Both the position numbers and the translations under genes were made by a program. This document shows, one piece after another, positions 1-64,000 of a stretch of DNA of 64,000 nt. This stretch comes from Polaribacter sp. SA4-12 (lineage in GTDB: Bacteria > Bacteroidota > Bacteroidia > Flavobacteriales > Flavobacteriaceae). The first letter of the stretch is position 1, and the number at the start of each line of letters is the position of its first letter. The notes under the pieces are model-generated. The model did no database searches. It was not told the origin of the DNA and saw only the letters and a program-made list of their open reading frames with translations. Location of the stretch: positions 3,329,501 through 3,393,500 of the forward strand of contig NZ_CP019334.1 in NCBI RefSeq assembly GCF_002163675.1, in the 5' to 3' direction.

Positions 1-287
1 AGAGAACTATTACAAACACCTTTGTCAACTGTATATTTTGTAACTATTGTATCTTTAATTGCTTCTACAGAAAAGTACTCTTTAGGTAAATTAATACTGA
101 TTGTACTCTTTCTACTAGCTCTTTTAGGGATTTCCATAGTTACAAAAAGTTCACCATTAAAAGTGTCCCAATTTCCATTTGGATCGTGAAATTGAATTGC
201 TTTTTCTAATAATTGATCTCCTGTAATTTCTTGCGAAAAGGAAGTGATTGAAATAAAAAGGAGTAATAGTGTTGTTAGTTTTTTCAT
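1..287 (-). CDS. Secreted protein of unknown function, 3' part cut by window edge
   Basis: A reading frame of 95 codons starts with ATG at 287-285 and runs off the left edge. It opens with a classic signal peptide (MKKLTT, a leucine-rich core, then SFSQ), so the product is exported to the periplasm or beyond. The mature part begins EITGDQLLEKAIQFHDPNGNW, a pattern I associate with small uncharacterised Bacteroidetes periplasmic proteins (possibly DUF6503). It lies 22 bp downstream of the RibA-like gene on the same strand and may share its transcript. No function can be assigned from this fragment. Confidence 0.7.
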   Translation of the reverse strand, partial: MKKLTTLLLLFISITSFSQEITGDQLLEKAIQFHDPNGNWDTFNGELFVTMEIPKRASRKSTISINLPKEYFSVEAIKDTIVTKYTVDKGVCNSS

Positions 288-308
288 AACTTAAAAGTAA
301 TAAATTTT

Positions 309-821
309 CTATAACTCAGTTTTTTGAATTCCAGTAACAGTAATTCCGTGTTTTGTTAATGTCTCCACTTTACTCGGATTATTAGTCAACATTTTTACAG
401 ATTTCACTTTTAATGCCTTTAAAATTTCTGCGGCAACTGTAAAATCTCTTGCATCTTTACTAAAACCTACTTTTTCATAAGCTTCTGCTTGTGGTACACC
501 TTTTTTCTTATGCTCTATACTTTTAATTAAAGCAAAATGACCATTTCCTTTACCTTCTTGTTCTAACCAAATAACAATTCCTTTTCCTGCTTTCTGAATC
601 AGCTGTTGAGAAATTTCCATTTGTTCTCTACAATCACATTCTATACTATTAAAATGATGCGCAAAAATACAAGACGAATGTATTCTACATAATATATTTT
701 CTTCACCTTCAATATTACCCATTACCAAAGCATGAGATTCCTTTTGTCCGTTATAAAATAACGTTTCTTTGAACTCTCCAAACTTTGTTTTAATAGAAGT
801 CTCTGCTAATTTTACGATCAT
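309..821 (-). CDS. Stand-alone GTP cyclohydrolase II (RibA) domain protein, altered active site
   Basis: The 170-residue protein aligns without gaps to E. coli RibA at an offset of 3. The three zinc cysteines are kept (Cys51, Cys62, Cys64 in HSSC...ECDC), as are the catalytic Asp/Arg pair (Asp123, Arg125 in SKDARDF) and the LTNNPSKVETL motif. In RibA, GTP is opened to the pyrimidine precursor of riboflavin. Two active-site residues differ: the tyrosine equivalent to E. coli Tyr105 is Ile102, and Arg94 of QEGR is Lys91. It also lacks the RibB half that Bacteroidetes RibBA proteins carry. It may therefore be a paralogue with changed or partial chemistry, for example stopping at a formamidopyrimidine. 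The family is clear; the reaction is uncertain. Confidence 0.8.
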   Translation of the reverse strand: MIVKLAETSIKTKFGEFKETLFYNGQKESHALVMGNIEGEENILCRIHSSCIFAHHFNSIECDCREQMEISQQLIQKAGKGIVIWLEQEGKGNGHFALIKSIEHKKKGVPQAEAYEKVGFSKDARDFTVAAEILKALKVKSVKMLTNNPSKVETLTKHGITVTGIQKTEL

Positions 822-830
822 TTTTTTGTA

Positions 831-857
831 TTAAAAAATCCCGCAAAAGCGGGATTT
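831..857 (-). terminator. Rho-independent terminator after aspS
   Basis: An AATCCCGC / GCGGGATT stem around an AAAA loop. On the minus strand it is followed by a run of T. It lies between the aspS stop and the RibA-like start codon (821). Confidence 0.8.
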
Positions 858-863
858 TAAATT

Positions 864-2618
864 TTATTCTTGAATATCTAATTTCAAACTTAATTCTTTT
901 AATTGATCGTCATCGATAAATGCTGGAGCGTCAATCATTACATCTCGTCCAGAATTATTTTTAGGGAATGCAATAAAGTCTCTAATAGTTTCTTGTCCGC
1001 CTAAAATAGCAACCAATCTATCCAAACCAAAAGCCAAACCACCATGAGGAGGCGCACCATATTCAAAAGCATCCATTAAGAAACCAAATTGTGCTTTTGC
1101 ATCTTCATCAGAAAAACCTAAATGTTTCAACATTGTAGCTTGCATTTGTTTATCGTGAATACGAATAGAACCACCACCAATTTCATTACCGTTTAAAACC
1201 AAATCATACGCATTTGCTTTTACTGCTCCAGGATCTGTGTCTAACAATTCCATTTGACCAGGTTTAGGAGAAGTAAATGGGTGATGCATTGCATGATAAT
1301 GCCCAGTTTCTTCATCTAACTCTAATAAAGGGAAATCAATTACCCAAAGAGGAGCAAAAACTTTAGGATCTCTCAAGCCTAAACGTTCTGCTAATTCCAT
1401 ACGTAAAGCAGATAATTGTACTCTTACTTTATTTGTTTCTCCAGATAAAACACACACTAAATCACCAGGTTTTGCACCAGTAACTTCAGCCCATTTAGCT
1501 AAATCTTCTTGGTCGTAGAATTTATCTACAGAAGATTTAAAAGATCCATCTTCGTTTACACGAGCATAAATCATTCCTAAAGCACCAACTTGAGGGCGTT
1601 TTACCCATTTAATAATATTGTCTATTTCTTTTCTTGTGTAAGAATTTCCTCCAGGAACTGCGATACCAACAACTAATTCTGCGCTATTAAAAACACCAAA
1701 ATCTTTATGTTGAGTAACTGCATTTAACTCACCGAATTCCATTCCGAAACGAATATCTGGCTTGTCATTTCCGTACAATTTCATTGCATCGTCATATAAC
1801 ATTCTAGGGAATTTCTCCACTTCAACATTATTTACTTCTTTTAGTAAGTGACGCGTTAATCCTTCAAAAATATTTAAAATATCTTCTTGCTCAACAAATG
1901 CCATTTCACAGTCAATCTGTGTAAATTCTGGTTGTCTGTCTGCACGTAAATCTTCATCTCTAAAACATTTTACAATCTGAAAATATTTATCCATTCCACC
2001 AACCATCAAAAGTTGTTTAAATGTTTGAGGAGATTGAGGTAAAGCATAAAACTGACCTTCATTCATTCTACTAGGCACCACAAAATCTCTTGCGCCTTCT
2101 GGTGTAGATTTAATTAAATAAGGAGTTTCAACTTCGATAAATTCCTGATCAGACAAGTATTTTCTAACTTCCATCGAAACTTTATGACGGAAAATTAAAC
2201 TGTCCTTTACTGGATTTCTTCTAATATCTAAATATCTGTATTTCATTCTGATGTCTTCTCCACCATCAGTTTTATCTTCAATTGTAAAAGGCGGTGTAAT
2301 AGATGCGTTTAAGATTTCTAACTTAGAAACCAACACCTCAATAGCTCCTGTTGCCATTTTAGAATTCTTAGATTCTCTGTCAATTACAGTTCCTGTTACT
2401 TGTATTACAAACTCTCTTCCTAAAGATTTTGCTTTTTCCATCATTTCTTTTGGCGTACGATCTTCATCAAAAATTAACTGCGTAATTCCATATCTGTCTC
2501 GTAAATCGACCCAAACCATAAAACCTTTATCACGCGATTTTTGTACCCAACCTGCTAAGGTAACTTCTGTATTTACATGAGATGCTCTTAACTCTCCACA
2601 AGAATGACTTCTATACAT
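864..2618 (-). CDS. aspS: Aspartyl-tRNA synthetase
   Basis: A class II aminoacyl-tRNA synthetase that charges tRNA-Asp in the cytoplasm. The N-terminal OB-fold anticodon-binding domain ([19 protein letters not shown]) is followed by the catalytic core with class II motif 2 ([19 protein letters not shown]), the bacterial insertion domain, and motif 3 near the C-terminus ([13 protein letters not shown]). Length (584 residues) is normal for the bacterial type. I place the start at 2618 because bacterial AspRS proteins begin MYR(S/T)HxCGELR; an in-frame ATG at 2642 would add eight residues. A hairpin terminator follows at 831-857. Confidence 0.95.
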
Positions 2619-2675
2619 TTCTTTTCTTTTAATGAGGTGCAAAATTAAACATTTTCTATTTAATATGGGGTTTTT

Positions 2676-2778
2676 GGGCGTTCATTTCTTCTCAGAAATG
2701 CCCCGCTTTTCGCACTCGCTTTTTTTATTCCGAAAAAGAATAAAAAAGAGCTCAAACAAATGCTTCAATCGGTAACGC
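2676..2778. repeat. Flavobacterial intergenic repeat, GGGCGTT...AACGC type (copy 1)
   Basis: The element opens with GGGCGTT and closes with AACGC, which pair as GCGTT/AACGC. Inside are a CATTTCT/AGAAATG dyad and a perfect 10-bp inverted repeat (2721-2730 with 2738-2747). A second element of the same layout but different interior lies at 18481-18577. Confidence 0.65.
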
Positions 2779-2810
2779 AAAATCCGTTCAATTCTTTGTA
2801 AATTTGCTTT

Positions 2811-3170
2811 ATGAGTGTAATTAATATTCAAGAGAAATTTAAACTGTTTTCAGATCATTGGTCGCCTAAAAAAATTGGCGAATTAAATGGACAACAAATC
2901 TTGTTAGCAAAGCTAAAAGGTGAGTTTGTTTTTCATAAACATGACAATGAAGACGAGCTTTTTATGGTCATAAAAGGTTCTTTAGATATTGAATTACGCG
3001 ATAAAACAGTTACTTTAAACGAAGGTGAATTTTATGTTGTACCAAAAGGAGTAGAACATAAACCAATTGCAAAAGAAGAAGTTCATGTTTTATTATTCGA
3101 ACCACTTTCAATTAAACATACAGGAGATATTATTGCAGATATAACTGTAGAAACTTACGAAGCTATTTAA
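2811..3170 (+). CDS. Small single-domain cupin protein
   Basis: A 119-residue protein with the cupin metal motif His42-x-His44-x4-Glu49 (FHKHDNEDELF) and a second-motif histidine (His83 in GVEHKP). These form a beta-barrel that normally binds one divalent metal. The family includes dioxygenases, isomerases and sugar-binding proteins; nothing here decides the substrate. The stop at 3170 is 2 bp before the rsmI start, so the two genes are translated from one message. A TAnnTTTG match (TAAATTTG, 2799-2806) ends only 4 bp before the ATG, so the message could be leaderless. Confidence 0.85.
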   Translation: MSVINIQEKFKLFSDHWSPKKIGELNGQQILLAKLKGEFVFHKHDNEDELFMVIKGSLDIELRDKTVTLNEGEFYVVPKGVEHKPIAKEEVHVLLFEPLSIKHTGDIIADITVETYEAI

Positions 3171-3172
3171 TT

Positions 3173-3844
3173 ATGAGTAAATTATTTTTAGTACCAACAC
3201 CAATAGGTAATCTAGAAGACATGACTTTTAGAGCGATTAGAATTCTAAAAGAAGTCGATTTTATTTTAGCAGAAGACACGCGTACAAGTGGAAAACTCTT
3301 AAAACATTTTGAGATTGAAACGCAAATGCACAGTCACCACATGCATAACGAACATAAATCTGTAAAAGGTATTGTGCAAAGAATACAAAACGGAGAAACA
3401 TGTGCATTAATTTCTGATGCTGGAACTCCTGCAATTTCAGATCCTGGTTTTTTACTAACGAGAGCGTGTGTAGAAAATAATATTGAAGTAGATTGTTTAC
3501 CTGGAGCAACAGCTTTTGTACCTGCTTTGGTAAACTCTGGTTTGCCAAACGATAAGTTTGTTTTTGAAGGTTTTTTACCTGTTAAAAAAGGAAGACAAAC
3601 TCGTTTTCTTTTATTAGCAGAAGAAAAAAGAACGATGATTATTTATGAATCTCCACATAAATTGATAAAAACACTTGGGCATTTTGTAGAATATTTTGGA
3701 GCAGACAGACAAGTTTCTGTGTCTAGAGAATTAACAAAAATGTTTGAAGAAACGATTAGAGGAACTGCAACTGAAGTTTTAGCACATTATACTGCAAAAC
3801 CACCAAAAGGTGAAATTGTGGTGATTGTTGAAGGGAAGAAGTAA
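3173..3844 (+). CDS. rsmI: 16S rRNA 2'-O-ribose C1402 methyltransferase
   Basis: A SAM-dependent tetrapyrrole-methylase-fold enzyme that methylates the ribose of C1402 in the decoding centre of 16S rRNA. Hallmarks are the N-terminal LFLVPTPIGNLEDMTFRA, then AEDTRTSGKLL, SDAGTPAISDPG and LPGATAFVPALVNSGLP. Length (223 residues) is that of the core enzyme. It follows the small cupin by 2 bp. The next gene, an OLD-type ATPase, starts 15 bp after the stop. Confidence 0.95.
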   Translation: MSKLFLVPTPIGNLEDMTFRAIRILKEVDFILAEDTRTSGKLLKHFEIETQMHSHHMHNEHKSVKGIVQRIQNGETCALISDAGTPAISDPGFLLTRACVENNIEVDCLPGATAFVPALVNSGLPNDKFVFEGFLPVKKGRQTRFLLLAEEKRTMIIYESPHKLIKTLGHFVEYFGADRQVSVSRELTKMFEETIRGTATEVLAHYTAKPPKGEIVVIVEGKK

Positions 3845-3859
3845 GTTAATATATAAGCT

Positions 3860-5740
3860 ATGAAAATAAATATAAGAACAACTAATCATATTGATTTTCC
3901 TGAAGAATTTAAAGAGCCTAATTTTTATATTGATAATGTCGATAATAAATTTATAGAGGTTCTTGAAGATAATACTATTAGTACTGAACTAGAAATAAGT
4001 AATATAAATTTTTTTGTTGGAGAAAATAATTCTGGAAAAAGTAGGTTTTTAAGAGGTTTATTAAAATTAAATTATCCTTTCGAAAATTTAATCCAAGGTG
4101 TTTTTTTTCCTGATTTAATAAGCGAAATTTCAGAAACTGAAGAAAGATTAAATGAAAGCCTAGTTCCAAAAAATGTTTTATCAGAAGTTATTCATATAAC
4201 AGATGATTTAATATCCAATTTCAATAGTGATGATAATGAAAAGATTGATTATTATTTGAAAGAGTTACACAAATTAGGTCGACATATTTATGAGAATGAA
4301 GATAAGATGAAAATCTTAAAAACCTATATTGAACAAATTGAAACTTTACAAAACGAGTTGGTTTTTACAAAAAAAAATAAAATCAACAATAAAATATATA
4401 TTCCTATTCTAAGAAGTCTTTTGAGTGGGAATCATTTAGGTACTGACAGTTTTATAAATACTGTCAAAACCTTATATTTTAAAAATAAAACAAGTTTTGA
4501 AATTCATTCAGGATTAAGAATGTGGAGTAAAATTGATGAAATCCAAAGTTCTGATAAAATAAGGGATTTAGAGAAATTTCAAGATTTTTTAAGTAATTAC
4601 TTCTTTAATAAAAAAAGAGTACAAATATTAGCTGATAGAAAAACTAAAGTCATAAAAATTGCTACTAATAATAGTGAATTTGAAAAAATAAATGATTTAG
4701 GAGATGGTATTCAAGCTTTAATAATACTCTTATACCCAATTTTTACTGCTGATATAAATGATTGTTTTTATATAGAAGAACCCGAGATAAATTTACATCC
4801 AGCATTCCAAAAAATTTTTATTCAAACTCTTTTAAATGATGAGTTTCTAAAAGCTAAAAAATTAAAATATTTTTTTACTACTCATTCTAACCATTTATTA
4901 GATTTAACTTTATTAGATGATGATGTTTCTATCTTTCAATTCCAAAAAATAGAAGAAAATAAACATTTAATAAAAACCAGTGTTAAGCCAAATAAAGAGA
5001 TTTTAGATTTATTAGGAGTTACAACTTCATCAGTGTTCTTATCTAATAGTTCAGTTTGGGTTGAAGGGCCAACTGATAGAAAATATTTATCAAAATTTTT
5101 AAAACTATATTCAGAAGGTAATAAAGATGTAAAGTATTTAAAAGAAGATATTGATTTTGCCTTTTTTGAATATGGGGGTAATTTAATTGAGCATTATCTT
5201 TTTGATGAAAAAGAAGAGTTTGATGAAGAGGAAGTCAGAAATAAAATAAATTCCTTCGCTTTATCAAATAAAATTTTTCTTATAGCTGATAATGATAATG
5301 CTGAAAAAGGTTCAAAAAAAGATTTAAGAAGAATAGCTTTAAAAGCGTTATCTGATAAAAATGACAATTTTACATATCAAAATACAGAGTTAAAAGAGAT
5401 TGAAAATTTACTTCCTAAAAAAATTATTCAAGATTTTATTTCAGAAATTTTAAAAACAGAAGAAAGTATAGAAAAAGCTAAGAATATAGTTTTTGAAAGA
5501 AATGATTATAATGAAATAGGACTTGGTAAATTCTACTTTGATTTATTTTTAAATCATAAAATTCCTAAAAAAGATTTTCGTGCTTTCAATGCTGAATCTG
5601 GAACTTTAAAAAACGATTATAAAATAAAATTAGCGAGTTTCGTTGTTGATTCAGAATATACTTATTCAGATTTAATTGAGGGCAATAATGAGCTAAAAGA
5701 CATAATTGAAAACTTATATAAATTTATTATAAAAAAATGA
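3860..5740 (+). CDS. OLD-family ATPase with C-terminal TOPRIM nuclease domain
   Basis: A 626-residue protein. The N-terminal ABC-type ATPase has a Walker A motif GENNSGKS (54-61), a Walker B region FYIEEPEINLHP (about 302-313) and a following TTHSNHLLDL switch. The C-terminal TOPRIM domain has an acidic motif EGPTD (about 402) and DNDN (about 475). This is the layout of class 1 OLD (overcoming lysogenisation defect) nucleases, several of which act in phage defence. No UvrD-like helicase lies beside it, so it is not a Gabija pair. The gene is Lys/Asn/Phe-rich and overlaps the hopJ start by ATGA. A defence or DNA-repair role is inferred. Confidence 0.85.
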   Translation: MKINIRTTNHIDFPEEFKEPNFYIDNVDNKFIEVLEDNTISTELEISNINFFVGENNSGKSRFLRGLLKLNYPFENLIQGVFFPDLISEISETEERLNESLVPKNVLSEVIHITDDLISNFNSDDNEKIDYYLKELHKLGRHIYENEDKMKILKTYIEQIETLQNELVFTKKNKINNKIYIPILRSLLSGNHLGTDSFINTVKTLYFKNKTSFEIHSGLRMWSKIDEIQSSDKIRDLEKFQDFLSNYFFNKKRVQILADRKTKVIKIATNNSEFEKINDLGDGIQALIILLYPIFTADINDCFYIEEPEINLHPAFQKIFIQTLLNDEFLKAKKLKYFFTTHSNHLLDLTLLDDDVSIFQFQKIEENKHLIKTSVKPNKEILDLLGVTTSSVFLSNSSVWVEGPTDRKYLSKFLKLYSEGNKDVKYLKEDIDFAFFEYGGNLIEHYLFDEKEEFDEEEVRNKINSFALSNKIFLIADNDNAEKGSKKDLRRIALKALSDKNDNFTYQNTELKEIENLLPKKIIQDFISEILKTEESIEKAKNIVFERNDYNEIGLGKFYFDLFLNHKIPKKDFRAFNAESGTLKNDYKIKLASFVVDSEYTYSDLIEGNNELKDIIENLYKFIIKK

Positions 5741-6081
5741 TCATCCAAGAATTCAAAACCAAGTTAAAATCAAATCCAACATCAATTAATTTTGCAGATA
5801 CGATGCAAGTAATTGAGGATAACTACAATTTTACTCCAACTACTTTTACAAACGGAGAAATCACAAATAATGCAGGCGAAAACTCAGGTTCTTGTAAATT
5901 ATTTGCATTTGCACAACATCAAAAATTAAGAAAAGAAGAAACGTTATTTTGTTTTGGTGAACATTATAAGAATGTTTTAGAAGATGAAAATGGAGATTCT
6001 CATCAAAATATTAGAAACTTTATGAATTCTGGTTTCGAAGGTTTGTCTTTTGAAGGTGAAGCTTTAGAATTGAAAAGTTAG
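5737..6081 (+). CDS. HopJ-family (type III effector-like) protein
   Basis: A 114-residue protein of the HopJ family (named after a Pseudomonas effector but widespread in bacteria without type III secretion). The middle GENSGSCKLFAFAQ and the LFCFGEHY segment are the family core. Its ATG overlaps the stop of the ATPase gene (ATGA, 5737-5740), which implies translational coupling. Function is unknown. A small palindromic repeat follows at 6084-6161. Confidence 0.8.
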   Translation: MIIQEFKTKLKSNPTSINFADTMQVIEDNYNFTPTTFTNGEITNNAGENSGSCKLFAFAQHQKLRKEETLFCFGEHYKNVLEDENGDSHQNIRNFMNSGFEGLSFEGEALELKS

Positions 6082-6083
6082 AA

Positions 6084-6161
6084 TGTCATTTCGATATGAG
6101 CTTTTTTAGCGATTGAGAAATCTATTTTGATATTCTTTCTTATTTTTAGTTAACGATGACA
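6084..6161. repeat. TGTCATTTCG-type flavobacterial intergenic repeat, decayed
   Basis: TGTCATTTCG at the left and CGATGACA at the right form imperfect terminal inverted repeats around GATTGAGAAATCT. This matches the common Bacteroidetes pattern of TCATTTCG...GAGAAATCT repeats. Confidence 0.5.
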
Positions 6162-6182
6162 AACAAAGACTAATTTTAGAGA

Positions 6183-6755
6183 ATGCAAAAGTTATTTTCA
6201 GAAATAAAACAATGTACAATTTGCGTTTCTCATTTAGATTTGGGCACAAATCCTGTTGTCACTGGTCATAAAAATTCTAAAATTGTAATTATTGGTCAAG
6301 CTCCAGGAACAAAGGTTCATAAATCTGGAATTCCTTGGGATGATGCAAGTGGAAAACAATTAAGAAAATGGCTCAATGTTTCTGATGAGGTTTTTTACGA
6401 TGTAGAAAAATTTGCAATTATACCAATGGGTTTTTGTTATCCTGGTAAAGGTAAAAGTGGAGACAAACCGCCCAGAAAAGAATGTGCTCCTCAATGGCAT
6501 CAACAATTATTTGAGTTAATGCCAAATCTAGAAATGATTATTTTAATAGGTATGTATGCACAAAATTACTATTTAAAAGACAAAGCCAAAAGAACACTTA
6601 CAGAGACTGTAGATAATTATCCAGCTTATCTTCCAAAATATTTTACACTTCCTCATCCATCACCAAGAAATCGTTTTTGGTTGACTAAAAACCCTTGGTT
6701 TGAGAAAAATGTAATTCCTGAATTACAAAAAAGAGTAGCTAAAATTATTCGATAA
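6183..6755 (+). CDS. Uracil-DNA glycosylase superfamily protein with four cluster cysteines
   Basis: A 190-residue protein of the UDG fold. Motif 1 is IGQAPGTKVHKSGIPWDD (37-54) and the C-terminal loop motif is LPHPSPRN. Cysteines 11, 14, 85 and 101 are spaced as in the 4Fe-4S-bearing family 4/5 glycosylases, so a cluster is likely. Motif 1 differs from the GEAPG consensus of family 4, so base specificity cannot be stated. It is preceded by a repeat element rather than an obvious partner gene, and its stop is 2 bp from the convergent HTH gene. Confidence 0.8.
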   Translation: MQKLFSEIKQCTICVSHLDLGTNPVVTGHKNSKIVIIGQAPGTKVHKSGIPWDDASGKQLRKWLNVSDEVFYDVEKFAIIPMGFCYPGKGKSGDKPPRKECAPQWHQQLFELMPNLEMIILIGMYAQNYYLKDKAKRTLTETVDNYPAYLPKYFTLPHPSPRNRFWLTKNPWFEKNVIPELQKRVAKIIR

Positions 6756-6757
6756 AA

Positions 6758-7735
6758 TTAGATTGAGAGTATCATTTTTCGATTTTCAATTTTTTGATAC
6801 ATCGTGTTAAAAAATTTGTTTCTAACAACTGCAGCGTTACCAGAAAGGTTGTTGGAAAACTCTAGTTGTGTTTTTAAATGTCGTTCTATTTGATCTGTGG
6901 TGCTTTTATCTGTTACTTTAAAATAAGTTAAATTTGTAAATGGCACAAATACAATATTCTCTAAATCAGTTTGTATAAGTACTGTATTTAATAATGAAAT
7001 TATATTATTATGATATAATTGAAATCCATTTCCGCTCTCATTTCTTTTTTCCTTTTTAGCTTCTTTTTTTATTACTTTCAAGGAAACCATTAGACCATCT
7101 GCAATAGATAAAGCTTCTTCTTTTGTAGTAAGTCCAACCTCAAGAAAGTATTGAATTTGATTTAAAACATTATCGATTGTAGTATCATTCCATATCTCAA
7201 CAAGAGCTACTTTATTATATTGATGTATAAAAGTATTGTATTTATTTAATGTTTCTTCTGATGGATTAAATTCTGAAAATGGAATCTTTTTTAATTTTGA
7301 ACTTTTACTAAGTGTATTTATTAAAACATAGATTCTAAACAATGAGAATGAGCCTTTATCAGCATGGTAAAGAGGGTAATCTTTAGCGCAATTTATTATT
7401 CGTCCTCCATTAGATTCTAAAATATTTTGAATTGCTTTTTCTGATTCATCAAAAAAGGTATGCAAAAAATTATCTGAAATTATGTGATGTGATTTTTCTA
7501 CAACAATTTTTTCAGTATTATTTTTCGCTTCAGCAAATAAACTGTTTATGTCTATATTGTAATGATTACTAAGTTTTAACGTCTCCGCTAAATTTAATAA
7601 AGCTTTTCCGTTAATACGTCTATATGCAGCATCATAACTTATATCTAAAACATCAGAAATTTCATCTATAAAAGAAACATTCTTTGGGAGTTTTAATTTT
7701 ATATAGTTAAATAATTTTTCTTCTTCTTTTTTCAT
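6758..7735 (-). CDS. Predicted DNA-binding protein with N-terminal helix-turn-helix
   Basis: A 325-residue protein counted from the ATG at 7735. A longer frame would have to start at a GTG at 7762 inside a perfect dyad, so I prefer the ATG. Residues of about 15-55 (FIDEISDVLDISYDAAYRRI) read as a helix-turn-helix of the Cro/BetR kind. The remaining helical part has no motif I recognise. The dyad at 7758-7787 lies just upstream and suggests autoregulation. It converges with the glycosylase gene. Target genes are unknown. Confidence 0.65.
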   Translation of the reverse strand: MKKEEEKLFNYIKLKLPKNVSFIDEISDVLDISYDAAYRRINGKALLNLAETLKLSNHYNIDINSLFAEAKNNTEKIVVEKSHHIISDNFLHTFFDESEKAIQNILESNGGRIINCAKDYPLYHADKGSFSLFRIYVLINTLSKSSKLKKIPFSEFNPSEETLNKYNTFIHQYNKVALVEIWNDTTIDNVLNQIQYFLEVGLTTKEEALSIADGLMVSLKVIKKEAKKEKRNESGNGFQLYHNNIISLLNTVLIQTDLENIVFVPFTNLTYFKVTDKSTTDQIERHLKTQLEFSNNLSGNAAVVRNKFFNTMYQKIENRKMILSI

Positions 7736-7757
7736 GGAGCCCTTTTTATCTTCAAAA

Positions 7758-7787
7758 TTCACAAAAACGAATTATTGTTTTTGTGAA
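7758..7787. promoter_or_regulatory. Perfect 11-bp dyad upstream of the HTH gene, putative operator
   Basis: TTCACAAAAAC (7758-7768) and its exact complement GTTTTTGTGAA (7777-7787) are separated by 8 bp. The dyad is 22 bp upstream of the HTH gene start, in the leader or promoter. On the other side it is about 20 bp from the plus-strand promoter of the candidate small RNA. Confidence 0.55.
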
Positions 7788-7807
7788 AATCGCAAGTGTC
7801 AAAAGCA

Positions 7808-7838
7808 TTTGTTTTACTACTTTTGATAACTAAATTTG
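7808..7838 (+). promoter_or_regulatory. Bacteroidetes-type promoter for the candidate small RNA
   Basis: TTTG (7808-7811), 19 bp, then TAAATTTG (7831-7838), an exact fit to TTTG-N19-TAnnTTTG. The same geometry is seen at both tRNA-Asn promoters in this window. Confidence 0.6.
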
Positions 7839-7841
7839 AAG

Positions 7842-7903
7842 AGGTTGGGGGACCTTAATAATTTTTAGTCTTCTCGGTTTACTGAGAGGACTTTTATTTT
7901 TTT
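7842..7903 (+). ncRNA. Candidate small non-coding RNA of about 60 nt
   Basis: A promoter match at 7808-7838 is followed by a small hairpin AGGT/ACCT (7842-7845 with 7852-7855, G-rich loop) and a stronger one, AGTCTTCTC/GAGAGGACT (7867-7875 with 7884-7892, one mismatch). A T tract then runs to about 7903. No plus-strand gene lies downstream before 10832, and the stretch has no start codon with a useful frame, so it looks like a self-contained short transcript. The family was not identified. Confidence 0.45.
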
Positions 7904-7950
7904 AAAAATAACCTTTTTTTTTAGTTAAAAAATCAAATTATTTACTTTTT

Positions 7951-8553
7951 TTAATACTTTGAGCCATCGTGTTTCCCTACTTCAAAACCATGCTTGCCTA
8001 AAAACTGATTTCCGCTATCAATTGCATCTTCTTCTAAGGTTGTTCCCATAGAATCATTCCAACGATTTAAATATCCAAAGAGAGAGATTACTCCTAACAT
8101 TTCTACAATTTCACCTTCATCCCAATATTTATATAATGCTGTTTTAATTTTTGCATCAACAGCATTTGGAACCATAGAAGCAGCTAAAGAAAAATCTAAA
8201 GCAGCTCTTTCAGCGTCAGAAAAAGCAGCGTGTGTTTTATATTCCCAAATATTATCTAATTGCTCTTGTTCTGCTCCATAACGTTCTGCAGCTCTAATTG
8301 CATGTGCTTGACAATATCTACAACCTGTTGCGTTACTAGAAACCCAAGCAATCATTCTTTTTAAAGCAGATGTTACTTTACCTTCATTTGCCATTACAGC
8401 TTTATTCAGGTTGATAAATGCCTTAGAAATTGCGGGTCTGCGTTGCATTGTTAATACTGAGTTGGGGCAAAACCCTAAAGTTTCATTAAAGAATTCAGCT
8501 AATTCTTTTGTTTCTAAATCGTGTTCTGCTGATAAAGGTGTTACTAATGCCAT
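7951..8553 (-). CDS. Carboxymuconolactone decarboxylase / AhpD-like family protein
   Basis: A 200-residue all-helical protein with the AhpD-type redox motif CRYCQAH in an ATGCRYCQAHAIRAAERYG context, repeated as in peroxidase-related proteins (ALDFSLAAS...EIVEMLGVISLFGYLNRWND). Family members act as alkylhydroperoxidases or decarboxylases; the CxxC followed by His favours a peroxidase-like role. The start codon is 4 bp after the stop of the lectin-domain gene, so it may be read from that transcript. Confidence 0.85.
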   Translation of the reverse strand: MALVTPLSAEHDLETKELAEFFNETLGFCPNSVLTMQRRPAISKAFINLNKAVMANEGKVTSALKRMIAWVSSNATGCRYCQAHAIRAAERYGAEQEQLDNIWEYKTHAAFSDAERAALDFSLAASMVPNAVDAKIKTALYKYWDEGEIVEMLGVISLFGYLNRWNDSMGTTLEEDAIDSGNQFLGKHGFEVGKHDGSKY

Positions 8554-8557
8554 ATTT

Positions 8558-10747
8558 TTATTTTCTTATTAAACCAATACTTCCTGTTTTTTCTATTTTT
8601 CGACCATTTACATCACTTAAAATTACTCTAAACCAATACGTGTTTGATGGTAGTATTTTACCTTGATATCTTCCATCCCAACCTTGAGAAGAGGATTCCA
8701 TTTGATACAATAAAACCCCAAATCTGTTGTAAATAGAAATTTCTGCAATTGTAAATGAGTCACTATTAAATCCATTAATTTTCCAAACATCATTTTCTCC
8801 ATCTCCATTTGGTGTAAAATATTTTGGAAATGCTAATATCGAAAATTTATAAGTAGTTATACCACAATTATTTTTGTCGTTAACAAATAAAGTATGCATT
8901 CCTGCTGATATTTTTTCAAAAAAACCAGCATCTTTATAGATACCAAATTCATCATCCAACGAAAATTCATACTCACCAATTCCTAAATTATCATTAATTA
9001 CCTGGATCGAATTGTTATCAGAATCTTCAACTAATAGTACATCGTCGTTTGTAATAGTTGCTATATTGGAATTGCTAACAATAATTTGTTTTTCTACAGA
9101 TTCACAACCTGCTAAAGATATTGCTTTTACAGTGTAATTTCCAGAACTAGTCGCATTATTTGTTGCTAAACTACCAGATATAATTACATTTTCTTTTTTC
9201 CAAACGTAACTATAGTTATCTAAGGAGTTTGTTGTTTCTAGTGTAACAGAACCAGTATCTGTACACAAAAAATAAGCATCTTTAACTAAATCAAATTCAG
9301 GAACTGTACTATTAACTTCTGCAATAACTTCTACTCTAGAAGAAGAAATACAATTATCAATGTTCGCTTCAATATAATATGTAGTTGTAGTAGTTATTGG
9401 TAGTGTTTGATACGTATTTCCTGTAAAAAGTGGAGTTGTACTTGTTAAAGAATCATACCAGTTTATTTTTCCTGCTGATGAGGTTGCGCTTAAAGTTGCA
9501 CTTCCAGAGCAAATTAAGTCTTCAGTAATACTAGTAATCGTTGGTTTCTGATTCACAACAACTTCTATAGCTGTTCTGTCTAAACTAATGCACCCATTTA
9601 CAGAAGTGGAAGCATAATATGTTTTTGATGAATTTAATATTGGAGTTGTAAAACTATTACCAGAAGGAAATAATTGAGTGCCTCCAACCATAGCGTCAAA
9701 CCACAAAATAGTTCCTTCACTTGCAGTTGCACTAATTGTTGCAATTCCAGATTCGCAAATTGTTGCAGATGTTGTTGCTGTTATTTGAGGAATATAAATA
9801 CTTGTACTTGCGGCAATTTTTAATGGTAGGTCAGTCGTTGTTCCATATTCTACAACATAACCTTTTGCTATATATAAATCTGTTCCCCCTTCATTAGGTA
9901 AATCATTCCAGGCTCCACGATTTCCTATTGAAGGGTCTGTAATATGTGCATAATGTTCTCCATCAGGATTATTTCCTTTAAAATCATTAGGTTCGTTATT
10001 ATTCCAATTTGCATAATTTGGAGTAGAACCGTTAACTTGTCCGTTCCAAAAAACTGTACCAGTTTCAGGGCCAGTTACCCATTTCCAAACTCCCTCAGTT
10101 TCTTCGTCACTTCCACCAATCCAGCCAGCGCCAGAAGCTTGTTCACCTGCAAAATTAGCTTCTTCTTCACTAGTTAATGTGGCTAAATATCCTTGTCTTC
10201 CATAATACGTTTTACCTTCTGCTGCTATTTTTGCGTCTGCCCAAGTGATACTAGGAGAAGAAATAAATTGATAAAAATGATCAGTTACTGGTAAATAATT
10301 AGCATTATCAATAGTTAAAGAAAAAGTTTTTTTGGTTGTAATATTGTTAGATGTTGTAGAGAAAACAATCGATTTTACAGCATTCTCTATATCAGTAAGA
10401 AGAATTTCTGTACCACTAATAGAGGAAGTCAAAGAAAGTTTTCCTTGAATGTTATTCCATTGAGAATTAATAGTAGGGTAACTTCCTGTCAATTCCAAAC
10501 GATCAAAATTTACTTGATAACCTGATGAAATTTGAATAAAAAAGGAATCAACTGTAGTGTCATCTCCATCAGTAATAGAAAAATTGGTAACTATATTTAT
10601 AGGGTTTCCTATACAAAACGCTTGATTTCCTTCAGCAATAACAACAGGAGGCTCATCTACTTGTCCGAAGAAAAAGGAGGTTGCCATGAAAAAGAAAAGG
10701 GAAATAAATGTTTTTTTTAGTTTAAGAGATTTATTCATTTTAATCAT
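8558..10747 (-). CDS. Cell-surface C-type lectin protein, T9SS type B sorting domain
   Basis: A 729-residue exported protein. A signal peptide (hydrophobic FISLFFFMATSFFF) is followed by a beta-rich region, then a C-type lectin domain at about residues 160-305 (FQFISSPSITWADAK, then GYLATLTSEEEANF, then WNNNEPND and GAWNDLP). Two or three Ig-like repeats (SATASEGTILWFDA, SATSSAGKINWYDS) come next, and finally the gliding-motility-type C-terminal domain (YFTPNGDGENDVWKI...ISIYNRFG...WDGRY). That last domain routes the protein through T9SS to the cell surface. A later ATG at 10738 is an equally plausible start. The ligand is unknown; adhesion is inferred. Confidence 0.85.
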   Translation of the reverse strand: MIKMNKSLKLKKTFISLFFFMATSFFFGQVDEPPVVIAEGNQAFCIGNPINIVTNFSITDGDDTTVDSFFIQISSGYQVNFDRLELTGSYPTINSQWNNIQGKLSLTSSISGTEILLTDIENAVKSIVFSTTSNNITTKKTFSLTIDNANYLPVTDHFYQFISSPSITWADAKIAAEGKTYYGRQGYLATLTSEEEANFAGEQASGAGWIGGSDEETEGVWKWVTGPETGTVFWNGQVNGSTPNYANWNNNEPNDFKGNNPDGEHYAHITDPSIGNRGAWNDLPNEGGTDLYIAKGYVVEYGTTTDLPLKIAASTSIYIPQITATTSATICESGIATISATASEGTILWFDAMVGGTQLFPSGNSFTTPILNSSKTYYASTSVNGCISLDRTAIEVVVNQKPTITSITEDLICSGSATLSATSSAGKINWYDSLTSTTPLFTGNTYQTLPITTTTTYYIEANIDNCISSSRVEVIAEVNSTVPEFDLVKDAYFLCTDTGSVTLETTNSLDNYSYVWKKENVIISGSLATNNATSSGNYTVKAISLAGCESVEKQIIVSNSNIATITNDDVLLVEDSDNNSIQVINDNLGIGEYEFSLDDEFGIYKDAGFFEKISAGMHTLFVNDKNNCGITTYKFSILAFPKYFTPNGDGENDVWKINGFNSDSFTIAEISIYNRFGVLLYQMESSSQGWDGRYQGKILPSNTYWFRVILSDVNGRKIEKTGSIGLIRK

Positions 10748-10831
10748 TAACTTCTATGTGTTTTCTTACTTTTGTATAAAAGCACAATTTACTATTTCAA
10801 TTTTAATAACACTATAACAAAAAGATCAAAT

Positions 10832-11257
10832 ATGGCTACAAATCTTGTAACAACTACCTGGAAAGAAAATATGCAGTTCGAATCTGACAATCCTAGTGGG
10901 ATTTCTCTAACAATGGATGCAGGAGAAGAAAGTGGAGGAGAAGGAAAAGGTTACAGACCAAAAGCATTAATGTTATCGTCTTTAGCAGGTTGTTCTGGTT
11001 TAGATGTAGTTTCTTTATTGAAGAAAATGCATGCTGAGGTTGCAGAATTTAGAATTGACGTTACTGCAGAATTAACAGATGAGCATCCTAAGTTTTACAA
11101 CAAAGTAAAAGTTGACTATCATTTTTCTGATAGCGAATTACAACCAAAAAAAATACAAAAAGCAGTTAATTTATCTGTCACAAAATACTGTGGTGTGATG
11201 GAAATGTTTCGTCAATTTGCTGAGGTTGAAATTGAAATTTTCTTACACGAATTATAG
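10832..11257 (+). CDS. OsmC-family peroxiredoxin-like protein
   Basis: A 141-residue OsmC-fold protein. The two family cysteines are present (AGCSGLDVV near residue 51 and KYCGV near 119), the pair that reduces organic hydroperoxides in OsmC/Ohr proteins. I start at the ATG at 10832 (MATNLVTTTW) because the in-frame extension to 10772 (Tyr/Asn/Phe-rich) is unlike the family. A TACTTTTG element at 10767-10774 fits a -7 box. It is transcribed divergently from the lectin gene and sits ahead of recJ. Confidence 0.85.
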   Translation: MATNLVTTTWKENMQFESDNPSGISLTMDAGEESGGEGKGYRPKALMLSSLAGCSGLDVVSLLKKMHAEVAEFRIDVTAELTDEHPKFYNKVKVDYHFSDSELQPKKIQKAVNLSVTKYCGVMEMFRQFAEVEIEIFLHEL

Positions 11258-11310
11258 AATTCAATTTATTCATTCACATTTTGTATCTTATGTTCAAAAA
11301 ATAAATTGCT

Positions 11311-12996
11311 ATGAGATGGACGATAAAACCACATCCAGAAAAAGAAAAAGTAGAAAAATTAGCGAAAGAACTTCAGGTTGATAAAACAATAGCTCAGGTT
11401 CTTTGTCAAAGAGGAGTTGAAACATTTGATGACGCAAAGAATTATTTTCGTCCGAGTTTAGACGAGATTCATGATCCGTTTTTAATGAAAGATATGAATC
11501 TTGCTGTTGCTAGAATTGAAACTGCAATTGCTAACAACGAAAATATTTTAGTTTTTGGTGATTATGATGTAGATGGTACCACTGCTGTTTCTCTTGTTTC
11601 TTCGTATTTAAAAACGATTCACCCAAATATTGCAACTTATATTCCTGATAGATATGCTGAAGGTTATGGTGTTTCTTATATGGGAATCGATTTTGCGCAT
11701 GACAATGATTTCTCATTAATTATTGCGCTAGATTGTGGAATTAAAGCAATTGAAAAGGTTGCTTATGCAACAGAAAAGAATGTCGATTTTATTATTTGCG
11801 ATCACCACAAACCAGGACCAGAAATTCCAAAAGCAGTTGCTGTTTTAAATGCAAAACAAGAAGATTGTAAGTATCCTTTTGATGAACTTTGTGGTTGTGG
11901 TGTTGGTTTTAAACTGATTCAAGCTTTAGGTGTTTCAAGAAATCAAACTATTGAAGATTTTGTTCCGTATTTAGATTTGGTGGCGACTGCAATTGCTGCG
12001 GATATTGTACCAATGAATGGCGAAAACAGAACACTTGCTTATTATGGTTTGCAGGTAATTAACGAAAGTCCAAGAAACGGAATAAAAGCAATTATTCATC
12101 AAACTAAAAAATCTGAATTAACCATTACCGATGTTGTTTTTACAATTGCACCAAGAATAAATGCTGCAGGAAGAATGAAACACGGAAATTATGCTGTGGA
12201 ATTGTTAACCGAAATGGATTTTGATTCGGCTATAGAATTTGCTGCTGCTATAGAAATTTTTAATGCAGATAGAAAAGATTTAGATAAGAAAATTACAGAC
12301 CAAGCTTTAATTCAAATTATTGATAATGAAGAAGAACACGATTATTCTTCTGTTGTTTATCAAGAAGATTGGCACAAAGGTGTTATTGGTATTGTTGCTT
12401 CTCGTTTAATAGAAAAATATTACAGACCAACCTTAGTTTTTACTAAAAGTGGCGATAAATTAGCTGCTTCTGCTCGTTCCGTAAAAGGTTTTGATGTCTA
12501 TAATGCTTTGCACGAATGTGAAGAATTTATAGAGCAATTTGGTGGACATAAATATGCGGCAGGTTTAACTTTGTTGCCAGAAAACTATGAGAACTTTAAA
12601 AAGAAGTTCGAAGAAGTTGTAGAAAGAACCATTGATAAAGAATTACTAATTCCAGAAATTTCTATAGATGCAGAAATAGATTTATCAGAAATTACACCTA
12701 AGTTTTTTAGAATTATTCAATTAATGGCGCCTTTTGGACCAATGAATATGAGACCTACTTTTAAATCTACTTGTGTTAGAGATAATGGCTATGGAAAACA
12801 AGTTGGTGCAGATAAAACGCATTTAAAATTAAATGTTTTTCAGGGTGATAATAAAAGAACCTTTAACTCAATCGGTTTTGGTTTGGGTGATAAAATGGAA
12901 TTTGTTAAAAATGATTTTGATATTGTTTATGGTTTAGACGAAAATGAATGGAATGGTAGAAAAACGATACAATTGTTGTTGAAGGATTTGAAGTAA
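11311..12996 (+). CDS. recJ: Single-stranded-DNA-specific exonuclease RecJ
   Basis: A 5'-3' single-strand DNA exonuclease of recombination and mismatch repair. The DHH-family motifs are in order: LVFGDYDVDGTTA with Asp84, Asp86 and Asp88; IICDHHKPG near residue 163; and the DHHA1 part with GRMKHG near 287 and SARSVKGFDVYNAL near 390. An OB-fold region (LMAPFGPMNMRP onward) closes the protein. Length (561 residues) is normal. A small membrane-protein gene starts 5 bp after the stop. Confidence 0.95.
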   Translation: MRWTIKPHPEKEKVEKLAKELQVDKTIAQVLCQRGVETFDDAKNYFRPSLDEIHDPFLMKDMNLAVARIETAIANNENILVFGDYDVDGTTAVSLVSSYLKTIHPNIATYIPDRYAEGYGVSYMGIDFAHDNDFSLIIALDCGIKAIEKVAYATEKNVDFIICDHHKPGPEIPKAVAVLNAKQEDCKYPFDELCGCGVGFKLIQALGVSRNQTIEDFVPYLDLVATAIAADIVPMNGENRTLAYYGLQVINESPRNGIKAIIHQTKKSELTITDVVFTIAPRINAAGRMKHGNYAVELLTEMDFDSAIEFAAAIEIFNADRKDLDKKITDQALIQIIDNEEEHDYSSVVYQEDWHKGVIGIVASRLIEKYYRPTLVFTKSGDKLAASARSVKGFDVYNALHECEEFIEQFGGHKYAAGLTLLPENYENFKKKFEEVVERTIDKELLIPEISIDAEIDLSEITPKFFRIIQLMAPFGPMNMRPTFKSTCVRDNGYGKQVGADKTHLKLNVFQGDNKRTFNSIGFGLGDKMEFVKNDFDIVYGLDENEWNGRKTIQLLLKDLK

Positions 12997-13001
12997 AAAC
13001 T

Positions 13002-13622
13002 ATGAAATACTTTACTACTATTATATTGTTGTTAATTGTTTTTTCAATCTTAATATTTTTTGAAACTACAATTGCATTTTTTTTTAATATTTTAATCATC
13101 CCTTTTTTTTATTTAACGCTGTTTTATTGGGAATATTCAATTTTTGATAAAATAGTTGAATCAGATTTTAAAATTAGATCTTATAAAAAATCGCTTAATA
13201 ATTTTAAATTGATTTATGGAGTTTGTTGGTTACTATTTGTTTTTTTAGGAAGTAATACAATGAAAATCAAGATTCTATTTTTTATTTTATTCGGGGCTTT
13301 TTTTGTTGTTAATTTAATGATGTCTTTTCTTTATAAGAAGAGAAAACCTTTTACCGTATTTATAAAGAATAGTGAACTAATAGCAATAGTTGATAGATGG
13401 ACGCAAAAAAGAGATATTGTAGGTTTAAATCAAATACAATTTGATCGAATTAATAAAAAAATCAAATTCAGTTTTGATGAAGGATATCAAATTTCAATTC
13501 AAACAAAAGATTACCAAAAAGAAGATATTGATGAATTACTTAGGATTATAATTGAAAAATCTAAACACCCAATTTTTATTCCTAATAATTATAAAGCAGA
13601 AAAACTCATTAAAGAGAGTTAA
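13002..13622 (+). CDS. Small integral membrane protein of unknown function
   Basis: A 206-residue protein, not recognised. Four hydrophobic segments occupy about residues 3-20, 23-43, 70-85 and 90-110. A soluble, charged C-terminal half with beta-strand character follows (KPFTVFIKNSELIAIVDRWTQKRDIVGLNQI), resembling a PH-like domain. The start lies 5 bp after recJ, so the pair is co-transcribed. Repeat elements follow immediately. Confidence 0.65.
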   Translation: MKYFTTIILLLIVFSILIFFETTIAFFFNILIIPFFYLTLFYWEYSIFDKIVESDFKIRSYKKSLNNFKLIYGVCWLLFVFLGSNTMKIKILFFILFGAFFVVNLMMSFLYKKRKPFTVFIKNSELIAIVDRWTQKRDIVGLNQIQFDRINKKIKFSFDEGYQISIQTKDYQKEDIDELLRIIIEKSKHPIFIPNNYKAEKLIKES

Positions 13623-13651
13623 ACGATTCTTATTATTGCTTTTTAATAAGC

Positions 13652-13789
13652 GTCATTGCGAGGTACGAAGCAATCTGTTTATAATTAAGAGATTGCCACA
13701 GTTTACAAAAAAGTAAACTTCGCAATGACAAAATAAAAAGATATAGCCATTCGACTTCGCTCAGGATAAATTCCAAGCAGGAAATAGCT
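13652..13789. repeat. Composite of flavobacterial small repeats
   Basis: Two elements abut. The first has 10-bp perfect terminal inverted repeats GTCATTGCGA (13652-13661) and TCGCAATGAC (13720-13729). The second is the pair AAAAAGATATAG (13735-13746) and AAGCAGGAAATAGCT (13775-13789), also present at 17114-17144. Here the pair is split by a 28-bp stretch containing CATTCGACTTCGCTCAGG, itself a common Bacteroidetes repeat. This fills most of the gap between the membrane-protein gene and the helicase terminator. Confidence 0.65.
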
Positions 13790-13824
13790 TCAAAATATTC
13801 TCTTTTAATTAAAATTTGTTTCAT

Positions 13825-13853
13825 AAAAAACCCACTCCTAAATTAGAAGTGGG
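13825..13853 (-). terminator. Terminator after the helicase gene
   Basis: A CCCACT/AGTGGG stem, extended by CTAA-type pairs, is followed on the minus strand by six T. It lies about 100 bp past the helicase stop. Confidence 0.7.
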
Positions 13854-13952
13854 AAAATTGCTATGAAAAAGAATGATAAGAAAGTATCTTATCATATTTC
13901 TTTAGACGCTTGTTTTTACAAAAACTTGCACTTTATTATAAAATATTTTAAA

Positions 13953-16358
13953 TTAATTTTCCATAGAGAGTAAAACCATTCTTAATTCCATAAAAGAGAA
14001 GGATTTATCTACTTTTTCTTTTAACTCTGTTAAGCTTTTAAATTTTGTATCCTCGATAGCATTAATCAACTTTTTGTAACGTTTAATGTCTATTAATTCT
14101 AAAATATCTACATCTCCAGAAGGAATAAAACTCGCCAAATGACTTTCTATTGTACCCGGAGTTAAACTTCTTTCTTTGGCAACTTCTTTTACAGAAAGCC
14201 CAGATTTAAACAACTCTAAAGAAATTTGTTTGGTTGGTTTCTTGTCTTCTTTCTTTTGCTCGTTAAATTGATTAATTCCGTTTGCTTTGCAATATGTATT
14301 AATTACCTCTAAGATTTGTTCACCATATTTAGCAACTCTGGTTTTTCCCATTCCAACAGTATTTAGCAGGTCTTTTTCTGTTCTTGGCAACGAGTCGCAC
14401 ATCGCATAGAGAGTTTCTTGTGTAAAAATCTGAAAAGCAGGTATACTTTGTTCTATTCTAATTTCATCACGTAATTCACGTAATTTTATAGCTAAAATAG
14501 GGTCGCGTTTAGAGGCTACTGTTTTCTTTTTGGTAGGTGCAGTTTTTTGTAAAACGGCTTTTGCTCTTACCTGTAAATATTCTTCTACTTTAAAACCATT
14601 TGTCATTTTTTGGAGTGCAAAAAGTTTCTCCATTAATTTTTCCTGTATAGAGTCAAACTGTTTTGAAAAATCTTTTTTTACTGTTTTGTTATCCGTAGAA
14701 AATGAAATTGCATTTAAAGGTTTTAAGATATTTCCTTTTGTTTGTGTTACAAAATAATCGACTGCTTTTGTAAATCGTTCTTGAATAGAAGAACTACTTT
14801 CTGGTAAAATATTGTCTTCAGAAATTTGTGCTAACTGATTTTTAAATCCGTTAGAAACTTTCATTAAAGCAACAACTCCGTCATCTTTTATAGTTTGTAG
14901 ATGATCTATAACATCGCCTTTTATACTTGTTTGATTCTTGTAAAAAATATCAATCATTCTCGATATTGGATACAAAAATGGCTGATAATCTAACAGTTCA
15001 GAAATTAGATTCAACTGAAAATGTTTCTCAGATTCGTTTAAGATACTTTCATCAGGATGATTTTCTTCGACACTTTCGTTAAAAACACTTACTGTTTTGT
15101 CATTTATAATTGCACTACTTGTAATTGGCGTTTTTAAAACCAAACCTTCTAAAGAAGTACATCTACTTAAAGCAACATACGTTTGTCCGTGTGCAAAAGA
15201 CGCTTCTGCATCTATAATTGCTCTTTCAAACGTTAAACCTTGGCTTTTATGAATAGTAATTGCCCAAGCCAATCGCAAAGGAATCTGAGAAAAAGCACCT
15301 ATCAAATCTTCTTTGATTTCTTTAGTTTCGTCGTTAATTGAGTAATTAATATTAGACCAAGTTTCTTGTTCTGTAACAATTTCGTCAATTTCACCTGCAC
15401 ATTGAACAGTAACACTTTGTTGTGAAATGTCTGTTATAATTCCTATTTTCCCGTTGTAATATCTTTTATCAGAAGAAGAATCATTTTTAATAAACATTAC
15501 TTGTGCACCAATTTTTAACTCTAATTTAGCTGCATTTGGATATGAGTTTTCATTAAACTTACCAGAAATTTCAGCATTAAAAAAACGACTTTTATTTGTA
15601 ATTTTATTAAGTTCTGAATTGTTAATTAAATTGGCTCTATTATTATGCGTTGTTAATGTAATGTAACCATCATCTTTAGTAGGAGAGAAGCTAGGCGCAT
15701 AACGACTATTTAATATTTTAGCAGATTTTTCTGATAAATTATCATTTCGGATTTCATTTAGAATGGTAATAAAATCTTCGTTTTTCTGACGATAAATATG
15801 TTTCAATTCTATAGAAACTACATTTGCTTCTTGATATGCTTTAGAACTGAAAAAATAAACGGTATTGTAATGTTGTTGTAATAAACTCCATTCGTTTGGT
15901 CTAACAACCGGTGCTAATTGTTGTAAATCTCCAATCATTAAAATTTGAGCGCCACCAAAAACTTTATTTCGGTTTTTATAACGACGCATAACTTGATCTA
16001 TTCCGTCTAATAAATCTGCACGAACCATTGAGATTTCATCAATAATTATTAAATCTAACGATTTTATAATATCAATCTTCGTCTTATTAAACTTACGTTG
16101 TGCATTTGTCGTATTTGCAATTTGGTTGGGTAAAATAGGACCAAAGGGCATTTGAAAAAAAGAATGAATAGTAACTCCTTTTGCGTTAATTGCAGCAACA
16201 CCTGTTGGTGCTACAATAACCATTCTCTTTAAAGATTCTCTTTTAATTTGATGTAAAAAAGTAGTTTTTCCTGTACCTGCTTTTCCTGTGACAAAAATAT
16301 TTCTATCTGTCTTGTCAATAAATTGTAGGGCAAGTTCTAATTCAGGATTTTTTGACAT
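13953..16358 (-). CDS. Pif1/RecD-like DNA helicase with HRDC and C-terminal HTH domains
   Basis: A superfamily 1 helicase of 801 residues from the ATG at 16358; the longer frame would need a TTG at 16376. Walker A is GKAGTGKT (25-32), Walker B is IIIDEISM, and the C-terminal helicase motifs are TIHKSQGLTFERAIID and YVALSRCTSLEGL. These are followed by an HRDC-like nucleic-acid-binding domain (LRELRDEIRIEQSIPAFQIF...LLNTVGMGKTRVAKYG) and a terminal helix-turn-helix (LFKSGLSVKEVAKERSLTPGT). Such proteins unwind 5' tailed DNA and G-quadruplexes. The architecture is typical of Bacteroidetes. Confidence 0.9.
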   Translation of the reverse strand: MSKNPELELALQFIDKTDRNIFVTGKAGTGKTTFLHQIKRESLKRMVIVAPTGVAAINAKGVTIHSFFQMPFGPILPNQIANTTNAQRKFNKTKIDIIKSLDLIIIDEISMVRADLLDGIDQVMRRYKNRNKVFGGAQILMIGDLQQLAPVVRPNEWSLLQQHYNTVYFFSSKAYQEANVVSIELKHIYRQKNEDFITILNEIRNDNLSEKSAKILNSRYAPSFSPTKDDGYITLTTHNNRANLINNSELNKITNKSRFFNAEISGKFNENSYPNAAKLELKIGAQVMFIKNDSSSDKRYYNGKIGIITDISQQSVTVQCAGEIDEIVTEQETWSNINYSINDETKEIKEDLIGAFSQIPLRLAWAITIHKSQGLTFERAIIDAEASFAHGQTYVALSRCTSLEGLVLKTPITSSAIINDKTVSVFNESVEENHPDESILNESEKHFQLNLISELLDYQPFLYPISRMIDIFYKNQTSIKGDVIDHLQTIKDDGVVALMKVSNGFKNQLAQISEDNILPESSSSIQERFTKAVDYFVTQTKGNILKPLNAISFSTDNKTVKKDFSKQFDSIQEKLMEKLFALQKMTNGFKVEEYLQVRAKAVLQKTAPTKKKTVASKRDPILAIKLRELRDEIRIEQSIPAFQIFTQETLYAMCDSLPRTEKDLLNTVGMGKTRVAKYGEQILEVINTYCKANGINQFNEQKKEDKKPTKQISLELFKSGLSVKEVAKERSLTPGTIESHLASFIPSGDVDILELIDIKRYKKLINAIEDTKFKSLTELKEKVDKSFSFMELRMVLLSMEN

Positions 16359-16431
16359 TTTTACTTTTTTGAGCAAGGTAAATTAATTAAACATTATTTG
16401 ATAAAGTTACTATGGTTTTAATAACGTAAAA

Positions 16432-16884
16432 TTATTTTTTTTCTGCGTATTTGTATTTCTCAAATTTCCTTGGCAATTCATTTGTTATGGTTAACTTATT
16501 AGAAGTTAGGTTCGGTTTAATTTTAATAACTTTTGTGTTTTCATCAATTTCAACTGTATGTGTACTTCTCATATTAACAACATCAATATGTAATGCTTTA
16601 AATTCGTATTCTCCTTTTTTAAGATTAACAATCACATATTCTCTGCCTCTTATTTGTCCTAATGCTTTTTTATTAATCCAAATATTTAATCTGGCAGTAT
16701 TATCCATTTTATGTAATATGTCTGCTCCATTATAAATTAGAATTGTTCCATTTCCTAATTTATCAAGGTCAACATTTTCTAAATCAGTTTTTATAAAAGT
16801 ATATTCAGAAATTATAGGTTTTAAAGCGCAAGAAGAAATTAATAAAACGATAGATAATAGAAGTAAGAATTTATATTTTTTCAT
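16432..16884 (-). CDS. Small lipoprotein, DUF2846-like
   Basis: A 150-residue product from the ATG at 16884, which gives a clean lipoprotein signal (LLISSCA, lipid-bearing Cys19); a start at 16917 would add an asparagine/lysine-rich stretch. The mature part (IYNGADILHKMDNTARLNIWINKKALG, then YVIVNLKKGEYEF) resembles the DUF2846 pattern of short beta-sandwich lipoproteins. Function is unknown. It lies between repeats and the helicase gene. Confidence 0.65.
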   Translation of the reverse strand: MKKYKFLLLLSIVLLISSCALKPIISEYTFIKTDLENVDLDKLGNGTILIYNGADILHKMDNTARLNIWINKKALGQIRGREYVIVNLKKGEYEFKALHIDVVNMRSTHTVEIDENTKVIKIKPNLTSNKLTITNELPRKFEKYKYAEKK

Positions 16885-17002
16885 AGCAGAATTATTAATT
16901 TGTTTTTTTTTATGCAATATACTTAATCAAAAATTATTTCATAAAAATAATCCCAATCAAAAAGTTCAAAAAATTTAAAAAGCAATAAAGCCAACTAACA
17001 AG

Positions 17003-17144
17003 TCTAGCCCTGATTGAAACGGCATCCTTTTTATGCTGAACTCGTTTCAGTATCTCTTGTAAACAAAGAGAGTACTTATAAATAGGAACAGATGCTGAAA
17101 TAAATTCAGTAATAAAAAGATATAGTGGAAAGCAGGAAATAGCT
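17003..17144. repeat. Flavobacterial repeat carrying AAAAAGATATAG / AAGCAGGAAATAGCT
   Basis: It starts TCTAGCCCTGATTGAAACGG, continues with GCATCC and GCTGAACTCGTTTCAG, and ends with AAAAAGATATAG (17114-17125) and AAGCAGGAAATAGCT (17130-17144). The last two words recur at 13735-13789. An open frame of 76 codons through this region is a product of the repeat, not a gene. Confidence 0.65.
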
Positions 17145-17150
17145 ACAAAC

Positions 17151-17182
17151 AAAAAAAATCCCAAGCAAAAAGCTCAGGATTT
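17151..17182 (-). terminator. Terminator after odhB
   Basis: AAATCCTGAGC pairs with GCTTGGGATTT on the minus strand, followed by a run of T. It lies 27 bp past the odhB stop. Confidence 0.7.
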
Positions 17183-17208
17183 ATATATTTATCTGGAAAC
17201 ATTGTTAC

Positions 17209-18414
17209 CTACATTTCTAATGCTTTTGTTGGGTTATTATCCATCAATAATTCCATTGGGTTTTCTAAAGCTTCTTTAACAGCAACTAAGAAACCAACAG
17301 ATTCTCTACCATCTACAATTCTGTGATCGTAAGACAAAGCAACATACATAATTGGCTGAATTACAACTTCACCATTTACTGCCATTGGTCTGTTTACAAT
17401 GTTGTGCATTCCTAAAATTCCACTTTGAGGAGGGTTTAAAATAGGCGTAGACAACATAGAACCAAATACACCACCATTTGTGATTGTAAATGTTCCACCA
17501 GTCATTTCATCAATAGTAATTTGACCATCTCTAGCTCTAATTGCTAAACGTTTTACTTCCGATTCTACACCTCTAAAAGATAAATCTTCTGCATTTCTAA
17601 TTACAGGAACCATTAAACCTTTTGGTCCAGAAACTGCAATAGAAATATCTTGAAAGTCGTTCTTGATTTGGAAATCTCCATCAATCATAGAATTTACATC
17701 AGGATATAATTTTAAAGCTCTAACAACTGCTAAAGTAAAGAAAGACATAAATCCTAAACCAACTCCGTGTTTCGCTTTAAAATCTTCTTTAAAGTCTTTA
17801 CGTAAATCAAAAATTGGTTGCATGTTTACTTCGTTAAAAGTAGTTAACATTGCCGTTTCGCTTTTTACAGCTACTAAACGTTCTGCAACTTTTCTACGTA
17901 ACATAGACATTTTCTTGCGAGATGTTCCTCTAGAACCATTTGCAGGTTGAGTTCCCATAGAAGGTACAGCTTTTACTGCATCGTCTTTAGTAATTCTACC
18001 GTCTTTTCCTGTACCTTTAATAGAAGAACCATCCATTCCTTTTTCTGCTAATACTTTTTTAGCTGCAGGAGAAGCTGTTCCGGTTGCGTAAGTTGCTGCT
18101 TTTGGAGCCGCTTTTACTTCAACTTTCTTTTCTTCTTTTGGAGCTTCTGTAGTTGCAGCAGCACCTTCTGGTTTTGCAGCGCTAGTATCAATTAAACAAA
18201 CAACTGCACCAACTGCAACTGCATCGCCTTCTTCTGCTTTTAACGTAATAATTCCAGCTTCTTCAGCAGGCAATTCTAACGTTGCTTTATCAGAATCTAC
18301 TTCTGCAATAGGTTGATCTTTTTCAACATAATCTCCATCTTCAACTAACCACGTTGCAATTTCTACTTCTGTAATCGATTCTCCCGGAGAAGGAACTTTC
18401 ATTTCTAAAATCAT
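17209..18414 (-). CDS. odhB: Dihydrolipoyllysine-residue succinyltransferase, E2 of 2-oxoglutarate dehydrogenase
   Basis: The E2 core enzyme of the citric-acid-cycle 2-oxoglutarate dehydrogenase complex. One lipoyl domain (1-80) carries the attachment Lys43 in [10 protein letters not shown]. An Ala/Pro/Glu-rich linker leads to the E3/E1-binding domain (about 110-147, [12 protein letters not shown]...[12 protein letters not shown]). The catalytic domain ends with the active-site His364 and Asp368 in YDHRIVDG. Length (401 residues) is typical. It follows sucA on the same strand across a 166-bp gap that holds a repeat element. Confidence 0.95.
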
Positions 18415-18433
18415 CAGTTCTTGTTTTGCTTTT

Positions 18434-18577
18434 TGCTGAACTTATTTCAGCTTTTAATTTAATTTCTCTTTTATTCTTTTGGGCGTTTTAACAGGCTTTC
18501 CGCTATATCTTTTTGCAAAAAAAAGCAAAAAGGTTAAAGCTACTTCAAAGTAGCTGAACGGTGGAAATCCTTAACGC
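18434..18577. repeat. Repeat pair between sucA and odhB: GCTGAA dyad and GGGCGTT...AACGC element (copy 2)
   Basis: GCTGAACTTATTTCAGC (18435-18451) is a dyad also seen in related form near 17034. The second element runs from GGGCGTT (18481-18487) to AACGC (18573-18577). It holds two hairpins: CTTTTTGC/GCAAAAAG (18509-18516 with 18525-18532) and AGCTACTT/AAGTAGCT (18538-18545 with 18548-18555). It sits inside the sucA-odhB transcript. Confidence 0.65.
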
Positions 18578-18580
18578 AAC

Positions 18581-21313
18581 TTAATCATTGTTAAAAACGC
18601 TATCGATAACTTCTTTATGACGTTTTTTAAATCGTGTGCTAGAACCTGCAGCAGGAACGGCATAATATCTACGAGAACGCACATTTAACTTTACCAATTC
18701 AAAACGTTCTAACATAAAACTCCAAGCTCCCATATTTCTAGGTTCTTCTTGTGCCCAAATGTATTCTGTAACATTAGGATATCTATCTATAACTTTCTGA
18801 ATTTTCTCTAAATGTAAAGGGAATAATTGCTCAATTCTAACCAAAGCAATATCATCTCTTTCTAAGTTTTCTCTTTCTTCTAGTAAATCATAATAGAATT
18901 TACCCATACAGAAAACTAATTTCTTTACATTTTTAGGGTTTAGTGTATCGTCTATAACTTCCTGGAATTCTCCACCAGCTAAATCTTCAATTGTATTTAC
19001 CGCTTTCGGATGACGTAATAAGCTCTTAGGAGTAAATACAATTAATGGTTTTCTATAGTTACGTTTCATTTGTCTACGCAACAAATGATAGAAGTTTGCA
19101 GGTGTTGTACAGTTTGCAACAGTCATGTTGTCTATTGCACATAATTGTAAATAACGTTCTATTCTTGCAGATGAATGTTCAGATCCTTGTCCTTCATAAC
19201 CATGAGGTAATAAGACTACAATTCCGTTTTGCATTTTCCATTTGTCTTCTGCAGCAGAAATGTATTGGTCAAACATTATTTGAGCACCGTTAGAAAAATC
19301 TCCAAACTGTGCTTCCCAAATAGTTAAAGTATCAGGGTTTGCCATAGCATAACCATAATCGAAACCAAGAACACCATATTCAGACAATAACGAATTGTAA
19401 ATCGTCATTTGTCCTTTATTATTAGGGTTTGTATTTAATAAATTTATTCTTTCTTCTGTAAGTTCGTCACGTAAAATAGCATGTCTGTGAGAAAAAGTTC
19501 CTCTTTCTACATCTTGGCCAGAAATACGAATATTATAGCCTTCTTCCATTAAAGAGCCATAAGCAAGATTTTCTGCCATTCCCCAATCTAATTGATTGGT
19601 TTCAAAAGCCATTTTTTTTCTTCCATTTAAAATTCGTTCAGCTTTACGAACAAATTTTACGTTTTCTGGAACTGTAGAAACAACTTTTGCAATATTTTTT
19701 AATTTCTCAACATCATATTTTGTATCATCATCAAGTAGCATTGCATCTAATTTCTGACGATCATATTTTTTCCAAGTAGATTGCATAAACTCTCTAACTT
19801 TAGATGTTTTTACTTTCTTTGCTTCATCAAATTCTTTTTCAAGCATTTGTTTAAACTCATTCGTAATTCCAGCTAAGTAAGAAGAATCAATAGAACCTTC
19901 TTTAATTAATTGTTCTGCATAAATATCTTTCGGATTTTGATGCTTAGAAATTGCTTTGTATAATTTTGGTTGGGTAAAACGAGGTTCATCACCTTCATTA
20001 TGGCCATATTTTCTATATCCTAATAAATCAATAAAGACATCAGATTGAAATCGCATTCTAAATTCTAACGCGATTTCCATTGCATGACAAACAGCTTCAG
20101 TGTCATCTGCATTTACATGTAAAACAGGAGATAAAGTTACTTTACCAACATCTGTACAATATGTACTTGAACGTGCATCTAAATAGTTTGTTGTAAAACC
20201 AATTTGGTTATTTACAACAATATGAATTGTTCCACCAGTCTTATAACCATTTAATTTGGCCATTTGAACAATTTCGTAAGCAATTCCTTGACCAGCTATT
20301 GCTGCATCTCCATGAATAATTATTGGTAATATTTTACTAGAATCACCATTGTATTTTCTGTCTATTTTTGCTCTTGTAATTCCTTCTGCTACAGACGCAA
20401 CAGTTTCTAAGTGTGATGGATTCGGAACCAAATTCATTTTGATTTCATTACCATCTCTAAAGGTCTTACTTAATGTTAAACCTAAATGATACTTTACATC
20501 TCCATCTATATTTTGGTCTTCAAAATCTTTTCCTTCAAACTCACTAAATAAGTCTCTTACAGGTTTTTTAAATATATTTACTAATGTATTTAAACGTCCC
20601 CTATGAGCCATTCCTAAAACACATTCTTTTACACCAAACTTTTCAGCAGCATCTCTTAGTATAACACTAATTCCCGGAATTAAAGCTTCACCACCTTCTA
20701 AAGAAAAACGTTTTTGACCAACATATTTTGTTTGTAGAAAGCTTTCAAACGTTACTGCTTGATTTAGTTTTCCTAAAATATATTTCTTAGCTTCACCAGT
20801 ATATTTTGGGTGATTGTCATTTTTATTAATACGATCTTGCCACCACTTTAATTTCTCTGGGTTACGCATGTACATGTATTCTACACCAATAGAATCACAG
20901 TAAATACTTTGTAAGTTTGAAATAATTGTAGAAAGCTTCGATTTACCTATTCCTAAAACTTCACCGGCAGAAAATTCGCTATTTAAATCGCTTTGAGACA
21001 AACCAAAATTTTCGATATCTAAATTAGGCTCATACTGTCTTCTTTCTCTTACAGGATTTGTCTTAGTAAATAAATGACCACGTGTTCTGTACCCATTAAT
21101 TAAATCTACAACTAAAAATTCTTTACGAACTTCTTGAGGGATTTCTACCTCTGAATCATCGTCTTTTAAAGAGTAATTTTCATTTGCTAAATCATACCCT
21201 TGAAAGAAGCTTCTCCAACTTGGTTCAACTGCATCTGGGTTTACCAAATATTTATCATATAAGTCAGCAATAAAGCCTGTGTGCGCTGCGTTTAAAAACG
21301 AAAATTTATCCAT
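18581..21313 (-). CDS. sucA: 2-oxoglutarate dehydrogenase E1 component
   Basis: The thiamine-diphosphate-dependent E1 that decarboxylates 2-oxoglutarate in the citric acid cycle. Hallmarks are the N-terminal NAAHTGFIADLYDKYL that anchors to E2, VLGMAHRGRLNTLVNI (about 233), HGDAAIAGQG (about 331, ThDP/Mg site), VVNNQIGFTTN and KYGHNEGDEPRFTQP (about 434). The transketolase-like second half contains HGYEGQGSEHSSARIERYLQL. Length (910 residues) is full. odhB follows on the same strand. CAAAAATA at 21352-21359 is a possible minus-strand -7 element. Confidence 0.95.
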   Translation of the reverse strand: MDKFSFLNAAHTGFIADLYDKYLVNPDAVEPSWRSFFQGYDLANENYSLKDDDSEVEIPQEVRKEFLVVDLINGYRTRGHLFTKTNPVRERRQYEPNLDIENFGLSQSDLNSEFSAGEVLGIGKSKLSTIISNLQSIYCDSIGVEYMYMRNPEKLKWWQDRINKNDNHPKYTGEAKKYILGKLNQAVTFESFLQTKYVGQKRFSLEGGEALIPGISVILRDAAEKFGVKECVLGMAHRGRLNTLVNIFKKPVRDLFSEFEGKDFEDQNIDGDVKYHLGLTLSKTFRDGNEIKMNLVPNPSHLETVASVAEGITRAKIDRKYNGDSSKILPIIIHGDAAIAGQGIAYEIVQMAKLNGYKTGGTIHIVVNNQIGFTTNYLDARSSTYCTDVGKVTLSPVLHVNADDTEAVCHAMEIALEFRMRFQSDVFIDLLGYRKYGHNEGDEPRFTQPKLYKAISKHQNPKDIYAEQLIKEGSIDSSYLAGITNEFKQMLEKEFDEAKKVKTSKVREFMQSTWKKYDRQKLDAMLLDDDTKYDVEKLKNIAKVVSTVPENVKFVRKAERILNGRKKMAFETNQLDWGMAENLAYGSLMEEGYNIRISGQDVERGTFSHRHAILRDELTEERINLLNTNPNNKGQMTIYNSLLSEYGVLGFDYGYAMANPDTLTIWEAQFGDFSNGAQIMFDQYISAAEDKWKMQNGIVVLLPHGYEGQGSEHSSARIERYLQLCAIDNMTVANCTTPANFYHLLRRQMKRNYRKPLIVFTPKSLLRHPKAVNTIEDLAGGEFQEVIDDTLNPKNVKKLVFCMGKFYYDLLEERENLERDDIALVRIEQLFPLHLEKIQKVIDRYPNVTEYIWAQEEPRNMGAWSFMLERFELVKLNVRSRRYYAVPAAGSSTRFKKRHKEVIDSVFNND

Positions 21314-21434
21314 ATTATAGTTTCTGCTTTTTTATAAGCTATCAAAGTGAACAAAAATACGATATTTGTCATAAATACTTATTTTTTTTTACTAATAATT
21401 AAGTATTTATTTTTTTTTATTTTTTTCAAAATTG

Positions 21435-21465
21435 TTTGTTAGAATCAAAAAAAGATATATATTTG
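21435..21465 (+). promoter_or_regulatory. Promoter of tRNA-Asn copy 1
   Basis: TTTG (21435-21438), 19 bp, TATATTTG (21458-21465), an exact Bacteroidetes promoter match 31 bp upstream of the tRNA. Confidence 0.75.
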
Positions 21466-21495
21466 CATCCGCTAATCACAATATGTGAAGCAAAC

Positions 21496-21569
21496 TCCTT
21501 CTTAGCTCAGTTGGTTAGAGCATCTGACTGTTAATCAGAGGGTCCTAGGTTCGAGTCCTAGAGAGGGAG
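21496..21569 (+). tRNA. tRNA-Asn (anticodon GTT), copy 1
   Basis: A 74-nt cloverleaf. The acceptor stem TCCTTCT pairs with AGAGGGA; the anticodon arm TCTGA-CTGTTAA-TCAGA reads GTT; the T arm is CTAGG-TTCGAGT-CCTAG; the discriminator is G. The CCA end is not fully encoded (CAA follows). A strong terminator follows directly. Confidence 0.97.
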
Positions 21570-21570
21570 C

Positions 21571-21606
21571 AAAAAAAGTCTTATCTTAATTGATAAGACT
21601 TTTTTT
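21571..21606 (+). terminator. Terminator of tRNA-Asn copy 1
   Basis: A 15-bp stem (AAAAAAAGTCTTATC with its complement) around TTAATT, ending in a T run. An identical copy follows the second tRNA. Confidence 0.9.
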
Positions 21607-21871
21607 ATGTTTTATTTTTTTGTAATCTTAAAGAATTTTGTTAAAAATTGAATAATGTATTATATGATATAAAACATGTTTATTTATCCTTTTTTATCTT
21701 TTCGGATTAATTGATATATAGCTAAATCATTATTCTTTCTTTAAATTAGAAATAGTGGAATGTTTTTTTAGTTCCTATTTCTGTTTATTAGTAATTATTG
21801 CTATGTATTCTTCCTGTAATTATTTTTATTTATACACTTTTAATTAATGTTGCATTCATTCTTTAAAAATA

Positions 21872-21902
21872 TTTGTTAAACCCATAAAAAGGTATATATT
21901 TG
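21872..21902 (+). promoter_or_regulatory. Promoter of tRNA-Asn copy 2
   Basis: TTTG (21872-21875), 19 bp, TATATTTG (21895-21902): the same spacing and sequence as copy 1, although most of the spacer between the two units has diverged. Confidence 0.75.
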
Positions 21903-21934
21903 CACTCGCTAATCACAGTATATGTGAAGCAAAC

Positions 21935-22008
21935 TCCTTCTTAGCTCAGTTGGTTAGAGCATCTGACTGTTAATCAGAGGGTCCTAGGTTCGAGTCCTAG
22001 AGAGGGAG
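21935..22008 (+). tRNA. tRNA-Asn (anticodon GTT), copy 2
   Basis: Identical to the tRNA at 21496-21569, 439 bp downstream on the same strand, with its own promoter and terminator. The two units arose by local duplication. Confidence 0.97.
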
Positions 22009-22009
22009 C

Positions 22010-22045
22010 AAAAAAAGTCTTATCTTAATTGATAAGACTTTTTTT
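22010..22045 (+). terminator. Terminator of tRNA-Asn copy 2
   Basis: The same GTCTTATC / GATAAGAC stem and T run as after copy 1. Confidence 0.9.
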
Positions 22046-22205
22046 ATACAATAATTTCTGTAAAATTGTTTAAAGTTTCACCTTAATCAATTAATATTCA
22101 GTCAACAATCCTTCCTTATTTTTTTCTAACTTAGGTAACAAGAATTTTTAATTCTATCATTTTATTTTTGAATTGATATAAAAACGTACATTTTTATTTT
22201 TAGGC

Positions 22206-22245
22206 ATAAAAAAACCTCTTTGTAATGTAAATTACAAAGAGGTTT
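22206..22245 (-). terminator. Terminator of the MFS-SDR operon
   Basis: AAACCTCTTTGTAAT (22212-22226) pairs perfectly with 22231-22245 around a 4-base loop. An A run on the left gives a T run on the minus strand. Confidence 0.85.
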
Positions 22246-22269
22246 CAAAAAATTTATATTTGTTTATTT

Positions 22270-23025
22270 TTAAATACCTAATGCTTGACCACCACCAATT
22301 TGGATAGTTTCTGCAGTAATAAATGCAGCATCTTTACTAGCTAAGAAAGATACAACACCAGCTACATCTTCTGGTTTACCTAATCTACCTAACATAATAC
22401 TGTTAGCCCAAGAAGCGAACACTTCTGGTTTCGTAGATTTAATTTGAGCATGAAAAGGAGTGTCAATTGTACCTGGAGATACAGCATTTACTCTAATTCC
22501 ATATTCTGCTAAATCTTTAGCTAATGCTCTTGTAATTGCATGAACACCTGCTTTAGAAGTACCATAAATACCAGCTCCTGGTCCACCTGCATTCCAAGCA
22601 GCGTTAGAAGTATAGTTTATAATTGATGCATTTTCACTTTTCTTAAGCAAAGGAATTGCAGCTCTTGATGCAAAAAATACTGAATCAAGGTTTAAAGCCA
22701 TTACGAACCTGTAAAACTCAGTTGTCATTTCTTCAAAACGAGATCTACCACCTAATCCACCAGCGTTGTTTACTAATACGTCAATTTGACCATATTTTTC
22801 TCCAATTGCTTTAATGTTTTTAGTAACGGCATCATCACTAGTAACGTCAAATCCAAAGTACTCAGCTTCAATTCCTTCAGCAGTTAATTCTTCTACTCTT
22901 TTAGCCCCATCTGCATCTTCTATTCCGTTTAAAACTACGGCATATCCATCTTTACCTAATCTTTTAGCTACTTGGAAACCAATTCCTCCAGTAGCACCTG
23001 TAATTACAGCTACTTTTTTACTCAT
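22270..23025 (-). CDS. Short-chain dehydrogenase, probable DEH (4-deoxy-5-hexoseulose uronate) reductase
   Basis: A 251-residue classical SDR. The cofactor motif TGATGGIG is at 9-16, NNAG at 86-89, and the catalytic Ser140, Tyr154 and Lys158 (YGTSK) are all present. In flavobacterial alginate loci an SDR of this kind reduces DEH, the spontaneous product of unsaturated uronate, to 2-keto-3-deoxygluconate with NAD(P)H. The partner gene 36 bp upstream is an MFS hexuronate transporter under a locus-type operator (24521-24545). This supports the role, but the substrate is inferred from context. A perfect terminator follows. Confidence 0.8.
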   Translation of the reverse strand: MSKKVAVITGATGGIGFQVAKRLGKDGYAVVLNGIEDADGAKRVEELTAEGIEAEYFGFDVTSDDAVTKNIKAIGEKYGQIDVLVNNAGGLGGRSRFEEMTTEFYRFVMALNLDSVFFASRAAIPLLKKSENASIINYTSNAAWNAGGPGAGIYGTSKAGVHAITRALAKDLAEYGIRVNAVSPGTIDTPFHAQIKSTKPEVFASWANSIMLGRLGKPEDVAGVVSFLASKDAAFITAETIQIGGGQALGI

Positions 23026-23061
23026 TTTTATTTGATTTTAATATAATTAATTCGTTAATAT

Positions 23062-24354
23062 TTAGTTTTTTGCTTTTAAAGCTTCAATTTTTGGAATCAA
23101 TATCCATACACTTGCTAATACTATAAATGCAAGACTTGCTCCAATTATAAATGCAGGTGCATAATTACCTCCGGTTGTTAACATTGGAACTAGAGCGACT
23201 AAACCAGCTCCGGTTAGTTTAGCTGCTGTACCTGCAAAACCAGAAAGTGTACCAACGGTTTTCTTACCATATAAATCACTTGGTATCGTTTGTACATTTC
23301 CAATTGCAGTTTGAAATCCAAAAAGAACTGCAGCCATTATTAAAACTGCTGCAAGAGGAGAACCAGGATCAGATAAAGCTAATAATGCAGGAAGCATAAT
23401 AAGACACCCAAGAGTTATTACCATTTTTCGAGTCTTGTTTACATTCCATCCCTTTTTTAATCTGTTTTGAGCTAATAATCCGCCGAAAAAAGCACCTAAC
23501 ATAGCACCTAAATAAGGTACCCATCCATATATACCGATAGCCTTAACATCCATTCCATATACTTCTGAAAGATATATTGGAATCCAAAAAACAAATAACC
23601 ACCATATTGGGTCTATTGCAGCTGAGGCAATAATAACACCCCAACTTTGTTTACGTGAAAGTAACTCTTTCACTGGAGGATTGTATTCCGTTGAATTTTC
23701 ATTATCTTCTTCTTCTTCCTGTCCTGAAAGTATGTATTTTTTTTCAATATCAGTTAACCAAGGATGACTTTTTGGTGGAGCTTTTACTATCATTAACCAA
23801 GGAATTAACCATAACAACCCAATTAAACCTATTATAACAAATATCATTTGCCAACTAAAATATATTGTTAAAAAAGCAATAGTTGGTATTGCTATTATAC
23901 CTCCAATTGCGGCACCAGAATTAAATAAACCTTGTGCAAAAGCTCTCTCGGTTGCTGGAAACCATTCTGCGTTTCCTTTTGCGGCTCCTGGCCAGTTCCC
24001 TGCTTCAGATACACCTAATAATGATCTGAAAATAGCGAAACTTAAGACTCCACTTGCTAAAGCATGAAGTGCTGTGGATATAGACCAAAAACCTATCGAT
24101 AAAACAAATCCAATTCGTGTTCCAAGTTTATCAAATATTTTCCCAAAAATTGATTGACCAAAAGCATATGAAAACATAAATACAACAGAAATTAGAGCAT
24201 ATATCTCTTTTCTTTCTGTCATTGTTTTATCAGGGTATAAATCTTCTGATATACTAGGCCATAATACAACAAGAGCTTGTCTATCAATATAATTAATTAC
24301 AGTTGCTAGAGCTATCAAGGCAATAACCCACCATCTTAATCCTTTTACTTTCAT
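23062..24354 (-). CDS. MFS transporter, ACS family, probable hexuronate/DEH uptake
   Basis: A 430-residue, 12-helix major facilitator. The N-terminal INYIDRQAL segment and the SEAGNWPGAAKGNAEWFP loop after helix 4 are signatures of the anion:cation symporter family that includes ExuT and alginate-monomer transporters. A central charged loop (EEEEDNENSTEYNPP) separates the two six-helix halves. Its position before a DEH-reductase-type SDR, under a tandem-box operator, points to import of DEH or hexuronate across the inner membrane. The exact substrate is inferred. Confidence 0.85.
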   Translation of the reverse strand: MKVKGLRWWVIALIALATVINYIDRQALVVLWPSISEDLYPDKTMTERKEIYALISVVFMFSYAFGQSIFGKIFDKLGTRIGFVLSIGFWSISTALHALASGVLSFAIFRSLLGVSEAGNWPGAAKGNAEWFPATERAFAQGLFNSGAAIGGIIAIPTIAFLTIYFSWQMIFVIIGLIGLLWLIPWLMIVKAPPKSHPWLTDIEKKYILSGQEEEEDNENSTEYNPPVKELLSRKQSWGVIIASAAIDPIWWLFVFWIPIYLSEVYGMDVKAIGIYGWVPYLGAMLGAFFGGLLAQNRLKKGWNVNKTRKMVITLGCLIMLPALLALSDPGSPLAAVLIMAAVLFGFQTAIGNVQTIPSDLYGKKTVGTLSGFAGTAAKLTGAGLVALVPMLTTGGNYAPAFIIGASLAFIVLASVWILIPKIEALKAKN

Positions 24355-24520
24355 ATTAATTGGTTTTTATAAGTTTAATGTTAATTATATAATTGTTACT
24401 TTTTTGATTATTAGATTTAAATTAATTATCTAATTTTTAGATCTAGATACTATTATACGGTATTCCTAAAGATATCAATATTCTACTTGGTTTGTAAAAA
24501 AATATTTTTTGGACACATAA

Positions 24521-24550
24521 TTGGTTTACCAAATTGGTTTACCAAAGATA
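24521..24550 (-). promoter_or_regulatory. Operator array A: two 13-bp-spaced boxes plus -7 element, MFS-SDR operon
   Basis: TTGGTTTACCAA at 24521-24532 and 24534-24545. CAAAGATA (24543-24550) reads TATCTTTG on the minus strand and shares its TTG with the upstream box. Confidence 0.75.
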
Positions 24551-24608
24551 TGTTTTTTTCTGAAATAAAAAGGTAGTTTGTTTATTATTTCATAAAACGC
24601 TCTATAAT

Positions 24609-24632
24609 AGATTAAATAGCACTATTTAATCT
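24609..24632. promoter_or_regulatory. 24-bp perfect dyad between FadR-type regulator and MFS operator
   Basis: AGATTAAATAG and CTATTTAATCT, 11-bp arms around CA. It has no T run on either strand, so it is more likely a protein-binding site or weak RNA hairpin than a terminator. Confidence 0.3.
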
Positions 24633-24889
24633 CTAGTTTTATATAATATTGTTAAATGTAAGATGTGGAAATACACCAACTTTTTATAGTTCGATGAGAT
24701 TATTTATGAAATCGATGATTGATTTAAATAAATACATATTAATAGGAATAAGAGTTCCTAATCTTGCTTTTTAATTTTCTAAAAAGCGTTTTAATTTGCT
24801 GTATTTATTAAATGGATCCATAAAATATGCAACCTCGTTTTGATAAAGTTACTTTATGGGGTATTTAATTTGATATAAAAAAAGTGGTT

Positions 24890-25591
24890 TTAAATATTAT
24901 AGCAATAACTGTAGAGCTCTTTAAAATGCTCTTTCATTTTTTGTTTTGCTAATTTGGGGTTTCTTTCTTTAATTGCATCGAAGATAGCTTGATGATCTGT
25001 TATTCCTCTTTTAGTTAAACCTGCATCACAAACATGGTGCTTCTGAAAATTAGTGATTATTTCTGGGGTAATAATTAGCATGAAATTATTCATTGTACTA
25101 TTACCACTTGCTTTTGCTATTGCTAAATGAAAAAGTAAATCCTCTTGTATTGCATCTTCTCCATTATCTACTTTATCTTTATAGGCTGAGAGAGCTTCTT
25201 GCATTATAACTATATCTTCATCAGTTCTTCTTGTTGCAGCTAAACTAGCTGTCTTTAATTCTAATAAAATTCTTGTTTCTACTAAAGACTTAAAATCAGG
25301 GTCATCTAATCTTAAAATATCTTTAATCATACCATTCAGTGCAATAACACCAATGTTTGCAACAAAAGTTCCACTCTGTGGAATAGATTTTAATAGACCG
25401 TAAAATTCTAATCTTTGAATTGCTTCTCTAACATTACTTCTAGATACTTCAAACTTTTCAGAAAGCATTCTTTCTGAAGGAAGCTTATCTCCGGGTTCTA
25501 GATTCTTCAAATTTATTAGATCTTTAATTTTAGAAATAATATTTTTTTGAATACTAGAATTATCAGATTTTGTAAGTACCTCTATTTTCAT
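24890..25591 (-). CDS. GntR-family transcriptional regulator, FadR subfamily (regulator 1)
   Basis: A 233-residue protein. The N-terminal winged helix (GDKLPSERMLSEKFEVSRSNVREAIQRLE, about 34-62) has the GntR signature. A helical FCD effector domain follows, with the usual metal-site pattern: Asp in QEDLLFHLAIA and histidines in FHLAIA, DHQAIF and MKEHF. FadR-subfamily members bind carboxylate sugars such as uronates and are released from DNA by them. A large inverted repeat with GCACACATT half-sites lies upstream (25645-25688), and a related site precedes the next gene, which suggests autoregulation. It resembles the second regulator at 56447-57145. Confidence 0.9.
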   Translation of the reverse strand: MKIEVLTKSDNSSIQKNIISKIKDLINLKNLEPGDKLPSERMLSEKFEVSRSNVREAIQRLEFYGLLKSIPQSGTFVANIGVIALNGMIKDILRLDDPDFKSLVETRILLELKTASLAATRRTDEDIVIMQEALSAYKDKVDNGEDAIQEDLLFHLAIAKASGNSTMNNFMLIITPEIITNFQKHHVCDAGLTKRGITDHQAIFDAIKERNPKLAKQKMKEHFKELYSYCYNI

Positions 25592-25644
25592 TGTTTATAA
25601 TGTTATTTAATCAACTGCGAATATAAAAATTTATTTAATAATTA

Positions 25645-25688
25645 TGCACACATTATTAATAATGTAATCTAAATTAATAATGTGTGCA
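25645..25688. promoter_or_regulatory. Large inverted repeat upstream of regulator 1, putative autoregulatory site
   Basis: TGCACACATTATTAAT (25645-25660) and its exact complement (25673-25688), 12 bp apart. The left part also holds the 16-bp palindrome ACATTATTAATAATGT (25649-25664). It lies 54 bp upstream of the regulator start codon. Confidence 0.6.
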
Positions 25689-25813
25689 ATATATTTTTCC
25701 TTTTATTAAGGAGGTATATGTATTATCTCAATCAGTTAAAAATGGTAAAAAGAACATTACTAAAATTTATACCTGTGAGTTTTTATTTTTTTTAATAAAA
25801 ATGAACAGACCAT

Positions 25814-26695
25814 TTATTTCTCTAACTTCATGAAATAATCAAAGATTTCTGGAACATTTCCACTCCCCATATCAGCACTTACTGCTGCTTTAAGGTTTGT
25901 AGAAGTAGCTTCGGCAATTAGAGAAGTTGTACCAAGATCATTCATCATTTGTACAAAATATCCTAGATCTTTGTTTGCATTCGCGATAGAGAAACCTAAA
26001 TCACTTACGTTGTCTACAGCATAATGTTTACAGAACTTCATAAACGGAGAGTTCGAAGGACCAGAAGACATAATATCAAATAACTGCTGAGTATCTACAC
26101 CTGCTAATTTTGCTGCAGCAAAAGCTTGCGACATAGCAACTACAGTAGTCATCCCCATAAAGTTATTGATAAGCTTCGTTGTATGACCAGCACCAAGAGC
26201 ACCAAGATAAAATACATTTTCACCTTGCTCATCAAGAACTGGTTTTACTTTTTCGAAAGTAGCTTTATTACCTGCTGCCATAATATTAAGCAGTCCATCT
26301 TTTGCGTGGGCTGGTGTACGTCCTAATGGAGCATCAATCATACCAGCACCTTTTTCTGCAAGTGCTTTACCTATTTTTATAGTAGAAGCAGGGATAGAAG
26401 TTCCGAAATCAATTAAAACAGCACCTTCTTTAATTCCTTCAAGGATACCATTTTCACCATAAACAATCTTTTCAACAACAGCAGAAGTTGTAAGACAGAA
26501 CATAATAATATCACTCTTTGCAGCTAATTCTTTTGGAGAGCTAGCTTCAGTAGCATTACCACGTGCTATTACTTTTGCAACTTCATCTTTATTAAGATCC
26601 ATTACTGTTAGCTCAAAACCTCTTTTTTGAAGATTTTCAACCATGTTACCACCCATAAGGCCAAGTCCGATAAATCCGATAGTAGGTTTTTTCAT
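25814..26695 (-). CDS. NAD-dependent beta-hydroxyacid dehydrogenase family protein (GarR-like)
   Basis: A 293-residue protein with an N-terminal Rossmann fold (GFIGLGLMGGNM, GxGxxG at about 10-15), the substrate loop DAPLGRTPAHAKDG, and the catalytic lysine region TKLINNFMG. The family contains tartronate semialdehyde reductase, 3-hydroxyisobutyrate dehydrogenase and succinate/uronate semialdehyde reductases. It is likely a reductase for a uronate-derived aldehyde or keto acid, since it sits beside the FadR-type regulator and shares its GCACACATT operator half-sites. It could also back up DEH reduction. Substrate unproven. Confidence 0.8.
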   Translation of the reverse strand: MKKPTIGFIGLGLMGGNMVENLQKRGFELTVMDLNKDEVAKVIARGNATEASSPKELAAKSDIIMFCLTTSAVVEKIVYGENGILEGIKEGAVLIDFGTSIPASTIKIGKALAEKGAGMIDAPLGRTPAHAKDGLLNIMAAGNKATFEKVKPVLDEQGENVFYLGALGAGHTTKLINNFMGMTTVVAMSQAFAAAKLAGVDTQQLFDIMSSGPSNSPFMKFCKHYAVDNVSDLGFSIANANKDLGYFVQMMNDLGTTSLIAEATSTNLKAAVSADMGSGNVPEIFDYFMKLEK

Positions 26696-26728
26696 ATTTA
26701 AAATATTTTATTTAATGTTATAAGAATA

Positions 26729-26768
26729 GCACACATTACTAAAACTACATTGCTTTATCAATGTGTGC
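26729..26768. promoter_or_regulatory. GCACACATT/AATGTGTGC inverted pair upstream of the GarR-like gene
   Basis: GCACACATT (26729-26737) and AATGTGTGC (26760-26768) with 22 bp between. The same half-sites, 24 bp apart, precede regulator 1. This marks a second regulon distinct from the TTGGT-type boxes. Confidence 0.55.
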
Positions 26769-26797
26769 ATTCAATTTTTATATTGGTTTTTTTTATA

Positions 26798-28243
26798 TTA
26801 AAATCCTGGAGTTTCAATTGAAATATCATCAACAAATACTTCATTACTACTATTAAATGTAGATCCACTATTTTTTGCATAAAAGATTGCTTCAGTTGTA
26901 GAGGCTTTAAATGTAAAAGAATACTCTTTAAATGAATTTCCGTTTTCAGTAGCATTTGCTACTAATTTACCAAGGTTACCGCTTTCTAAAGTTAATTCAT
27001 CCTCTATATTATTATCCATAATATATACTGATAGTTCTGAAGTACCTTCAAGTTTTGCCCAAAGTTTAATAGTGTATGATACACCGATTTCTACTTCAAT
27101 ACGCTGATACATTCTTCTTTGTTCTTCGTGAAGTTTTAATGAATAAGGAGCACTATTATTAGTTGTGCTTATACCTGGACCTTCATTACTTTTACTAATA
27201 TTATCTTCTATCCAGGTATTCAAAGTTTTGTTATTCCATAATGCATAATAAGGACTAGGTACTTTATCTTTAGAACCATTTGCAACATATGTAGAACTTG
27301 GTGTCATGTCCCAAGCATCTGCATTATCATTTTTTTCATCTAATTCTTCTATTGTTCCAATAAAAATGATTGCAGCTTTTGTAGCTTTTACAGCTCCTAC
27401 AGCAACTCCCTTAGTAATACTTTTTGAAACACCAGCAGTATTTGTTGTTGTTAATGTTACATTATATGTTTTAATAGAAGCATAAGTATGTGAAGGGTTT
27501 AACTCTGTTGATACAGCACTACCGTCACCAAAATCCCATTCATGTGTAACTGCTAAAAAAGATTTATCTGTAAAATCAACTTTAAGACCATTTACATCAG
27601 AAGTAAAATCAGGAACTGTAGATAATATTAATCCTTCTATGTTTTTAGAAACTGAAGTTTTTACACCTAAGAAATTTGTAGCTGTAAGAGTTGCTACAAA
27701 AGTATCTGCAGTTTTATATACATGTTTAGGATTAAAAGCAGGATCTAGAGCAGTATCATCAGAACTCCACTCTAAAGTTTCATCATCTCCAAAATCCCAA
27801 ACTAATGATTTAACTCCAGAAGATAAATTTTCAAAAGTTACTTCTGAGTCTACAGTAATTAAATTGAAATCAACAAAAATAGGAGCTACATTTGATGAGT
27901 CTACCGCTACTAATCCATCAGAACTTTTTGTTGTAAGTTTAACTTTGTATAAACCACCTGTAGTATATGTGTAGTCTGGGTTTTCTTCAGTTGAAGTACT
28001 TCCATCTCCAAAATCCCATAAATATGTTGCTGCATCTGTAGAATAACTTCTAAAAATGATAGACATATTATCTTCTGCGCTTGTACTTGTAGTAAATAGG
28101 GTAGTAGGTTGTATATCATTTACATTACCAGTTGGTGGTACAAACTCTTCGTATCCATTATCAACACATGATATAATACCTAAAAACATAAAAAGTAAAG
28201 TAAAAATACTTTTATGAAATTTCTTAATTAATTTATAAATCAT
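26798..28243 (-). CDS. Surface lipoprotein with three PKD domains and C-terminal CBM-like module
   Basis: A 481-residue lipoprotein (lipobox GIISC, Cys26). Three PKD repeats follow at about 48-125, 128-205 and 210-285, each with a WDFGDG or WDFGDD core. A C-terminal beta-sandwich module (about 290-481) contains YSLKLHEEQRRMYQRIEVE and ends VFVDDISIETPGF, like carbohydrate-binding modules. It is the last gene of the susC-susD-lipoprotein-lipoprotein set, where SusE/F-type glycan-binding proteins lie. I infer alginate binding at the outer membrane. Its end module recurs in the next gene and in 37460-38383. Confidence 0.8.
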   Translation of the reverse strand: MIYKLIKKFHKSIFTLLFMFLGIISCVDNGYEEFVPPTGNVNDIQPTTLFTTSTSAEDNMSIIFRSYSTDAATYLWDFGDGSTSTEENPDYTYTTGGLYKVKLTTKSSDGLVAVDSSNVAPIFVDFNLITVDSEVTFENLSSGVKSLVWDFGDDETLEWSSDDTALDPAFNPKHVYKTADTFVATLTATNFLGVKTSVSKNIEGLILSTVPDFTSDVNGLKVDFTDKSFLAVTHEWDFGDGSAVSTELNPSHTYASIKTYNVTLTTTNTAGVSKSITKGVAVGAVKATKAAIIFIGTIEELDEKNDNADAWDMTPSSTYVANGSKDKVPSPYYALWNNKTLNTWIEDNISKSNEGPGISTTNNSAPYSLKLHEEQRRMYQRIEVEIGVSYTIKLWAKLEGTSELSVYIMDNNIEDELTLESGNLGKLVANATENGNSFKEYSFTFKASTTEAIFYAKNSGSTFNSSNEVFVDDISIETPGF

Positions 28244-28265
28244 AATATTAAATTTTAAAATCTAT

Positions 28266-29438
28266 TTATTGTTTAACAATTATATCAAATGAATCTAATC
28301 TAGATTCATCACCAGAATTACGACCATAAATGATTACTGATTCGTTATCTCCAGCTTCAAATGTTATAGCATGTTTCTTAAAAACATTAACAACTCTACC
28401 AATACTATTATCTGTTCTTGATGCTACAATATTTTCTGTTAACTGCGCTTCTTCATGAGAATCAGTAGTAGGTTTTAGTATAGATATTGTAATTTCTCCA
28501 AGATTATTCATGTTAAAAGCACTGAAATATGTTAATACATAAGTTGCACCTGGAGTAACCTCAATTTCTTGATATAAAGCTCTACTACCATCAGCAGGAA
28601 ATTTCGCTGCTTGTGTACCTTCTGGTAAAGTACCTATCGTTTTTGTGTTTATCTGAAAAACAGATCCCCATTTAGAAGAACTAGGAGCTCTCCAAGAATC
28701 TCTACCATCACCTGAACCATCGAATAAACTATTGTCTTCAAAACCAGGTTCTCCAATTTCAGGAACTGCAATTGTTGGTACTGCTTGATTCACTGTAATT
28801 AATTTTTCTGTAGATTCTGATTTACCAAGGTTATCTGTTACTGTTAAAGAAACCGTATAAACACCTGGACTTGGAAAAGAAAAGATTAATTCTTGATCTT
28901 GTAATGTTGCGTCATCTAATTCAGTAATACTAGTTTCTAAATTAGCAATGTTTTCTAAAACTTCATCTGTAATTGCTGCTTCAGCTGCTGCTAATTCAAC
29001 TTTTAAAGCATCTATTTCAGCTTGTATTACTACAACTTTATCTGGATTAGATTCACAAGGTAATTTAAATTCTAATTTAGCAATTTGCTCTTCAAATGCT
29101 GTCGCTGTAGCTCTTTCAGCTTTAATTGACTGATGAAGAATAGGTAAGTCTTTATTTACAAACGTTACTCCATCAGAAGGAGTTACTGTCCATTCATAAT
29201 TTGTACCATTTACAGCTAAATTTGAACCTGCTTGAAAATTATATTCATATTTAGCCCATAACTCTACATCATCACAATCAAATTCTGAAGATGTTACGTC
29301 AGTTAGGTTGAAAAAAGGTGTTGGACTTGTGAAATCTTCCAAATCACCAACTTCTGGCAAGCTATTACTGACACAAGAGGTTAGAGATATGATTGTCCCT
29401 AACACAATATATTTTAAATTAAACAAATGTTTTTTCAT
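28266..29438 (-). CDS. Surface lipoprotein: PKD domain interrupted by coiled coil, C-terminal CBM-like module
   Basis: A 390-residue lipoprotein (SLTSC, Cys22). A PKD-like fold begins with NYEWTVTPSDG (80-90) and resumes with LIFSFPSPGVYTVSLTVTDN (184-203). Between them, about residues 101-178 are two long Ala/Glu/Leu-rich helices with coiled-coil character, separated by a proline/cysteine turn. The C-terminal module (about 225-390) has RALYQEIEVTPGATYVL and ends SRLDSFDIIV, matching the end module of its neighbour. Position behind susD marks it as a glycan-binding surface protein; the ligand is presumed alginate oligosaccharide. Confidence 0.8.
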   Translation of the reverse strand: MKKHLFNLKYIVLGTIISLTSCVSNSLPEVGDLEDFTSPTPFFNLTDVTSSEFDCDDVELWAKYEYNFQAGSNLAVNGTNYEWTVTPSDGVTFVNKDLPILHQSIKAERATATAFEEQIAKLEFKLPCESNPDKVVVIQAEIDALKVELAAAEAAITDEVLENIANLETSITELDDATLQDQELIFSFPSPGVYTVSLTVTDNLGKSESTEKLITVNQAVPTIAVPEIGEPGFEDNSLFDGSGDGRDSWRAPSSSKWGSVFQINTKTIGTLPEGTQAAKFPADGSRALYQEIEVTPGATYVLTYFSAFNMNNLGEITISILKPTTDSHEEAQLTENIVASRTDNSIGRVVNVFKKHAITFEAGDNESVIIYGRNSGDESRLDSFDIIVKQ

Positions 29439-29450
29439 AATTATGCGTTT

Positions 29451-31046
29451 TTAGTATCCACTATTTTGTGAATAGAAATTAGGTAAATTGTCAATCTCTC
29501 TTTGAGGAAAAGGAAGGTATTTCTTTTCGCTTGTATAATTTAAACTGTTGTCAGTAGAAAACTGTCTTAAAACAGTATCTGCTTCACCAAATCTTACTAA
29601 ATCATATAAACGTTGGTTTTCATAAACAAACTCAACTCTTCTCTCTGCTAATAAAGCTTGTTTAGTTAATACAACAACTTCTTCTAAACCAGCTCTAACT
29701 CTAACTTGATTAAAAGCTGCAGTAGCTCTTGTATCTGTAGTAGATTCTCCACCAGCTAAAATTGCTTCAGAGTATAATAATAATACATCAGCATATCTTA
29801 AAACAACCCAGTCATTATCTCCAATCTCACCATCAGTAGGAAATTTAGCATTAAATGTATCGTTTGTAATTTCTGCTGGATTATATGATAAAGCATCTAT
29901 ACTTGCATAAAACCTTACAGGTTGTAATTCTGGATTCATTACTTCTAAGAAATCAAGTGTAGCAATATTTACACCATTTGAAGGTCCTTGTAAAGTCATC
30001 GCAAAACTATGAGATTCTGAATCTGTTTCAACTTGGTCATCTAAACCACTATCACTCGTTACATAATTATCACTACTTACTAAATCGTAAGCTATAGAGA
30101 ATATTACTTCATCATTAATTTCAAGTCCTGAATTATTTGACCAAGAACCATCAAGAACTCCGTCTGTATATCCATCAGAAATTTCATTTCCTAATACATG
30201 ACCATAATCCATTACCAAGTTAGCATAGTATTCTGCATCAGTTAAAACATCAATTGAATTATCTAAAGGATCTGGGTTAAACTCAAATTGTTTAGCATTA
30301 TCTCTTTCTGTAAAGATTAAATCATAATTATATGAAGCGTTATTTTCAACAACAGATGCTAATAAAAGTTCTGCTTCACCATAATTAGGAGTAGGTTGAC
30401 TTAAATATGCTTTTGCAGCTAAACAAATAGCAGCTCCTTTAGAAGGTCGGTATTTATTTTGTGCAGCATCATTTAAATAAGCAATTGATGTTTTAAAATC
30501 ATTAATTATTTTTTCATAAACTACATCTTCTGCTAATTGAGGATAATCTTTTGCTTCACCTTTAGTGATATCTAATACTTTATCAACGAAAGGTACATTT
30601 TGATATGCTCTTACTAAATTGAAATGACATAAAGCTCTCATAAAATAAGCTTCTCCAACTGTATATTGTTGGCTTTCTGGAGCTAAAAAACGATTATCAA
30701 TAATAGTATTTGCATGTTTAATTGCGTGCATATTATTAGAATAATATGTAGCTACATCACCATTATTAGGATCTACGTTATAAGCACTTATTGCAGGAAA
30801 GTTTCCGTTTTCTGAATTTGCTCTTACATTATCTGATCTTAATTCAGTTAATAAGAATTCATTTGCTGGAATCTTTTGATATGCATCTAACACTCCGTTT
30901 GATAATGCTATAAAACCATCATCAGTTTGTAGTAATTCTTCTAAGGAAAGTGCCGTAGGATTACTAAGGTCAAGTTCTGTTTCACAACTTGTCAATAAAG
31001 CCATGAAAGAAAAACAAACTATTATATTTTTGTATATATTTTTCAT
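29451..31046 (-). CDS. SusD/RagB-family surface glycan-binding lipoprotein (pair 1)
   Basis: A 531-residue lipoprotein (ALLTSCETELDLSNP, Cys21). It has the TPR-type helical scaffold of the SusD family (GEAYFMRALCHFNLVRAYQNVPFVDK) and the conserved C-terminal NQRLYDLVRFGEAD...YLPFPQREIDNLP. SusD proteins lid the SusC channel and capture oligosaccharides at the outer membrane. It follows susC by 6 bp and precedes two binding lipoproteins. The neighbouring PL17 and PL6 lyases make alginate oligosaccharide the likely ligand. Confidence 0.92.
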   Translation of the reverse strand: MKNIYKNIIVCFSFMALLTSCETELDLSNPTALSLEELLQTDDGFIALSNGVLDAYQKIPANEFLLTELRSDNVRANSENGNFPAISAYNVDPNNGDVATYYSNNMHAIKHANTIIDNRFLAPESQQYTVGEAYFMRALCHFNLVRAYQNVPFVDKVLDITKGEAKDYPQLAEDVVYEKIINDFKTSIAYLNDAAQNKYRPSKGAAICLAAKAYLSQPTPNYGEAELLLASVVENNASYNYDLIFTERDNAKQFEFNPDPLDNSIDVLTDAEYYANLVMDYGHVLGNEISDGYTDGVLDGSWSNNSGLEINDEVIFSIAYDLVSSDNYVTSDSGLDDQVETDSESHSFAMTLQGPSNGVNIATLDFLEVMNPELQPVRFYASIDALSYNPAEITNDTFNAKFPTDGEIGDNDWVVLRYADVLLLYSEAILAGGESTTDTRATAAFNQVRVRAGLEEVVVLTKQALLAERRVEFVYENQRLYDLVRFGEADTVLRQFSTDNSLNYTSEKKYLPFPQREIDNLPNFYSQNSGY

Positions 31047-31052
31047 AATTAA

Positions 31053-34000
31053 TTAAAATTGAAAGTTAATTCCTGCTGAAATTGTTTTAACGACTGGACC
31101 ATCTCCTCTTTGGTAACCTGCTGTTAAAGGCGTGTTAGCATTACTAGATGTTTGACCAGCTGCTTCTGGATTAAATCCTTCATAACCATCAGCTGTAAAG
31201 AATAATAAGTTTTCACCAGTTAAATAGATTCTTAATTTATCAAAACTATATTTTGATGTTATAGATTCTGGTAAAGTATACCCTACAGTTAAGTTTCTTA
31301 AAGCTACAAAAGAAGCATCTTGAATATGATCATCTGTAAATCTTCTATGAACAGTTAAATCTTTATCTGGGAAATTAGACATTTCATTTACAGCCGATTC
31401 ACTTGCATAATACAATTGATCTAAATCTGCAACTCTTACTTCTGCACCATGAGATCCTTGTAATTGAAAAGAGAAATCAAAATCATATAATGTAAAGTCA
31501 GAATTGAATCCCCATTCAAAGTCAGGATAAGGACTACCTAATTCAGTTCTATCATCATCATCAATAACTCCATCATTATTTAAATCTTTTACATATACAT
31601 CTGCATAATCATTATTAAATCTATTAAAAGGATTATCAACCCATTCTAAAGGAATTTCTTTATCATATACCCATCCATAAAAAGATGTAATAGGCTGACC
31701 TACTCTAGCTATAAATTCTGTTGGCCTTGTATCTTGATCAATTCTAGAAATAATTTGTTCATTATTACCTAAACTTTGAACTGTATTTCTATTTAAAGAA
31801 AATTGTCCAGATGCACTCCATTGAAAGTTTTCTTTATTCATAAGTCTAGAAGTTAACTCAAGTTCTACACCTTCATTTTTTACTTCACCAAGATTCTGTA
31901 ACCAGTTATCTGTACCATAAGTAGCAGAAGTAGGAGCAAACAGCAATAAATCTTCACTCGTTCTTGTATAGTAATCTGCAGTTAAACTTAATAAACCACC
32001 ACCAAATGTAACATCCACACCAGGGTTAAATTCTTTTAATTTTTCCCAACCTAAAGATTGATTCGCTAAAGTAATTCCTTTAACTCCTGTAGTACCATTG
32101 TAGCTAATAGAGCTAAAAGATTCTTCAAAACGATATAATGATTCAAATACATTATTAGAAATTTGATTAGAACCAGAAATACCATAACTCGCTCTTAATT
32201 TTAAGAATGTAACGAAATTACTTTCTGATAAGAATTTTTCATTTGACATTACCCAACCAACAGAAACTGCAGGGAAGAATCCAAATCTAGATTCAGTACC
32301 AAATCTTGTACTACCATCGCTACGAGCTGATACTTGTAATAAGTATTTTTCATCATAGTTATAATCTAATCTACCAAAATAAGAAACTAATTTATCAGTT
32401 CCATTATCAGTATAAGTTGTACCTCCGTCTGCTAATGCAATGTTATTATTGAAATCATTACTATAACCTACAGCTTCTGTTTCTTGTCTGTAAAAATCTC
32501 TCTGTGTAAATTCAAAACCAAGAACTGTGTTAAAGTTATGTTTTCCAATTTCTTTCTTATATTTAACAATTGATTCAAATGCATATTGATTTAATTCATC
32601 TCTTCTTTCTAATCTATAAGATTCTTGATCTCTATTTTCTTGTCCATATAAATAATCAGCTTCATTACTTTTATTGTGTCTAAAAACACCAGAAACTGTT
32701 TGTCTAAAGTTAAGACCTTTTGCTAATTTAAAATCGATATAAGATGATGCGTTTAGGCTCAATTTCTTTTTTGTTCTAGATCTTTCTAAGAAGTGTACTA
32801 AAGGATGTACATTTTTAGTAGTTGATAATGTTAAACCACCAGATGTTAAACCACTAGCAATTGGAAGACCATTTGCATCTCTAAGAATATCTCTTGGGTT
32901 ATTTGGGTCTGGAGTAAATGTATGGTCAAAAGCTCTTGAAAATCCATAACTACCAATACCAAGGTTTTCAAATAATTTTCCTGCATCTGTAGAAGTACCT
33001 ACTGCAGTAGAAAATTGAGTTACATATTTTAAATGCTCTTCGTTTAAATATAATGGTACATGCCCCATTTGTCTTAATGGATCAGTAAATCTTGCTGGCA
33101 ATTTATCTTGGTCATTATAATTAACACGTATACTTGCTCCGTATTTAATTTTTTCGTTTTTAGATTTACTGTCAATTTTTATTCTAGCATTGTATTTTTT
33201 AAAGTTATCTGTAAGAGCAATACCTTCATCTTCAAGATAACCTAAAGAAGCAGAATAACTTGTTAATTCAGATCCACCTCTTACTGCAAAAGAGTGACTT
33301 TTTATAAAACCTCCGTCAAAAACTTCATCTTGTAAATTTCTTTCACCACCACCTAAAGAAGCAATAAAATCCATTGCTTCAAGTTCAGCGTATGCTGTGT
33401 TGTAATCACCAGTAATTCTACTATAGTTTGAACTAGAAGGAGATATACCATCAACAGTACTTTGTAAACCATTTAACCTTGCTCTTTCTTGAGCGATAGT
33501 TGTATTAAAGTTGTCGTTGTTATCAGCATATCTATATCCTGTAAATGTGTTGTAAGAAAATTGTGTTTTTCCAGCAAAACCTTTCTTAAGTGTAACTAAA
33601 ATAACACCATTTGCACCACGAGAACCATAAATAGCAACTGAAGAAGCATCCTTTAAAACACTTAAAGATTCAATGTTATTGTTATCAATAGATGATAAAA
33701 TATCAGCATCTGTACCTAAAACAACTCCATCTACCACAATTAAAGGTGAAGATGAACCAGTAACAGAGCCAGGTCCTCTTAATGTAATTTTTGGATCACC
33801 ACCAGCTTCTGATGATACTACCTGAATTCTTAAACCAGCTACTCTTCCTTTAAGAGCATCCTCTACACGAGATACTGCTTGATTCTGAAGATCAGAACCA
33901 GAAACTTTGGTTAAAGCACTCGTTACGTTTTTTTGTTTTTGATTTCCATAACCTACTACTACAATTTCGTCTAATACATTAGAATCTTCTTCTAAAGCTA

Positions 34001-34283
34001 CGTTAATTGTTTTTTGATTTGTAACAGTTACACTTTTAGGTTTAAAACCTAAGTAAGAGAATTGTAATACGTCTCCTTGTTTAACTTTAATTTTGTAATT
34101 ACCATCAAAATCTGTACTTGTTCCTTTTGTTGTCCCTTCAATGATAACATTTGCACCTAATATTGGCTCATTATCAGTTTTAGACATAACATTTCCATTT
34201 ACTGTAACACTTTCTTGTGCATAATTAATTGCACTAAAAAGAAGCATTCCAATAAACACTAACTTAATTTTTAAGTTCATCAT
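31053..34283 (-). CDS. SusC-family TonB-dependent outer-membrane transporter (pair 1)
   Basis: A 1,076-residue TonB-dependent importer. A signal peptide is followed by a carboxypeptidase-regulatory-like domain (VNGNVMSKTDNEPILGANVI...FSYLGFKPKSV, about 26-100). The TonB-box region and plug come next (DEIVVVGYGNQKQKN, ALKGRVAGLRIQ, LRGPGSVTGSSSPLIVVDG, VLKDASSVAIYGSRGANG). The 22-stranded barrel ends with an aromatic residue (INFQF). A tandem operator (34430-34454) precedes it. Import of alginate oligosaccharides is inferred from context. Confidence 0.93.
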   Translation of the reverse strand: MMNLKIKLVFIGMLLFSAINYAQESVTVNGNVMSKTDNEPILGANVIIEGTTKGTSTDFDGNYKIKVKQGDVLQFSYLGFKPKSVTVTNQKTINVALEEDSNVLDEIVVVGYGNQKQKNVTSALTKVSGSDLQNQAVSRVEDALKGRVAGLRIQVVSSEAGGDPKITLRGPGSVTGSSSPLIVVDGVVLGTDADILSSIDNNNIESLSVLKDASSVAIYGSRGANGVILVTLKKGFAGKTQFSYNTFTGYRYADNNDNFNTTIAQERARLNGLQSTVDGISPSSSNYSRITGDYNTAYAELEAMDFIASLGGGERNLQDEVFDGGFIKSHSFAVRGGSELTSYSASLGYLEDEGIALTDNFKKYNARIKIDSKSKNEKIKYGASIRVNYNDQDKLPARFTDPLRQMGHVPLYLNEEHLKYVTQFSTAVGTSTDAGKLFENLGIGSYGFSRAFDHTFTPDPNNPRDILRDANGLPIASGLTSGGLTLSTTKNVHPLVHFLERSRTKKKLSLNASSYIDFKLAKGLNFRQTVSGVFRHNKSNEADYLYGQENRDQESYRLERRDELNQYAFESIVKYKKEIGKHNFNTVLGFEFTQRDFYRQETEAVGYSNDFNNNIALADGGTTYTDNGTDKLVSYFGRLDYNYDEKYLLQVSARSDGSTRFGTESRFGFFPAVSVGWVMSNEKFLSESNFVTFLKLRASYGISGSNQISNNVFESLYRFEESFSSISYNGTTGVKGITLANQSLGWEKLKEFNPGVDVTFGGGLLSLTADYYTRTSEDLLLFAPTSATYGTDNWLQNLGEVKNEGVELELTSRLMNKENFQWSASGQFSLNRNTVQSLGNNEQIISRIDQDTRPTEFIARVGQPITSFYGWVYDKEIPLEWVDNPFNRFNNDYADVYVKDLNNDGVIDDDDRTELGSPYPDFEWGFNSDFTLYDFDFSFQLQGSHGAEVRVADLDQLYYASESAVNEMSNFPDKDLTVHRRFTDDHIQDASFVALRNLTVGYTLPESITSKYSFDKLRIYLTGENLLFFTADGYEGFNPEAAGQTSSNANTPLTAGYQRGDGPVVKTISAGINFQF

Positions 34284-34388
34284 TAATTGTTTTGAATTGT
34301 TTTCTGTTTAAATACTTAATCTTAAGTATTTTGAATTTTATCTTTAAGATTAAATATCACTTTATTCAAGTTTAAAAAAATATATTAG

Positions 34389-34420
34389 CCAATAGAATTC
34401 TAGAAATAGAACTCTATTGG
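34389..34420 (-). other. Strong hairpin in the susC1 leader, touching operator B
   Basis: CCAATAGAATTCTA (34389-34402) pairs with 34407-34420 with one mismatch around GAAA. On the minus strand it lies just downstream of the boxes and is followed by a weak T tract, so it may be an attenuator or mRNA-stabilising hairpin. Confidence 0.45.
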
Positions 34421-34459
34421 TTAATTTAATTGGTTTACCAAATTGGTTTACCAAAAGTA
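34417..34459 (-). promoter_or_regulatory. Operator array B: two boxes plus one degenerate, -7 element, susC1 operon
   Basis: TTGGTTTACCAA at 34430-34441 and 34443-34454, and a decayed third unit TTGGTTAATTTA at 34417-34428, keeping the 13-bp period. CAAAAGTA (34452-34459) reads TACTTTTG on the minus strand. Confidence 0.75.
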
Positions 34460-34543
34460 TATATTTTTTTGGTATAAAAAAAAGATATGTTAATTAATTC
34501 ATAAAATCTCCCCTTATTGGGTTAAAGTTATCTTTTAATTTTA

Positions 34544-34918
34544 TTACTTTTTATCTCCAAAATAAGAGGGTCCATCACCAGTTAAGAAATCTTCTCTTAC
34601 AGGGCTAAATGTATCAATTAGTTGTCCTTCTTCTAAACAAACTGCACTATGCATTAAATTAGGTTCTATATAAACTCCATCTCCTGCTTCTACAATTTGC
34701 TTAACTCCATCAATGTCAAATTCAAACTTACCGGAAACACAATAGGTAGCTTGTGTGTGAAAATGTTGATGTGGAGCACCTAATGCTCCTTCTTCAAATT
34801 TCACGCTTACCATCATGATTTGATTATCGTAACCTAAGAACTTTCTTGATACTCCTCCTCCAAGTTCTTCCCATTTAATATCTTTTGTGATAACGTACTT
34901 TTCACTTACTCTATTCAT
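34544..34918 (-). CDS. KdgF-like cupin, probable unsaturated-uronate ketonising enzyme
   Basis: A 124-residue single-domain cupin. Metal-site candidates His50, His52 and Gln56 (PHQHFHTQATY) and His90 (EPNLMHSA) mirror the two-His/Gln/His site of KdgF, which speeds conversion of 4,5-unsaturated uronate monomers to their linear keto form (DEH/DKI). It starts 24 bp after the PL17 exolyase that releases such monomers, so the pair makes biochemical sense. KdgF is known from pectin and alginate loci. The function is inferred from residues and context. Confidence 0.75.
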   Translation of the reverse strand: MNRVSEKYVITKDIKWEELGGGVSRKFLGYDNQIMMVSVKFEEGALGAPHQHFHTQATYCVSGKFEFDIDGVKQIVEAGDGVYIEPNLMHSAVCLEEGQLIDTFSPVREDFLTGDGPSYFGDKK

Positions 34919-34942
34919 TTTTATATTTTTTAGATGACTAAT

Positions 34943-37219
34943 TTATTTGTAATAATAAGAACCTACCCAATTATAATTCTTGCTGTTAATTTTTAATGTA
35001 TGTTTTATCTCTTTTAAAGCGTTTGTATTTGCAGTAATAAAAAGTTTAGTTTTTCCACTTAAAGTTGTTATTGAAATAGCTGTATAGTCTACTGAATCTA
35101 AAACAACTTTTAATTCTTTAATACTACTTTTAGAATTAACAGCAGATTCAGAAACAGGACTATAGCTTCCATGTGCTTCTATTGCTGAAACAAAAAGTGT
35201 GTTTTTAGTATTTTTTCTTCTTAGCATTATTGCAGCTTCTCTACGTAAATTAAATTCTGGGTCATTTGCTCCAATTCTAGTAAAAAGTATTTCGTCATTA
35301 GTATCAGAAATAGTTGATAAAGTATAAAACTTTCCTTTATTTAACCAAGAGAATTTAGCGTTGCTTTCTTTCGATTTTCCATTACCTTCTACATATAAAT
35401 GTTGATATCCGTTTTTGCTTCCTAAAGGTTTTAATGTTTTTGGTATTGTATACTCAAAATTAGTATTCAAAACCTGACCTAAAAAGTAATAAGGAAAATC
35501 ATATTGATTTGCTTGATTAGAGATAGAAACTACTTTCATAATGTCTAATACAAAAGGTTTTTCGAAATTTTCATCTTTAATAATTGCTAAAGTTCTTTGC
35601 ATATCAGTTCCAGGATATGTCTTGGTTACTTTTGCACTAGAAGCTTGTACGTTTTTGTTATCAGAAGAAAAATAATGTAAGTCTGGGTGGTTTTGACTTC
35701 CTATTTCGTATTTACCATTATAATGAGAAGTTTCATTTTGAGTTACTGTATTGTGTGCAATTGTTTGTTTTGCCCAAGTCTTATTTTCTTTTAGATAGTT
35801 TCCACCACCTTTTTGTTCAATATTTACAAAACGAGCTAAACCATAATCTTGAAGTACCTCAGTTCCTTTTTCGTATAATGAATATGATAATTTATCATAA
35901 TGACCGTGACTAGAACCTTGAGATGCATATTTAAACACAAGCTCAATACCTTCATTTCTTAAAATACCAACACCACCTTGTTTACCTTCTGGACCATCAG
36001 ATAAATTAATTGATTTTTTTTCAAATGGCTTTGCTTTTCCTTCTTTTATACCAAGTGCAACTGCTAAACCAGAATCGTCTAATAATACTTTATTTTGTTC
36101 AGTAGCAATTGATAATAAACCTGCATCTTGTTTTCCAAAATGATAAGAAATATCTACTGCAGTAACCAATGCATCGTTATAATAAGACATTCCTTTTTGT
36201 CCATCGTTAAGAGGGAAAAAGTCGCCATCTGCATCAGATAAATTTAAAAGAGCATTTATCGATTTTAAAAGTACACCTTCTTTGTATTCAAAAATCTTTA
36301 ATTCTGGTTTTACGTTATCTAAACCTTCAGCAAAAACTAAAAAAGGATACATTGCATAACGTTGGTAATATGGTCCTTCATTATAATATCCGTCAGGAGA
36401 AAAAGGTTCTTCTATATTTGCTAAAAATCCTGCTTTACCGTTTTTATTTAAAAAACCACCATCATCATCTTTTTTCTTAGTATCTAATTTTAAATCTTTA
36501 ATACCATATAAAGCACGATCAATCAATTCTTGATCATTCATAACCAAACCAATCATACCAACAGCAGCATTTCCCCATGTACTATGGTTGTGAACTCTTT
36601 GGTAAAATTGTGGACTATCAACAGAAATATGATCTGCAAATGGTTTAAATAAGTTTGTTTCTAGTTTGTTACGTTCTTCTTCTGATAAATAATTATAGAT
36701 GCAATCATAAGCTTGACTCACATAAACCAGCCAATTTGCGTCATTTAAACATTGCCAAAATAATTTTCCTCTTGCATAAGATCTTGTTTTTGGGTGTAAT
36801 GGCAATGTTTTATACATTTCCTCATATTGCATTAACATGTCTTTTACATATTTCGCATATTTTTCATCATTTAAAATTTGGTATAAAACACCTGCTTTTT
36901 GTAATACGATCATGTTGCGTTTATGACGAACATGTGTGTAACCACCAGAATAATCTAAAGGTATTGGAGTTTCGATTCCTAAAGCAATTTCTGCATCTAT
37001 TTCTTTTTGAACTGCTTTTAATGTATTGTCAAAAATTGGAATATTGCCTAATTGTGCTCTAATGTCTTTAACACCTTGAGAAGTAAGAATTAAGTTAGGG
37101 TGAGAGCCTTCAATTTTAGCATTATTAGAAGTTTTCTCTTTTGTCTTGTTGCAGGAAACTGAAATCACTATTAATAATAGTAATATGATGCTTTTTGATA
37201 TGCTGTTTTTTAATTTCAT
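34943..37219 (-). CDS. PL17 oligoalginate lyase (exolytic), lipoprotein
   Basis: A 758-residue lipoprotein (VISVSCNK, Cys23) with the PL17 layout: an N-terminal (alpha/alpha) toroid to about 390, then a heparinase II/III-type beta-sheet domain. The catalytic surroundings are HNHSTWGNAAVG (about 205-218, Asn/His neutralisers) and YNEGPYYQRYAMYPF (about 277-291, catalytic Tyr). The beta domain holds GSSHGHYDKLSY, the metal-site histidine motif. PL17 enzymes trim alginate oligosaccharides to monomers from the end. The KdgF-like cupin follows in the same transcript; operator C precedes it. Confidence 0.9.
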   Translation of the reverse strand: MKLKNSISKSIILLLLIVISVSCNKTKEKTSNNAKIEGSHPNLILTSQGVKDIRAQLGNIPIFDNTLKAVQKEIDAEIALGIETPIPLDYSGGYTHVRHKRNMIVLQKAGVLYQILNDEKYAKYVKDMLMQYEEMYKTLPLHPKTRSYARGKLFWQCLNDANWLVYVSQAYDCIYNYLSEEERNKLETNLFKPFADHISVDSPQFYQRVHNHSTWGNAAVGMIGLVMNDQELIDRALYGIKDLKLDTKKKDDDGGFLNKNGKAGFLANIEEPFSPDGYYNEGPYYQRYAMYPFLVFAEGLDNVKPELKIFEYKEGVLLKSINALLNLSDADGDFFPLNDGQKGMSYYNDALVTAVDISYHFGKQDAGLLSIATEQNKVLLDDSGLAVALGIKEGKAKPFEKKSINLSDGPEGKQGGVGILRNEGIELVFKYASQGSSHGHYDKLSYSLYEKGTEVLQDYGLARFVNIEQKGGGNYLKENKTWAKQTIAHNTVTQNETSHYNGKYEIGSQNHPDLHYFSSDNKNVQASSAKVTKTYPGTDMQRTLAIIKDENFEKPFVLDIMKVVSISNQANQYDFPYYFLGQVLNTNFEYTIPKTLKPLGSKNGYQHLYVEGNGKSKESNAKFSWLNKGKFYTLSTISDTNDEILFTRIGANDPEFNLRREAAIMLRRKNTKNTLFVSAIEAHGSYSPVSESAVNSKSSIKELKVVLDSVDYTAISITTLSGKTKLFITANTNALKEIKHTLKINSKNYNWVGSYYYK

Positions 37220-37252
37220 ACTTAATCCTTTGATTATAAATTGAATTTAAAA

Positions 37253-37282
37253 TTGGTTAACCAGATTGGTAGACCAAATATA
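37253..37282 (-). promoter_or_regulatory. Operator array C: two boxes plus -7 element, PL17-KdgF operon
   Basis: TTGGTTAACCAG (37253-37264) and TTGGTAGACCAA (37266-37277), 13-bp period. CAAATATA (37275-37282) reads TATATTTG on the minus strand. Confidence 0.75.
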
Positions 37283-37401
37283 GGGTTATTTGATATTTTA
37301 ACAAAATAATAAGATGCATATTAGTTTTTTTAACATTTAAAAAATAAATATGTTTTTATTAGAAAGAGCATATTAAGAACTTTTTATTTTATTTTTAAGA
37401 C

Positions 37402-37432
37402 AAAAAAAAGTCCATTTAATAAAAAATGGACT
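37402..37432 (-). terminator. Terminator after the T9SS CBM-like protein gene
   Basis: AGTCCATTT / AAATGGACT stem with an eight-base T run on the minus strand, 28 bp past the stop. Confidence 0.8.
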
Positions 37433-37459
37433 CTTCTTTTAAAGTAAATAATTCAAATT

Positions 37460-38383
37460 TTACTCAATAATTATCTTTCTAGATCCTACTAAGTCATTAC
37501 TCATAACTTTTAGAACATAAACACCTTTAGACAAATTAGAAATATCTATTTTGTTATTTGTTAATTTTGATGAAGAAATAACTTTCTTACCAATTAAATT
37601 GTAAACTTCAACTCCTGTAATTGTTTCGTTTGTAGAAATTTGTACAAACTCATTTGCAGGGTTAGGGTAAATACTAATTTTTGAAGAAAAAAGATCGTTA
37701 ACAGATGCTGTAGCTCCTAAATTAACTAAATTTAAGTTATCAATTCTAACTGCTGAATCACCATTCATCCAACCTTTATTTTTTGAAGTAGCTACTTGTG
37801 TACCTTCGTTATGAGTTGCGTCATCAAAAGGACCAACTGCTCTAATAAATATAGCGATACTAGTTTCAGATCCAGTATCGAAAGAAATTTGAGATATATC
37901 TAGTGTACCATCAGCTGGAGCATATGTAGTATAAGAAATTTGATTATTTGCGTCTTCAACAGAAGCAACTGTAGTATATCCAAAACCACTTTGTTCAGCA
38001 GTAGCTGGACCAGCATATAAAGGAGTATAATCAGCAACATATGCGCTACCTTTTAAAATAACAATTTCAAAATGAGTAGTTGTAGTAGGGTCTTCTGCGT
38101 AAGTATATTCTAAATCTAAAGTATAAGTACTGTTTGCTTCAACAGCTACTTCTTGATATACTCCATCAGATTCCATTGCGTCTAACTTTACAACATCACT
38201 ACTGTTTTTAGTTGAAGATTCGCCTTGATCAGCGATATCCTTATTAATCCATCCTGCACAGGTACAATCACTATCTTTGTTTTTAGCAATTTTATCAAAT
38301 GTAGCGTTGTGAACTGTTGGTTGTGTTTGAGCAAATAATGAACAGCTTCCAACAAGGGCAATAAAAAGTAATGTTTTTTTCAT
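37460..38383 (-). CDS. Secreted CBM-like protein with T9SS type A sorting domain
   Basis: A 307-residue product from the ATG at 38383, which starts a clean signal peptide (MKKTLLFIALVGSCSLFAQ). The mature module (about 22-230) has VVKLDAMESDGVYQEVAVE and ends AVRIDNLNLVNLG, the same frame of motifs as the C-terminal modules of the two PKD lipoproteins. The T9SS type A tail follows (IYPNPANEFVQIST...GVYVLKVMSND). No catalytic motif is visible. It has its own three-box operator and terminator, so it is a dedicated member of the regulon. I infer a secreted or surface-attached alginate-binding protein. Confidence 0.75.
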   Translation of the reverse strand: MKKTLLFIALVGSCSLFAQTQPTVHNATFDKIAKNKDSDCTCAGWINKDIADQGESSTKNSSDVVKLDAMESDGVYQEVAVEANSTYTLDLEYTYAEDPTTTTHFEIVILKGSAYVADYTPLYAGPATAEQSGFGYTTVASVEDANNQISYTTYAPADGTLDISQISFDTGSETSIAIFIRAVGPFDDATHNEGTQVATSKNKGWMNGDSAVRIDNLNLVNLGATASVNDLFSSKISIYPNPANEFVQISTNETITGVEVYNLIGKKVISSSKLTNNKIDISNLSKGVYVLKVMSNDLVGSRKIIIE

Positions 38384-38413
38384 ATTAGTAAATTTTAAAA
38401 GGTTAATAATAAA

Positions 38414-38456
38414 TTGGCTCACCAATGTGGTTGACCAAATTGGTTTACCAAAAATA
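38414..38456 (-). promoter_or_regulatory. Operator array D: three boxes plus -7 element
   Basis: TTGGCTCACCAA (38414-38425), GTGGTTGACCAA (38427-38438) and TTGGTTTACCAA (38440-38451), exact 13-bp period. CAAAAATA (38449-38456) reads TATTTTTG on the minus strand. Confidence 0.75.
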
Positions 38457-38527
38457 CGAATTAATTTGAATAATCAAAACTATATTTGAATTATTTTAAG
38501 GGTTTGGTTGTTAGTATATTATAAATG

Positions 38528-40741
38528 TTACAGATTTTTAAAAATTTCTAAAGGATTTATTGTTACTTCTTTATAATCTTCCGTTTTTTTGAGGACAAAA
38601 GGTTTGTGAAATAAAGATTGAATAGAAAAATCATTTTTTGTAACCTTAATAAAAATATCCACTTTTTCTGAAAATTGAATCGTTTTTTCTTGAATTCTAA
38701 TATCTTTTACTCCGAAAAACAAGTGCTTATCGTTTTTAGAAAGTGTTTGTGTAGCGTCTGATATTATTGATGAATTTTTAGACCAACCTTTAAAATCAGG
38801 GTTCTCTTTTTCCTCATCAATTCTATTATCATATTTAGAAAAAGGGAATAAAATAGTAATAAAATTGAAATCTTTTGTATCTGTTTTAGAAGTTACAATC
38901 CATTGTTTTCCTCTTGCTCCATCAGTTTTTATTTTGTCAATTTTATTAAGTTGATAAATATCTAAACCAGAACCATTAGAAAAACTAGATCTTAGTAAAT
39001 TAGGCGAATTTTCTAAACTATAATGACCTTGCCAAACTTGTTTGTAATTGTGTTTTTTATCCGAAGAAAAATTATCTTTTACAATCCAAAAATCATTTTC
39101 TACATTAATAACTTGTCTCGAATATTCAACTCCCAAGTTTTTAAAACCATCATGCGATCCTATAAAAACTTCTAAATCTTCATTTTTTTGAAAAATAATA
39201 ACTTTAGGTTTCGGTAATTCTTTAAATTTCCCAAAACCACTTCCTCCTTTATTAGAAGCGTATTTTTTTCCTTGCAATTCATCATCAACCAAAGCAACAT
39301 TCTTGGTCATCGAGTTTTTAAATAATTCTAAATCTTTTAAAGAATATCGAACTTGGTAATTTGGTAGAATTACATTTTCATTAGCCATTGCTTGTATTCC
39401 TAAAATATCTCCGTGTTGATGATCTGGTTTTTCAGCATCTAATCCAGCAGAAATAACTAGCATTTTATCTTTACTATTCCATCCTTCACGCATTATGTAA
39501 TATCCTGTTTCAGGAAAAGAATATGATTTAAAATCAGGCTTTTCTTGTTGAATGCTTTGCAAGTTTTCTAGTTGATTTTTACTGGTGTACCAATACATTT
39601 TTCCGCTTACCTTATTGTTTGCGAAATAGCCAAAAGTAGGATTCTCAAATAATAAATATCCTAAAGTTAAGGCATCTGAAATATCATTTTTTTCTGCCCA
39701 AGGAGTATCAGTATCATCAGAAAAAACAGGAGCAGATTTATCTGGAAAAGATATTTTAGTTAAGGTTGTAAATAAAGATTCTAATTTATTTTTCCAGAAA
39801 TCATCAACCTTTAAATTGCTGTTTTTTACTAATTGATACACGTAAAAATAATTACCAATATCGCTTTTATGATAATGCACTGTTCTTTCGAACTGAAAAC
39901 CATCTTCATTAATTTCTTTACTTAAATGTTCTGCCAATAATTTCATAGAATGGTTGTACCAAACATCTGTATCTACAAAATCTCTTAATAAAATAGAAAC
40001 CATCGCTAAAGCGGATAAACCTCTTGTTTGGTGATTACCAGATTTAAAGTTCTGATTGATTTCGAACAAATAAGAAGCATGTTGTAATAATGTAGCAATC
40101 GTTTTTAGTTGATCTTTATCTGAATATGCTTTTTCACCTAAAAAAAGATTATGAATTTGTAACCAATTTAATATTCTATAACCCGATCTAAAAGATTCGT
40201 AAACTCCGTTTCCATCTTCAAGAACTTCGAATTTATTTTGATGCAATGCAGTGTTTAAAGATTGCATTTGTTCTGTAAAATAATTAATGTATTTGCTGTC
40301 TTTTTGCTGATAAAAATAATAGAATGCAATGTCTACCATTTTATGTTGACGTGCCAAATGTCTTAATGCGTATGCATTTAAGGGTTTTCCGTTTTGATAA
40401 TTAAAAGGAAGTTTCCATTGTGGGGTTGATGAGAATTTTGCCAAATGATCTAAAGCTCTTGTTGTATGACTTTCTACTGCTTTTGGATATAAATTTGCGT
40501 ATTCTTTAAAGCGATTATCTACTGTTTTATAATCGTAGAAATAGCGTTCAGAGAATTTATCTCTAAAATAACTAGCTAATTTTTCAGTTGATATTTTTCC
40601 GTTTTCTGATAGTTGACTTTTTACATCATCATTTAAATAGTTGACTAAATTAGAAACCTCGATAACTTTTTTACTCGGTGTTTTTTGTCCGAATATAGAA
40701 ATTGAGACTAAAAGTAGGAGGGTAGTGTAAATTGTTTTCAT
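38528..40741 (-). CDS. Heparinase II/III-family polysaccharide lyase, probable alginate/uronan lyase
   Basis: A 737-residue secreted protein (signal peptide ending SIFGQ). The N-terminal toroid holds FKSGNHQTRGLSALAM (about 232-247, Asn-His pair) and FERTVHYHKSDIGNYFYVY (about 284-302, catalytic Tyr region). The C-terminal beta-sheet domain holds KPDHQHGDILGIQA, the histidine-rich metal motif. This is the fold of PL12, PL15, PL17 and PL39. It is clearly different from the PL17 gene at 34943, so a distinct specificity is likely. It follows PL6 and may be read through the terminator between them. Alginate is inferred from context. Confidence 0.8.
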   Translation of the reverse strand: MKTIYTTLLLLVSISIFGQKTPSKKVIEVSNLVNYLNDDVKSQLSENGKISTEKLASYFRDKFSERYFYDYKTVDNRFKEYANLYPKAVESHTTRALDHLAKFSSTPQWKLPFNYQNGKPLNAYALRHLARQHKMVDIAFYYFYQQKDSKYINYFTEQMQSLNTALHQNKFEVLEDGNGVYESFRSGYRILNWLQIHNLFLGEKAYSDKDQLKTIATLLQHASYLFEINQNFKSGNHQTRGLSALAMVSILLRDFVDTDVWYNHSMKLLAEHLSKEINEDGFQFERTVHYHKSDIGNYFYVYQLVKNSNLKVDDFWKNKLESLFTTLTKISFPDKSAPVFSDDTDTPWAEKNDISDALTLGYLLFENPTFGYFANNKVSGKMYWYTSKNQLENLQSIQQEKPDFKSYSFPETGYYIMREGWNSKDKMLVISAGLDAEKPDHQHGDILGIQAMANENVILPNYQVRYSLKDLELFKNSMTKNVALVDDELQGKKYASNKGGSGFGKFKELPKPKVIIFQKNEDLEVFIGSHDGFKNLGVEYSRQVINVENDFWIVKDNFSSDKKHNYKQVWQGHYSLENSPNLLRSSFSNGSGLDIYQLNKIDKIKTDGARGKQWIVTSKTDTKDFNFITILFPFSKYDNRIDEEKENPDFKGWSKNSSIISDATQTLSKNDKHLFFGVKDIRIQEKTIQFSEKVDIFIKVTKNDFSIQSLFHKPFVLKKTEDYKEVTINPLEIFKNL

Positions 40742-40750
40742 CTTTTTTAT

Positions 40751-40820
40751 ATAAAAAAAAACACTGATTTAAAGATTTACATGTGGCGTAATACATGTTA
40801 TAACCTTTGAAATCAGTGCT
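40751..40820 (-). terminator. Nested hairpin terminator after PL6
   Basis: CACTGATTT (40762-40770) pairs with AAATCAGTG (40810-40818). The loop contains a second dyad, ACATGT/ACATGT (40779-40784 with 40793-40798). A T run follows on the minus strand. It lies only 10 bp upstream of the next start codon, so partial read-through would set the ratio of PL6 to heparinase-type lyase. Confidence 0.6.
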
Positions 40821-40849
40821 TAAATTTGACTTTTTATTTCCTTGAAAAA

Positions 40850-43159
40850 TTAATACATTAATTTCATTACTAAGTTTTCTTGAGTTTTGATTTTTCCAGA
40901 ATTGATTAAAGTATTTTCAGATTCAACGTTGTTTTTTGCTCCCCATAAAATAGAAACAAAATCAACTTTATTGTTTTTAAATACATTTTTAGTAATGTTT
41001 ACATTAACAATACCTCTGTGATTTAATAACATTTTGTTTTTTTCTTTACTTCCACAGTTTGTAAAAGTGCTATTTTCAACTAATAGATTTCCACCAATTG
41101 TAGACTCATCATAACCACCTCTGTAATAATCAATCACGTTTTGTTTAACGTTAGTAAATTGACAGTTTTCAATAGTTAAATATTCAGTATTATAATCACC
41201 TCTATCATTTGTTTCTTCAGACAATTCGATACCATTTTTACAGTTTGAAATTGCCGTGTTTGTGAATGTTACACTTTCTGCAAATGTTTGTTTGTATGCT
41301 TTTAATACATAATTGAAATTGTTTATTTCAGAACCAGAAACTGTTAATCCAAAATGGTTAGACATGTTTTCTTTTAAGTTGGCAAAAGCTTGTTGCTTTC
41401 CGTTTCCTGTAAGAACGATGTTGTTTAGGTTTAAAATTCCATAAGGATTTAATTCAAAAACAGGAGTGTTGTCTGATCCAGCAAAAATAATTTCAGCTTT
41501 TTCAGTTCCTTTAGATTGAATTGTAATTGTTTTATTAATTACGATAGATTTAGAAACAGTGTATTTACCAGGATTTAAAGCAATAATATCTCCAGATTTA
41601 GCTGCAGCAATTTTGGTTTCTAATTCTCCCTTTGTTGATGAAACTTCTATAGTTTTTACATCTTTAACTTCTGCTACGTCAGAATACCAATCTGCACCAT
41701 ATTTAGTTTTATCTAAAATTGATGGATCTTTTAAATCTCCTTTAACAGTTGCTCCAATAGAATTTGATTTTGCTCTAGAATTTCCAAAAAGATCTTCTGT
41801 TATCGTATTAAAACCAAAACCATCATAAATATCTAAATCACTAGTTAGGTTAGGAATAAAGATATTCTCACCTACTTTTGTTAATTCAAATTCAGTAGCT
41901 TTCATTCTTTTAATATCACCAAATTCAACTCCTTGGTTGTTGATAATGTTGTTTTTAAACTTTACACCATCAGCTTTATCATGTTCAATAATTGGGTTTT
42001 TATCTCCTTCTTTATTGTAAATTATATTGTTTGCTACAACAGATCTTAAAGCTCTTGCAGAACGAATTTCAGATTTAGGTAAAACAGCTGCTTGTGCAAT
42101 GTTTGTTCCTACCCCAAATTGCCAAGGAGATTTACAATCAACATACGTATTATATGCAACTACAATATCAGTAACTTGGTTATATCTATTTAATGGAGAT
42201 TTAGGAATTCCATTCATAACAGCTAATGGACTTCTAAAATTTTCACCAATAATTTTGTAGAAATAATTGTTGATAATCCAGTGCCCTGTATTTACAATTC
42301 TAATTCCTCCAAATTGTTTATTTACACCATCACCAATAAAATAATTACCATCAATTGTGGCATAATTTCCATGACGAGTTACCACAGAACCTTCACTTTT
42401 ATAAAAAACATTGTTTTTAATTAAATTGAAATTTGTTTTACTAGATATAATTTCAACTTCACCATTACACTCTTCAAATAAGTTGTTTGCAATCGTTGTA
42501 TTACTTGGCGACATAGAAGTAAAACTACTTCCTAATTGAATAGTTTCTCCTCTTGCTCCACCTTTTCTCGGTCTTGGTCCAAAATGATTGTTTACAATTT
42601 CGTGGTAATTTCTAATGCTTTGGTTTCCTTTTAAATCTACTCTAACAGTTGGTCCACCATTTGTTTTACCAGCAATATAACAATTAGCTAATTTATTATG
42701 TGTACCATATAATTGAACCCAAAGATTGTCATTATCTCTTTGTAAGTTGTTGAAGTCTAAAATAACACAATTGGTAACGCTACTATAGTTTGCAACTTTA
42801 TCTGCATCAGTTCTAAATGCAATTACATTTTTTTTAGGAGAATGTCCTTTTCTAAAAAATAACCCACTTACTTGTAAATAATTACCACTTATTTCTAAGC
42901 TAGAAACGCCTTCAATAAAAACTTTACCAGCAGTTTCTGCTTTTAAAATTATTGGTTCTTTTTCAGTTCCTTTTCCTTGAAAAATAATTTCTACATTTTC
43001 ATAGGTTCCGTTTTTAATGACAATAATATCACCTGCTTTCGCATTTTTTGTAGCTTCTATTAATTCTGATGTATCGCTTACTGAAATTTCATTTGTAACT
43101 TTTTCATTACAAGAAATTAGTGATAAAAATAAACTGAAGATTAATAATAAATTTTTCAT
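40850..43159 (-). CDS. PL6 alginate lyase, two beta-helix domains, lipoprotein (PL6-1)
   Basis: A 769-residue lipoprotein (SLISCNEK, Cys17) from the ATG at 43159; the open frame to 43213 would need a TTG inside the operator. The N-terminal chondroitinase-B-like beta-helix shows the PL6 landmarks: VRVDLKGNQ (catalytic Lys about 175), NNHFGPRPRKGG (about 188-199) with GETIQLG, and VTRHGNYATIDGN (catalytic Arg about 260). A second beta-helix begins near residue 485 (ELETKIAAAKSGDIIAL). PL6 enzymes cleave poly-G, poly-MG or poly-M endo- or exolytically. Operator E precedes it. Confidence 0.9.
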   Translation of the reverse strand: MKNLLLIFSLFLSLISCNEKVTNEISVSDTSELIEATKNAKAGDIIVIKNGTYENVEIIFQGKGTEKEPIILKAETAGKVFIEGVSSLEISGNYLQVSGLFFRKGHSPKKNVIAFRTDADKVANYSSVTNCVILDFNNLQRDNDNLWVQLYGTHNKLANCYIAGKTNGGPTVRVDLKGNQSIRNYHEIVNNHFGPRPRKGGARGETIQLGSSFTSMSPSNTTIANNLFEECNGEVEIISSKTNFNLIKNNVFYKSEGSVVTRHGNYATIDGNYFIGDGVNKQFGGIRIVNTGHWIINNYFYKIIGENFRSPLAVMNGIPKSPLNRYNQVTDIVVAYNTYVDCKSPWQFGVGTNIAQAAVLPKSEIRSARALRSVVANNIIYNKEGDKNPIIEHDKADGVKFKNNIINNQGVEFGDIKRMKATEFELTKVGENIFIPNLTSDLDIYDGFGFNTITEDLFGNSRAKSNSIGATVKGDLKDPSILDKTKYGADWYSDVAEVKDVKTIEVSSTKGELETKIAAAKSGDIIALNPGKYTVSKSIVINKTITIQSKGTEKAEIIFAGSDNTPVFELNPYGILNLNNIVLTGNGKQQAFANLKENMSNHFGLTVSGSEINNFNYVLKAYKQTFAESVTFTNTAISNCKNGIELSEETNDRGDYNTEYLTIENCQFTNVKQNVIDYYRGGYDESTIGGNLLVENSTFTNCGSKEKNKMLLNHRGIVNVNITKNVFKNNKVDFVSILWGAKNNVESENTLINSGKIKTQENLVMKLMY

Positions 43160-43201
43160 AAAACGTTTTATAATTAAGGTGTTATTTTTAATAAACTTAA
43201 A

Positions 43202-43231
43202 TTGGTTTACCAATTTGGTTTACCAAATATA
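43202..43231 (-). promoter_or_regulatory. Operator array E: two perfect boxes plus -7 element, PL6-1; divergent from uxaC
   Basis: TTGGTTTACCAA at 43202-43213 and 43215-43226. CAAATATA (43224-43231) reads TATATTTG on the minus strand. It lies in the 261-bp divergent gap and might also affect uxaC, for which no clear plus-strand promoter is seen. Confidence 0.75.
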
Positions 43232-43420
43232 GTTACTAATTTTGGATTGAGAAAATTTTCTTACTGAAACACAATTTAATCCTTGTAAATAGGGTTAAAT
43301 ATTTGATCTTAAGTTTTTAAAAACGTGAATTTAACACTATTTTTACAGTAATTCTTAACTTTAAAGAATTAGAGGTATTTTATCTTTATTTTTAAAATTG
43401 AACTGCAATAAAATAATATT

Positions 43421-44824
43421 ATGAAGACTTTTTTAACTGAAGATTTTTTACTCCAAACAGATTTTGCAAAAAACTTATATCACAAATTTGCTAAAAAATT
43501 ACCAATTATAGATTATCACAATCATTTACCTTCAAATGAAATTGCAGCAGACAAACAATTTGATAATATTACACAAGCTTGGTTGTATGGAGATCATTAT
43601 AAATGGCGTGCAATGCGTGCTTTTGGTATTAATGAAAAATATATTACAGGTGATGCTTCAGACAAAGAAAAGTTTTTAAAATGGGCAGAAGTTGTTCCTT
43701 TTACAATTAGAAATCCGCTTTTTCATTGGACGCATTTAGAATTGAAAGCTTATTTTGGAATTGATGAAATTTTATCAGTAAAAAATGCTGAAGAAATATA
43801 TGATATAACATCCAAAATATTGCAAAAAAAAACACATTCTGCAAACGGTTTATTAAAATTGATGAATGTAGAATCTTTATGTACAACAGATGATCCTATA
43901 GATACATTAGAATATCATAATGCAATTCAAAAAGATCCTTCTAAAGTAAAAACTTTTCCAACTTTTAGACCAGATAAATCTATTGATGTTTCTAATGTTA
44001 AAACATTTAAAAATTACATTTCAATTTTAGGTAGCCTCTGTAAAGTAACGATTAATTCTTACCAAAAATATATAAAAATTTTAGAAGAAAGAGTCGATTT
44101 CTTTCATGAAAATGGTTGTAGATTATCTGATCATGGTTTTGAGCAAATGCCTTTTTATGATGGTGCAAAATATGATCTTTCCTTGCTATTCAATAAAGCA
44201 ACTTCTGGAATAAATTTAACAGAAGATGAAGTGTTGTTTTTTAAGGCAAAGACACTGGTATTTCTAGGGAGAATGTATCATCAAAAAGGTTGGACACAAC
44301 AGTTTCATTTGGGTGTAATTCGGAATAATAATAATAGATTATTGAAAGAGTTAGGTGTAGATACTGGCTTTGATTCGATGAGTGATACTTCTCAAATTAA
44401 AAATCTAAAAGGATTTTTTAATGCTTTAGATAATACGAATCAACTTTCAAAAACAATTGTTTACAATTTAAACCCTGCAGATAACGAAGTATTTGCAACA
44501 ATGGTTGGTAATTTTAATGATGGTACCATAAAAGGTAAAGTTCAGTTTGGTGCAGCTTGGTGGTTTTTAGACCAAAAAGATGGAATGGAAAAACAAATTA
44601 ACACACTTTCTAATCAGGGTTTATTAAGTTGTTTTGTAGGTATGTTAACAGATTCTAGAAGTTTTTTGTCTTTTCCAAGGCACGAATATTTTAGAAGAAT
44701 TTTATGTAACATTATTGGTACAGATGTAGCAAATGGTGAATTACCAAATGATGAAGCGTTTTTAGGAAAAATAGTAAGTGATATTTGTTATTATAATGCT
44801 AAAAACTATTTCAATTTTAAATAA
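43421..44824 (+). CDS. uxaC: Glucuronate isomerase
   Basis: A 467-residue member of the uronate isomerase family (amidohydrolase-like TIM barrel), which interconverts D-glucuronate and D-fructuronate, or D-galacturonate and D-tagaturonate. Features are the N-terminal metal motif IDYHNHLP, ITQAWLYGDHYKWRAMRAFG, FHWTHLELKAYFGI, CTTDDPIDTLEYH, QFHLGVIRNNN and the C-terminal LTDSRSFLSFPRHEYFRRILC. An oxidoreductase gene starts 11 bp after the stop. In an alginate locus it may serve saturated uronates that lyases do not turn into DEH, or other uronan side chains. Confidence 0.93.
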   Translation: MKTFLTEDFLLQTDFAKNLYHKFAKKLPIIDYHNHLPSNEIAADKQFDNITQAWLYGDHYKWRAMRAFGINEKYITGDASDKEKFLKWAEVVPFTIRNPLFHWTHLELKAYFGIDEILSVKNAEEIYDITSKILQKKTHSANGLLKLMNVESLCTTDDPIDTLEYHNAIQKDPSKVKTFPTFRPDKSIDVSNVKTFKNYISILGSLCKVTINSYQKYIKILEERVDFFHENGCRLSDHGFEQMPFYDGAKYDLSLLFNKATSGINLTEDEVLFFKAKTLVFLGRMYHQKGWTQQFHLGVIRNNNNRLLKELGVDTGFDSMSDTSQIKNLKGFFNALDNTNQLSKTIVYNLNPADNEVFATMVGNFNDGTIKGKVQFGAAWWFLDQKDGMEKQINTLSNQGLLSCFVGMLTDSRSFLSFPRHEYFRRILCNIIGTDVANGELPNDEAFLGKIVSDICYYNAKNYFNFK

Positions 44825-44835
44825 ATCTATCTAAT

Positions 44836-45801
44836 ATGAAAACAATTAAATGGGGAATAATTGGTTGTGGTGATGTTGCTGAAATAAAAAGTGGACCTGC
44901 TTTTCAAAAAGTAGAAAACTCAGAATTAATAGCAGTGATGAGAAGAAATGCTGCAAAAGCAAAAGATTTTGCAGAAAGACATCAGGTTCCTTTTTGGTAT
45001 AATTCTGTTGATGCATTATTAGAAAACCCAGAAATTAATGCAGTTTATATTGCAACACCTCCTTCGACCCATTTAGAAATAGTGAAAAAATGTTTAAAAT
45101 CAAAAAAGTTTATTTATCTCGAAAAGCCGATAACTTTAAATTTTTATGAAGCTGAAGAATTAAATGAAATTGTTACAAATAATGATAAAGTCGTTGTTGC
45201 TCATTATAGAAGAAAACTACCTGTTTTCTTAAAAGTAAAAGCGTTAATTAAAGAAAATAGAATAGGAGATATCAGGTTTGTAGATATTCAAATTTTACAA
45301 TCGAAAGAAAATAATATTATTACTAAAACAGATGACAATTGGCGTTTGAAACCAGAAATTTCTGGAGGTGGTTATTTTCATGATATTGCGCCACATCAAA
45401 TCGATTTAATGTATTATTATTTTGGTGAAATTAAAAACGCTAAAGGTTTTTCTACATCAACTTTAAATAACAATGTTGATGATATTGTAAATGGAATTAT
45501 AGAATTTAAAAACGGAATTCAATTTAGAGGAATCTGGAATTTTAATACTTCTGATAATGAAGTAAAAGATGAGTGTAAAATATATGGAGAAAATGGTACA
45601 ATTACATTTTCTTTTTATGGTGATAAGATAACTTTAACTACTAATTATGATGCCAAAGTTTTTCATTTTACGAACCCGATTCATGTGCAACAACCAATGA
45701 TAGAAAGTACAGTAAACTATTTTTTAGGTAAAGCTTCGAATCCTTGTGATATAGAAAAAGGAGTAACTGTTATGAGAATTTTAGAAACTTTTACAACTTA
45801 A
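44836..45801 (+). CDS. Gfo/Idh/MocA-family oxidoreductase
   Basis: A 321-residue NAD(P)-dependent sugar oxidoreductase. The Rossmann motif is WGIIGCGDVAE (6-16), followed by YIATPPSTHLEIV, the family EKP motif (YLEKPITL, about 95-102) and the catalytic-region GGYFHDIAPHQIDLMYYYFG with the His usual for the family. It sits 11 bp after uxaC and converges with a lyase-like gene. It probably oxidises or reduces a uronate or aldonate intermediate of the same pathway; the substrate cannot be read from sequence. Confidence 0.85.
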   Translation: MKTIKWGIIGCGDVAEIKSGPAFQKVENSELIAVMRRNAAKAKDFAERHQVPFWYNSVDALLENPEINAVYIATPPSTHLEIVKKCLKSKKFIYLEKPITLNFYEAEELNEIVTNNDKVVVAHYRRKLPVFLKVKALIKENRIGDIRFVDIQILQSKENNIITKTDDNWRLKPEISGGGYFHDIAPHQIDLMYYYFGEIKNAKGFSTSTLNNNVDDIVNGIIEFKNGIQFRGIWNFNTSDNEVKDECKIYGENGTITFSFYGDKITLTTNYDAKVFHFTNPIHVQQPMIESTVNYFLGKASNPCDIEKGVTVMRILETFTT

Positions 45802-45808
45802 AAAAAAT

Positions 45809-46882
45809 CTATTTTACATAACATTTTAAAACCTTTGTAATAACTGTTTTCTTCTTAAAAACAATAAAATACAAACCTTTAGAAAAACCAGAAACGTCTA
45901 ATTTATTCTTGTTTATTTTTTTATCAATATAAATTTTTCTTCCAGAATAATCATACATTTCAATAGTATCATAATTCTCTAAATTCGCATTTTTAAATTC
46001 TACTTCATTAGATGAAGGGTTTGGAAATAATAAAATGTTCTCTGCTTTTTCTTTTAAAGTTTCTACAGAAAGTATGTCAGTAACTTCTTCAATGCTAAAA
46101 TCTGCATATTTTACAATTTCATCTTTTAGATCTTTTTTTTTATTTAGACTTCTATAAATTCCCCATTTTGGTCTAGAGAATTCAGCGCCATCTTGCCACA
46201 TATCTATTGGACTATTTGAGTAATTAAAAATCACTTCATTATTCGATATTTTTTTAATTTCAACAGAATAACTACCAACATCACCAAATTTAATAACTTC
46301 AGTTACTTCCACCCAATTACCTCTAAATAAATCTAAGTTTGCATTTTTTAAAGTATTTTGATCTTTTGTAGATGTATATCTTAATTCTAATCTATCTGGA
46401 TTCGATTTTCTTAATGTAAAAGAAATCATCGGAATTGAAGCATAAGAACCACCAACAGATTTTATTTGATGAATGTGTGTAAAACTAGATGAAGGTTTAA
46501 AATCTGAACTTATTTTAAATTTCCATTTATACTCTATGGTTTCACCAATAGTAGCTTTTACGTTTTCTGGTGAATCAGAATATGTTTTAATTTCATTACG
46601 TTGTCTATCAAATTTCTTGCAACGATCATTATCTGGAGTTACATGAATATGGAATAAGAAAACATCTTTGTTTAATTCTGTATCAAATTCTTGTGTAATA
46701 TGATTTCCAAACTCATCATGATTACAATCAGGAGCTTCAATAACATTTCTATTAGGATTCGCAAATACTGAATTAATTAAATCATAAGTGTCTTTCGATG
46801 TATCAGCATTTAACACAACTTGACTCGAAATACCTTGAATTATAAAGATAAAAATGGATGCTAAATAAATGTTTCTTTTCAT
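45809..46882 (-). CDS. Secreted jelly-roll protein, putative polysaccharide lyase, T9SS type A
   Basis: A 357-residue product from the ATG at 46882 (the longer frame overlaps the operator). After a signal peptide comes a beta-jelly-roll domain of about 250 residues with CKKFDRQRNEIKTY, ETIEYKWKFKI and SSFTHIHQIKSVGG. This resembles concanavalin-like lyase folds (PL13/PL20-like or the generic polysaccharide-lyase family), where a QRxE strand and a HxHQ-type strand line the groove. The tail is T9SS type A (LFPNPSSNEVEF...GLYFIVFKKK). It has its own operator (F). Activity on alginate or another uronan is inferred. Confidence 0.7.
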   Translation of the reverse strand: MKRNIYLASIFIFIIQGISSQVVLNADTSKDTYDLINSVFANPNRNVIEAPDCNHDEFGNHITQEFDTELNKDVFLFHIHVTPDNDRCKKFDRQRNEIKTYSDSPENVKATIGETIEYKWKFKISSDFKPSSSFTHIHQIKSVGGSYASIPMISFTLRKSNPDRLELRYTSTKDQNTLKNANLDLFRGNWVEVTEVIKFGDVGSYSVEIKKISNNEVIFNYSNSPIDMWQDGAEFSRPKWGIYRSLNKKKDLKDEIVKYADFSIEEVTDILSVETLKEKAENILLFPNPSSNEVEFKNANLENYDTIEMYDYSGRKIYIDKKINKNKLDVSGFSKGLYFIVFKKKTVITKVLKCYVK

Positions 46883-46890
46883 AATTAAAA

Positions 46891-46920
46891 TTGGTAAACC
46901 AATTTGGTTTCCCAAATATA
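46891..46920 (-). promoter_or_regulatory. Operator array F: two boxes plus -7 element, jelly-roll lyase-like gene
   Basis: TTGGTAAACCAA (46891-46902) and TTGGTTTCCCAA (46904-46915), 13-bp period. CAAATATA (46913-46920) reads TATATTTG on the minus strand. Confidence 0.75.
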
Positions 46921-47685
46921 CAATAAAAACGGAAAAGCTATTATGAATTATATTAAATCAAACGGTTTTTGAAACCTAATTGTAAGTTTAGTAAAATATG
47001 TTATTAATAAGAGGGTTTTAATTATTATAAAAATAATGGAAGTACCAGTATTATTATTATAAATCTGCTATACTACATTTTACAAATAGTACAGAACAAA
47101 ATAGGAATTATATATACTAATACATAATTTCATAATCATTCTTAAATGAATTTGATCCATTCTTAATTCATCCAAATTTATGAGAGCTAATTATTGCTAC
47201 ATATAATAATATATTAAATAGAGTTAAAGAGGATAAAGATTATTTTACTTTTAATATCAGAGAAATCATTTCATCAATGTTATGAAATTTTAAGGTTGTT
47301 TGCATAGTAGTAATTACATAAAATTATAACGAATTATATTTTTTGCCATCTATATAGGTATACATATAAAGGAGAGTGTAAAATATAAGAGGTAATATTC
47401 TTATTTAAGGTAATAGTTCTTTTAAAGAATATAGGAATAGGGTTTTCTTAGCATTCGTTTTTTATTTCAATCTTTTAAAGCCATTTTTTATGTAAACGTT
47501 GGTAGTGTTAATATTTATAAAATCTAATAATTAAAGGGGGAGTTACGTAAAAGCCCTTTGTTTATAGGGGTTAATACTAGTAATAGTAATATTGTTTTTT
47601 GTGATAGTTAATTTTTTGTTAATAATAAATATCTATAATAGTTAAAATAATATATTTATATGGTAATATAATATATATATATATG

Positions 47686-47741
47686 TATATTTGGTTTTCC
47701 AGTTTGGTAAACCAGTTTGGGAAACCAGTTCGGGAAACCAG
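47686..47741 (+). promoter_or_regulatory. Operator array G: four boxes plus -7 element, susC2-susD2 operon
   Basis: TATATTTG (47686-47693) runs into four units beginning at 47691, 47704, 47717 and 47730: TTGGTTTTCCAG, TTGGTAAACCAG, TTGGGAAACCAG and TCGGGAAACCAG. This is the longest array of the window and the only one clearly serving a plus-strand operon. Confidence 0.78.
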
Positions 47742-47768
47742 TAAAATAATTAATTAAAACTCAAATTC

Positions 47769-50700
47769 ATGTCAAAAAACAACTTTTTAAAAAAAATGAG
47801 TACGTGCTTTTTTCTTCTAGCATCGCTTTTTGCTTTTTCTCAGCAAAAAGTATCGGGGAAAGTTACGGATGCAGTAACAGGTGATGCTTTACCTTCAGTA
47901 ACAATTCAAATAAAAGGTACTTCTTCTGGAACAACAACAGATTTTGATGGTAATTATACAATTACTACTAAAACAGAAAGTGATGCCTTAGTATTTAGTT
48001 ATTTAGGTTACAAAACAGAAAATGTTTCAGTAAATGGTAAGTCTATATTAGATGTTGCTATGTCAGAAGATGCAAGTGCATTAGATGAGATTGTAGTAGT
48101 AGGTTATGGTACTCGTAAAAAGAGTCATTTAACAGGGGCGATATCAAAAATTGGTGGTAAAGATGTTGCTGCTGTACAAACTTCTCGTGTAGATGAAGCA
48201 TTAGCTGGTAAATTAGCAGGTGTTTTAATTCAAAATGCAAGTGGAGAGCCAGGTGCAGATCCAAAGATTCAAATTAGAGCTGCTTCTTCTATTTCAGGTA
48301 ACTCAAGCCCACTAATTGTTGTAGATGGTTTTCCTATTAATGGAAATTTAGCTACAGTTAATCCAAACGATATTCAAAGTATAGAAATCTTGAAAGATGC
48401 TGCTTCTGCTGCAATTTATGGTTCAAGAGGTGCAAATGGTGTTATTTTAGTTACTACTAAAAAAGGAAAAACAGGAAAACCTAAATTTAGTTATAATACG
48501 TATACTAGTATCTCAAACAAGTATCGTGATAACATAAATAAGACAGGTTCAGAATGGGCTGCACACTCAAGATCAGAAATTGCTGCTGGAAACTGGGATG
48601 TTTCTCAAATAGACCCCGCTTTTTTAGAGTACAGATTAACTGCTTATGAAGAATCTCCAGATGAACAAAGTGTAGAAGATTATCTTTATCAAACTGGTAA
48701 TACTACTAGCCATGATTTTAGTATGAGTGGTGGTACAGATGATGTAAAATATTTTGGATCTGTTGGTTACCAAGATGCAACAGGTATTGTGAGAACTCAA
48801 GGTTTCGAAAGATTAAATGCGCGTTTAAATATAGATGCTAAATTAGGTGATAAAATTAAGACAGGTATAAGTTTTAATGGGTTTACTTCTAAAAGAGAAA
48901 TTGTTGGATGGGATGTAAGAGACCTTTCTAGAGCATATAGTGTTCATCCTATTTATCATACTGAAGCATCTATTGCTTTTGTGCAAGCATTAGATAAAAA
49001 AGCGCAAGCTTTAGGTCTTTCTGCATTTGATAATGGAGTTAATGGTGATGCAGTTGCTGCAGGTTATAATTCAAGTATATACACTTTAGAACCTGGAGAT
49101 TATGTGAACGATTGGCACTATGGAAGATCAAATAATGGTATTGGAGGATCTGGTGATCAAGGTCCTGCTGCGAAGCTTGATAATTCTGAAAGAATACAAA
49201 GAACATTTTTTGTAAACATTAATTCTTATTTATCATACAATATTTTAGAAGGATTGGATATTAAAACTGTTTTAGGTGGAGATTTAAGAGATACTCAAGA
49301 CTATTATTGGAGAGGAGTTCAATCTGATGCTAAGGCACGTGGTAGTGCAACTAATTTAGATCAAACTGATGTGAAAGTTTCTTCTATATTAAGTGAAACT
49401 ACTTTAAATTATACAAAAGAGATTGGTAAACATAACTTTTCTGCAGTAGCTGGGATTGAATTTCAATCTACTACTTTTAGAGGAAATTCGTTAGATGGTA
49501 CAAATGTGCCAAATACAGCTGTTACAAATTTTAATTTGTTAGCACCTGCTGATATTGTTGTAACAGAAAGAGATGAGACAAGGGTAAGAAAAAGTGTTTT
49601 CGGAAGAGTTAACTATGCATTTGATGATAAATACTTAGCGTCTGTTTCTATTAGAAGAGATGGTGATTCTCGTTTTGGAGCTAACGAACAATATGGTGTT
49701 TTTCCAGCAGTTTCTTTAGGATGGAATGTCCATAAAGAATCTTTTTTACAAGATAGTGAAGTATTAAGTAAATTAAAATTAAGATTTAGTACAGGTTCAT
49801 TAGGTACTACTTCTTTTTTAGGATCATACGATTCATTGAGTTTATTAAACCCTACTCCAACAGGTTTCGGTACAGGATTAAATATTCCTACTGATGTAGC
49901 AAACCCAGATTTAACTTGGCAAACAAATACAGAAACTAATTTTGGTGCTGATTTAGGTTTTGTAAATAATAGATTTACTTTAGGTGTAGACTACTACACG
50001 TCAAATATCGAAAATTTCTTACTAAGTAGAAATGTTTCTGAAGTTCTTGGTACAAGTGCTGTAACAATAAATGCCGGAAATATAAAAAGTTCAGGTGTAG
50101 AATTTGAGTTTTCTGCAGGTATCATTCAAAAAGATGATTTTTCATGGAATTTAACTGGTAACCTATCTACTGTTAATACAGAAATTACAGATTTAGATGG
50201 TTTAGATGAATTACCAAGACAAGCTGTAGGTCAATCTGGTAGAGATGTTGTATATAGAAATTATGTAGGAGGTCAAATTGGTGAAATGTGGGCATTAGAA
50301 ACTGCAGGACAAGTTGAAATGAAATACCTAGAGGATGCAACAAGAAACCCTAACAATACTACTGGTGAATATTATGTAGTAGATCAACAATCACCTGGTG
50401 AAGCAGGTTATGGTGAAATTGATAAAACAAGAACTGTAGAAGAGGGTGGAGATTTAGTGAAAGTAGGACAAAATACACCAGATTTTTACTGGGGATTGAA
50501 TAGTTCTATGAATTACAAAGAGTTTGATATGTCATTACAATTTCAAGGAGCAGTTGGAGCAGAAGTTTTCAATGTAGATCCTTATTATTATGGTTCTCAG
50601 TGGGGTGCTAGATTAGTAGATGGTTTTAAAGATGCTGATGGTCGTGCTGTACATAATGGTATGTTTGTTAAAGGAGCAAAAGACAACATAGATGCAAATA

Positions 50701-50969
50701 TTCAAGACGCTTCTTATTTAGCTTTAAGAAATATAACAATTGGTTATACTTTTAAACAAGATATAGTTGAGAAAATAGGCTTAAGCTCTGTTAGAATATA
50801 TGGTGCTGCTACTAATTTATTATACATAATGGCAGATGACTATACTTCTTATAATCCAGAAGGTATAGAAACAACAGGAGATTATAACGGACCTACAACA
50901 TCTGGTTTTCAAATTGGTGCAAGTCCAGTTGTTAGAAGCTTTACTTTAGGTTTAAATCTTAACTTTTAA
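47769..50969 (+). CDS. SusC-family TonB-dependent outer-membrane transporter (pair 2)
   Basis: A 1,066-residue transporter. A signal peptide (CFFLLASLFAFSQQ) precedes the carboxypeptidase-like domain (VSGKVTDAVTGDALPSVTIQ...FSYLGYKTENV) and plug motifs DEIVVVGYGTRKKSH, ALAGKLAGVLIQ, SPLIVVDGFPING and ILKDAASAAIYGSRGANG. The barrel ends LGLNLNF. It differs clearly from the first SusC in the barrel, so it probably recognises a different oligosaccharide size or sequence. susD2 follows 11 bp later. Operator G precedes it. Confidence 0.93.
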   Translation: MSKNNFLKKMSTCFFLLASLFAFSQQKVSGKVTDAVTGDALPSVTIQIKGTSSGTTTDFDGNYTITTKTESDALVFSYLGYKTENVSVNGKSILDVAMSEDASALDEIVVVGYGTRKKSHLTGAISKIGGKDVAAVQTSRVDEALAGKLAGVLIQNASGEPGADPKIQIRAASSISGNSSPLIVVDGFPINGNLATVNPNDIQSIEILKDAASAAIYGSRGANGVILVTTKKGKTGKPKFSYNTYTSISNKYRDNINKTGSEWAAHSRSEIAAGNWDVSQIDPAFLEYRLTAYEESPDEQSVEDYLYQTGNTTSHDFSMSGGTDDVKYFGSVGYQDATGIVRTQGFERLNARLNIDAKLGDKIKTGISFNGFTSKREIVGWDVRDLSRAYSVHPIYHTEASIAFVQALDKKAQALGLSAFDNGVNGDAVAAGYNSSIYTLEPGDYVNDWHYGRSNNGIGGSGDQGPAAKLDNSERIQRTFFVNINSYLSYNILEGLDIKTVLGGDLRDTQDYYWRGVQSDAKARGSATNLDQTDVKVSSILSETTLNYTKEIGKHNFSAVAGIEFQSTTFRGNSLDGTNVPNTAVTNFNLLAPADIVVTERDETRVRKSVFGRVNYAFDDKYLASVSIRRDGDSRFGANEQYGVFPAVSLGWNVHKESFLQDSEVLSKLKLRFSTGSLGTTSFLGSYDSLSLLNPTPTGFGTGLNIPTDVANPDLTWQTNTETNFGADLGFVNNRFTLGVDYYTSNIENFLLSRNVSEVLGTSAVTINAGNIKSSGVEFEFSAGIIQKDDFSWNLTGNLSTVNTEITDLDGLDELPRQAVGQSGRDVVYRNYVGGQIGEMWALETAGQVEMKYLEDATRNPNNTTGEYYVVDQQSPGEAGYGEIDKTRTVEEGGDLVKVGQNTPDFYWGLNSSMNYKEFDMSLQFQGAVGAEVFNVDPYYYGSQWGARLVDGFKDADGRAVHNGMFVKGAKDNIDANIQDASYLALRNITIGYTFKQDIVEKIGLSSVRIYGAATNLLYIMADDYTSYNPEGIETTGDYNGPTTSGFQIGASPVVRSFTLGLNLNF

Positions 50970-50980
50970 ATAAAGAAAAA

Positions 50981-52309
50981 ATGAAAAAAATAAATATAAT
51001 AGTATTAGGATTAATGTTGGTCGTATCAGCATGTTCAACAGATTTAGATCAATCTCCATCAAATATTACAAGTCCAGATTCTTTAACAGATTTTGAAGGG
51101 GTTTTAAATTCAGCGTATAATTATCAAACTGGTTCTGCTACACCAATGAGTGTAATGGGAGATTTTAGAGCAGATAACGCTCAGTTTGACGAATCTCCAC
51201 ATAACTCATTTGCAGCATTTAATGGTGATGTAGCGTCTATGGAAGGTGATTTTTTCCAACCGATGTATGCAGCTTTATATAAGTCTATTTTAAGTGCAAA
51301 TACAGTGATTGAAAAATCATCAAATGCAAGACATATTGGTGAAGCTAAATTTTTAAGAGCCTTGGCTTATTTTAAATTGGTAAAAGTATTTGGAGATGTT
51401 GCTGTTAATTTATCAGCTGCACCAAGTTTAATTGATACTTCAATTTTAAAAAGACAACCAGCTGCTGATGTATATACTCAGATTATTTCTGATTTAAATG
51501 ATGCAAAAGGTGCATTAAACAATGATGGTATACCTACAGGTAGAGCATCTAAAATTGCTGCACAAGCATTGTTAGGTAAAGTGTATATGCAAATGGGCGA
51601 TTATGTAAATGCAGAAACTCAATTAGCTACAGTTGTAAGCGGAGCTGCAGGAGCAGGTGTTGCATTAAAAGCTAATTTTGCAGATGTTTTTGGTCCAGGT
51701 TCTGACTTGAATTCAGAAATTATATACGCAACTCAGATATCTGGTTCTATAGCAATTAGTGACTATAGTGGTTCTACATTTGCATTATGGAGTAATGGAG
51801 GTGATACAAAATCTGATGAAGATCCAATTACTTCTGACCTAGCTGATGCTTTTGATGCTGCTGGTGATGTTGTTAGAAAAAACGTAACTATGTCTGTTCC
51901 TCCTTTAAGCGCTTATCGTTTAGGTGTTAAATATGGGGCTGCAGCTGCTGAACAAGATTTTATAGAAATTAGATTAGCAGATGTTATTTTATTATATGCT
52001 GAAGCATTAAATGAAAATGGTACTGCAGCTAGTACAGTTTTACCTTTATTGGATGATATTAGAACGAGAGCTGGTTTAACTAGTTTAACAGGTACTGTAA
52101 GTTCACAAGCCGATGTTAGAACAGCTATTGCTAATGAAAGAAGATTAGAGTTAGCTTTAGAAGGTCAAAGATGGTTTGATTTAGTTAGAACAGGTTCTGT
52201 TGATGCAGAAATGGGAAAAACCATTAATAGTAATTATTATGTGTTTCCAATTCCAACTTCAGAGATATTTGCTAGTGAGGGAGTTATAACTCAAAATGCA
52301 GGTTACTAA
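50981..52309 (+). CDS. SusD/RagB-family lipoprotein (pair 2)
   Basis: A 442-residue SusD-like lipoprotein (LVVSACSTDLDQSPS, Cys18). Helical repeat motifs GEAKFLRALAYFKLVKVFGD and the C-terminal LRL segment (ERRLELALEGQRWFDLVRTGS...YVFPIPTSEI) are typical. It is shorter than the first SusD (442 against 531). It pairs with SusC2 at the outer membrane and is followed by a strong terminator, so the pair forms a two-gene operon. Confidence 0.92.
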   Translation: MKKINIIVLGLMLVVSACSTDLDQSPSNITSPDSLTDFEGVLNSAYNYQTGSATPMSVMGDFRADNAQFDESPHNSFAAFNGDVASMEGDFFQPMYAALYKSILSANTVIEKSSNARHIGEAKFLRALAYFKLVKVFGDVAVNLSAAPSLIDTSILKRQPAADVYTQIISDLNDAKGALNNDGIPTGRASKIAAQALLGKVYMQMGDYVNAETQLATVVSGAAGAGVALKANFADVFGPGSDLNSEIIYATQISGSIAISDYSGSTFALWSNGGDTKSDEDPITSDLADAFDAAGDVVRKNVTMSVPPLSAYRLGVKYGAAAAEQDFIEIRLADVILLYAEALNENGTAASTVLPLLDDIRTRAGLTSLTGTVSSQADVRTAIANERRLELALEGQRWFDLVRTGSVDAEMGKTINSNYYVFPIPTSEIFASEGVITQNAGY

Positions 52310-52346
52310 ATAATTATTATAATAACTTGAATTAAGTTAATTATTG

Positions 52347-52382
52347 GGCTTACAACTTTAAAAAGTTGTAAGCCTTTTTTTT
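52347..52382 (+). terminator. Terminator of the susC2-susD2 operon
   Basis: GGCTTACAACTT / AAGTTGTAAGCC stem followed by eight or more T. Confidence 0.9.
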
Positions 52383-52807
52383 GTAATGAAAAAGGCAATT
52401 CAAATTATAGAATAAGACAATCTATCTTAAGTAAAACCGAATATTGGTTTAAGTATGGAAATAAAATAAGTAAAGCATTGATGATTGTTATGTTACTTAT
52501 TAGCATAGGTTTTTTAATAAATCTATCATCAAGTTAACAACAGGTTTATTTGATTTATTATATCAGTAACTCTATTTTACTTATAACTGTTTCTTTCAAA
52601 TTAGAACACAATATACTAAGTTAGGAATCACGGAATCTTAAACTAACGTATTCTCGAATGTAGAATCTTCAACAATTACATTTACAAGTTTTAAATACCT
52701 GTAAATTTTCTTTAACTATTTATAAAGTTTATCAATTCTGTTAGAATTAATAGTAGAAAAGATGTTATAGATCGTTAATAAAGAAACAGGTTTAATCTGT
52801 AACATTT
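52383..52807. other. Intergenic stretch without recognisable gene
   Basis: About 425 bp between the susD2 terminator and the terminator of the opposing PL7 run. A frame without ATG (about 52384-52537) encodes a short hydrophobic tail and could be a gene remnant; no repeat or operator is seen. Confidence 0.5.
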
Positions 52808-52847
52808 TTTAAAAACAAAAAGCTCCAAATATTGATGGAGCTTTTAT
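52808..52847 (-). terminator. Terminator of the seven-gene GntK/Gnd-to-PL7 run
   Basis: AAAAGCTCC / GGAGCTTTT stem with a T-rich tail on the minus strand, 36 bp past the PL7 stop. Confidence 0.8.
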
Positions 52848-52882
52848 TTACATGAGGTTTTTGTTCAATCTAACTTTATAAA

Positions 52883-53950
52883 TCAATCTTTAACAGGCAA
52901 TGAACCAGAGCTTACTTTAGCTTCTTTAAACCAAACTTCCGCATAACATCCATTTGCATATTGTTTTTTGATATCTCCATTATATGTTTCAGCCCCAGTA
53001 TACCAAACGATATTATCTTCTGGTTTTTTTCCATTAGTTTGATTGTATGCTCCTTGTTTAAAATAATTCATTTCCCCAGCATACCCATTTTCTCTTTCTA
53101 CACCATCACGACCTATTGCAGCATATAATGTTAATATTTGTTGAGGAATATCTGATTTTTTTGCAAATTCAGATTTCAATAAGTCTTTTGTGAATTTAAT
53201 AGTCTCATGACCTTTACTTGTGAAGGTTAGGTACATTATTCCTTTAAATACGTTAATTTCATAACTAAATTCCTCACCTAATTCAATACCGTTTTCTGGT
53301 TCTTTAGGGAATGTAGTTGGACTAGACCCAACAACTGACATATCATTTCCCCAAACTGCTGTTGAATAATCCCATCTTCCAGAGTTGTCATCACTTGCTG
53401 TATTAATTTCATAATTCCAAAAAATGGATCCTTTTTTATGTCCAGGAAACTTTTTATAAAATATTTTTATAGGTTCGTTTTCATGTCCTTCATCACTATG
53501 GATTTGTCCAACAACAACAGAATAGGAAGCTGCAACTCTTGCATCACCAGAAGTTGAAACTTGCATTACTTTTAGTGTACCCGTTAATTTACCACCAACT
53601 TCAGGTATCCAATGTTTTTTTTGTCCTAACTCAGTTCTTGTGTTACTAGAAGTTCTAGATGTAATACCAGAATTAGGCGTTTTGTATACTACCCAATCTG
53701 TTTTACCATCATTTGTAGTATAAAAGAAATCTTTATGTTCTGTGTTGGCTAATTCTTTATAACTAGTTCCATCTCCACACAGGATACTCCATTCGTTCAT
53801 AAATGGAATAACTTGACTTGGGTACGTTATAGTAGATTTTGATTCTTTACTAGTAGCCTTTTTAGTTGAGTTTGAACAACCGGATAGTAATAAAACAATA
53901 CTAGCAAATAAAACATGCAGCAATAATGATTTTGTGATTTTTAGCTTCAT
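52883..53950 (-). CDS. PL7 alginate lyase, lipoprotein (PL7-1)
   Basis: A 355-residue lipoprotein (LLSGCSNS, Cys25) with the three PL7 signature strands: RTELGQ (105-110), GQIH (148-151) and YFKQGAYNQ (296-304). These supply the catalytic Arg, Gln/His and Tyr of the beta-jelly roll. The QIH form (Ile, not Val) is usually linked to activity on G-containing blocks. It is the last gene of the run from 60363 and a paralogue of PL7-2, from which it is separated by an SDR and an RbsD-type gene. Confidence 0.92.
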   Translation of the reverse strand: MKLKITKSLLLHVLFASIVLLLSGCSNSTKKATSKESKSTITYPSQVIPFMNEWSILCGDGTSYKELANTEHKDFFYTTNDGKTDWVVYKTPNSGITSRTSSNTRTELGQKKHWIPEVGGKLTGTLKVMQVSTSGDARVAASYSVVVGQIHSDEGHENEPIKIFYKKFPGHKKGSIFWNYEINTASDDNSGRWDYSTAVWGNDMSVVGSSPTTFPKEPENGIELGEEFSYEINVFKGIMYLTFTSKGHETIKFTKDLLKSEFAKKSDIPQQILTLYAAIGRDGVERENGYAGEMNYFKQGAYNQTNGKKPEDNIVWYTGAETYNGDIKKQYANGCYAEVWFKEAKVSSGSLPVKD

Positions 53951-54001
53951 TTTGTTTTTTATATTTAAATTACTTATTATTAAAAAGTTGTATTTAATTT
54001 T

Positions 54002-54436
54002 TTAAAAGGCACTTTCTTCAGCCATTTTTACTACACCGACAGTTAATATTAAATTAGCGAATCGACGCTGTTCACCTGTTTGAATAATTAATGTTGTATT
54101 GGGGTTTCTTATTTTATCGTAAAAAGACCAACGTTCCATAGTATCCCATGTTACGTCTCCCAGTAATTTTTTATAAGCATCGTGTATTTCTGCGTTTGCT
54201 TCAGCGGGCTTTTCCATAACAATAGCACCTTGAATGGGGCAAACTTCTAGTATGCCTTCTAATACTGTGAGAGCATCTAAAAGTCCTGGTCTAAAGTTGA
54301 GGTGGACTGTTGTTGAGTTAGGGCCATTCATTGCGCCAACGGGTAAATTTCCGTCAGCAATAACAACTTGTGCAAAATGACCAGAACGGCCAAGAGCTTC
54401 CATAATTGTTGGGTGTATTACTTTAGTTTTTAACAT
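54002..54436 (-). CDS. RbsD/FucU-family sugar mutarotase
   Basis: A 144-residue product from the ATG at 54436 (MLKTKVIHPT). The family motif EALGRSGHFAQVVIADGN carries the catalytic-site His20 and Asp28, and MERWSFYDKI lies toward the C-terminus. RbsD and FucU convert pyranose and furanose or anomeric forms of ribose and fucose. In a lyase operon the probable substrate is a uronate or deoxy-uronate released by the lyases, which is unusual. A hairpin (54472-54499) separates it from the upstream SDR. Confidence 0.85.
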   Translation of the reverse strand: MLKTKVIHPTIMEALGRSGHFAQVVIADGNLPVGAMNGPNSTTVHLNFRPGLLDALTVLEGILEVCPIQGAIVMEKPAEANAEIHDAYKKLLGDVTWDTMERWSFYDKIRNPNTTLIIQTGEQRRFANLILTVGVVKMAEESAF

Positions 54437-54471
54437 AAGAATGTCCTTTAAAATAGTTGATTTAAAATAAA

Positions 54472-54499
54472 ACACTAGAAGTTATTTATCTTCTAGTGT
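54472..54499 (-). terminator. Hairpin between SDR and RbsD-type gene, possible attenuator
   Basis: ACACTAGAAG / CTTCTAGTGT arms (54472-54481 with 54490-54499), followed on the minus strand by TTTATTTT. It sits inside the run, so it may reduce rather than end transcription. Confidence 0.5.
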
Positions 54500-54557
54500 T
54501 TCTTAACTTACTAGGGGTTAATTTTATTTAGCTCAATGTAAATTCAAATGGAATTTA

Positions 54558-55325
54558 TTACATATTGTAAACGCCACCATTGATGTCTAAAGTAGCACCA
54601 GTTATAAAACCATCATATTCTGATGCTAAGTATAATACAGCACGTGCTACATCAGCAGCATTACCAGCTCGTTGAATTGGAATACCTGCTATTGTTTCAT
54701 TCGCTGATTCTTTTGTTGTATGTGTATTGTGAAAAGAAGTACCAAGTATTAGACCTGGAGCAACAGCATTAACTCTTGTTCCTTGAGGTCCTAGTTCTGT
54801 AGATAATGCACGTGTAAATGTTAAAATAGCTCCTTTACTAGTAGCATAAACTAGAGATCCTGGATGACCTCCTTTACGCCCTGCAAGTGATGCTAAATTA
54901 ACAATACTACTGTTTTCATTTTTTGCTAAATAAGGAGCAGCAGCTTTTGTCACAAACATCATAGAAGTCATATTGATATCCATTACTTTATGCCAGAATT
55001 CTGCTTCCATTTCGTTTAACATTCTACGAGCTACAAGTGAACCTGCGTTGTTGATTAGTATGTCTATGCCACCAAGTTCTGCTATAGTTTTCTCTACCAT
55101 TGCATTTGCATCAGCTTCTTTTGTTAAATCTCCACTAATAGCAACTGCTTTTTGTCCTTTGGTAATTGCGTATTCAACCAATTGCTTTGCGGTATCTGCA
55201 CTTGAAAAATAGTGGATGGCAACATTAGCTCCGTTGTCTATAAAATGTTTCGTGATAGATTCACCAATTCCTTGAGCTCCTGCCGTTATAAGTACGTTTT
55301 TACCTTTTAATTTATTATGATTCAT
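54558..55325 (-). CDS. Short-chain dehydrogenase in the PL7 operon
   Basis: A 255-residue classical SDR with TAGAQGIG (14-21), NNAG, and the catalytic Ser/Tyr/Lys in LASLAG and YATSKGA. The C-terminal GITGATLDINGG-like end (FITGATLDINGG) is typical. It overlaps functionally with the SDR at 22270 but is not a close copy. It lies between two PL7 lyases, 9 bp after PL7-2, so it probably reduces a uronate product such as DEH or an isomer. Substrate inferred. Confidence 0.83.
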   Translation of the reverse strand: MNHNKLKGKNVLITAGAQGIGESITKHFIDNGANVAIHYFSSADTAKQLVEYAITKGQKAVAISGDLTKEADANAMVEKTIAELGGIDILINNAGSLVARRMLNEMEAEFWHKVMDINMTSMMFVTKAAAPYLAKNENSSIVNLASLAGRKGGHPGSLVYATSKGAILTFTRALSTELGPQGTRVNAVAPGLILGTSFHNTHTTKESANETIAGIPIQRAGNAADVARAVLYLASEYDGFITGATLDINGGVYNM

Positions 55326-55334
55326 ATTAGTATG

Positions 55335-56429
55335 TTATTTATGATCGTTTTTATTGAAATAACCTTGATTAGAAACTGCAGCTTTACTTATCGAAATACT
55401 AGCTTTTTTAAACCAAACTTCTGCATAATTTCCGTCTGCATATTGTTTTTGAATATCTCCGCCATGCATTTCAGCACCAGAACACCAATTTTTATTTACT
55501 TCAGGAGATTTTCCATTTGTTTGGTTGTAACAACCCAATTTAAAGAAACAACCTTCGCCAGTATATGCTTCTTTTCGTTCTACACCATCTTGACCAATTG
55601 GCACAAATAACTTTTGGGTTTGTTCAGGAATATCTGCTTTTGTAGAAAATTCTGATTCGATTAAGTTTTTTGTGAATGTTTTGGTTTCATGACCTTTACT
55701 TGTAAACTTTAAGTTCATAATACCATCTTTCACCTCAATTTCATAACTAAATTCTTCGCCTAATTCAATTCCGTCTTTTGGTTCGCTCGGAGGTGTATTT
55801 GCATCAGGTCCAACTACAGAAAAATCATTACCCCAAACGGCCAAAGAATAATCCCATCTACCAGAATTATCATCGCCGGCAGTATTAATTTCGTAATGCC
55901 AAAAAACAGATCCTTTGGTATGACCAGGATATATTTTGTAGAATATTTTTAGTGGTTCGTTTTCGTGTTTATCCGCACTATGAATCTGACCTACAACCAC
56001 AGCATGAGACGCTGCAACAGTTTTATCACCAGTTGAAGAAACATTCATTACTTTAAGTGTTGCGGTTAATTTATCATTTGCAGTTTCAGGATACCATTTT
56101 TTAATTTGCCCTAATTCTGTTCTTGTATTGTTTGAAGTTCCATGTGTACTACCTGCATTTGGTGCTTTAAAAACAACCCATTCTCCATTGGTATCACTTT
56201 CGGTATAAAAGAAATCTTTATTTTCAAAATTATTAGCAATTCCTGCATTTTCACCGTTTCCTAAAACTAATTTCCAGTGATCAAAAAACGGAATAACATC
56301 ACTTGCGTAAACTGTCTTTTTTGTTTCTGTTTTATCCGATTTTTTTACAGTTTTGTTACAGCTATTAATGATCAGAAAAATACAGATGATTAAGAGTGTT
56401 GATGCCGATTTTATTATTTTTTTATTCAT
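55335..56429 (-). CDS. PL7 alginate lyase, lipoprotein (PL7-2)
   Basis: A 364-residue lipoprotein (LIINSCNK, Cys24) closely related to PL7-1. Signature strands are RTELGQ (103-108), GQIH (147-150) and FFKLGCYNQ (about 297-305), where the first tyrosine of YFK is Phe but the catalytic second Tyr remains. It carries a short extra C-terminal tail (SKAAVSNQGYFNKNDHK). The gene follows regulator 2 by 17 bp. The pair probably arose by duplication with insertion or retention of the SDR and RbsD-type genes between. Confidence 0.92.
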   Translation of the reverse strand: MNKKIIKSASTLLIICIFLIINSCNKTVKKSDKTETKKTVYASDVIPFFDHWKLVLGNGENAGIANNFENKDFFYTESDTNGEWVVFKAPNAGSTHGTSNNTRTELGQIKKWYPETANDKLTATLKVMNVSSTGDKTVAASHAVVVGQIHSADKHENEPLKIFYKIYPGHTKGSVFWHYEINTAGDDNSGRWDYSLAVWGNDFSVVGPDANTPPSEPKDGIELGEEFSYEIEVKDGIMNLKFTSKGHETKTFTKNLIESEFSTKADIPEQTQKLFVPIGQDGVERKEAYTGEGCFFKLGCYNQTNGKSPEVNKNWCSGAEMHGGDIQKQYADGNYAEVWFKKASISISKAAVSNQGYFNKNDHK

Positions 56430-56446
56430 TTTATTTTTGATTTATT

Positions 56447-57145
56447 TTATTGTTTTTCTATATGTTTTGATAATTTAAAGAAGTGTTCATGCATCATTTT
56501 TGTTGCAAGTTCAGGGTCTTTAGAGGCTATTGCAAAATAAATATCTTCGTGCTTTTTTATTTCAGAATTAACTCCATCACCTTCACAAACTTTATCTCTA
56601 TCGTAATTGGCTAGAATTGGTGGTGTAATTAAAAGCATTAATGTTATCAGAGTGGTATTCTTACTTGCCTTAGCGATGGCTAAATGAAATAACAGATCTT
56701 CTTCTAAATAATCTTTACCATCAGTAATTCTATCTTTAAAGGCATTTAAAGCTTCTTTTATTCGTTTTAAATCTTCTTCTGATCTTCTTTCTGAAGCAAG
56801 ACAAACTGTTTTTAATTCTAATGATATTCTTGTTTCCACCAATTCATCAAAAGATGGAGTGTCAAGAGAAATAATTTCATCAACCATACCATTAAATCCA
56901 GTCAATCCTATTGCTAATAAAGTTCCACTTTGAGACATTGATTTTACAACACCATAAAATTCTAGCTTTCTGATGGCTTCTCTAATATGGTTCCTTTTTA
57001 CATCAAATTTTTCTGACATAATTCTCTCAGATGGTAATTTATCTCCACGCTCTAAGTTTTTAGCGTTAATTAAATCACGAATCTTACAAATTACATCATT
57101 CTGTACTATTTTATTTGAATTTGTATCTATTAAGCTTATTTTCAT
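56447..57145 (-). CDS. GntR-family transcriptional regulator, FadR subfamily (regulator 2)
   Basis: A 232-residue paralogue of regulator 1. The winged helix GDKLPSERIMSEKFDVKRNHIREAIRKLE has the same spacing, but the recognition helix differs (KRNHIR against SRSNVR), so the two should read different operators. An FCD domain follows (EEDLLFHLAIAKASKN, then KHEDIYFAIASKDPE, then MMHEHF). It is embedded in the GntK/Gnd run under a TTGGGTACCCAA-type array, with only 49 bp before it. A uronate or aldonate is the likely effector. It is a candidate for binding the tandem boxes. Confidence 0.88.
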   Translation of the reverse strand: MKISLIDTNSNKIVQNDVICKIRDLINAKNLERGDKLPSERIMSEKFDVKRNHIREAIRKLEFYGVVKSMSQSGTLLAIGLTGFNGMVDEIISLDTPSFDELVETRISLELKTVCLASERRSEEDLKRIKEALNAFKDRITDGKDYLEEDLLFHLAIAKASKNTTLITLMLLITPPILANYDRDKVCEGDGVNSEIKKHEDIYFAIASKDPELATKMMHEHFFKLSKHIEKQ

Positions 57146-57194
57146 GCAATTGATTATTCTATGTTATTACAGAATTTGTGTGTCTAAGTTTTGT

Positions 57195-58469
57195 TTAAAA
57201 ATATTCTAAAAGTGCTATGATGCCATTATACGAAATCACTAAAGAAAAGAACAAAGCAGCATACAGACCAATATAAACACCAAGACTTGTTTTGAAATCT
57301 TTCATTACTTTTTTACTGCTTAACATTAATATAATTCCAAGGATTACTATTGGTAATACAAATACATTAAATACTTGTGATAAAATCTGAATTTCAATAG
57401 GATTTGCGCCAAATGCAGGTCCAATTAAAGCAACCAAACAAGCAATAGCGGTTATGACTCTAAACTGACGCGAATTAGTGTCTAACTCACCAGATTGATA
57501 ATCTGCAATCAATAAAGGAGCAATTAATAAACAAGGGAATATAGAGGATAAACCAGCACTTAATGCTCCAAAAAAGAAAATAGAAACGGCCCATTTTCCT
57601 GCAACTGGTTCTAAAGTATTTGCCATATCTAATACTTGCGTAACTTCTTTACCGTCATAAAACAAAGCACCAGCAGCTACTGCCATTATAACTCCACTAA
57701 TTACAAAAATTAAAACTGCAGCTGTAATAGAATCTTTTTTCTGTTGATCTAAATTTTTAATCGTCCATCCTTTTCCTTTTACAAATAATGGTCTTGACAA
57801 GAATGTAGCAGATGCCATGGTTGTACCAACGAAAGCAGCAACCAACATTTTACCACCAGGAATATCTGGAATAGTTGGTATTAATCCTTTCACTACATCT
57901 AATGGCAATGGTTGTACAAAGCATAATGATAATAAAAATGAAAACCCCATTAAGGTTACAAAAATAACTAGTATTTTTTCGAAGAAAGTATATTTACCTA
58001 CCAACATTAATAAGTAAAAAGTAACAATTATTATTATTGCCGTTATTAAAACGGTTTCATATTTATATGCACTTAATCCTTCAAAATTTACTGCTAGTAT
58101 TTCAAAAATTATATTTGATGAAATTCCTAAAATACCCATTAGTGAATTCCATTGTCCAAACGTGATTCCAACAATAATTAAAATTGCTAAAATTTTACCG
58201 TATTTTAAATGTTTTTTAAATCCGTAAAGCGCAGTTTCACCTGTTAATAGGGCATAATTTCCGTAAGCAAACATTAAAATTCCAGAGAAAGTGCAACTTA
58301 ATAATAGCACCCATAATAGTTGCATATTAAATTTGCTTCCTGCAACAATCATAGACGTTACACTACCTGTACCTATGGTATAACCAATAGCAAAAATACC
58401 TGGCCCAAAGCCTAAAATTAAGGCAATGATTTTTTTGAGAAATGATTTTTTCTGTGTTGATGTATCCAT
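57195..58469 (-). CDS. NRAMP-fold membrane transporter lacking the metal-binding motifs
   Basis: A 424-residue, 11-helix protein of the NRAMP (LeuT-fold) family: GFGPGIFAIGYTIGTGSVTS in helix 1 and VGTTMASATFLSRP in helix 6. Metal-carrying members have DPGN in helix 1 and MPH in helix 6; here these are IGTG (32-35) and about ASA (219-221). The transition-metal site is therefore gone. Co-transcription with a gluconokinase/6-phosphogluconate dehydrogenase and PL7 lyases suggests uptake of a sugar acid instead. The substrate is a hypothesis, although the motif loss is visible directly. Confidence 0.8.
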   Translation of the reverse strand: MDTSTQKKSFLKKIIALILGFGPGIFAIGYTIGTGSVTSMIVAGSKFNMQLLWVLLLSCTFSGILMFAYGNYALLTGETALYGFKKHLKYGKILAILIIVGITFGQWNSLMGILGISSNIIFEILAVNFEGLSAYKYETVLITAIIIIVTFYLLMLVGKYTFFEKILVIFVTLMGFSFLLSLCFVQPLPLDVVKGLIPTIPDIPGGKMLVAAFVGTTMASATFLSRPLFVKGKGWTIKNLDQQKKDSITAAVLIFVISGVIMAVAAGALFYDGKEVTQVLDMANTLEPVAGKWAVSIFFFGALSAGLSSIFPCLLIAPLLIADYQSGELDTNSRQFRVITAIACLVALIGPAFGANPIEIQILSQVFNVFVLPIVILGIILMLSSKKVMKDFKTSLGVYIGLYAALFFSLVISYNGIIALLEYF

Positions 58470-58500
58470 AATATCAGTTAGTTGATGGTTTAGTTAATTT

Positions 58501-60363
58501 TTAGTTCCAGTTGGTATGATGACTTTTTCCAGAAGTATCATCTAGTCTTTGATAGGTGTGAGCTCCAAAATAATCTCGTTGTGCTTGTATGATATTTGCG
58601 GAAGCATATGCAGTTGTAATTCCGTTTAAAAATTGAAGTGCTTCTGCCAAAGCAGGTGTCGTTATATCATTAAGAACACATTCTGAGATCACCTTTTTTG
58701 CTGATGGTTTGTATTGATTAACAATAGCGATTAATTTTGGATTCGTTAAAATGTTGGTTGTATTTTTAAATACTTCTACTAAATCTTCCATTAAAGTAGA
58801 TCTAATAATACAGCCGTTTGTCCAAATTCTAGCAATTTTACTTAAATTCAAATTCCATGAAGACTTAATAGAAGCTTCAGAAATTAATTTAAATCCTTGA
58901 TAATGATTTATAATTCTAGCAAACTGATAAGCCTCTAAAACGTCATTTGTAGTTATGTTTGCTTTCGAATTATTTACTTCTTTAAAACTTTTATTTAATA
59001 GAATACGTTCTTCCTTGTAAAAAGAAATATAACGTGAAAATAATGCAGAAGTAATTAATGTACTTGGTACACCTAATTCCGCAGAAGCAATTGCTGTCCA
59101 ATTTCCTGTACCTTTATTACCAGCTTTATCTAATATTTTATTTACCAACCAATCGTTACCTTCTTTCTTTCTAAAAATAGAAGTTGTTATTTCTAACAAA
59201 TAACTGTTTGCAGATTCTTTCCAAGATTCTAAAGTGTTTGCAATTTCATCTGGGTTTTGTCCTAAGTTTTCTAAAATAGTTGCTACTTCTGCTAATAATT
59301 GCATTTCTACATACTCAACACCATTGTGTACCATTTTTATAAATTGACCACTTCCTTCAGGACCAACATAAGTGCAACAAGGCAAACCATTTTTGTCTTT
59401 AGCTGAAATAGTTTCAAGAAATGGTTGTACACTTTTATAAGCTTCAATATCTCCACTTGGCATTATAGACGGTCCTTTTAATGCGCCTTCTTCACCACCA
59501 GAAACTCCTGTTCCTATAAAATGAATGTTTTTTGTTTTTAAATATTCGAAACGTTCTTTGGTTTTCTTATAGTTAGAATTTCCTCCATCTATTAAGATAT
59601 CGTTTTCAGATAAATGAGGCAGCAAGTCTTCAATAACATAATCTATGGTTTTTCCTGCGTTAACCATAAGCATAATTCTTCTTGGTTGTTGCAATGAGTT
59701 TACAAAAGATGAAATATCATCAAAAGCTTCTGAATTTGATAACTCTTTGTGTTCTGCTTTAAAGTTTTTGGCTATATTTTCTTCTACACCATCAACATGT
59801 CTATTAAACATAGAAATTTTAAACCCATTATTGGCTAAATTTCTACATAAACTTTTTCCCATAACTCCTAGTCCAAATAATCCAAATTCTGAGGTATTCA
59901 TTACTTCTTTTTTTATAATTTTTATAATTTTTTTAGGTGATAAACTAATATCAATTTCAATACATTTTTTAGGTTCTTCCAGAATATCAAATTGAGATTT
60001 TAATAATTCAGAACTCATAAAATGCCCTTTACGAGCATTAATTCTTTCTTTAATTTGTTCAAAAGAACCATTAAGGAAAACCCATTTTGAACTACATTTT
60101 ATATTCGTGTTTAAAATACCACGATAACTTTCCTTTAATGCCGAACAAACGATTACACAACCTTTATTAGATAATTGTATTATAGCTAATTTATTTAATG
60201 TTTGTAACCACCCTAATCTATCATCATCATTTAATGCTTGTCCGCTAGACATTTTTGCAATATTTTCTTCAGGATGAAAATCGTCTCCGTCAAAAAAAGG
60301 AATGTTCAATTCTTGTGCAAGTAGTTTTCCGATAGTGCTTTTTCCACAACCAGAAACTCCCAT
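58501..60363 (-). CDS. Gluconokinase / 6-phosphogluconate dehydrogenase fusion protein
   Basis: A 620-residue fusion. Residues 1-152 are a GntK-type gluconokinase (P-loop GVSGCGKST, then DGDDFHPEENIAKMSSGQAL and CSALKESYR). Residues 155-620 are a full decarboxylating 6-phosphogluconate dehydrogenase (GLFGLGVMGKSLCRN at 161-175, GTGVSGGEEGALKGPSIMPSG, IKMVHNGVEYVEMQL, KAGNKGTGNW). Together they turn gluconate into ribulose 5-phosphate. The first ATG falls directly at the P-loop. In-frame codons upstream spell the missing strand (KIEAQVIYI) without ATG, so translation may begin earlier at a non-standard codon. It is the first gene of a seven-gene run. Confidence 0.88.
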   Translation of the reverse strand: MGVSGCGKSTIGKLLAQELNIPFFDGDDFHPEENIAKMSSGQALNDDDRLGWLQTLNKLAIIQLSNKGCVIVCSALKESYRGILNTNIKCSSKWVFLNGSFEQIKERINARKGHFMSSELLKSQFDILEEPKKCIEIDISLSPKKIIKIIKKEVMNTSEFGLFGLGVMGKSLCRNLANNGFKISMFNRHVDGVEENIAKNFKAEHKELSNSEAFDDISSFVNSLQQPRRIMLMVNAGKTIDYVIEDLLPHLSENDILIDGGNSNYKKTKERFEYLKTKNIHFIGTGVSGGEEGALKGPSIMPSGDIEAYKSVQPFLETISAKDKNGLPCCTYVGPEGSGQFIKMVHNGVEYVEMQLLAEVATILENLGQNPDEIANTLESWKESANSYLLEITTSIFRKKEGNDWLVNKILDKAGNKGTGNWTAIASAELGVPSTLITSALFSRYISFYKEERILLNKSFKEVNNSKANITTNDVLEAYQFARIINHYQGFKLISEASIKSSWNLNLSKIARIWTNGCIIRSTLMEDLVEVFKNTTNILTNPKLIAIVNQYKPSAKKVISECVLNDITTPALAEALQFLNGITTAYASANIIQAQRDYFGAHTYQRLDDTSGKSHHTNWN

Positions 60364-60401
60364 AATATATATAACTTGTGCTTCGATTTTGTTTGATTTT
60401 A

Positions 60402-60444
60402 TTGGGTACCCAAATTGGGTAACCAGATTGGGTACCCAAATATA
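60402..60444 (-). promoter_or_regulatory. Operator array H: three boxes plus -7 element, GntK/Gnd run
   Basis: TTGGGTACCCAA (60402-60413), TTGGGTAACCAG (60415-60426) and TTGGGTACCCAA (60428-60439), 13-bp period. CAAATATA (60437-60444) reads TATATTTG on the minus strand. The GGG/CCC variant is shared with part of array G only. Confidence 0.75.
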
Positions 60445-60621
60445 GGTTTTTTAAATTAAAATATTACTAGAGAATATTTTAATTTTATAAAAAATGTTAA
60501 TAAATTTAAGTTTACTCTTGAAAAACGAGAGGTTTTAAATAATTTTCGTTTAAAAAGGATAAGGTTTTAACAATGAGATCTTTAGTAAATAGCCTGATTG
60601 ATGATTTAAAATAACTAAAAG

Positions 60622-60655
60622 AAAAAACCCATTACTTTTAAAGTAATGGGTTTTT
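60622..60655 (-). terminator. Terminator after PL6-2
   Basis: AAAACCCATTACTT / AAGTAATGGGTTTT stem around TTA, with A and T runs on both sides, so it can act on both strands. It is 21 bp past the PL6-2 stop. Confidence 0.85.
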
Positions 60656-60675
60656 ATTTTTTTTAAAATTTCGTT

Positions 60676-63057
60676 TTATTGATTCAAGCCAATATTTTCA
60701 ATTTCATTATTTTCTTTTAATAAGATTGATTTCTTACTTGGAATAAAAAGTGTTTTATCTTCCCATTTTGGATTCTTGTAGAAGATGTTTTCTTTTTTGG
60801 CGTTTTTGCTAATTTTAACAAAACCATTGTTATATATTAAGCAATTTGAGATAAAGTTATTTTTACCTTTTAAATCTACAGGAGCTTTTACTTTATAACT
60901 ATTTTCAAAAACTGTATTTGTTATCTCAACATTATGAATTCCTTCTGTTCTAATAATTTTTCCTTTTTCTTGATTATAGACATTACTAAAAACACAATTC
61001 TTTACAATTAAATTTCCTCCTGGTATTTCTGGGGTAATTACTTTTCTAAAATAATTTACAGCAGCTTCTTCAATATTCTTAAAAACGGTGTTTTCTAAAA
61101 TAATAGTATTAGCATTATATTCCCCCATTAAATCTTTATCATAAGATAAATTTAAACCTCTGTAATTGTCTTCAAATCTAGAGTTTATGAAACTTAATGT
61201 ATCTGCCTTTGTACCGTTATAGGCTTTAAAAACACTACCACCATTTTTATTTGTAAAGTTTTGAAAAGTAATATTGTCTACAAATAAGTTATAAAGTCCA
61301 GCTTCTTTTTTGTCTGGAGATACAATTGCATACTTTAAATTAGAATTAACCCCATCTAAAATAGCATTACTAATATTTAATGTGATTCCTTCATTTACTC
61401 TAAACAGATAATCAATTGGCTTCTCTAAACCTTTCTTAGCCATTATTATTGTTGCACCACCTTTGTCTCCAATAATAGTAATGTTTTTACCGACTTTAAT
61501 TTTCTTTTCTAAAAGATATTCTCCAGTTTTTAAATTTAATACAGATCCTGGAGAAGCTTTATCGATTGCTTTTCTTAAAGTTTCTAAACCTGGTTCTACA
61601 GTAATATTTGCTGGTTTTATGATAGGAGCAATAATATCTACTTTCCAACCTGGACCAGCTCTTAGTTTTAATGCTTTTGGTAGTTTTTTCGAATCTAAGT
61701 TAAAAGCCCCAGCATTAAATACTTGTCTTGCTGTATTAGTAATGTCTTTCTCGTAACTCTTATCATTCTTGGTAACAGCTAATAAATCGCTATTATTTGC
61801 TGTAGGAATAAGGAATGAAGCTATTTCTTTAAAATCTATTTTTGTAGGTGAAAAACCTTTTAAAGCTTCAGGAATAGGAGTATCTATATAATTATTATTA
61901 AAAGTAATTCCAGAAGTATCATCAACAAAAATAATATTTTTTGAATTCTTGTTGTTATAGATTAAGTTATTAGAAAAATTAACATTTTTAGGTGCTAATG
62001 TTTTTTCATCATCTTTTCCTTCTCCAAAAGAAATTGGTCCAGAATTAATAATTGTATTATTTTGAATGTCTACGTTTTTTACTTGGTCGTATCTGTTTAA
62101 AGGTGAATTTGGCACTCCATTCATAACAACAATTGATCCTCTGTAACCATCTCCAGTTAATCCTATTAAAAAGTTATTTCTTACAATATGACCTTGGTTT
62201 ATAACTCTAATTCCTCCTGTTTTAGAAACTCCATTTCCTATAAAAACATTTCGTTCTACTAATGCATTATTTCCATGTCTAAGTGTTAAAGTCCCTTTAC
62301 TTTCAACAAATAAATTGTCTCTAAAAATATTATCACAAGATTTGTTTGATACAATTTCTATTTCTCCATCACAATTTGCAAAAACATTTCTTTCTACTAA
62401 TGTTTTAGATGATTTCTTTGAGTTGGCACTTGTACCAATTCTAATTGTTTCTCCACCATTTTTACCTAAATCTGGTCTTGGCCCAAAAAGGTTATTGTCT
62501 ATTCTATGATTGTTTTCTAAATGTTCTTCTCCTTTTAACCAAACGACTAAAGTTGTTCCTTCGCTTATTTTACCTGTGAAATTATTGTGATCTACTCTGT
62601 TGTTTTTACCCCAAAGATCTACCCAATGGTCTTTTAATTCTGTTTCTGTATTATAATAGGATATAGTTGAATTGGTAAAACGACAATTGTTTGCAAATGT
62701 TTTTGAGTCTTTTCTAAATTGTACAACAGATTTATATTCTGTATTTCCGTCTTTAAACCAAAGACCTCCTACAATTATATACTCTCCATAAATATTTAAA
62801 GTAGAATTACCCGAAATAATTACTTTACCAGCAGTTTCTGCCTTAATTAAAATAGGATTTCCTTCTTCTCCTTTTCCATAAGCGTTTAATTTAACATCTT
62901 TCCAAACGCCATTTTTTAGTACAATAACAGCACCAGCTTTTGCAGATTTAATTGCGTTATTATACTCTGTAATGTTTGAGACTAAAATCTCTTGAGCATT
63001 TGTTTTAGATATTGTAAAAGCTAAAATTGCTACAAGTGTTAATACTATTTTTTTCAT
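60676..63057 (-). CDS. PL6 alginate lyase with two beta-helix domains (PL6-2)
   Basis: A 793-residue protein with a type I signal peptide (ISKTNAQ), so secreted rather than lipid-anchored. The first beta-helix carries the PL6 landmarks VVWLKGEEH (catalytic Lys about 171), NNLFGPRPDLGKNGGETIRIG (about 184-204) and LRHGNNAL (catalytic Arg about 257). The second beta-helix begins near residue 485 (LETLRKAIDKASPGSVLNL). It shares this two-domain plan with PL6-1 but the match at the active strands is closer to the canonical family. Its own operator (I) and terminator make it a single-gene unit. Confidence 0.92.
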   Translation of the reverse strand: MKKIVLTLVAILAFTISKTNAQEILVSNITEYNNAIKSAKAGAVIVLKNGVWKDVKLNAYGKGEEGNPILIKAETAGKVIISGNSTLNIYGEYIIVGGLWFKDGNTEYKSVVQFRKDSKTFANNCRFTNSTISYYNTETELKDHWVDLWGKNNRVDHNNFTGKISEGTTLVVWLKGEEHLENNHRIDNNLFGPRPDLGKNGGETIRIGTSANSKKSSKTLVERNVFANCDGEIEIVSNKSCDNIFRDNLFVESKGTLTLRHGNNALVERNVFIGNGVSKTGGIRVINQGHIVRNNFLIGLTGDGYRGSIVVMNGVPNSPLNRYDQVKNVDIQNNTIINSGPISFGEGKDDEKTLAPKNVNFSNNLIYNNKNSKNIIFVDDTSGITFNNNYIDTPIPEALKGFSPTKIDFKEIASFLIPTANNSDLLAVTKNDKSYEKDITNTARQVFNAGAFNLDSKKLPKALKLRAGPGWKVDIIAPIIKPANITVEPGLETLRKAIDKASPGSVLNLKTGEYLLEKKIKVGKNITIIGDKGGATIIMAKKGLEKPIDYLFRVNEGITLNISNAILDGVNSNLKYAIVSPDKKEAGLYNLFVDNITFQNFTNKNGGSVFKAYNGTKADTLSFINSRFEDNYRGLNLSYDKDLMGEYNANTIILENTVFKNIEEAAVNYFRKVITPEIPGGNLIVKNCVFSNVYNQEKGKIIRTEGIHNVEITNTVFENSYKVKAPVDLKGKNNFISNCLIYNNGFVKISKNAKKENIFYKNPKWEDKTLFIPSKKSILLKENNEIENIGLNQ

Positions 63058-63118
63058 AAAAGAGAATGTAATATTGTTTTTTATTTAATACTTAATCAAA
63101 AAGAAAACCAAAATTTAA

Positions 63119-63148
63119 TTGGTTAACCAATTTGGTTAACCAAATGTA
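63119..63148 (-). promoter_or_regulatory. Operator array I: two perfect boxes plus -7 element, PL6-2
   Basis: TTGGTTAACCAA at 63119-63130 and 63132-63143. CAAATGTA (63141-63148) reads TACATTTG on the minus strand. Confidence 0.75.
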
Positions 63149-63221
63149 CGGATATTTATTTAATAAAAAAATAGTGGAGTATTTTGAAGGTGAAAAAGCC
63201 TTTATTTTTTTGAGAATATTT

Positions 63222-63264
63222 GATGCAAAAAAAAACCTTTAGAATTAAATTTCTAAAGGTTTTT
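63222..63264 (-). terminator. Terminator after metK
   Basis: AAACCTTTAGAA / TTCTAAAGGTTT stem with a nine-base T run on the minus strand, 23 bp past the metK stop. Confidence 0.85.
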
Positions 63265-63286
63265 TGAAAGTATAAAAAAGATTCTT

Positions 63287-64000
63287 TTACAATTTAAAAG
63301 CTTCTTTTATTGTGTTTACATAATCTAATTTTTCCCAAGTAAAAGTTTCTACTTCTTCAGAAACAGTTTCTCCCATAGGGTTTGTAAATGTAACTGTTTT
63401 TATTTCTGGAGTTCTTCCCATGTGACCATAAGCAGCAGTTTCAGAATAAATAGGAGTTCTTAATTTTAAGCGTTTTTCAATAAAGTAAGGACGCATATCA
63501 AAAATAGATTCTACTATTTTACTAATTTCTCCATCAGATAAATCTACTTTAGAAGTATTGTACGTTTCAACATTAATACTTGTTGGTTTTGCAACACCAA
63601 TTGCATAAGAAACCTGAACTAAAACTTCTTTACAAAGTCCTGCAGCAACTAAATTCTTCGCAATATGTCTTGTTGCATATGCGCCAGATCTATCTACTTT
63701 AGAAGGATCTTTTCCAGAAAAAGCTCCTCCACCATGAGCACCTTTTCCACCATAAGTATCAACAATAATTTTTCTTCCTGTTAAACCTGTGTCTCCATGA
63801 GGTCCTCCAATTACAAAAACTCCTGTTGGATTAATATGATATGTAATGTCGTTTGTAAATAATTTTTGAATGTGAGCGGGTAATTTTGCTACAACTCTTG
63901 GAATCAAAATTTCTACAATGTCTTTTTTAATCTTCGCTAACATTACTTCGTCAGACTTGTCAAAATCATCATGCTGAGTAGAAATAACAATCGCATCAAT
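63287..64000 (-). CDS. metK: S-adenosylmethionine synthetase, C-terminal part
   Basis: The last 237 residues of methionine adenosyltransferase, which makes SAM from ATP and methionine; the frame is open to the right edge ([12 protein letters not shown] precedes the first internal Met). Signatures are [20 protein letters not shown] and the glycine-rich phosphate loop [16 protein letters not shown]. The C-terminal extension ([13 protein letters not shown]...[15 protein letters not shown]) is typical of Bacteroidetes. It marks the return to core genome after the alginate locus. Confidence 0.95.

Follow-up and report, generated by a model that had tools for sequence, protein, structure and literature searches.

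What reads a palindrome that recurs at an exact period before one transcription unit after another of a single locus, and how would such a layout control a promoter? The window of Polaribacter sp. SA4-12 analysed here (the whole stretch of DNA, 64,000 nt) raises this question: nine arrays of TTGGTnnACCAA-like units in 13-bp register are spread over an alginate locus. To our knowledge, little is established about operator-level control of PULs in Bacteroidota. In Zobellia galactanivorans, the alginate utilisation system is reportedly under the GntR repressor AusR (attributed to Dudek et al. 2020), which we take to be encoded in the PUL.

A review describes AusR as repressing most alginate genes in Zobellia (PMC8286568), and the accessible portion of a GntR motif survey lists no FadR-subfamily regulator from Bacteroidota (PMC4494728). 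We propose an AusR-type alginate regulon in which each array is a compound operator: repressor dimers would be aligned on it from the promoter -7 box, and array H would be read by two paralogues, GntR1 and GntR2. Judged from sequence comparison across genomes, this reading is probable.

Nine arrays in an alginate locus

All nine arrays lie where the preliminary description had placed them, and each directly precedes a transcription unit, as it had also claimed (9/9). Mismatches to TTGGTnnACCAA number at most two in 21 units and three in two others (unit one of B, which has decayed, and the final unit of G). Exact 13-bp box pairs occur 12 times in the window, against a mean of 0.02 and a maximum of 1 in 50 Markov-1 random sequences. 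Spelling varies among units: those of H are TTGGGTACCCAA-like and those of G TTGGnnnnCCAG-like.

Except for G, the arrays point along the minus strand. Array A (24521..24545, two units, -7 box TATCTTTG at 24543-24550) precedes an MFS gene (24354-23062) and an SDR gene (23025-22270), both assigned by Pfam. Array B (34417..34454, two units plus one decayed, -7 box TACTTTTG at 34452-34459) would, by gene order, serve an operon of SusC (34283-31053), SusD, a SusE-like protein, a PKD lipoprotein, an HIBADH-type reductase and GntR1 (24890..25591, minus strand). Array C (37253..37277, two units, -7 box TATATTTG at 37275-37282) precedes a PL17-type lyase (37219-34943) and a KdgF-like cupin (34918-34544). 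Array D (38414..38451, three units, -7 box TATTTTTG at 38449-38456) precedes a secreted T9SS protein, whose frame (38425-37460) opens at TTG and has its first ATG downstream of the array. Array F (46891..46915, two units with one TTGGG half-site, the same -7 spelling as C at 46913-46920) precedes a secreted lyase-like gene (ORF 46915-45809), and array I (63119..63143, two units, -7 box TACATTTG at 63141-63148) a PL6 lyase (63057-60676). On the plus strand, the four TTGGnnnnCCAG-type units of array G (47691..47741, -7 spelling as in C at 47686-47693) precede SusC2 (47769-50969) and SusD2 (50981-52309). Array H (60402..60439, -7 spelling as in C at 60437-60444) has three units, the outer two TTGGGTACCCAA, in the GntR2 spelling, and the middle one CTGGTTACCCAA; its targets are a GntK-6PGD fusion, an Nramp-type transporter, GntR2, PL7, SDR, RbsD/FucU and a further PL7.

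Array E (43202..43226, two units) lies between divergent genes. Its -7 box (43224-43231, spelled as in C) is on the minus strand, so E serves the PL6 lyase (ORF 43213-40850) and the heparinase II/III-type lyase behind it (40741-38528) and not the divergent uxaC; the side facing uxaC (43421) has no -7 box. The glucuronate isomerase gene uxaC and the Gfo/Idh/MocA oxidoreductase gene next to it (43421..45801, plus strand) are in the locus with no -7-fused array of their own, and the uronate part of the regulon proposed earlier is not supported. The GntR1 locus is an alginate PUL with SusCD, lyases, MFS and SDR, the gene content sought in an AusR orthologue.

Register, period and distribution

The -7 element of Bacteroidota primary-sigma promoters is given as TAnnTTTG (PMC9723704), and all nine arrays of the window start inside such a box. 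Among 61 arrays with a clear gene direction, 57 have TAnnT at -5..-1 of the upstream end and 3 have it at the other end; four (L050, L064, L079 and L084) lack the fusion. A TTG-like -33 element lies at -27..-25. The linker base between units is A or T in all 61 distinct oriented arrays, and the first unit is on average the best (mean mismatches 0.18 and 0.33, against 0.43-1.15 in later units). The outer box centres of three-unit arrays mirror each other in 15 of 33 cases, against 8.1 by shuffling (p 0.0002, kinship ignored); mirror symmetry of box centres in two-unit arrays is not significant (8/28 against 7.0). The fixed -7 register, the dependence of period on lineage and the GntR2 box letter go beyond the preliminary description.

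The period is kept in relatives; its loss there would have counted against the preliminary description. With gaps of 0-30 bp allowed, exact box pairs gave 63 forward matches in 42 of 299 family genomes (reversed-pattern control, 1/299); by a count made by eye, 51 span 25 bp and 12 span 38, and no other length occurs, which corresponds to a period of 13 bp, or 26 bp across a weaker middle unit. A wide scan, together with the tree, shows that the period tracks the lineage of the regulator: 13 bp in Flavobacteriaceae and mostly 15-16 bp in other Bacteroidota, where a GntR1-like gene (38-53% identical) is near 25 of the 39 pairs with gaps of 3 or 4. In that scan, 17 of 122 exact pairs had other spacings. 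In Zobellia barbeyronii, 13-bp arrays precede a PL17 gene. Of 38 relative loci, 33 carry one or more arrays in front of a gene homologous to one in the window. Unit number follows the target: lyases have 28 two-unit and two three-unit arrays, and SusC genes three two-unit and 24 three-unit arrays.

The preliminary description had found no arrays in the housekeeping parts, and pattern searches of the 3.99-Mb genome show the regulon to be near-exclusive to alginate: an equal frequency before unrelated genes, which would have refuted that description, was not seen. Two joined boxes with at most two mismatches are confined to the window and a second locus some 230 kb from it (3089129, 3096909; reversed-pattern control, one per strand); two pairs with three mismatches lie outside both loci (2004531, 2562101). 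Array H exceeds the mismatch limit of that pattern and is absent from the scan; a looser pattern recovers it, with two extra places at 0-1 mismatch (1237342, 2562102) and control counts, at up to two mismatches, of 3 and 5. The second locus includes an orphan array, for which a search of 30 genomes found no full-length copy besides that in its own genome; short or partial matches occur in 10 of the 29 others (E<=0.001), the best at 71% over 126 bases. We also considered a wider regulon of single -7-fused boxes and rejected it: seven of the 11 exact matches in the genome are within arrays, and of the four that are not, the three checked all fall within open frames 415-995 codons long.

Two paralogues and two box spellings

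GntR1, an AusR-like protein with a GntR HTH and an FCD domain (FadR-type), is the proposed reader of TTGGTnnACCAA by Pfam, co-occurrence, the tree and a structure model. Its paralogue GntR2 (56447..57145, minus strand) is 52% identical to it, and PF00392 and PF07729 score above cut-off in both. A GntR1 match at E<=1e-40 is found in 74 of 299 family genomes, and all 42 genomes with arrays are among the 74 (Fisher 2.7e-31, kinship ignored). In the same genus, at completeness of at least 90%, all 19 array genomes fall within the 20 that have a GntR1 match; the sole match in one genome, G400, is 52% identical and is GntR2. Three incomplete genomes of the genus (53, 67 and 83%) have arrays and no GntR1 match, G462 carries GntR1 and has no array within one mismatch, and no array was found in the stretch examined of two GntR1-bearing loci (L219 and L220). 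In ten loci gntR1 lies downstream of SusCD behind a three-unit array. This co-occurrence strongly supports a FadR-type GntR protein as the likely reader of the boxes.

FCD domains hold a metal through an Asp and three His. The corresponding D151, H155, H200 and H222 are invariant across 31 aligned proteins, in keeping with a predicted metal site. The structure model of GntR1 has a pLDDT of 81.9, with residues 1-9 disordered; its nearest PDB folds by Foldseek are FadR-type GntR structures, NanR among the closest, at full-length TM-scores of about 0.5, at which domain packing is unreliable.

TTGGTnnACCAA fits the FadR-subfamily palindrome TKGT...ACMA, for which a 2-nt GT-AC spacing is described in UxuR sites and 3 nt in ExuR sites (PMC4494728). 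The earlier assignment to a UxuR/ExuR type is not supported as it was worded. The FadR subfamily is shared, and the GT-nn-AC spacing is UxuR-like; the spacing is not that of ExuR, and the NCBIfam equivalog models score far below cut-off (UxuR 78.6 bits against 442, ExuR 69 against 396). UxuR and ExuR are a paralogous pair, as GntR1 and GntR2 are, and have been reported as heterodimers (PMC12842492).

The two paralogues seem to read different box letters. The recognition helix has KRNH in GntR2 and SRSN in GntR1; in relatives it is KRNH in 15 of 18 GntR2 proteins (three not parsed) and mostly SRSN, SRGN or TRSN in GntR1. Of 17 arrays preceding GntR2 operons, 16 include a perfect TTGGGnnCCCAA unit, the proposed GntR2 site. 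No such unit is present in the 20 other arrays of the same loci or in 153 elsewhere; single TTGGG/CCCAA half-sites occur in 6/20 and 6/153 of these. Both spellings are mixed in 10 of the 17. Two loci (L332 and L333) have a 70-71% GntR2 homologue and no array. What stands of the single alginate/uronate regulon described earlier is its alginate centre and its near-exclusiveness in the genome; to call it one regulon is an oversimplification, with paralogues that appear to differ in box letters and with H mixed.

GntR2 might have no letter of its own, and TTGGGnnCCCAA might be the relic of one ancestral promoter that travels with the operon. GntR2 operons are syntenic, which makes their 17 arrays non-independent; the operon may have reached two other genera (G002 and G353) by transfer, and the pairing may be one inherited event counted repeatedly. 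We nevertheless find this unlikely: the spelling is kept as TTGGGTG, TTGGGTA or TTGGGCA while it shifts among first, second and third units, a perfect unit is present in 0/173 arrays elsewhere, and the recognition-helix residues of the paralogues differ consistently.

A proposed compound operator and its alternatives

In the proposed compound operator, the array opens within the -7 element (TAnnTTTG-GTnnACCAA) and would extend downstream in 13-bp steps past the expected start site, with GntR1 dimers side by side on adjacent units. When alginate is absent, these dimers would cover the -7 box and the initially transcribed DNA; a breakdown product would bind the FCD domain, and the dimers would leave. 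Lyase operons usually offer two units and SusCD operons three; the latter often include gntR1, which would confer self-repression. GntR2 would read TTGGGnnCCCAA, and its operon, usually with mixed arrays, would bind both repressors adjacently. More tentatively, as with the earlier suggestion that dimers wrap around the DNA, we consider a stricter geometry possible: a short filament of one dimer per 13 bp starting inside the -7 box, each turned by about a quarter turn, with four units making about one screw turn and the step set by lineage (13 bp in Flavobacteriaceae, 15-16 bp elsewhere). The two paralogues would share mixed filaments, with half-and-half units suited to heterodimers, and one promoter could integrate two sugar-acid signals.

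Boxes that act as independent operators, tandem merely for local concentration or redundancy and with no contact between dimers, would fit the coexistence of two- and three-unit arrays and the uneven quality of units, the first being best. Such boxes should drift in spacing; no exact pair in the 299 genomes does over gaps of 0-30 bp, and other lineages hold their own narrow spacing, which makes independence quite unlikely. The functional unit could instead be the everted pair ACCAA-W-TTGGT between units plus flanking half-sites, a two-unit array being one dimer and two half-site contacts. The invariable A/T linker suits this, as does the half-site about 9.5 nt from the centre in 13-bp arrays, within the 7-12 nt at which an extra half-site is often found in FadR-family sites (PMC4494728). 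We find it very doubtful, however: in sister lineages the palindrome of 12 bp is retained at a step of 15-16 bp, which breaks the everted spacing, and in the GntR2 spelling both halves of a unit change symmetrically. That another PUL regulator reads the arrays, GntR1 being merely linked, is highly improbable. Co-occurrence in one locus would not by itself tell neighbours apart, but the box is of FadR-family type (PMC4494728), GntR1-like genes accompany the differently spaced pairs of other lineages, the letter change tracks a change of GntR paralogue, and in Zobellia the repressor reported is AusR (PMC8286568).

Known systems resemble the compound operator in part. By description, AusR likewise belongs to the GntR family and acts on alginate genes; the present comparison of genomes documents the period of the arrays, their fusion to the -7 box, the letters of the two paralogues and the mixing of both spellings. 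A literature search with the box spellings returned only papers unrelated by title, and the reported AusR operator was outside its scope, so we do not claim the box as unpublished; the accessible parts of further literature on the subject do not describe the arrays. E. coli NanR on (GGTATA)3 is also a FadR-type GntR protein with several dimers on close repeats whose spacing matters: three dimers are described as binding adjacent repeats cooperatively, with a 32-residue N-terminal extension required (PMC8012715). The NanR repeats are direct, whereas a window unit is a 12-bp palindrome repeated every 13 bp; that extension is absent from GntR1, whose N-terminal stretch ahead of the alignment is 19 residues shorter (residue 17 aligns with NanR 36). 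The FadR-type repressor DgoR is described as binding two close inverted repeats that overlap its own promoter, as here (PMC12288454); the accessible text concerns one operon and mentions no multi-promoter array code.

A fixed, searchable operator grammar would make alginate regulons readable from sequence across marine flavobacteria. Arrays of 13, 15 and 16 bp form a natural series for testing dimer geometry against operator spacing; GntR1 and GntR2 offer a paralogue pair for specificity change, and mixed arrays would be natural two-input promoters.

As a separate observation, the strand antisense to the susC leader in relatives has a conserved promoter-like start, hairpins and a terminator, which mark a conserved candidate antisense small RNA. 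Six loci that have SusC leaders were compared with Rfam and gave no match. By description, the candidate would resemble the DonS-type RNAs of Bacteroides PULs, which are reported as 78-128 nt long and antisense to a susC homologue (PMC7366714); here it accompanies alginate loci of AusR type in Flavobacteriaceae.

Tandem arrays and their period

The preliminary description claimed nine tandem arrays in 13-bp register (A to I), and all are present. Against the TTGGTnnACCAA consensus, 21 units have at most two mismatches and two units have three. The window holds 12 exact 13-bp box pairs against 0.02 expected; furthermore, a composite pattern spanning the -7 box and the first two units, with up to three mismatches allowed, gives 15 matches in the window and 0 in 100 shuffles. 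The arrays had also been described as absent from the housekeeping parts of the window. Across the genome, two joined boxes with at most two mismatches are confined to the window and a second locus (3089129 and 3096909). At three mismatches, two matches lie outside both places (reversed control: 1 per strand), and a looser box pattern has two places elsewhere at one mismatch. In the second locus, the array at 3096909 lies upstream of the gene for a secreted PL6-like/BACON protein. The other (L203:3129-3153, C1:3089129) is a two-unit array, TACATTTGG..., fused to a -7 box; no ORF of at least 100 aa lies behind it before aat, ~205 bp downstream, and it may be a relic promoter, an aat leader, or a small RNA.

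The 13-bp period, which the preliminary description gave for the arrays, is conserved in relatives. With the gap left free from 0 to 30 bp, exact box pairs occur in 42 of 299 Flavobacteriaceae genomes. The 63 forward matches, their lengths read by eye, cover 25 bases (51) or 38 bases (12) and no other length; thus, all 63 are spaced 13 or 26 bp. Within the genus, pairs with at most one mismatch occur in 25 of 58 genomes (reversed control 0 of 58), in a search with spacing fixed at 13 bp in which the period was not at issue.

A wider scan of named genomes (gap 0–28) returned at least 122 pairs in at least 117 stretches; among the matches listed, the gaps are 1 (55), 3 (24), 4 (15), 14 (11), and other (17). 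Among the 80 titled matches listed, gaps 1 and 14 belong mostly to Flavobacteriaceae, gaps 3 and 4 mainly to Saprospiraceae, Sphingobacteriaceae, Cyclobacteriaceae, and Chitinophagaceae, and a few gap-3/4 pairs come from other phyla. A GntR1-like gene (38–53% identical) lies near 25 of the 39 gap-3/4 pairs among the matches listed. Among 71 GntR proteins placed in one tree, 25 from the gap-3/4 lineages group together (support 100/99), with periods of 16 (12), 15 (10), and others (three), none of them 13. On the Flavobacteriaceae side, all 39 labelled rows have period 13 (21 from free-gap pairs, 18 from 13-bp-only searches); 7 of the 71 rows are without a period label. In an alphaproteobacterium, three copies of TTGGTTTACCAA (L091:5193-5268) recur every 32 bp within a longer direct repeat, unlike the 13-bp arrays. 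Two Streptomyces genomes (L099:6491 and L136:7027) have TTGGTATACCAA pairs spaced 15 bp, with a distant GntR gene (22–23% identical) nearby.

Two GntR regulators and their proposed box letters

GntR1 (24890..25591, minus strand), one of the window's two GntR + FCD regulators and the proposed array reader, has a match (E<=1e-40) in 74 of the 299 family genomes, including all 42 with arrays (Fisher 2.7e-31 over 299 genomes, kinship ignored). GntR1 is present without an exact pair in 32 genomes, and loci were fetched from 16 of these (L207-L222). A 13-bp-only search finds degenerate arrays in 12 of the 16 and closer inspection adds two more; in two, no array was found within the stretch examined. 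All 19 genus genomes that have arrays and are at least 90% complete fall among the 20 with a GntR1 match. In G400, the sole match is 52% identical and is classed as GntR2. Three incomplete genus genomes have arrays without a GntR1 match, and one genus genome has GntR1 and no array at up to one mismatch.

Orthologues of the paralogue GntR2 (56447..57145, minus strand) occur in 17 of 166 genus genomes, the window's own included, and in G002 and G353; an array lies directly upstream of the GntR2 operon in 17 of 19 loci. Counting only arrays with a -7 box, with copies kept and kinship ignored, a perfect TTGGGnnCCCAA unit is found in 16 of 17 GntR2-operon arrays (L231 has half of one), in 0 of 20 other arrays of the same loci, and in 0 of 153 arrays in GntR2-less loci; a single half-site occurs in 6 of the 20 and 6 of the 153. 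By eye, a (T/C)TGGTnnACCA(A/G) unit at 13 bp is also seen in 10 of the 17 GntR2-operon arrays, and the middle unit of window array H is half and half of the two spellings. The recognition helix reads KRNH in the window's own GntR2 and in the 15 proteins parsed of 18; most GntR1 proteins have SRSN (24), SRGN (6), or TRSN (5). These positions presumably correspond to DNA contacts given in the survey PMC4494728.

Promoter register, targets, and proposed mechanism

The register set comprises 90 arrays from the window and 40 loci, 61 of them with a single clear gene direction. TAnnT occupies -5..-1 of the upstream end in 57 of these 61 and of the other end in 3; 28 of the 29 arrays of ambiguous direction show it at one end and not at the other. 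TAnnTTTG is the -7 box of Bacteroidota (excerpt of PMC9723704). Its final letters fall within unit 1, which is nearly invariant, and the linker base is A or T throughout. A TTG-like element stands ~19 bp upstream of the -7 box (T55, T49, and G30 of 61 arrays). The arrays thus start out from -7 and extend downstream, covering the expected start. Among the named-genome matches listed, -7 letters stand at one or both ends of 45 of 55 gap-1, 11 of 24 gap-3, and 12 of 15 gap-4 pairs.

The window encodes lyase domains of PL6 (two), PL7 (two), one PL17-type, and one heparinase II/III-type (Pfam). Pfam and NCBIfam add a KdgF-like cupin, MFS, SDRs, a HIBADH-type reductase, uxaC, Gfo/Idh, a GntK-6PGD fusion, an Nramp-type transporter, and the two GntR + FCD regulators. 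The PL family assignments, the identity of the two SusCD pairs, and any enzyme role that goes further than a domain name are our assumptions from resemblance and gene order. A conserved alginate-linked operon (GntK-6PGD fusion, Nramp-type transporter, GntR2, PL7, SDR, often RbsD/FucU) lies at 52883-60363 and in L318-L331; the placement of the Nramp-type transporter seems unusual.

In 33 of 38 relative loci, at least one array lies upstream of a window-gene homologue. Arrays in these 38 loci have two units (28) or three (2) before lyases, and three (24) or two (3) before SusC; ten loci show a three-unit array, then SusCD, then gntR1. The remaining five loci have PL7 lyases (L055, L064), an Nramp-like gene (L074), or a secreted PKD protein (L079) behind the array, or a distant SusC homologue downstream of an array without -7 fusion (L050).

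Most likely, GntR1 dimers would stack from the -7 box into transcribed DNA, blocking initiation, and GntR2 would provide a second input at array H. Assuming 10.5 bp per turn, each 13-bp step rotates a dimer by ~86 degrees, and a step of 15–16 bp corresponds to roughly half a turn. The predicted GntR1 structure (mean pLDDT 81.9; residues 1–9 disordered) is nearest to FadR-type GntR proteins: a streptococcal GntR, NanR, and DhdR with DNA. Its FCD domain retains an Asp/His set, which we take to be typical of metal-dependent sugar-acid pockets. NanR, with dimers on neighbouring repeats, is the nearest precedent found in the excerpted literature, although its dimer-contact element is largely absent from GntR1. 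AusR is already known as an alginate repressor (excerpt of review PMC8286568). Literature searches did not find 13-bp arrays; the primary AusR paper was outside their scope and may contain the box or its repetition. What is proposed here is FadR-type multi-site repression, a kind already known, with a fixed lineage-specific period, fusion to the -7 box, and a two-paralogue letter code.

A candidate antisense RNA at the SusC leader

In relatives, the leader that separates the SusC array from the start of SusC holds a conserved element (L051:10058-10186; L061:9728-9856; L085:1583-1708; and 56 further family genomes). It is a candidate antisense small RNA, estimated at ~105 nt, opposite the alginate SusC leader. 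The antisense reading shows a TAnnTTTG that resembles a -7 box, as well as two hairpins and a terminator that includes a T run. Of 35 aligned sequences, 19 have U-G and 16 have U-A at one antisense hairpin pair, which on the sense strand would be C-A in those 19; the consensus energy is -18.1 antisense vs -12.5 sense. Of 46 extracted stretches, the alignment keeps 35; the other 11 were reverse readings or unlike the rest. A search of six loci carrying SusC leaders gave no Rfam match, and the window's genome has no match to the element model at E<=1e-4, with one weak match in the window (16152-16313, E 0.06). The model matches 25 of the 38 fetched loci and 59 of 299 family genomes (one copy in 55, two in 4), all within the 74 with a GntR1 match when the lists are compared by eye. 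In position, the candidate resembles the DonS-type antisense RNAs, as an excerpt of PMC7366714 describes them.
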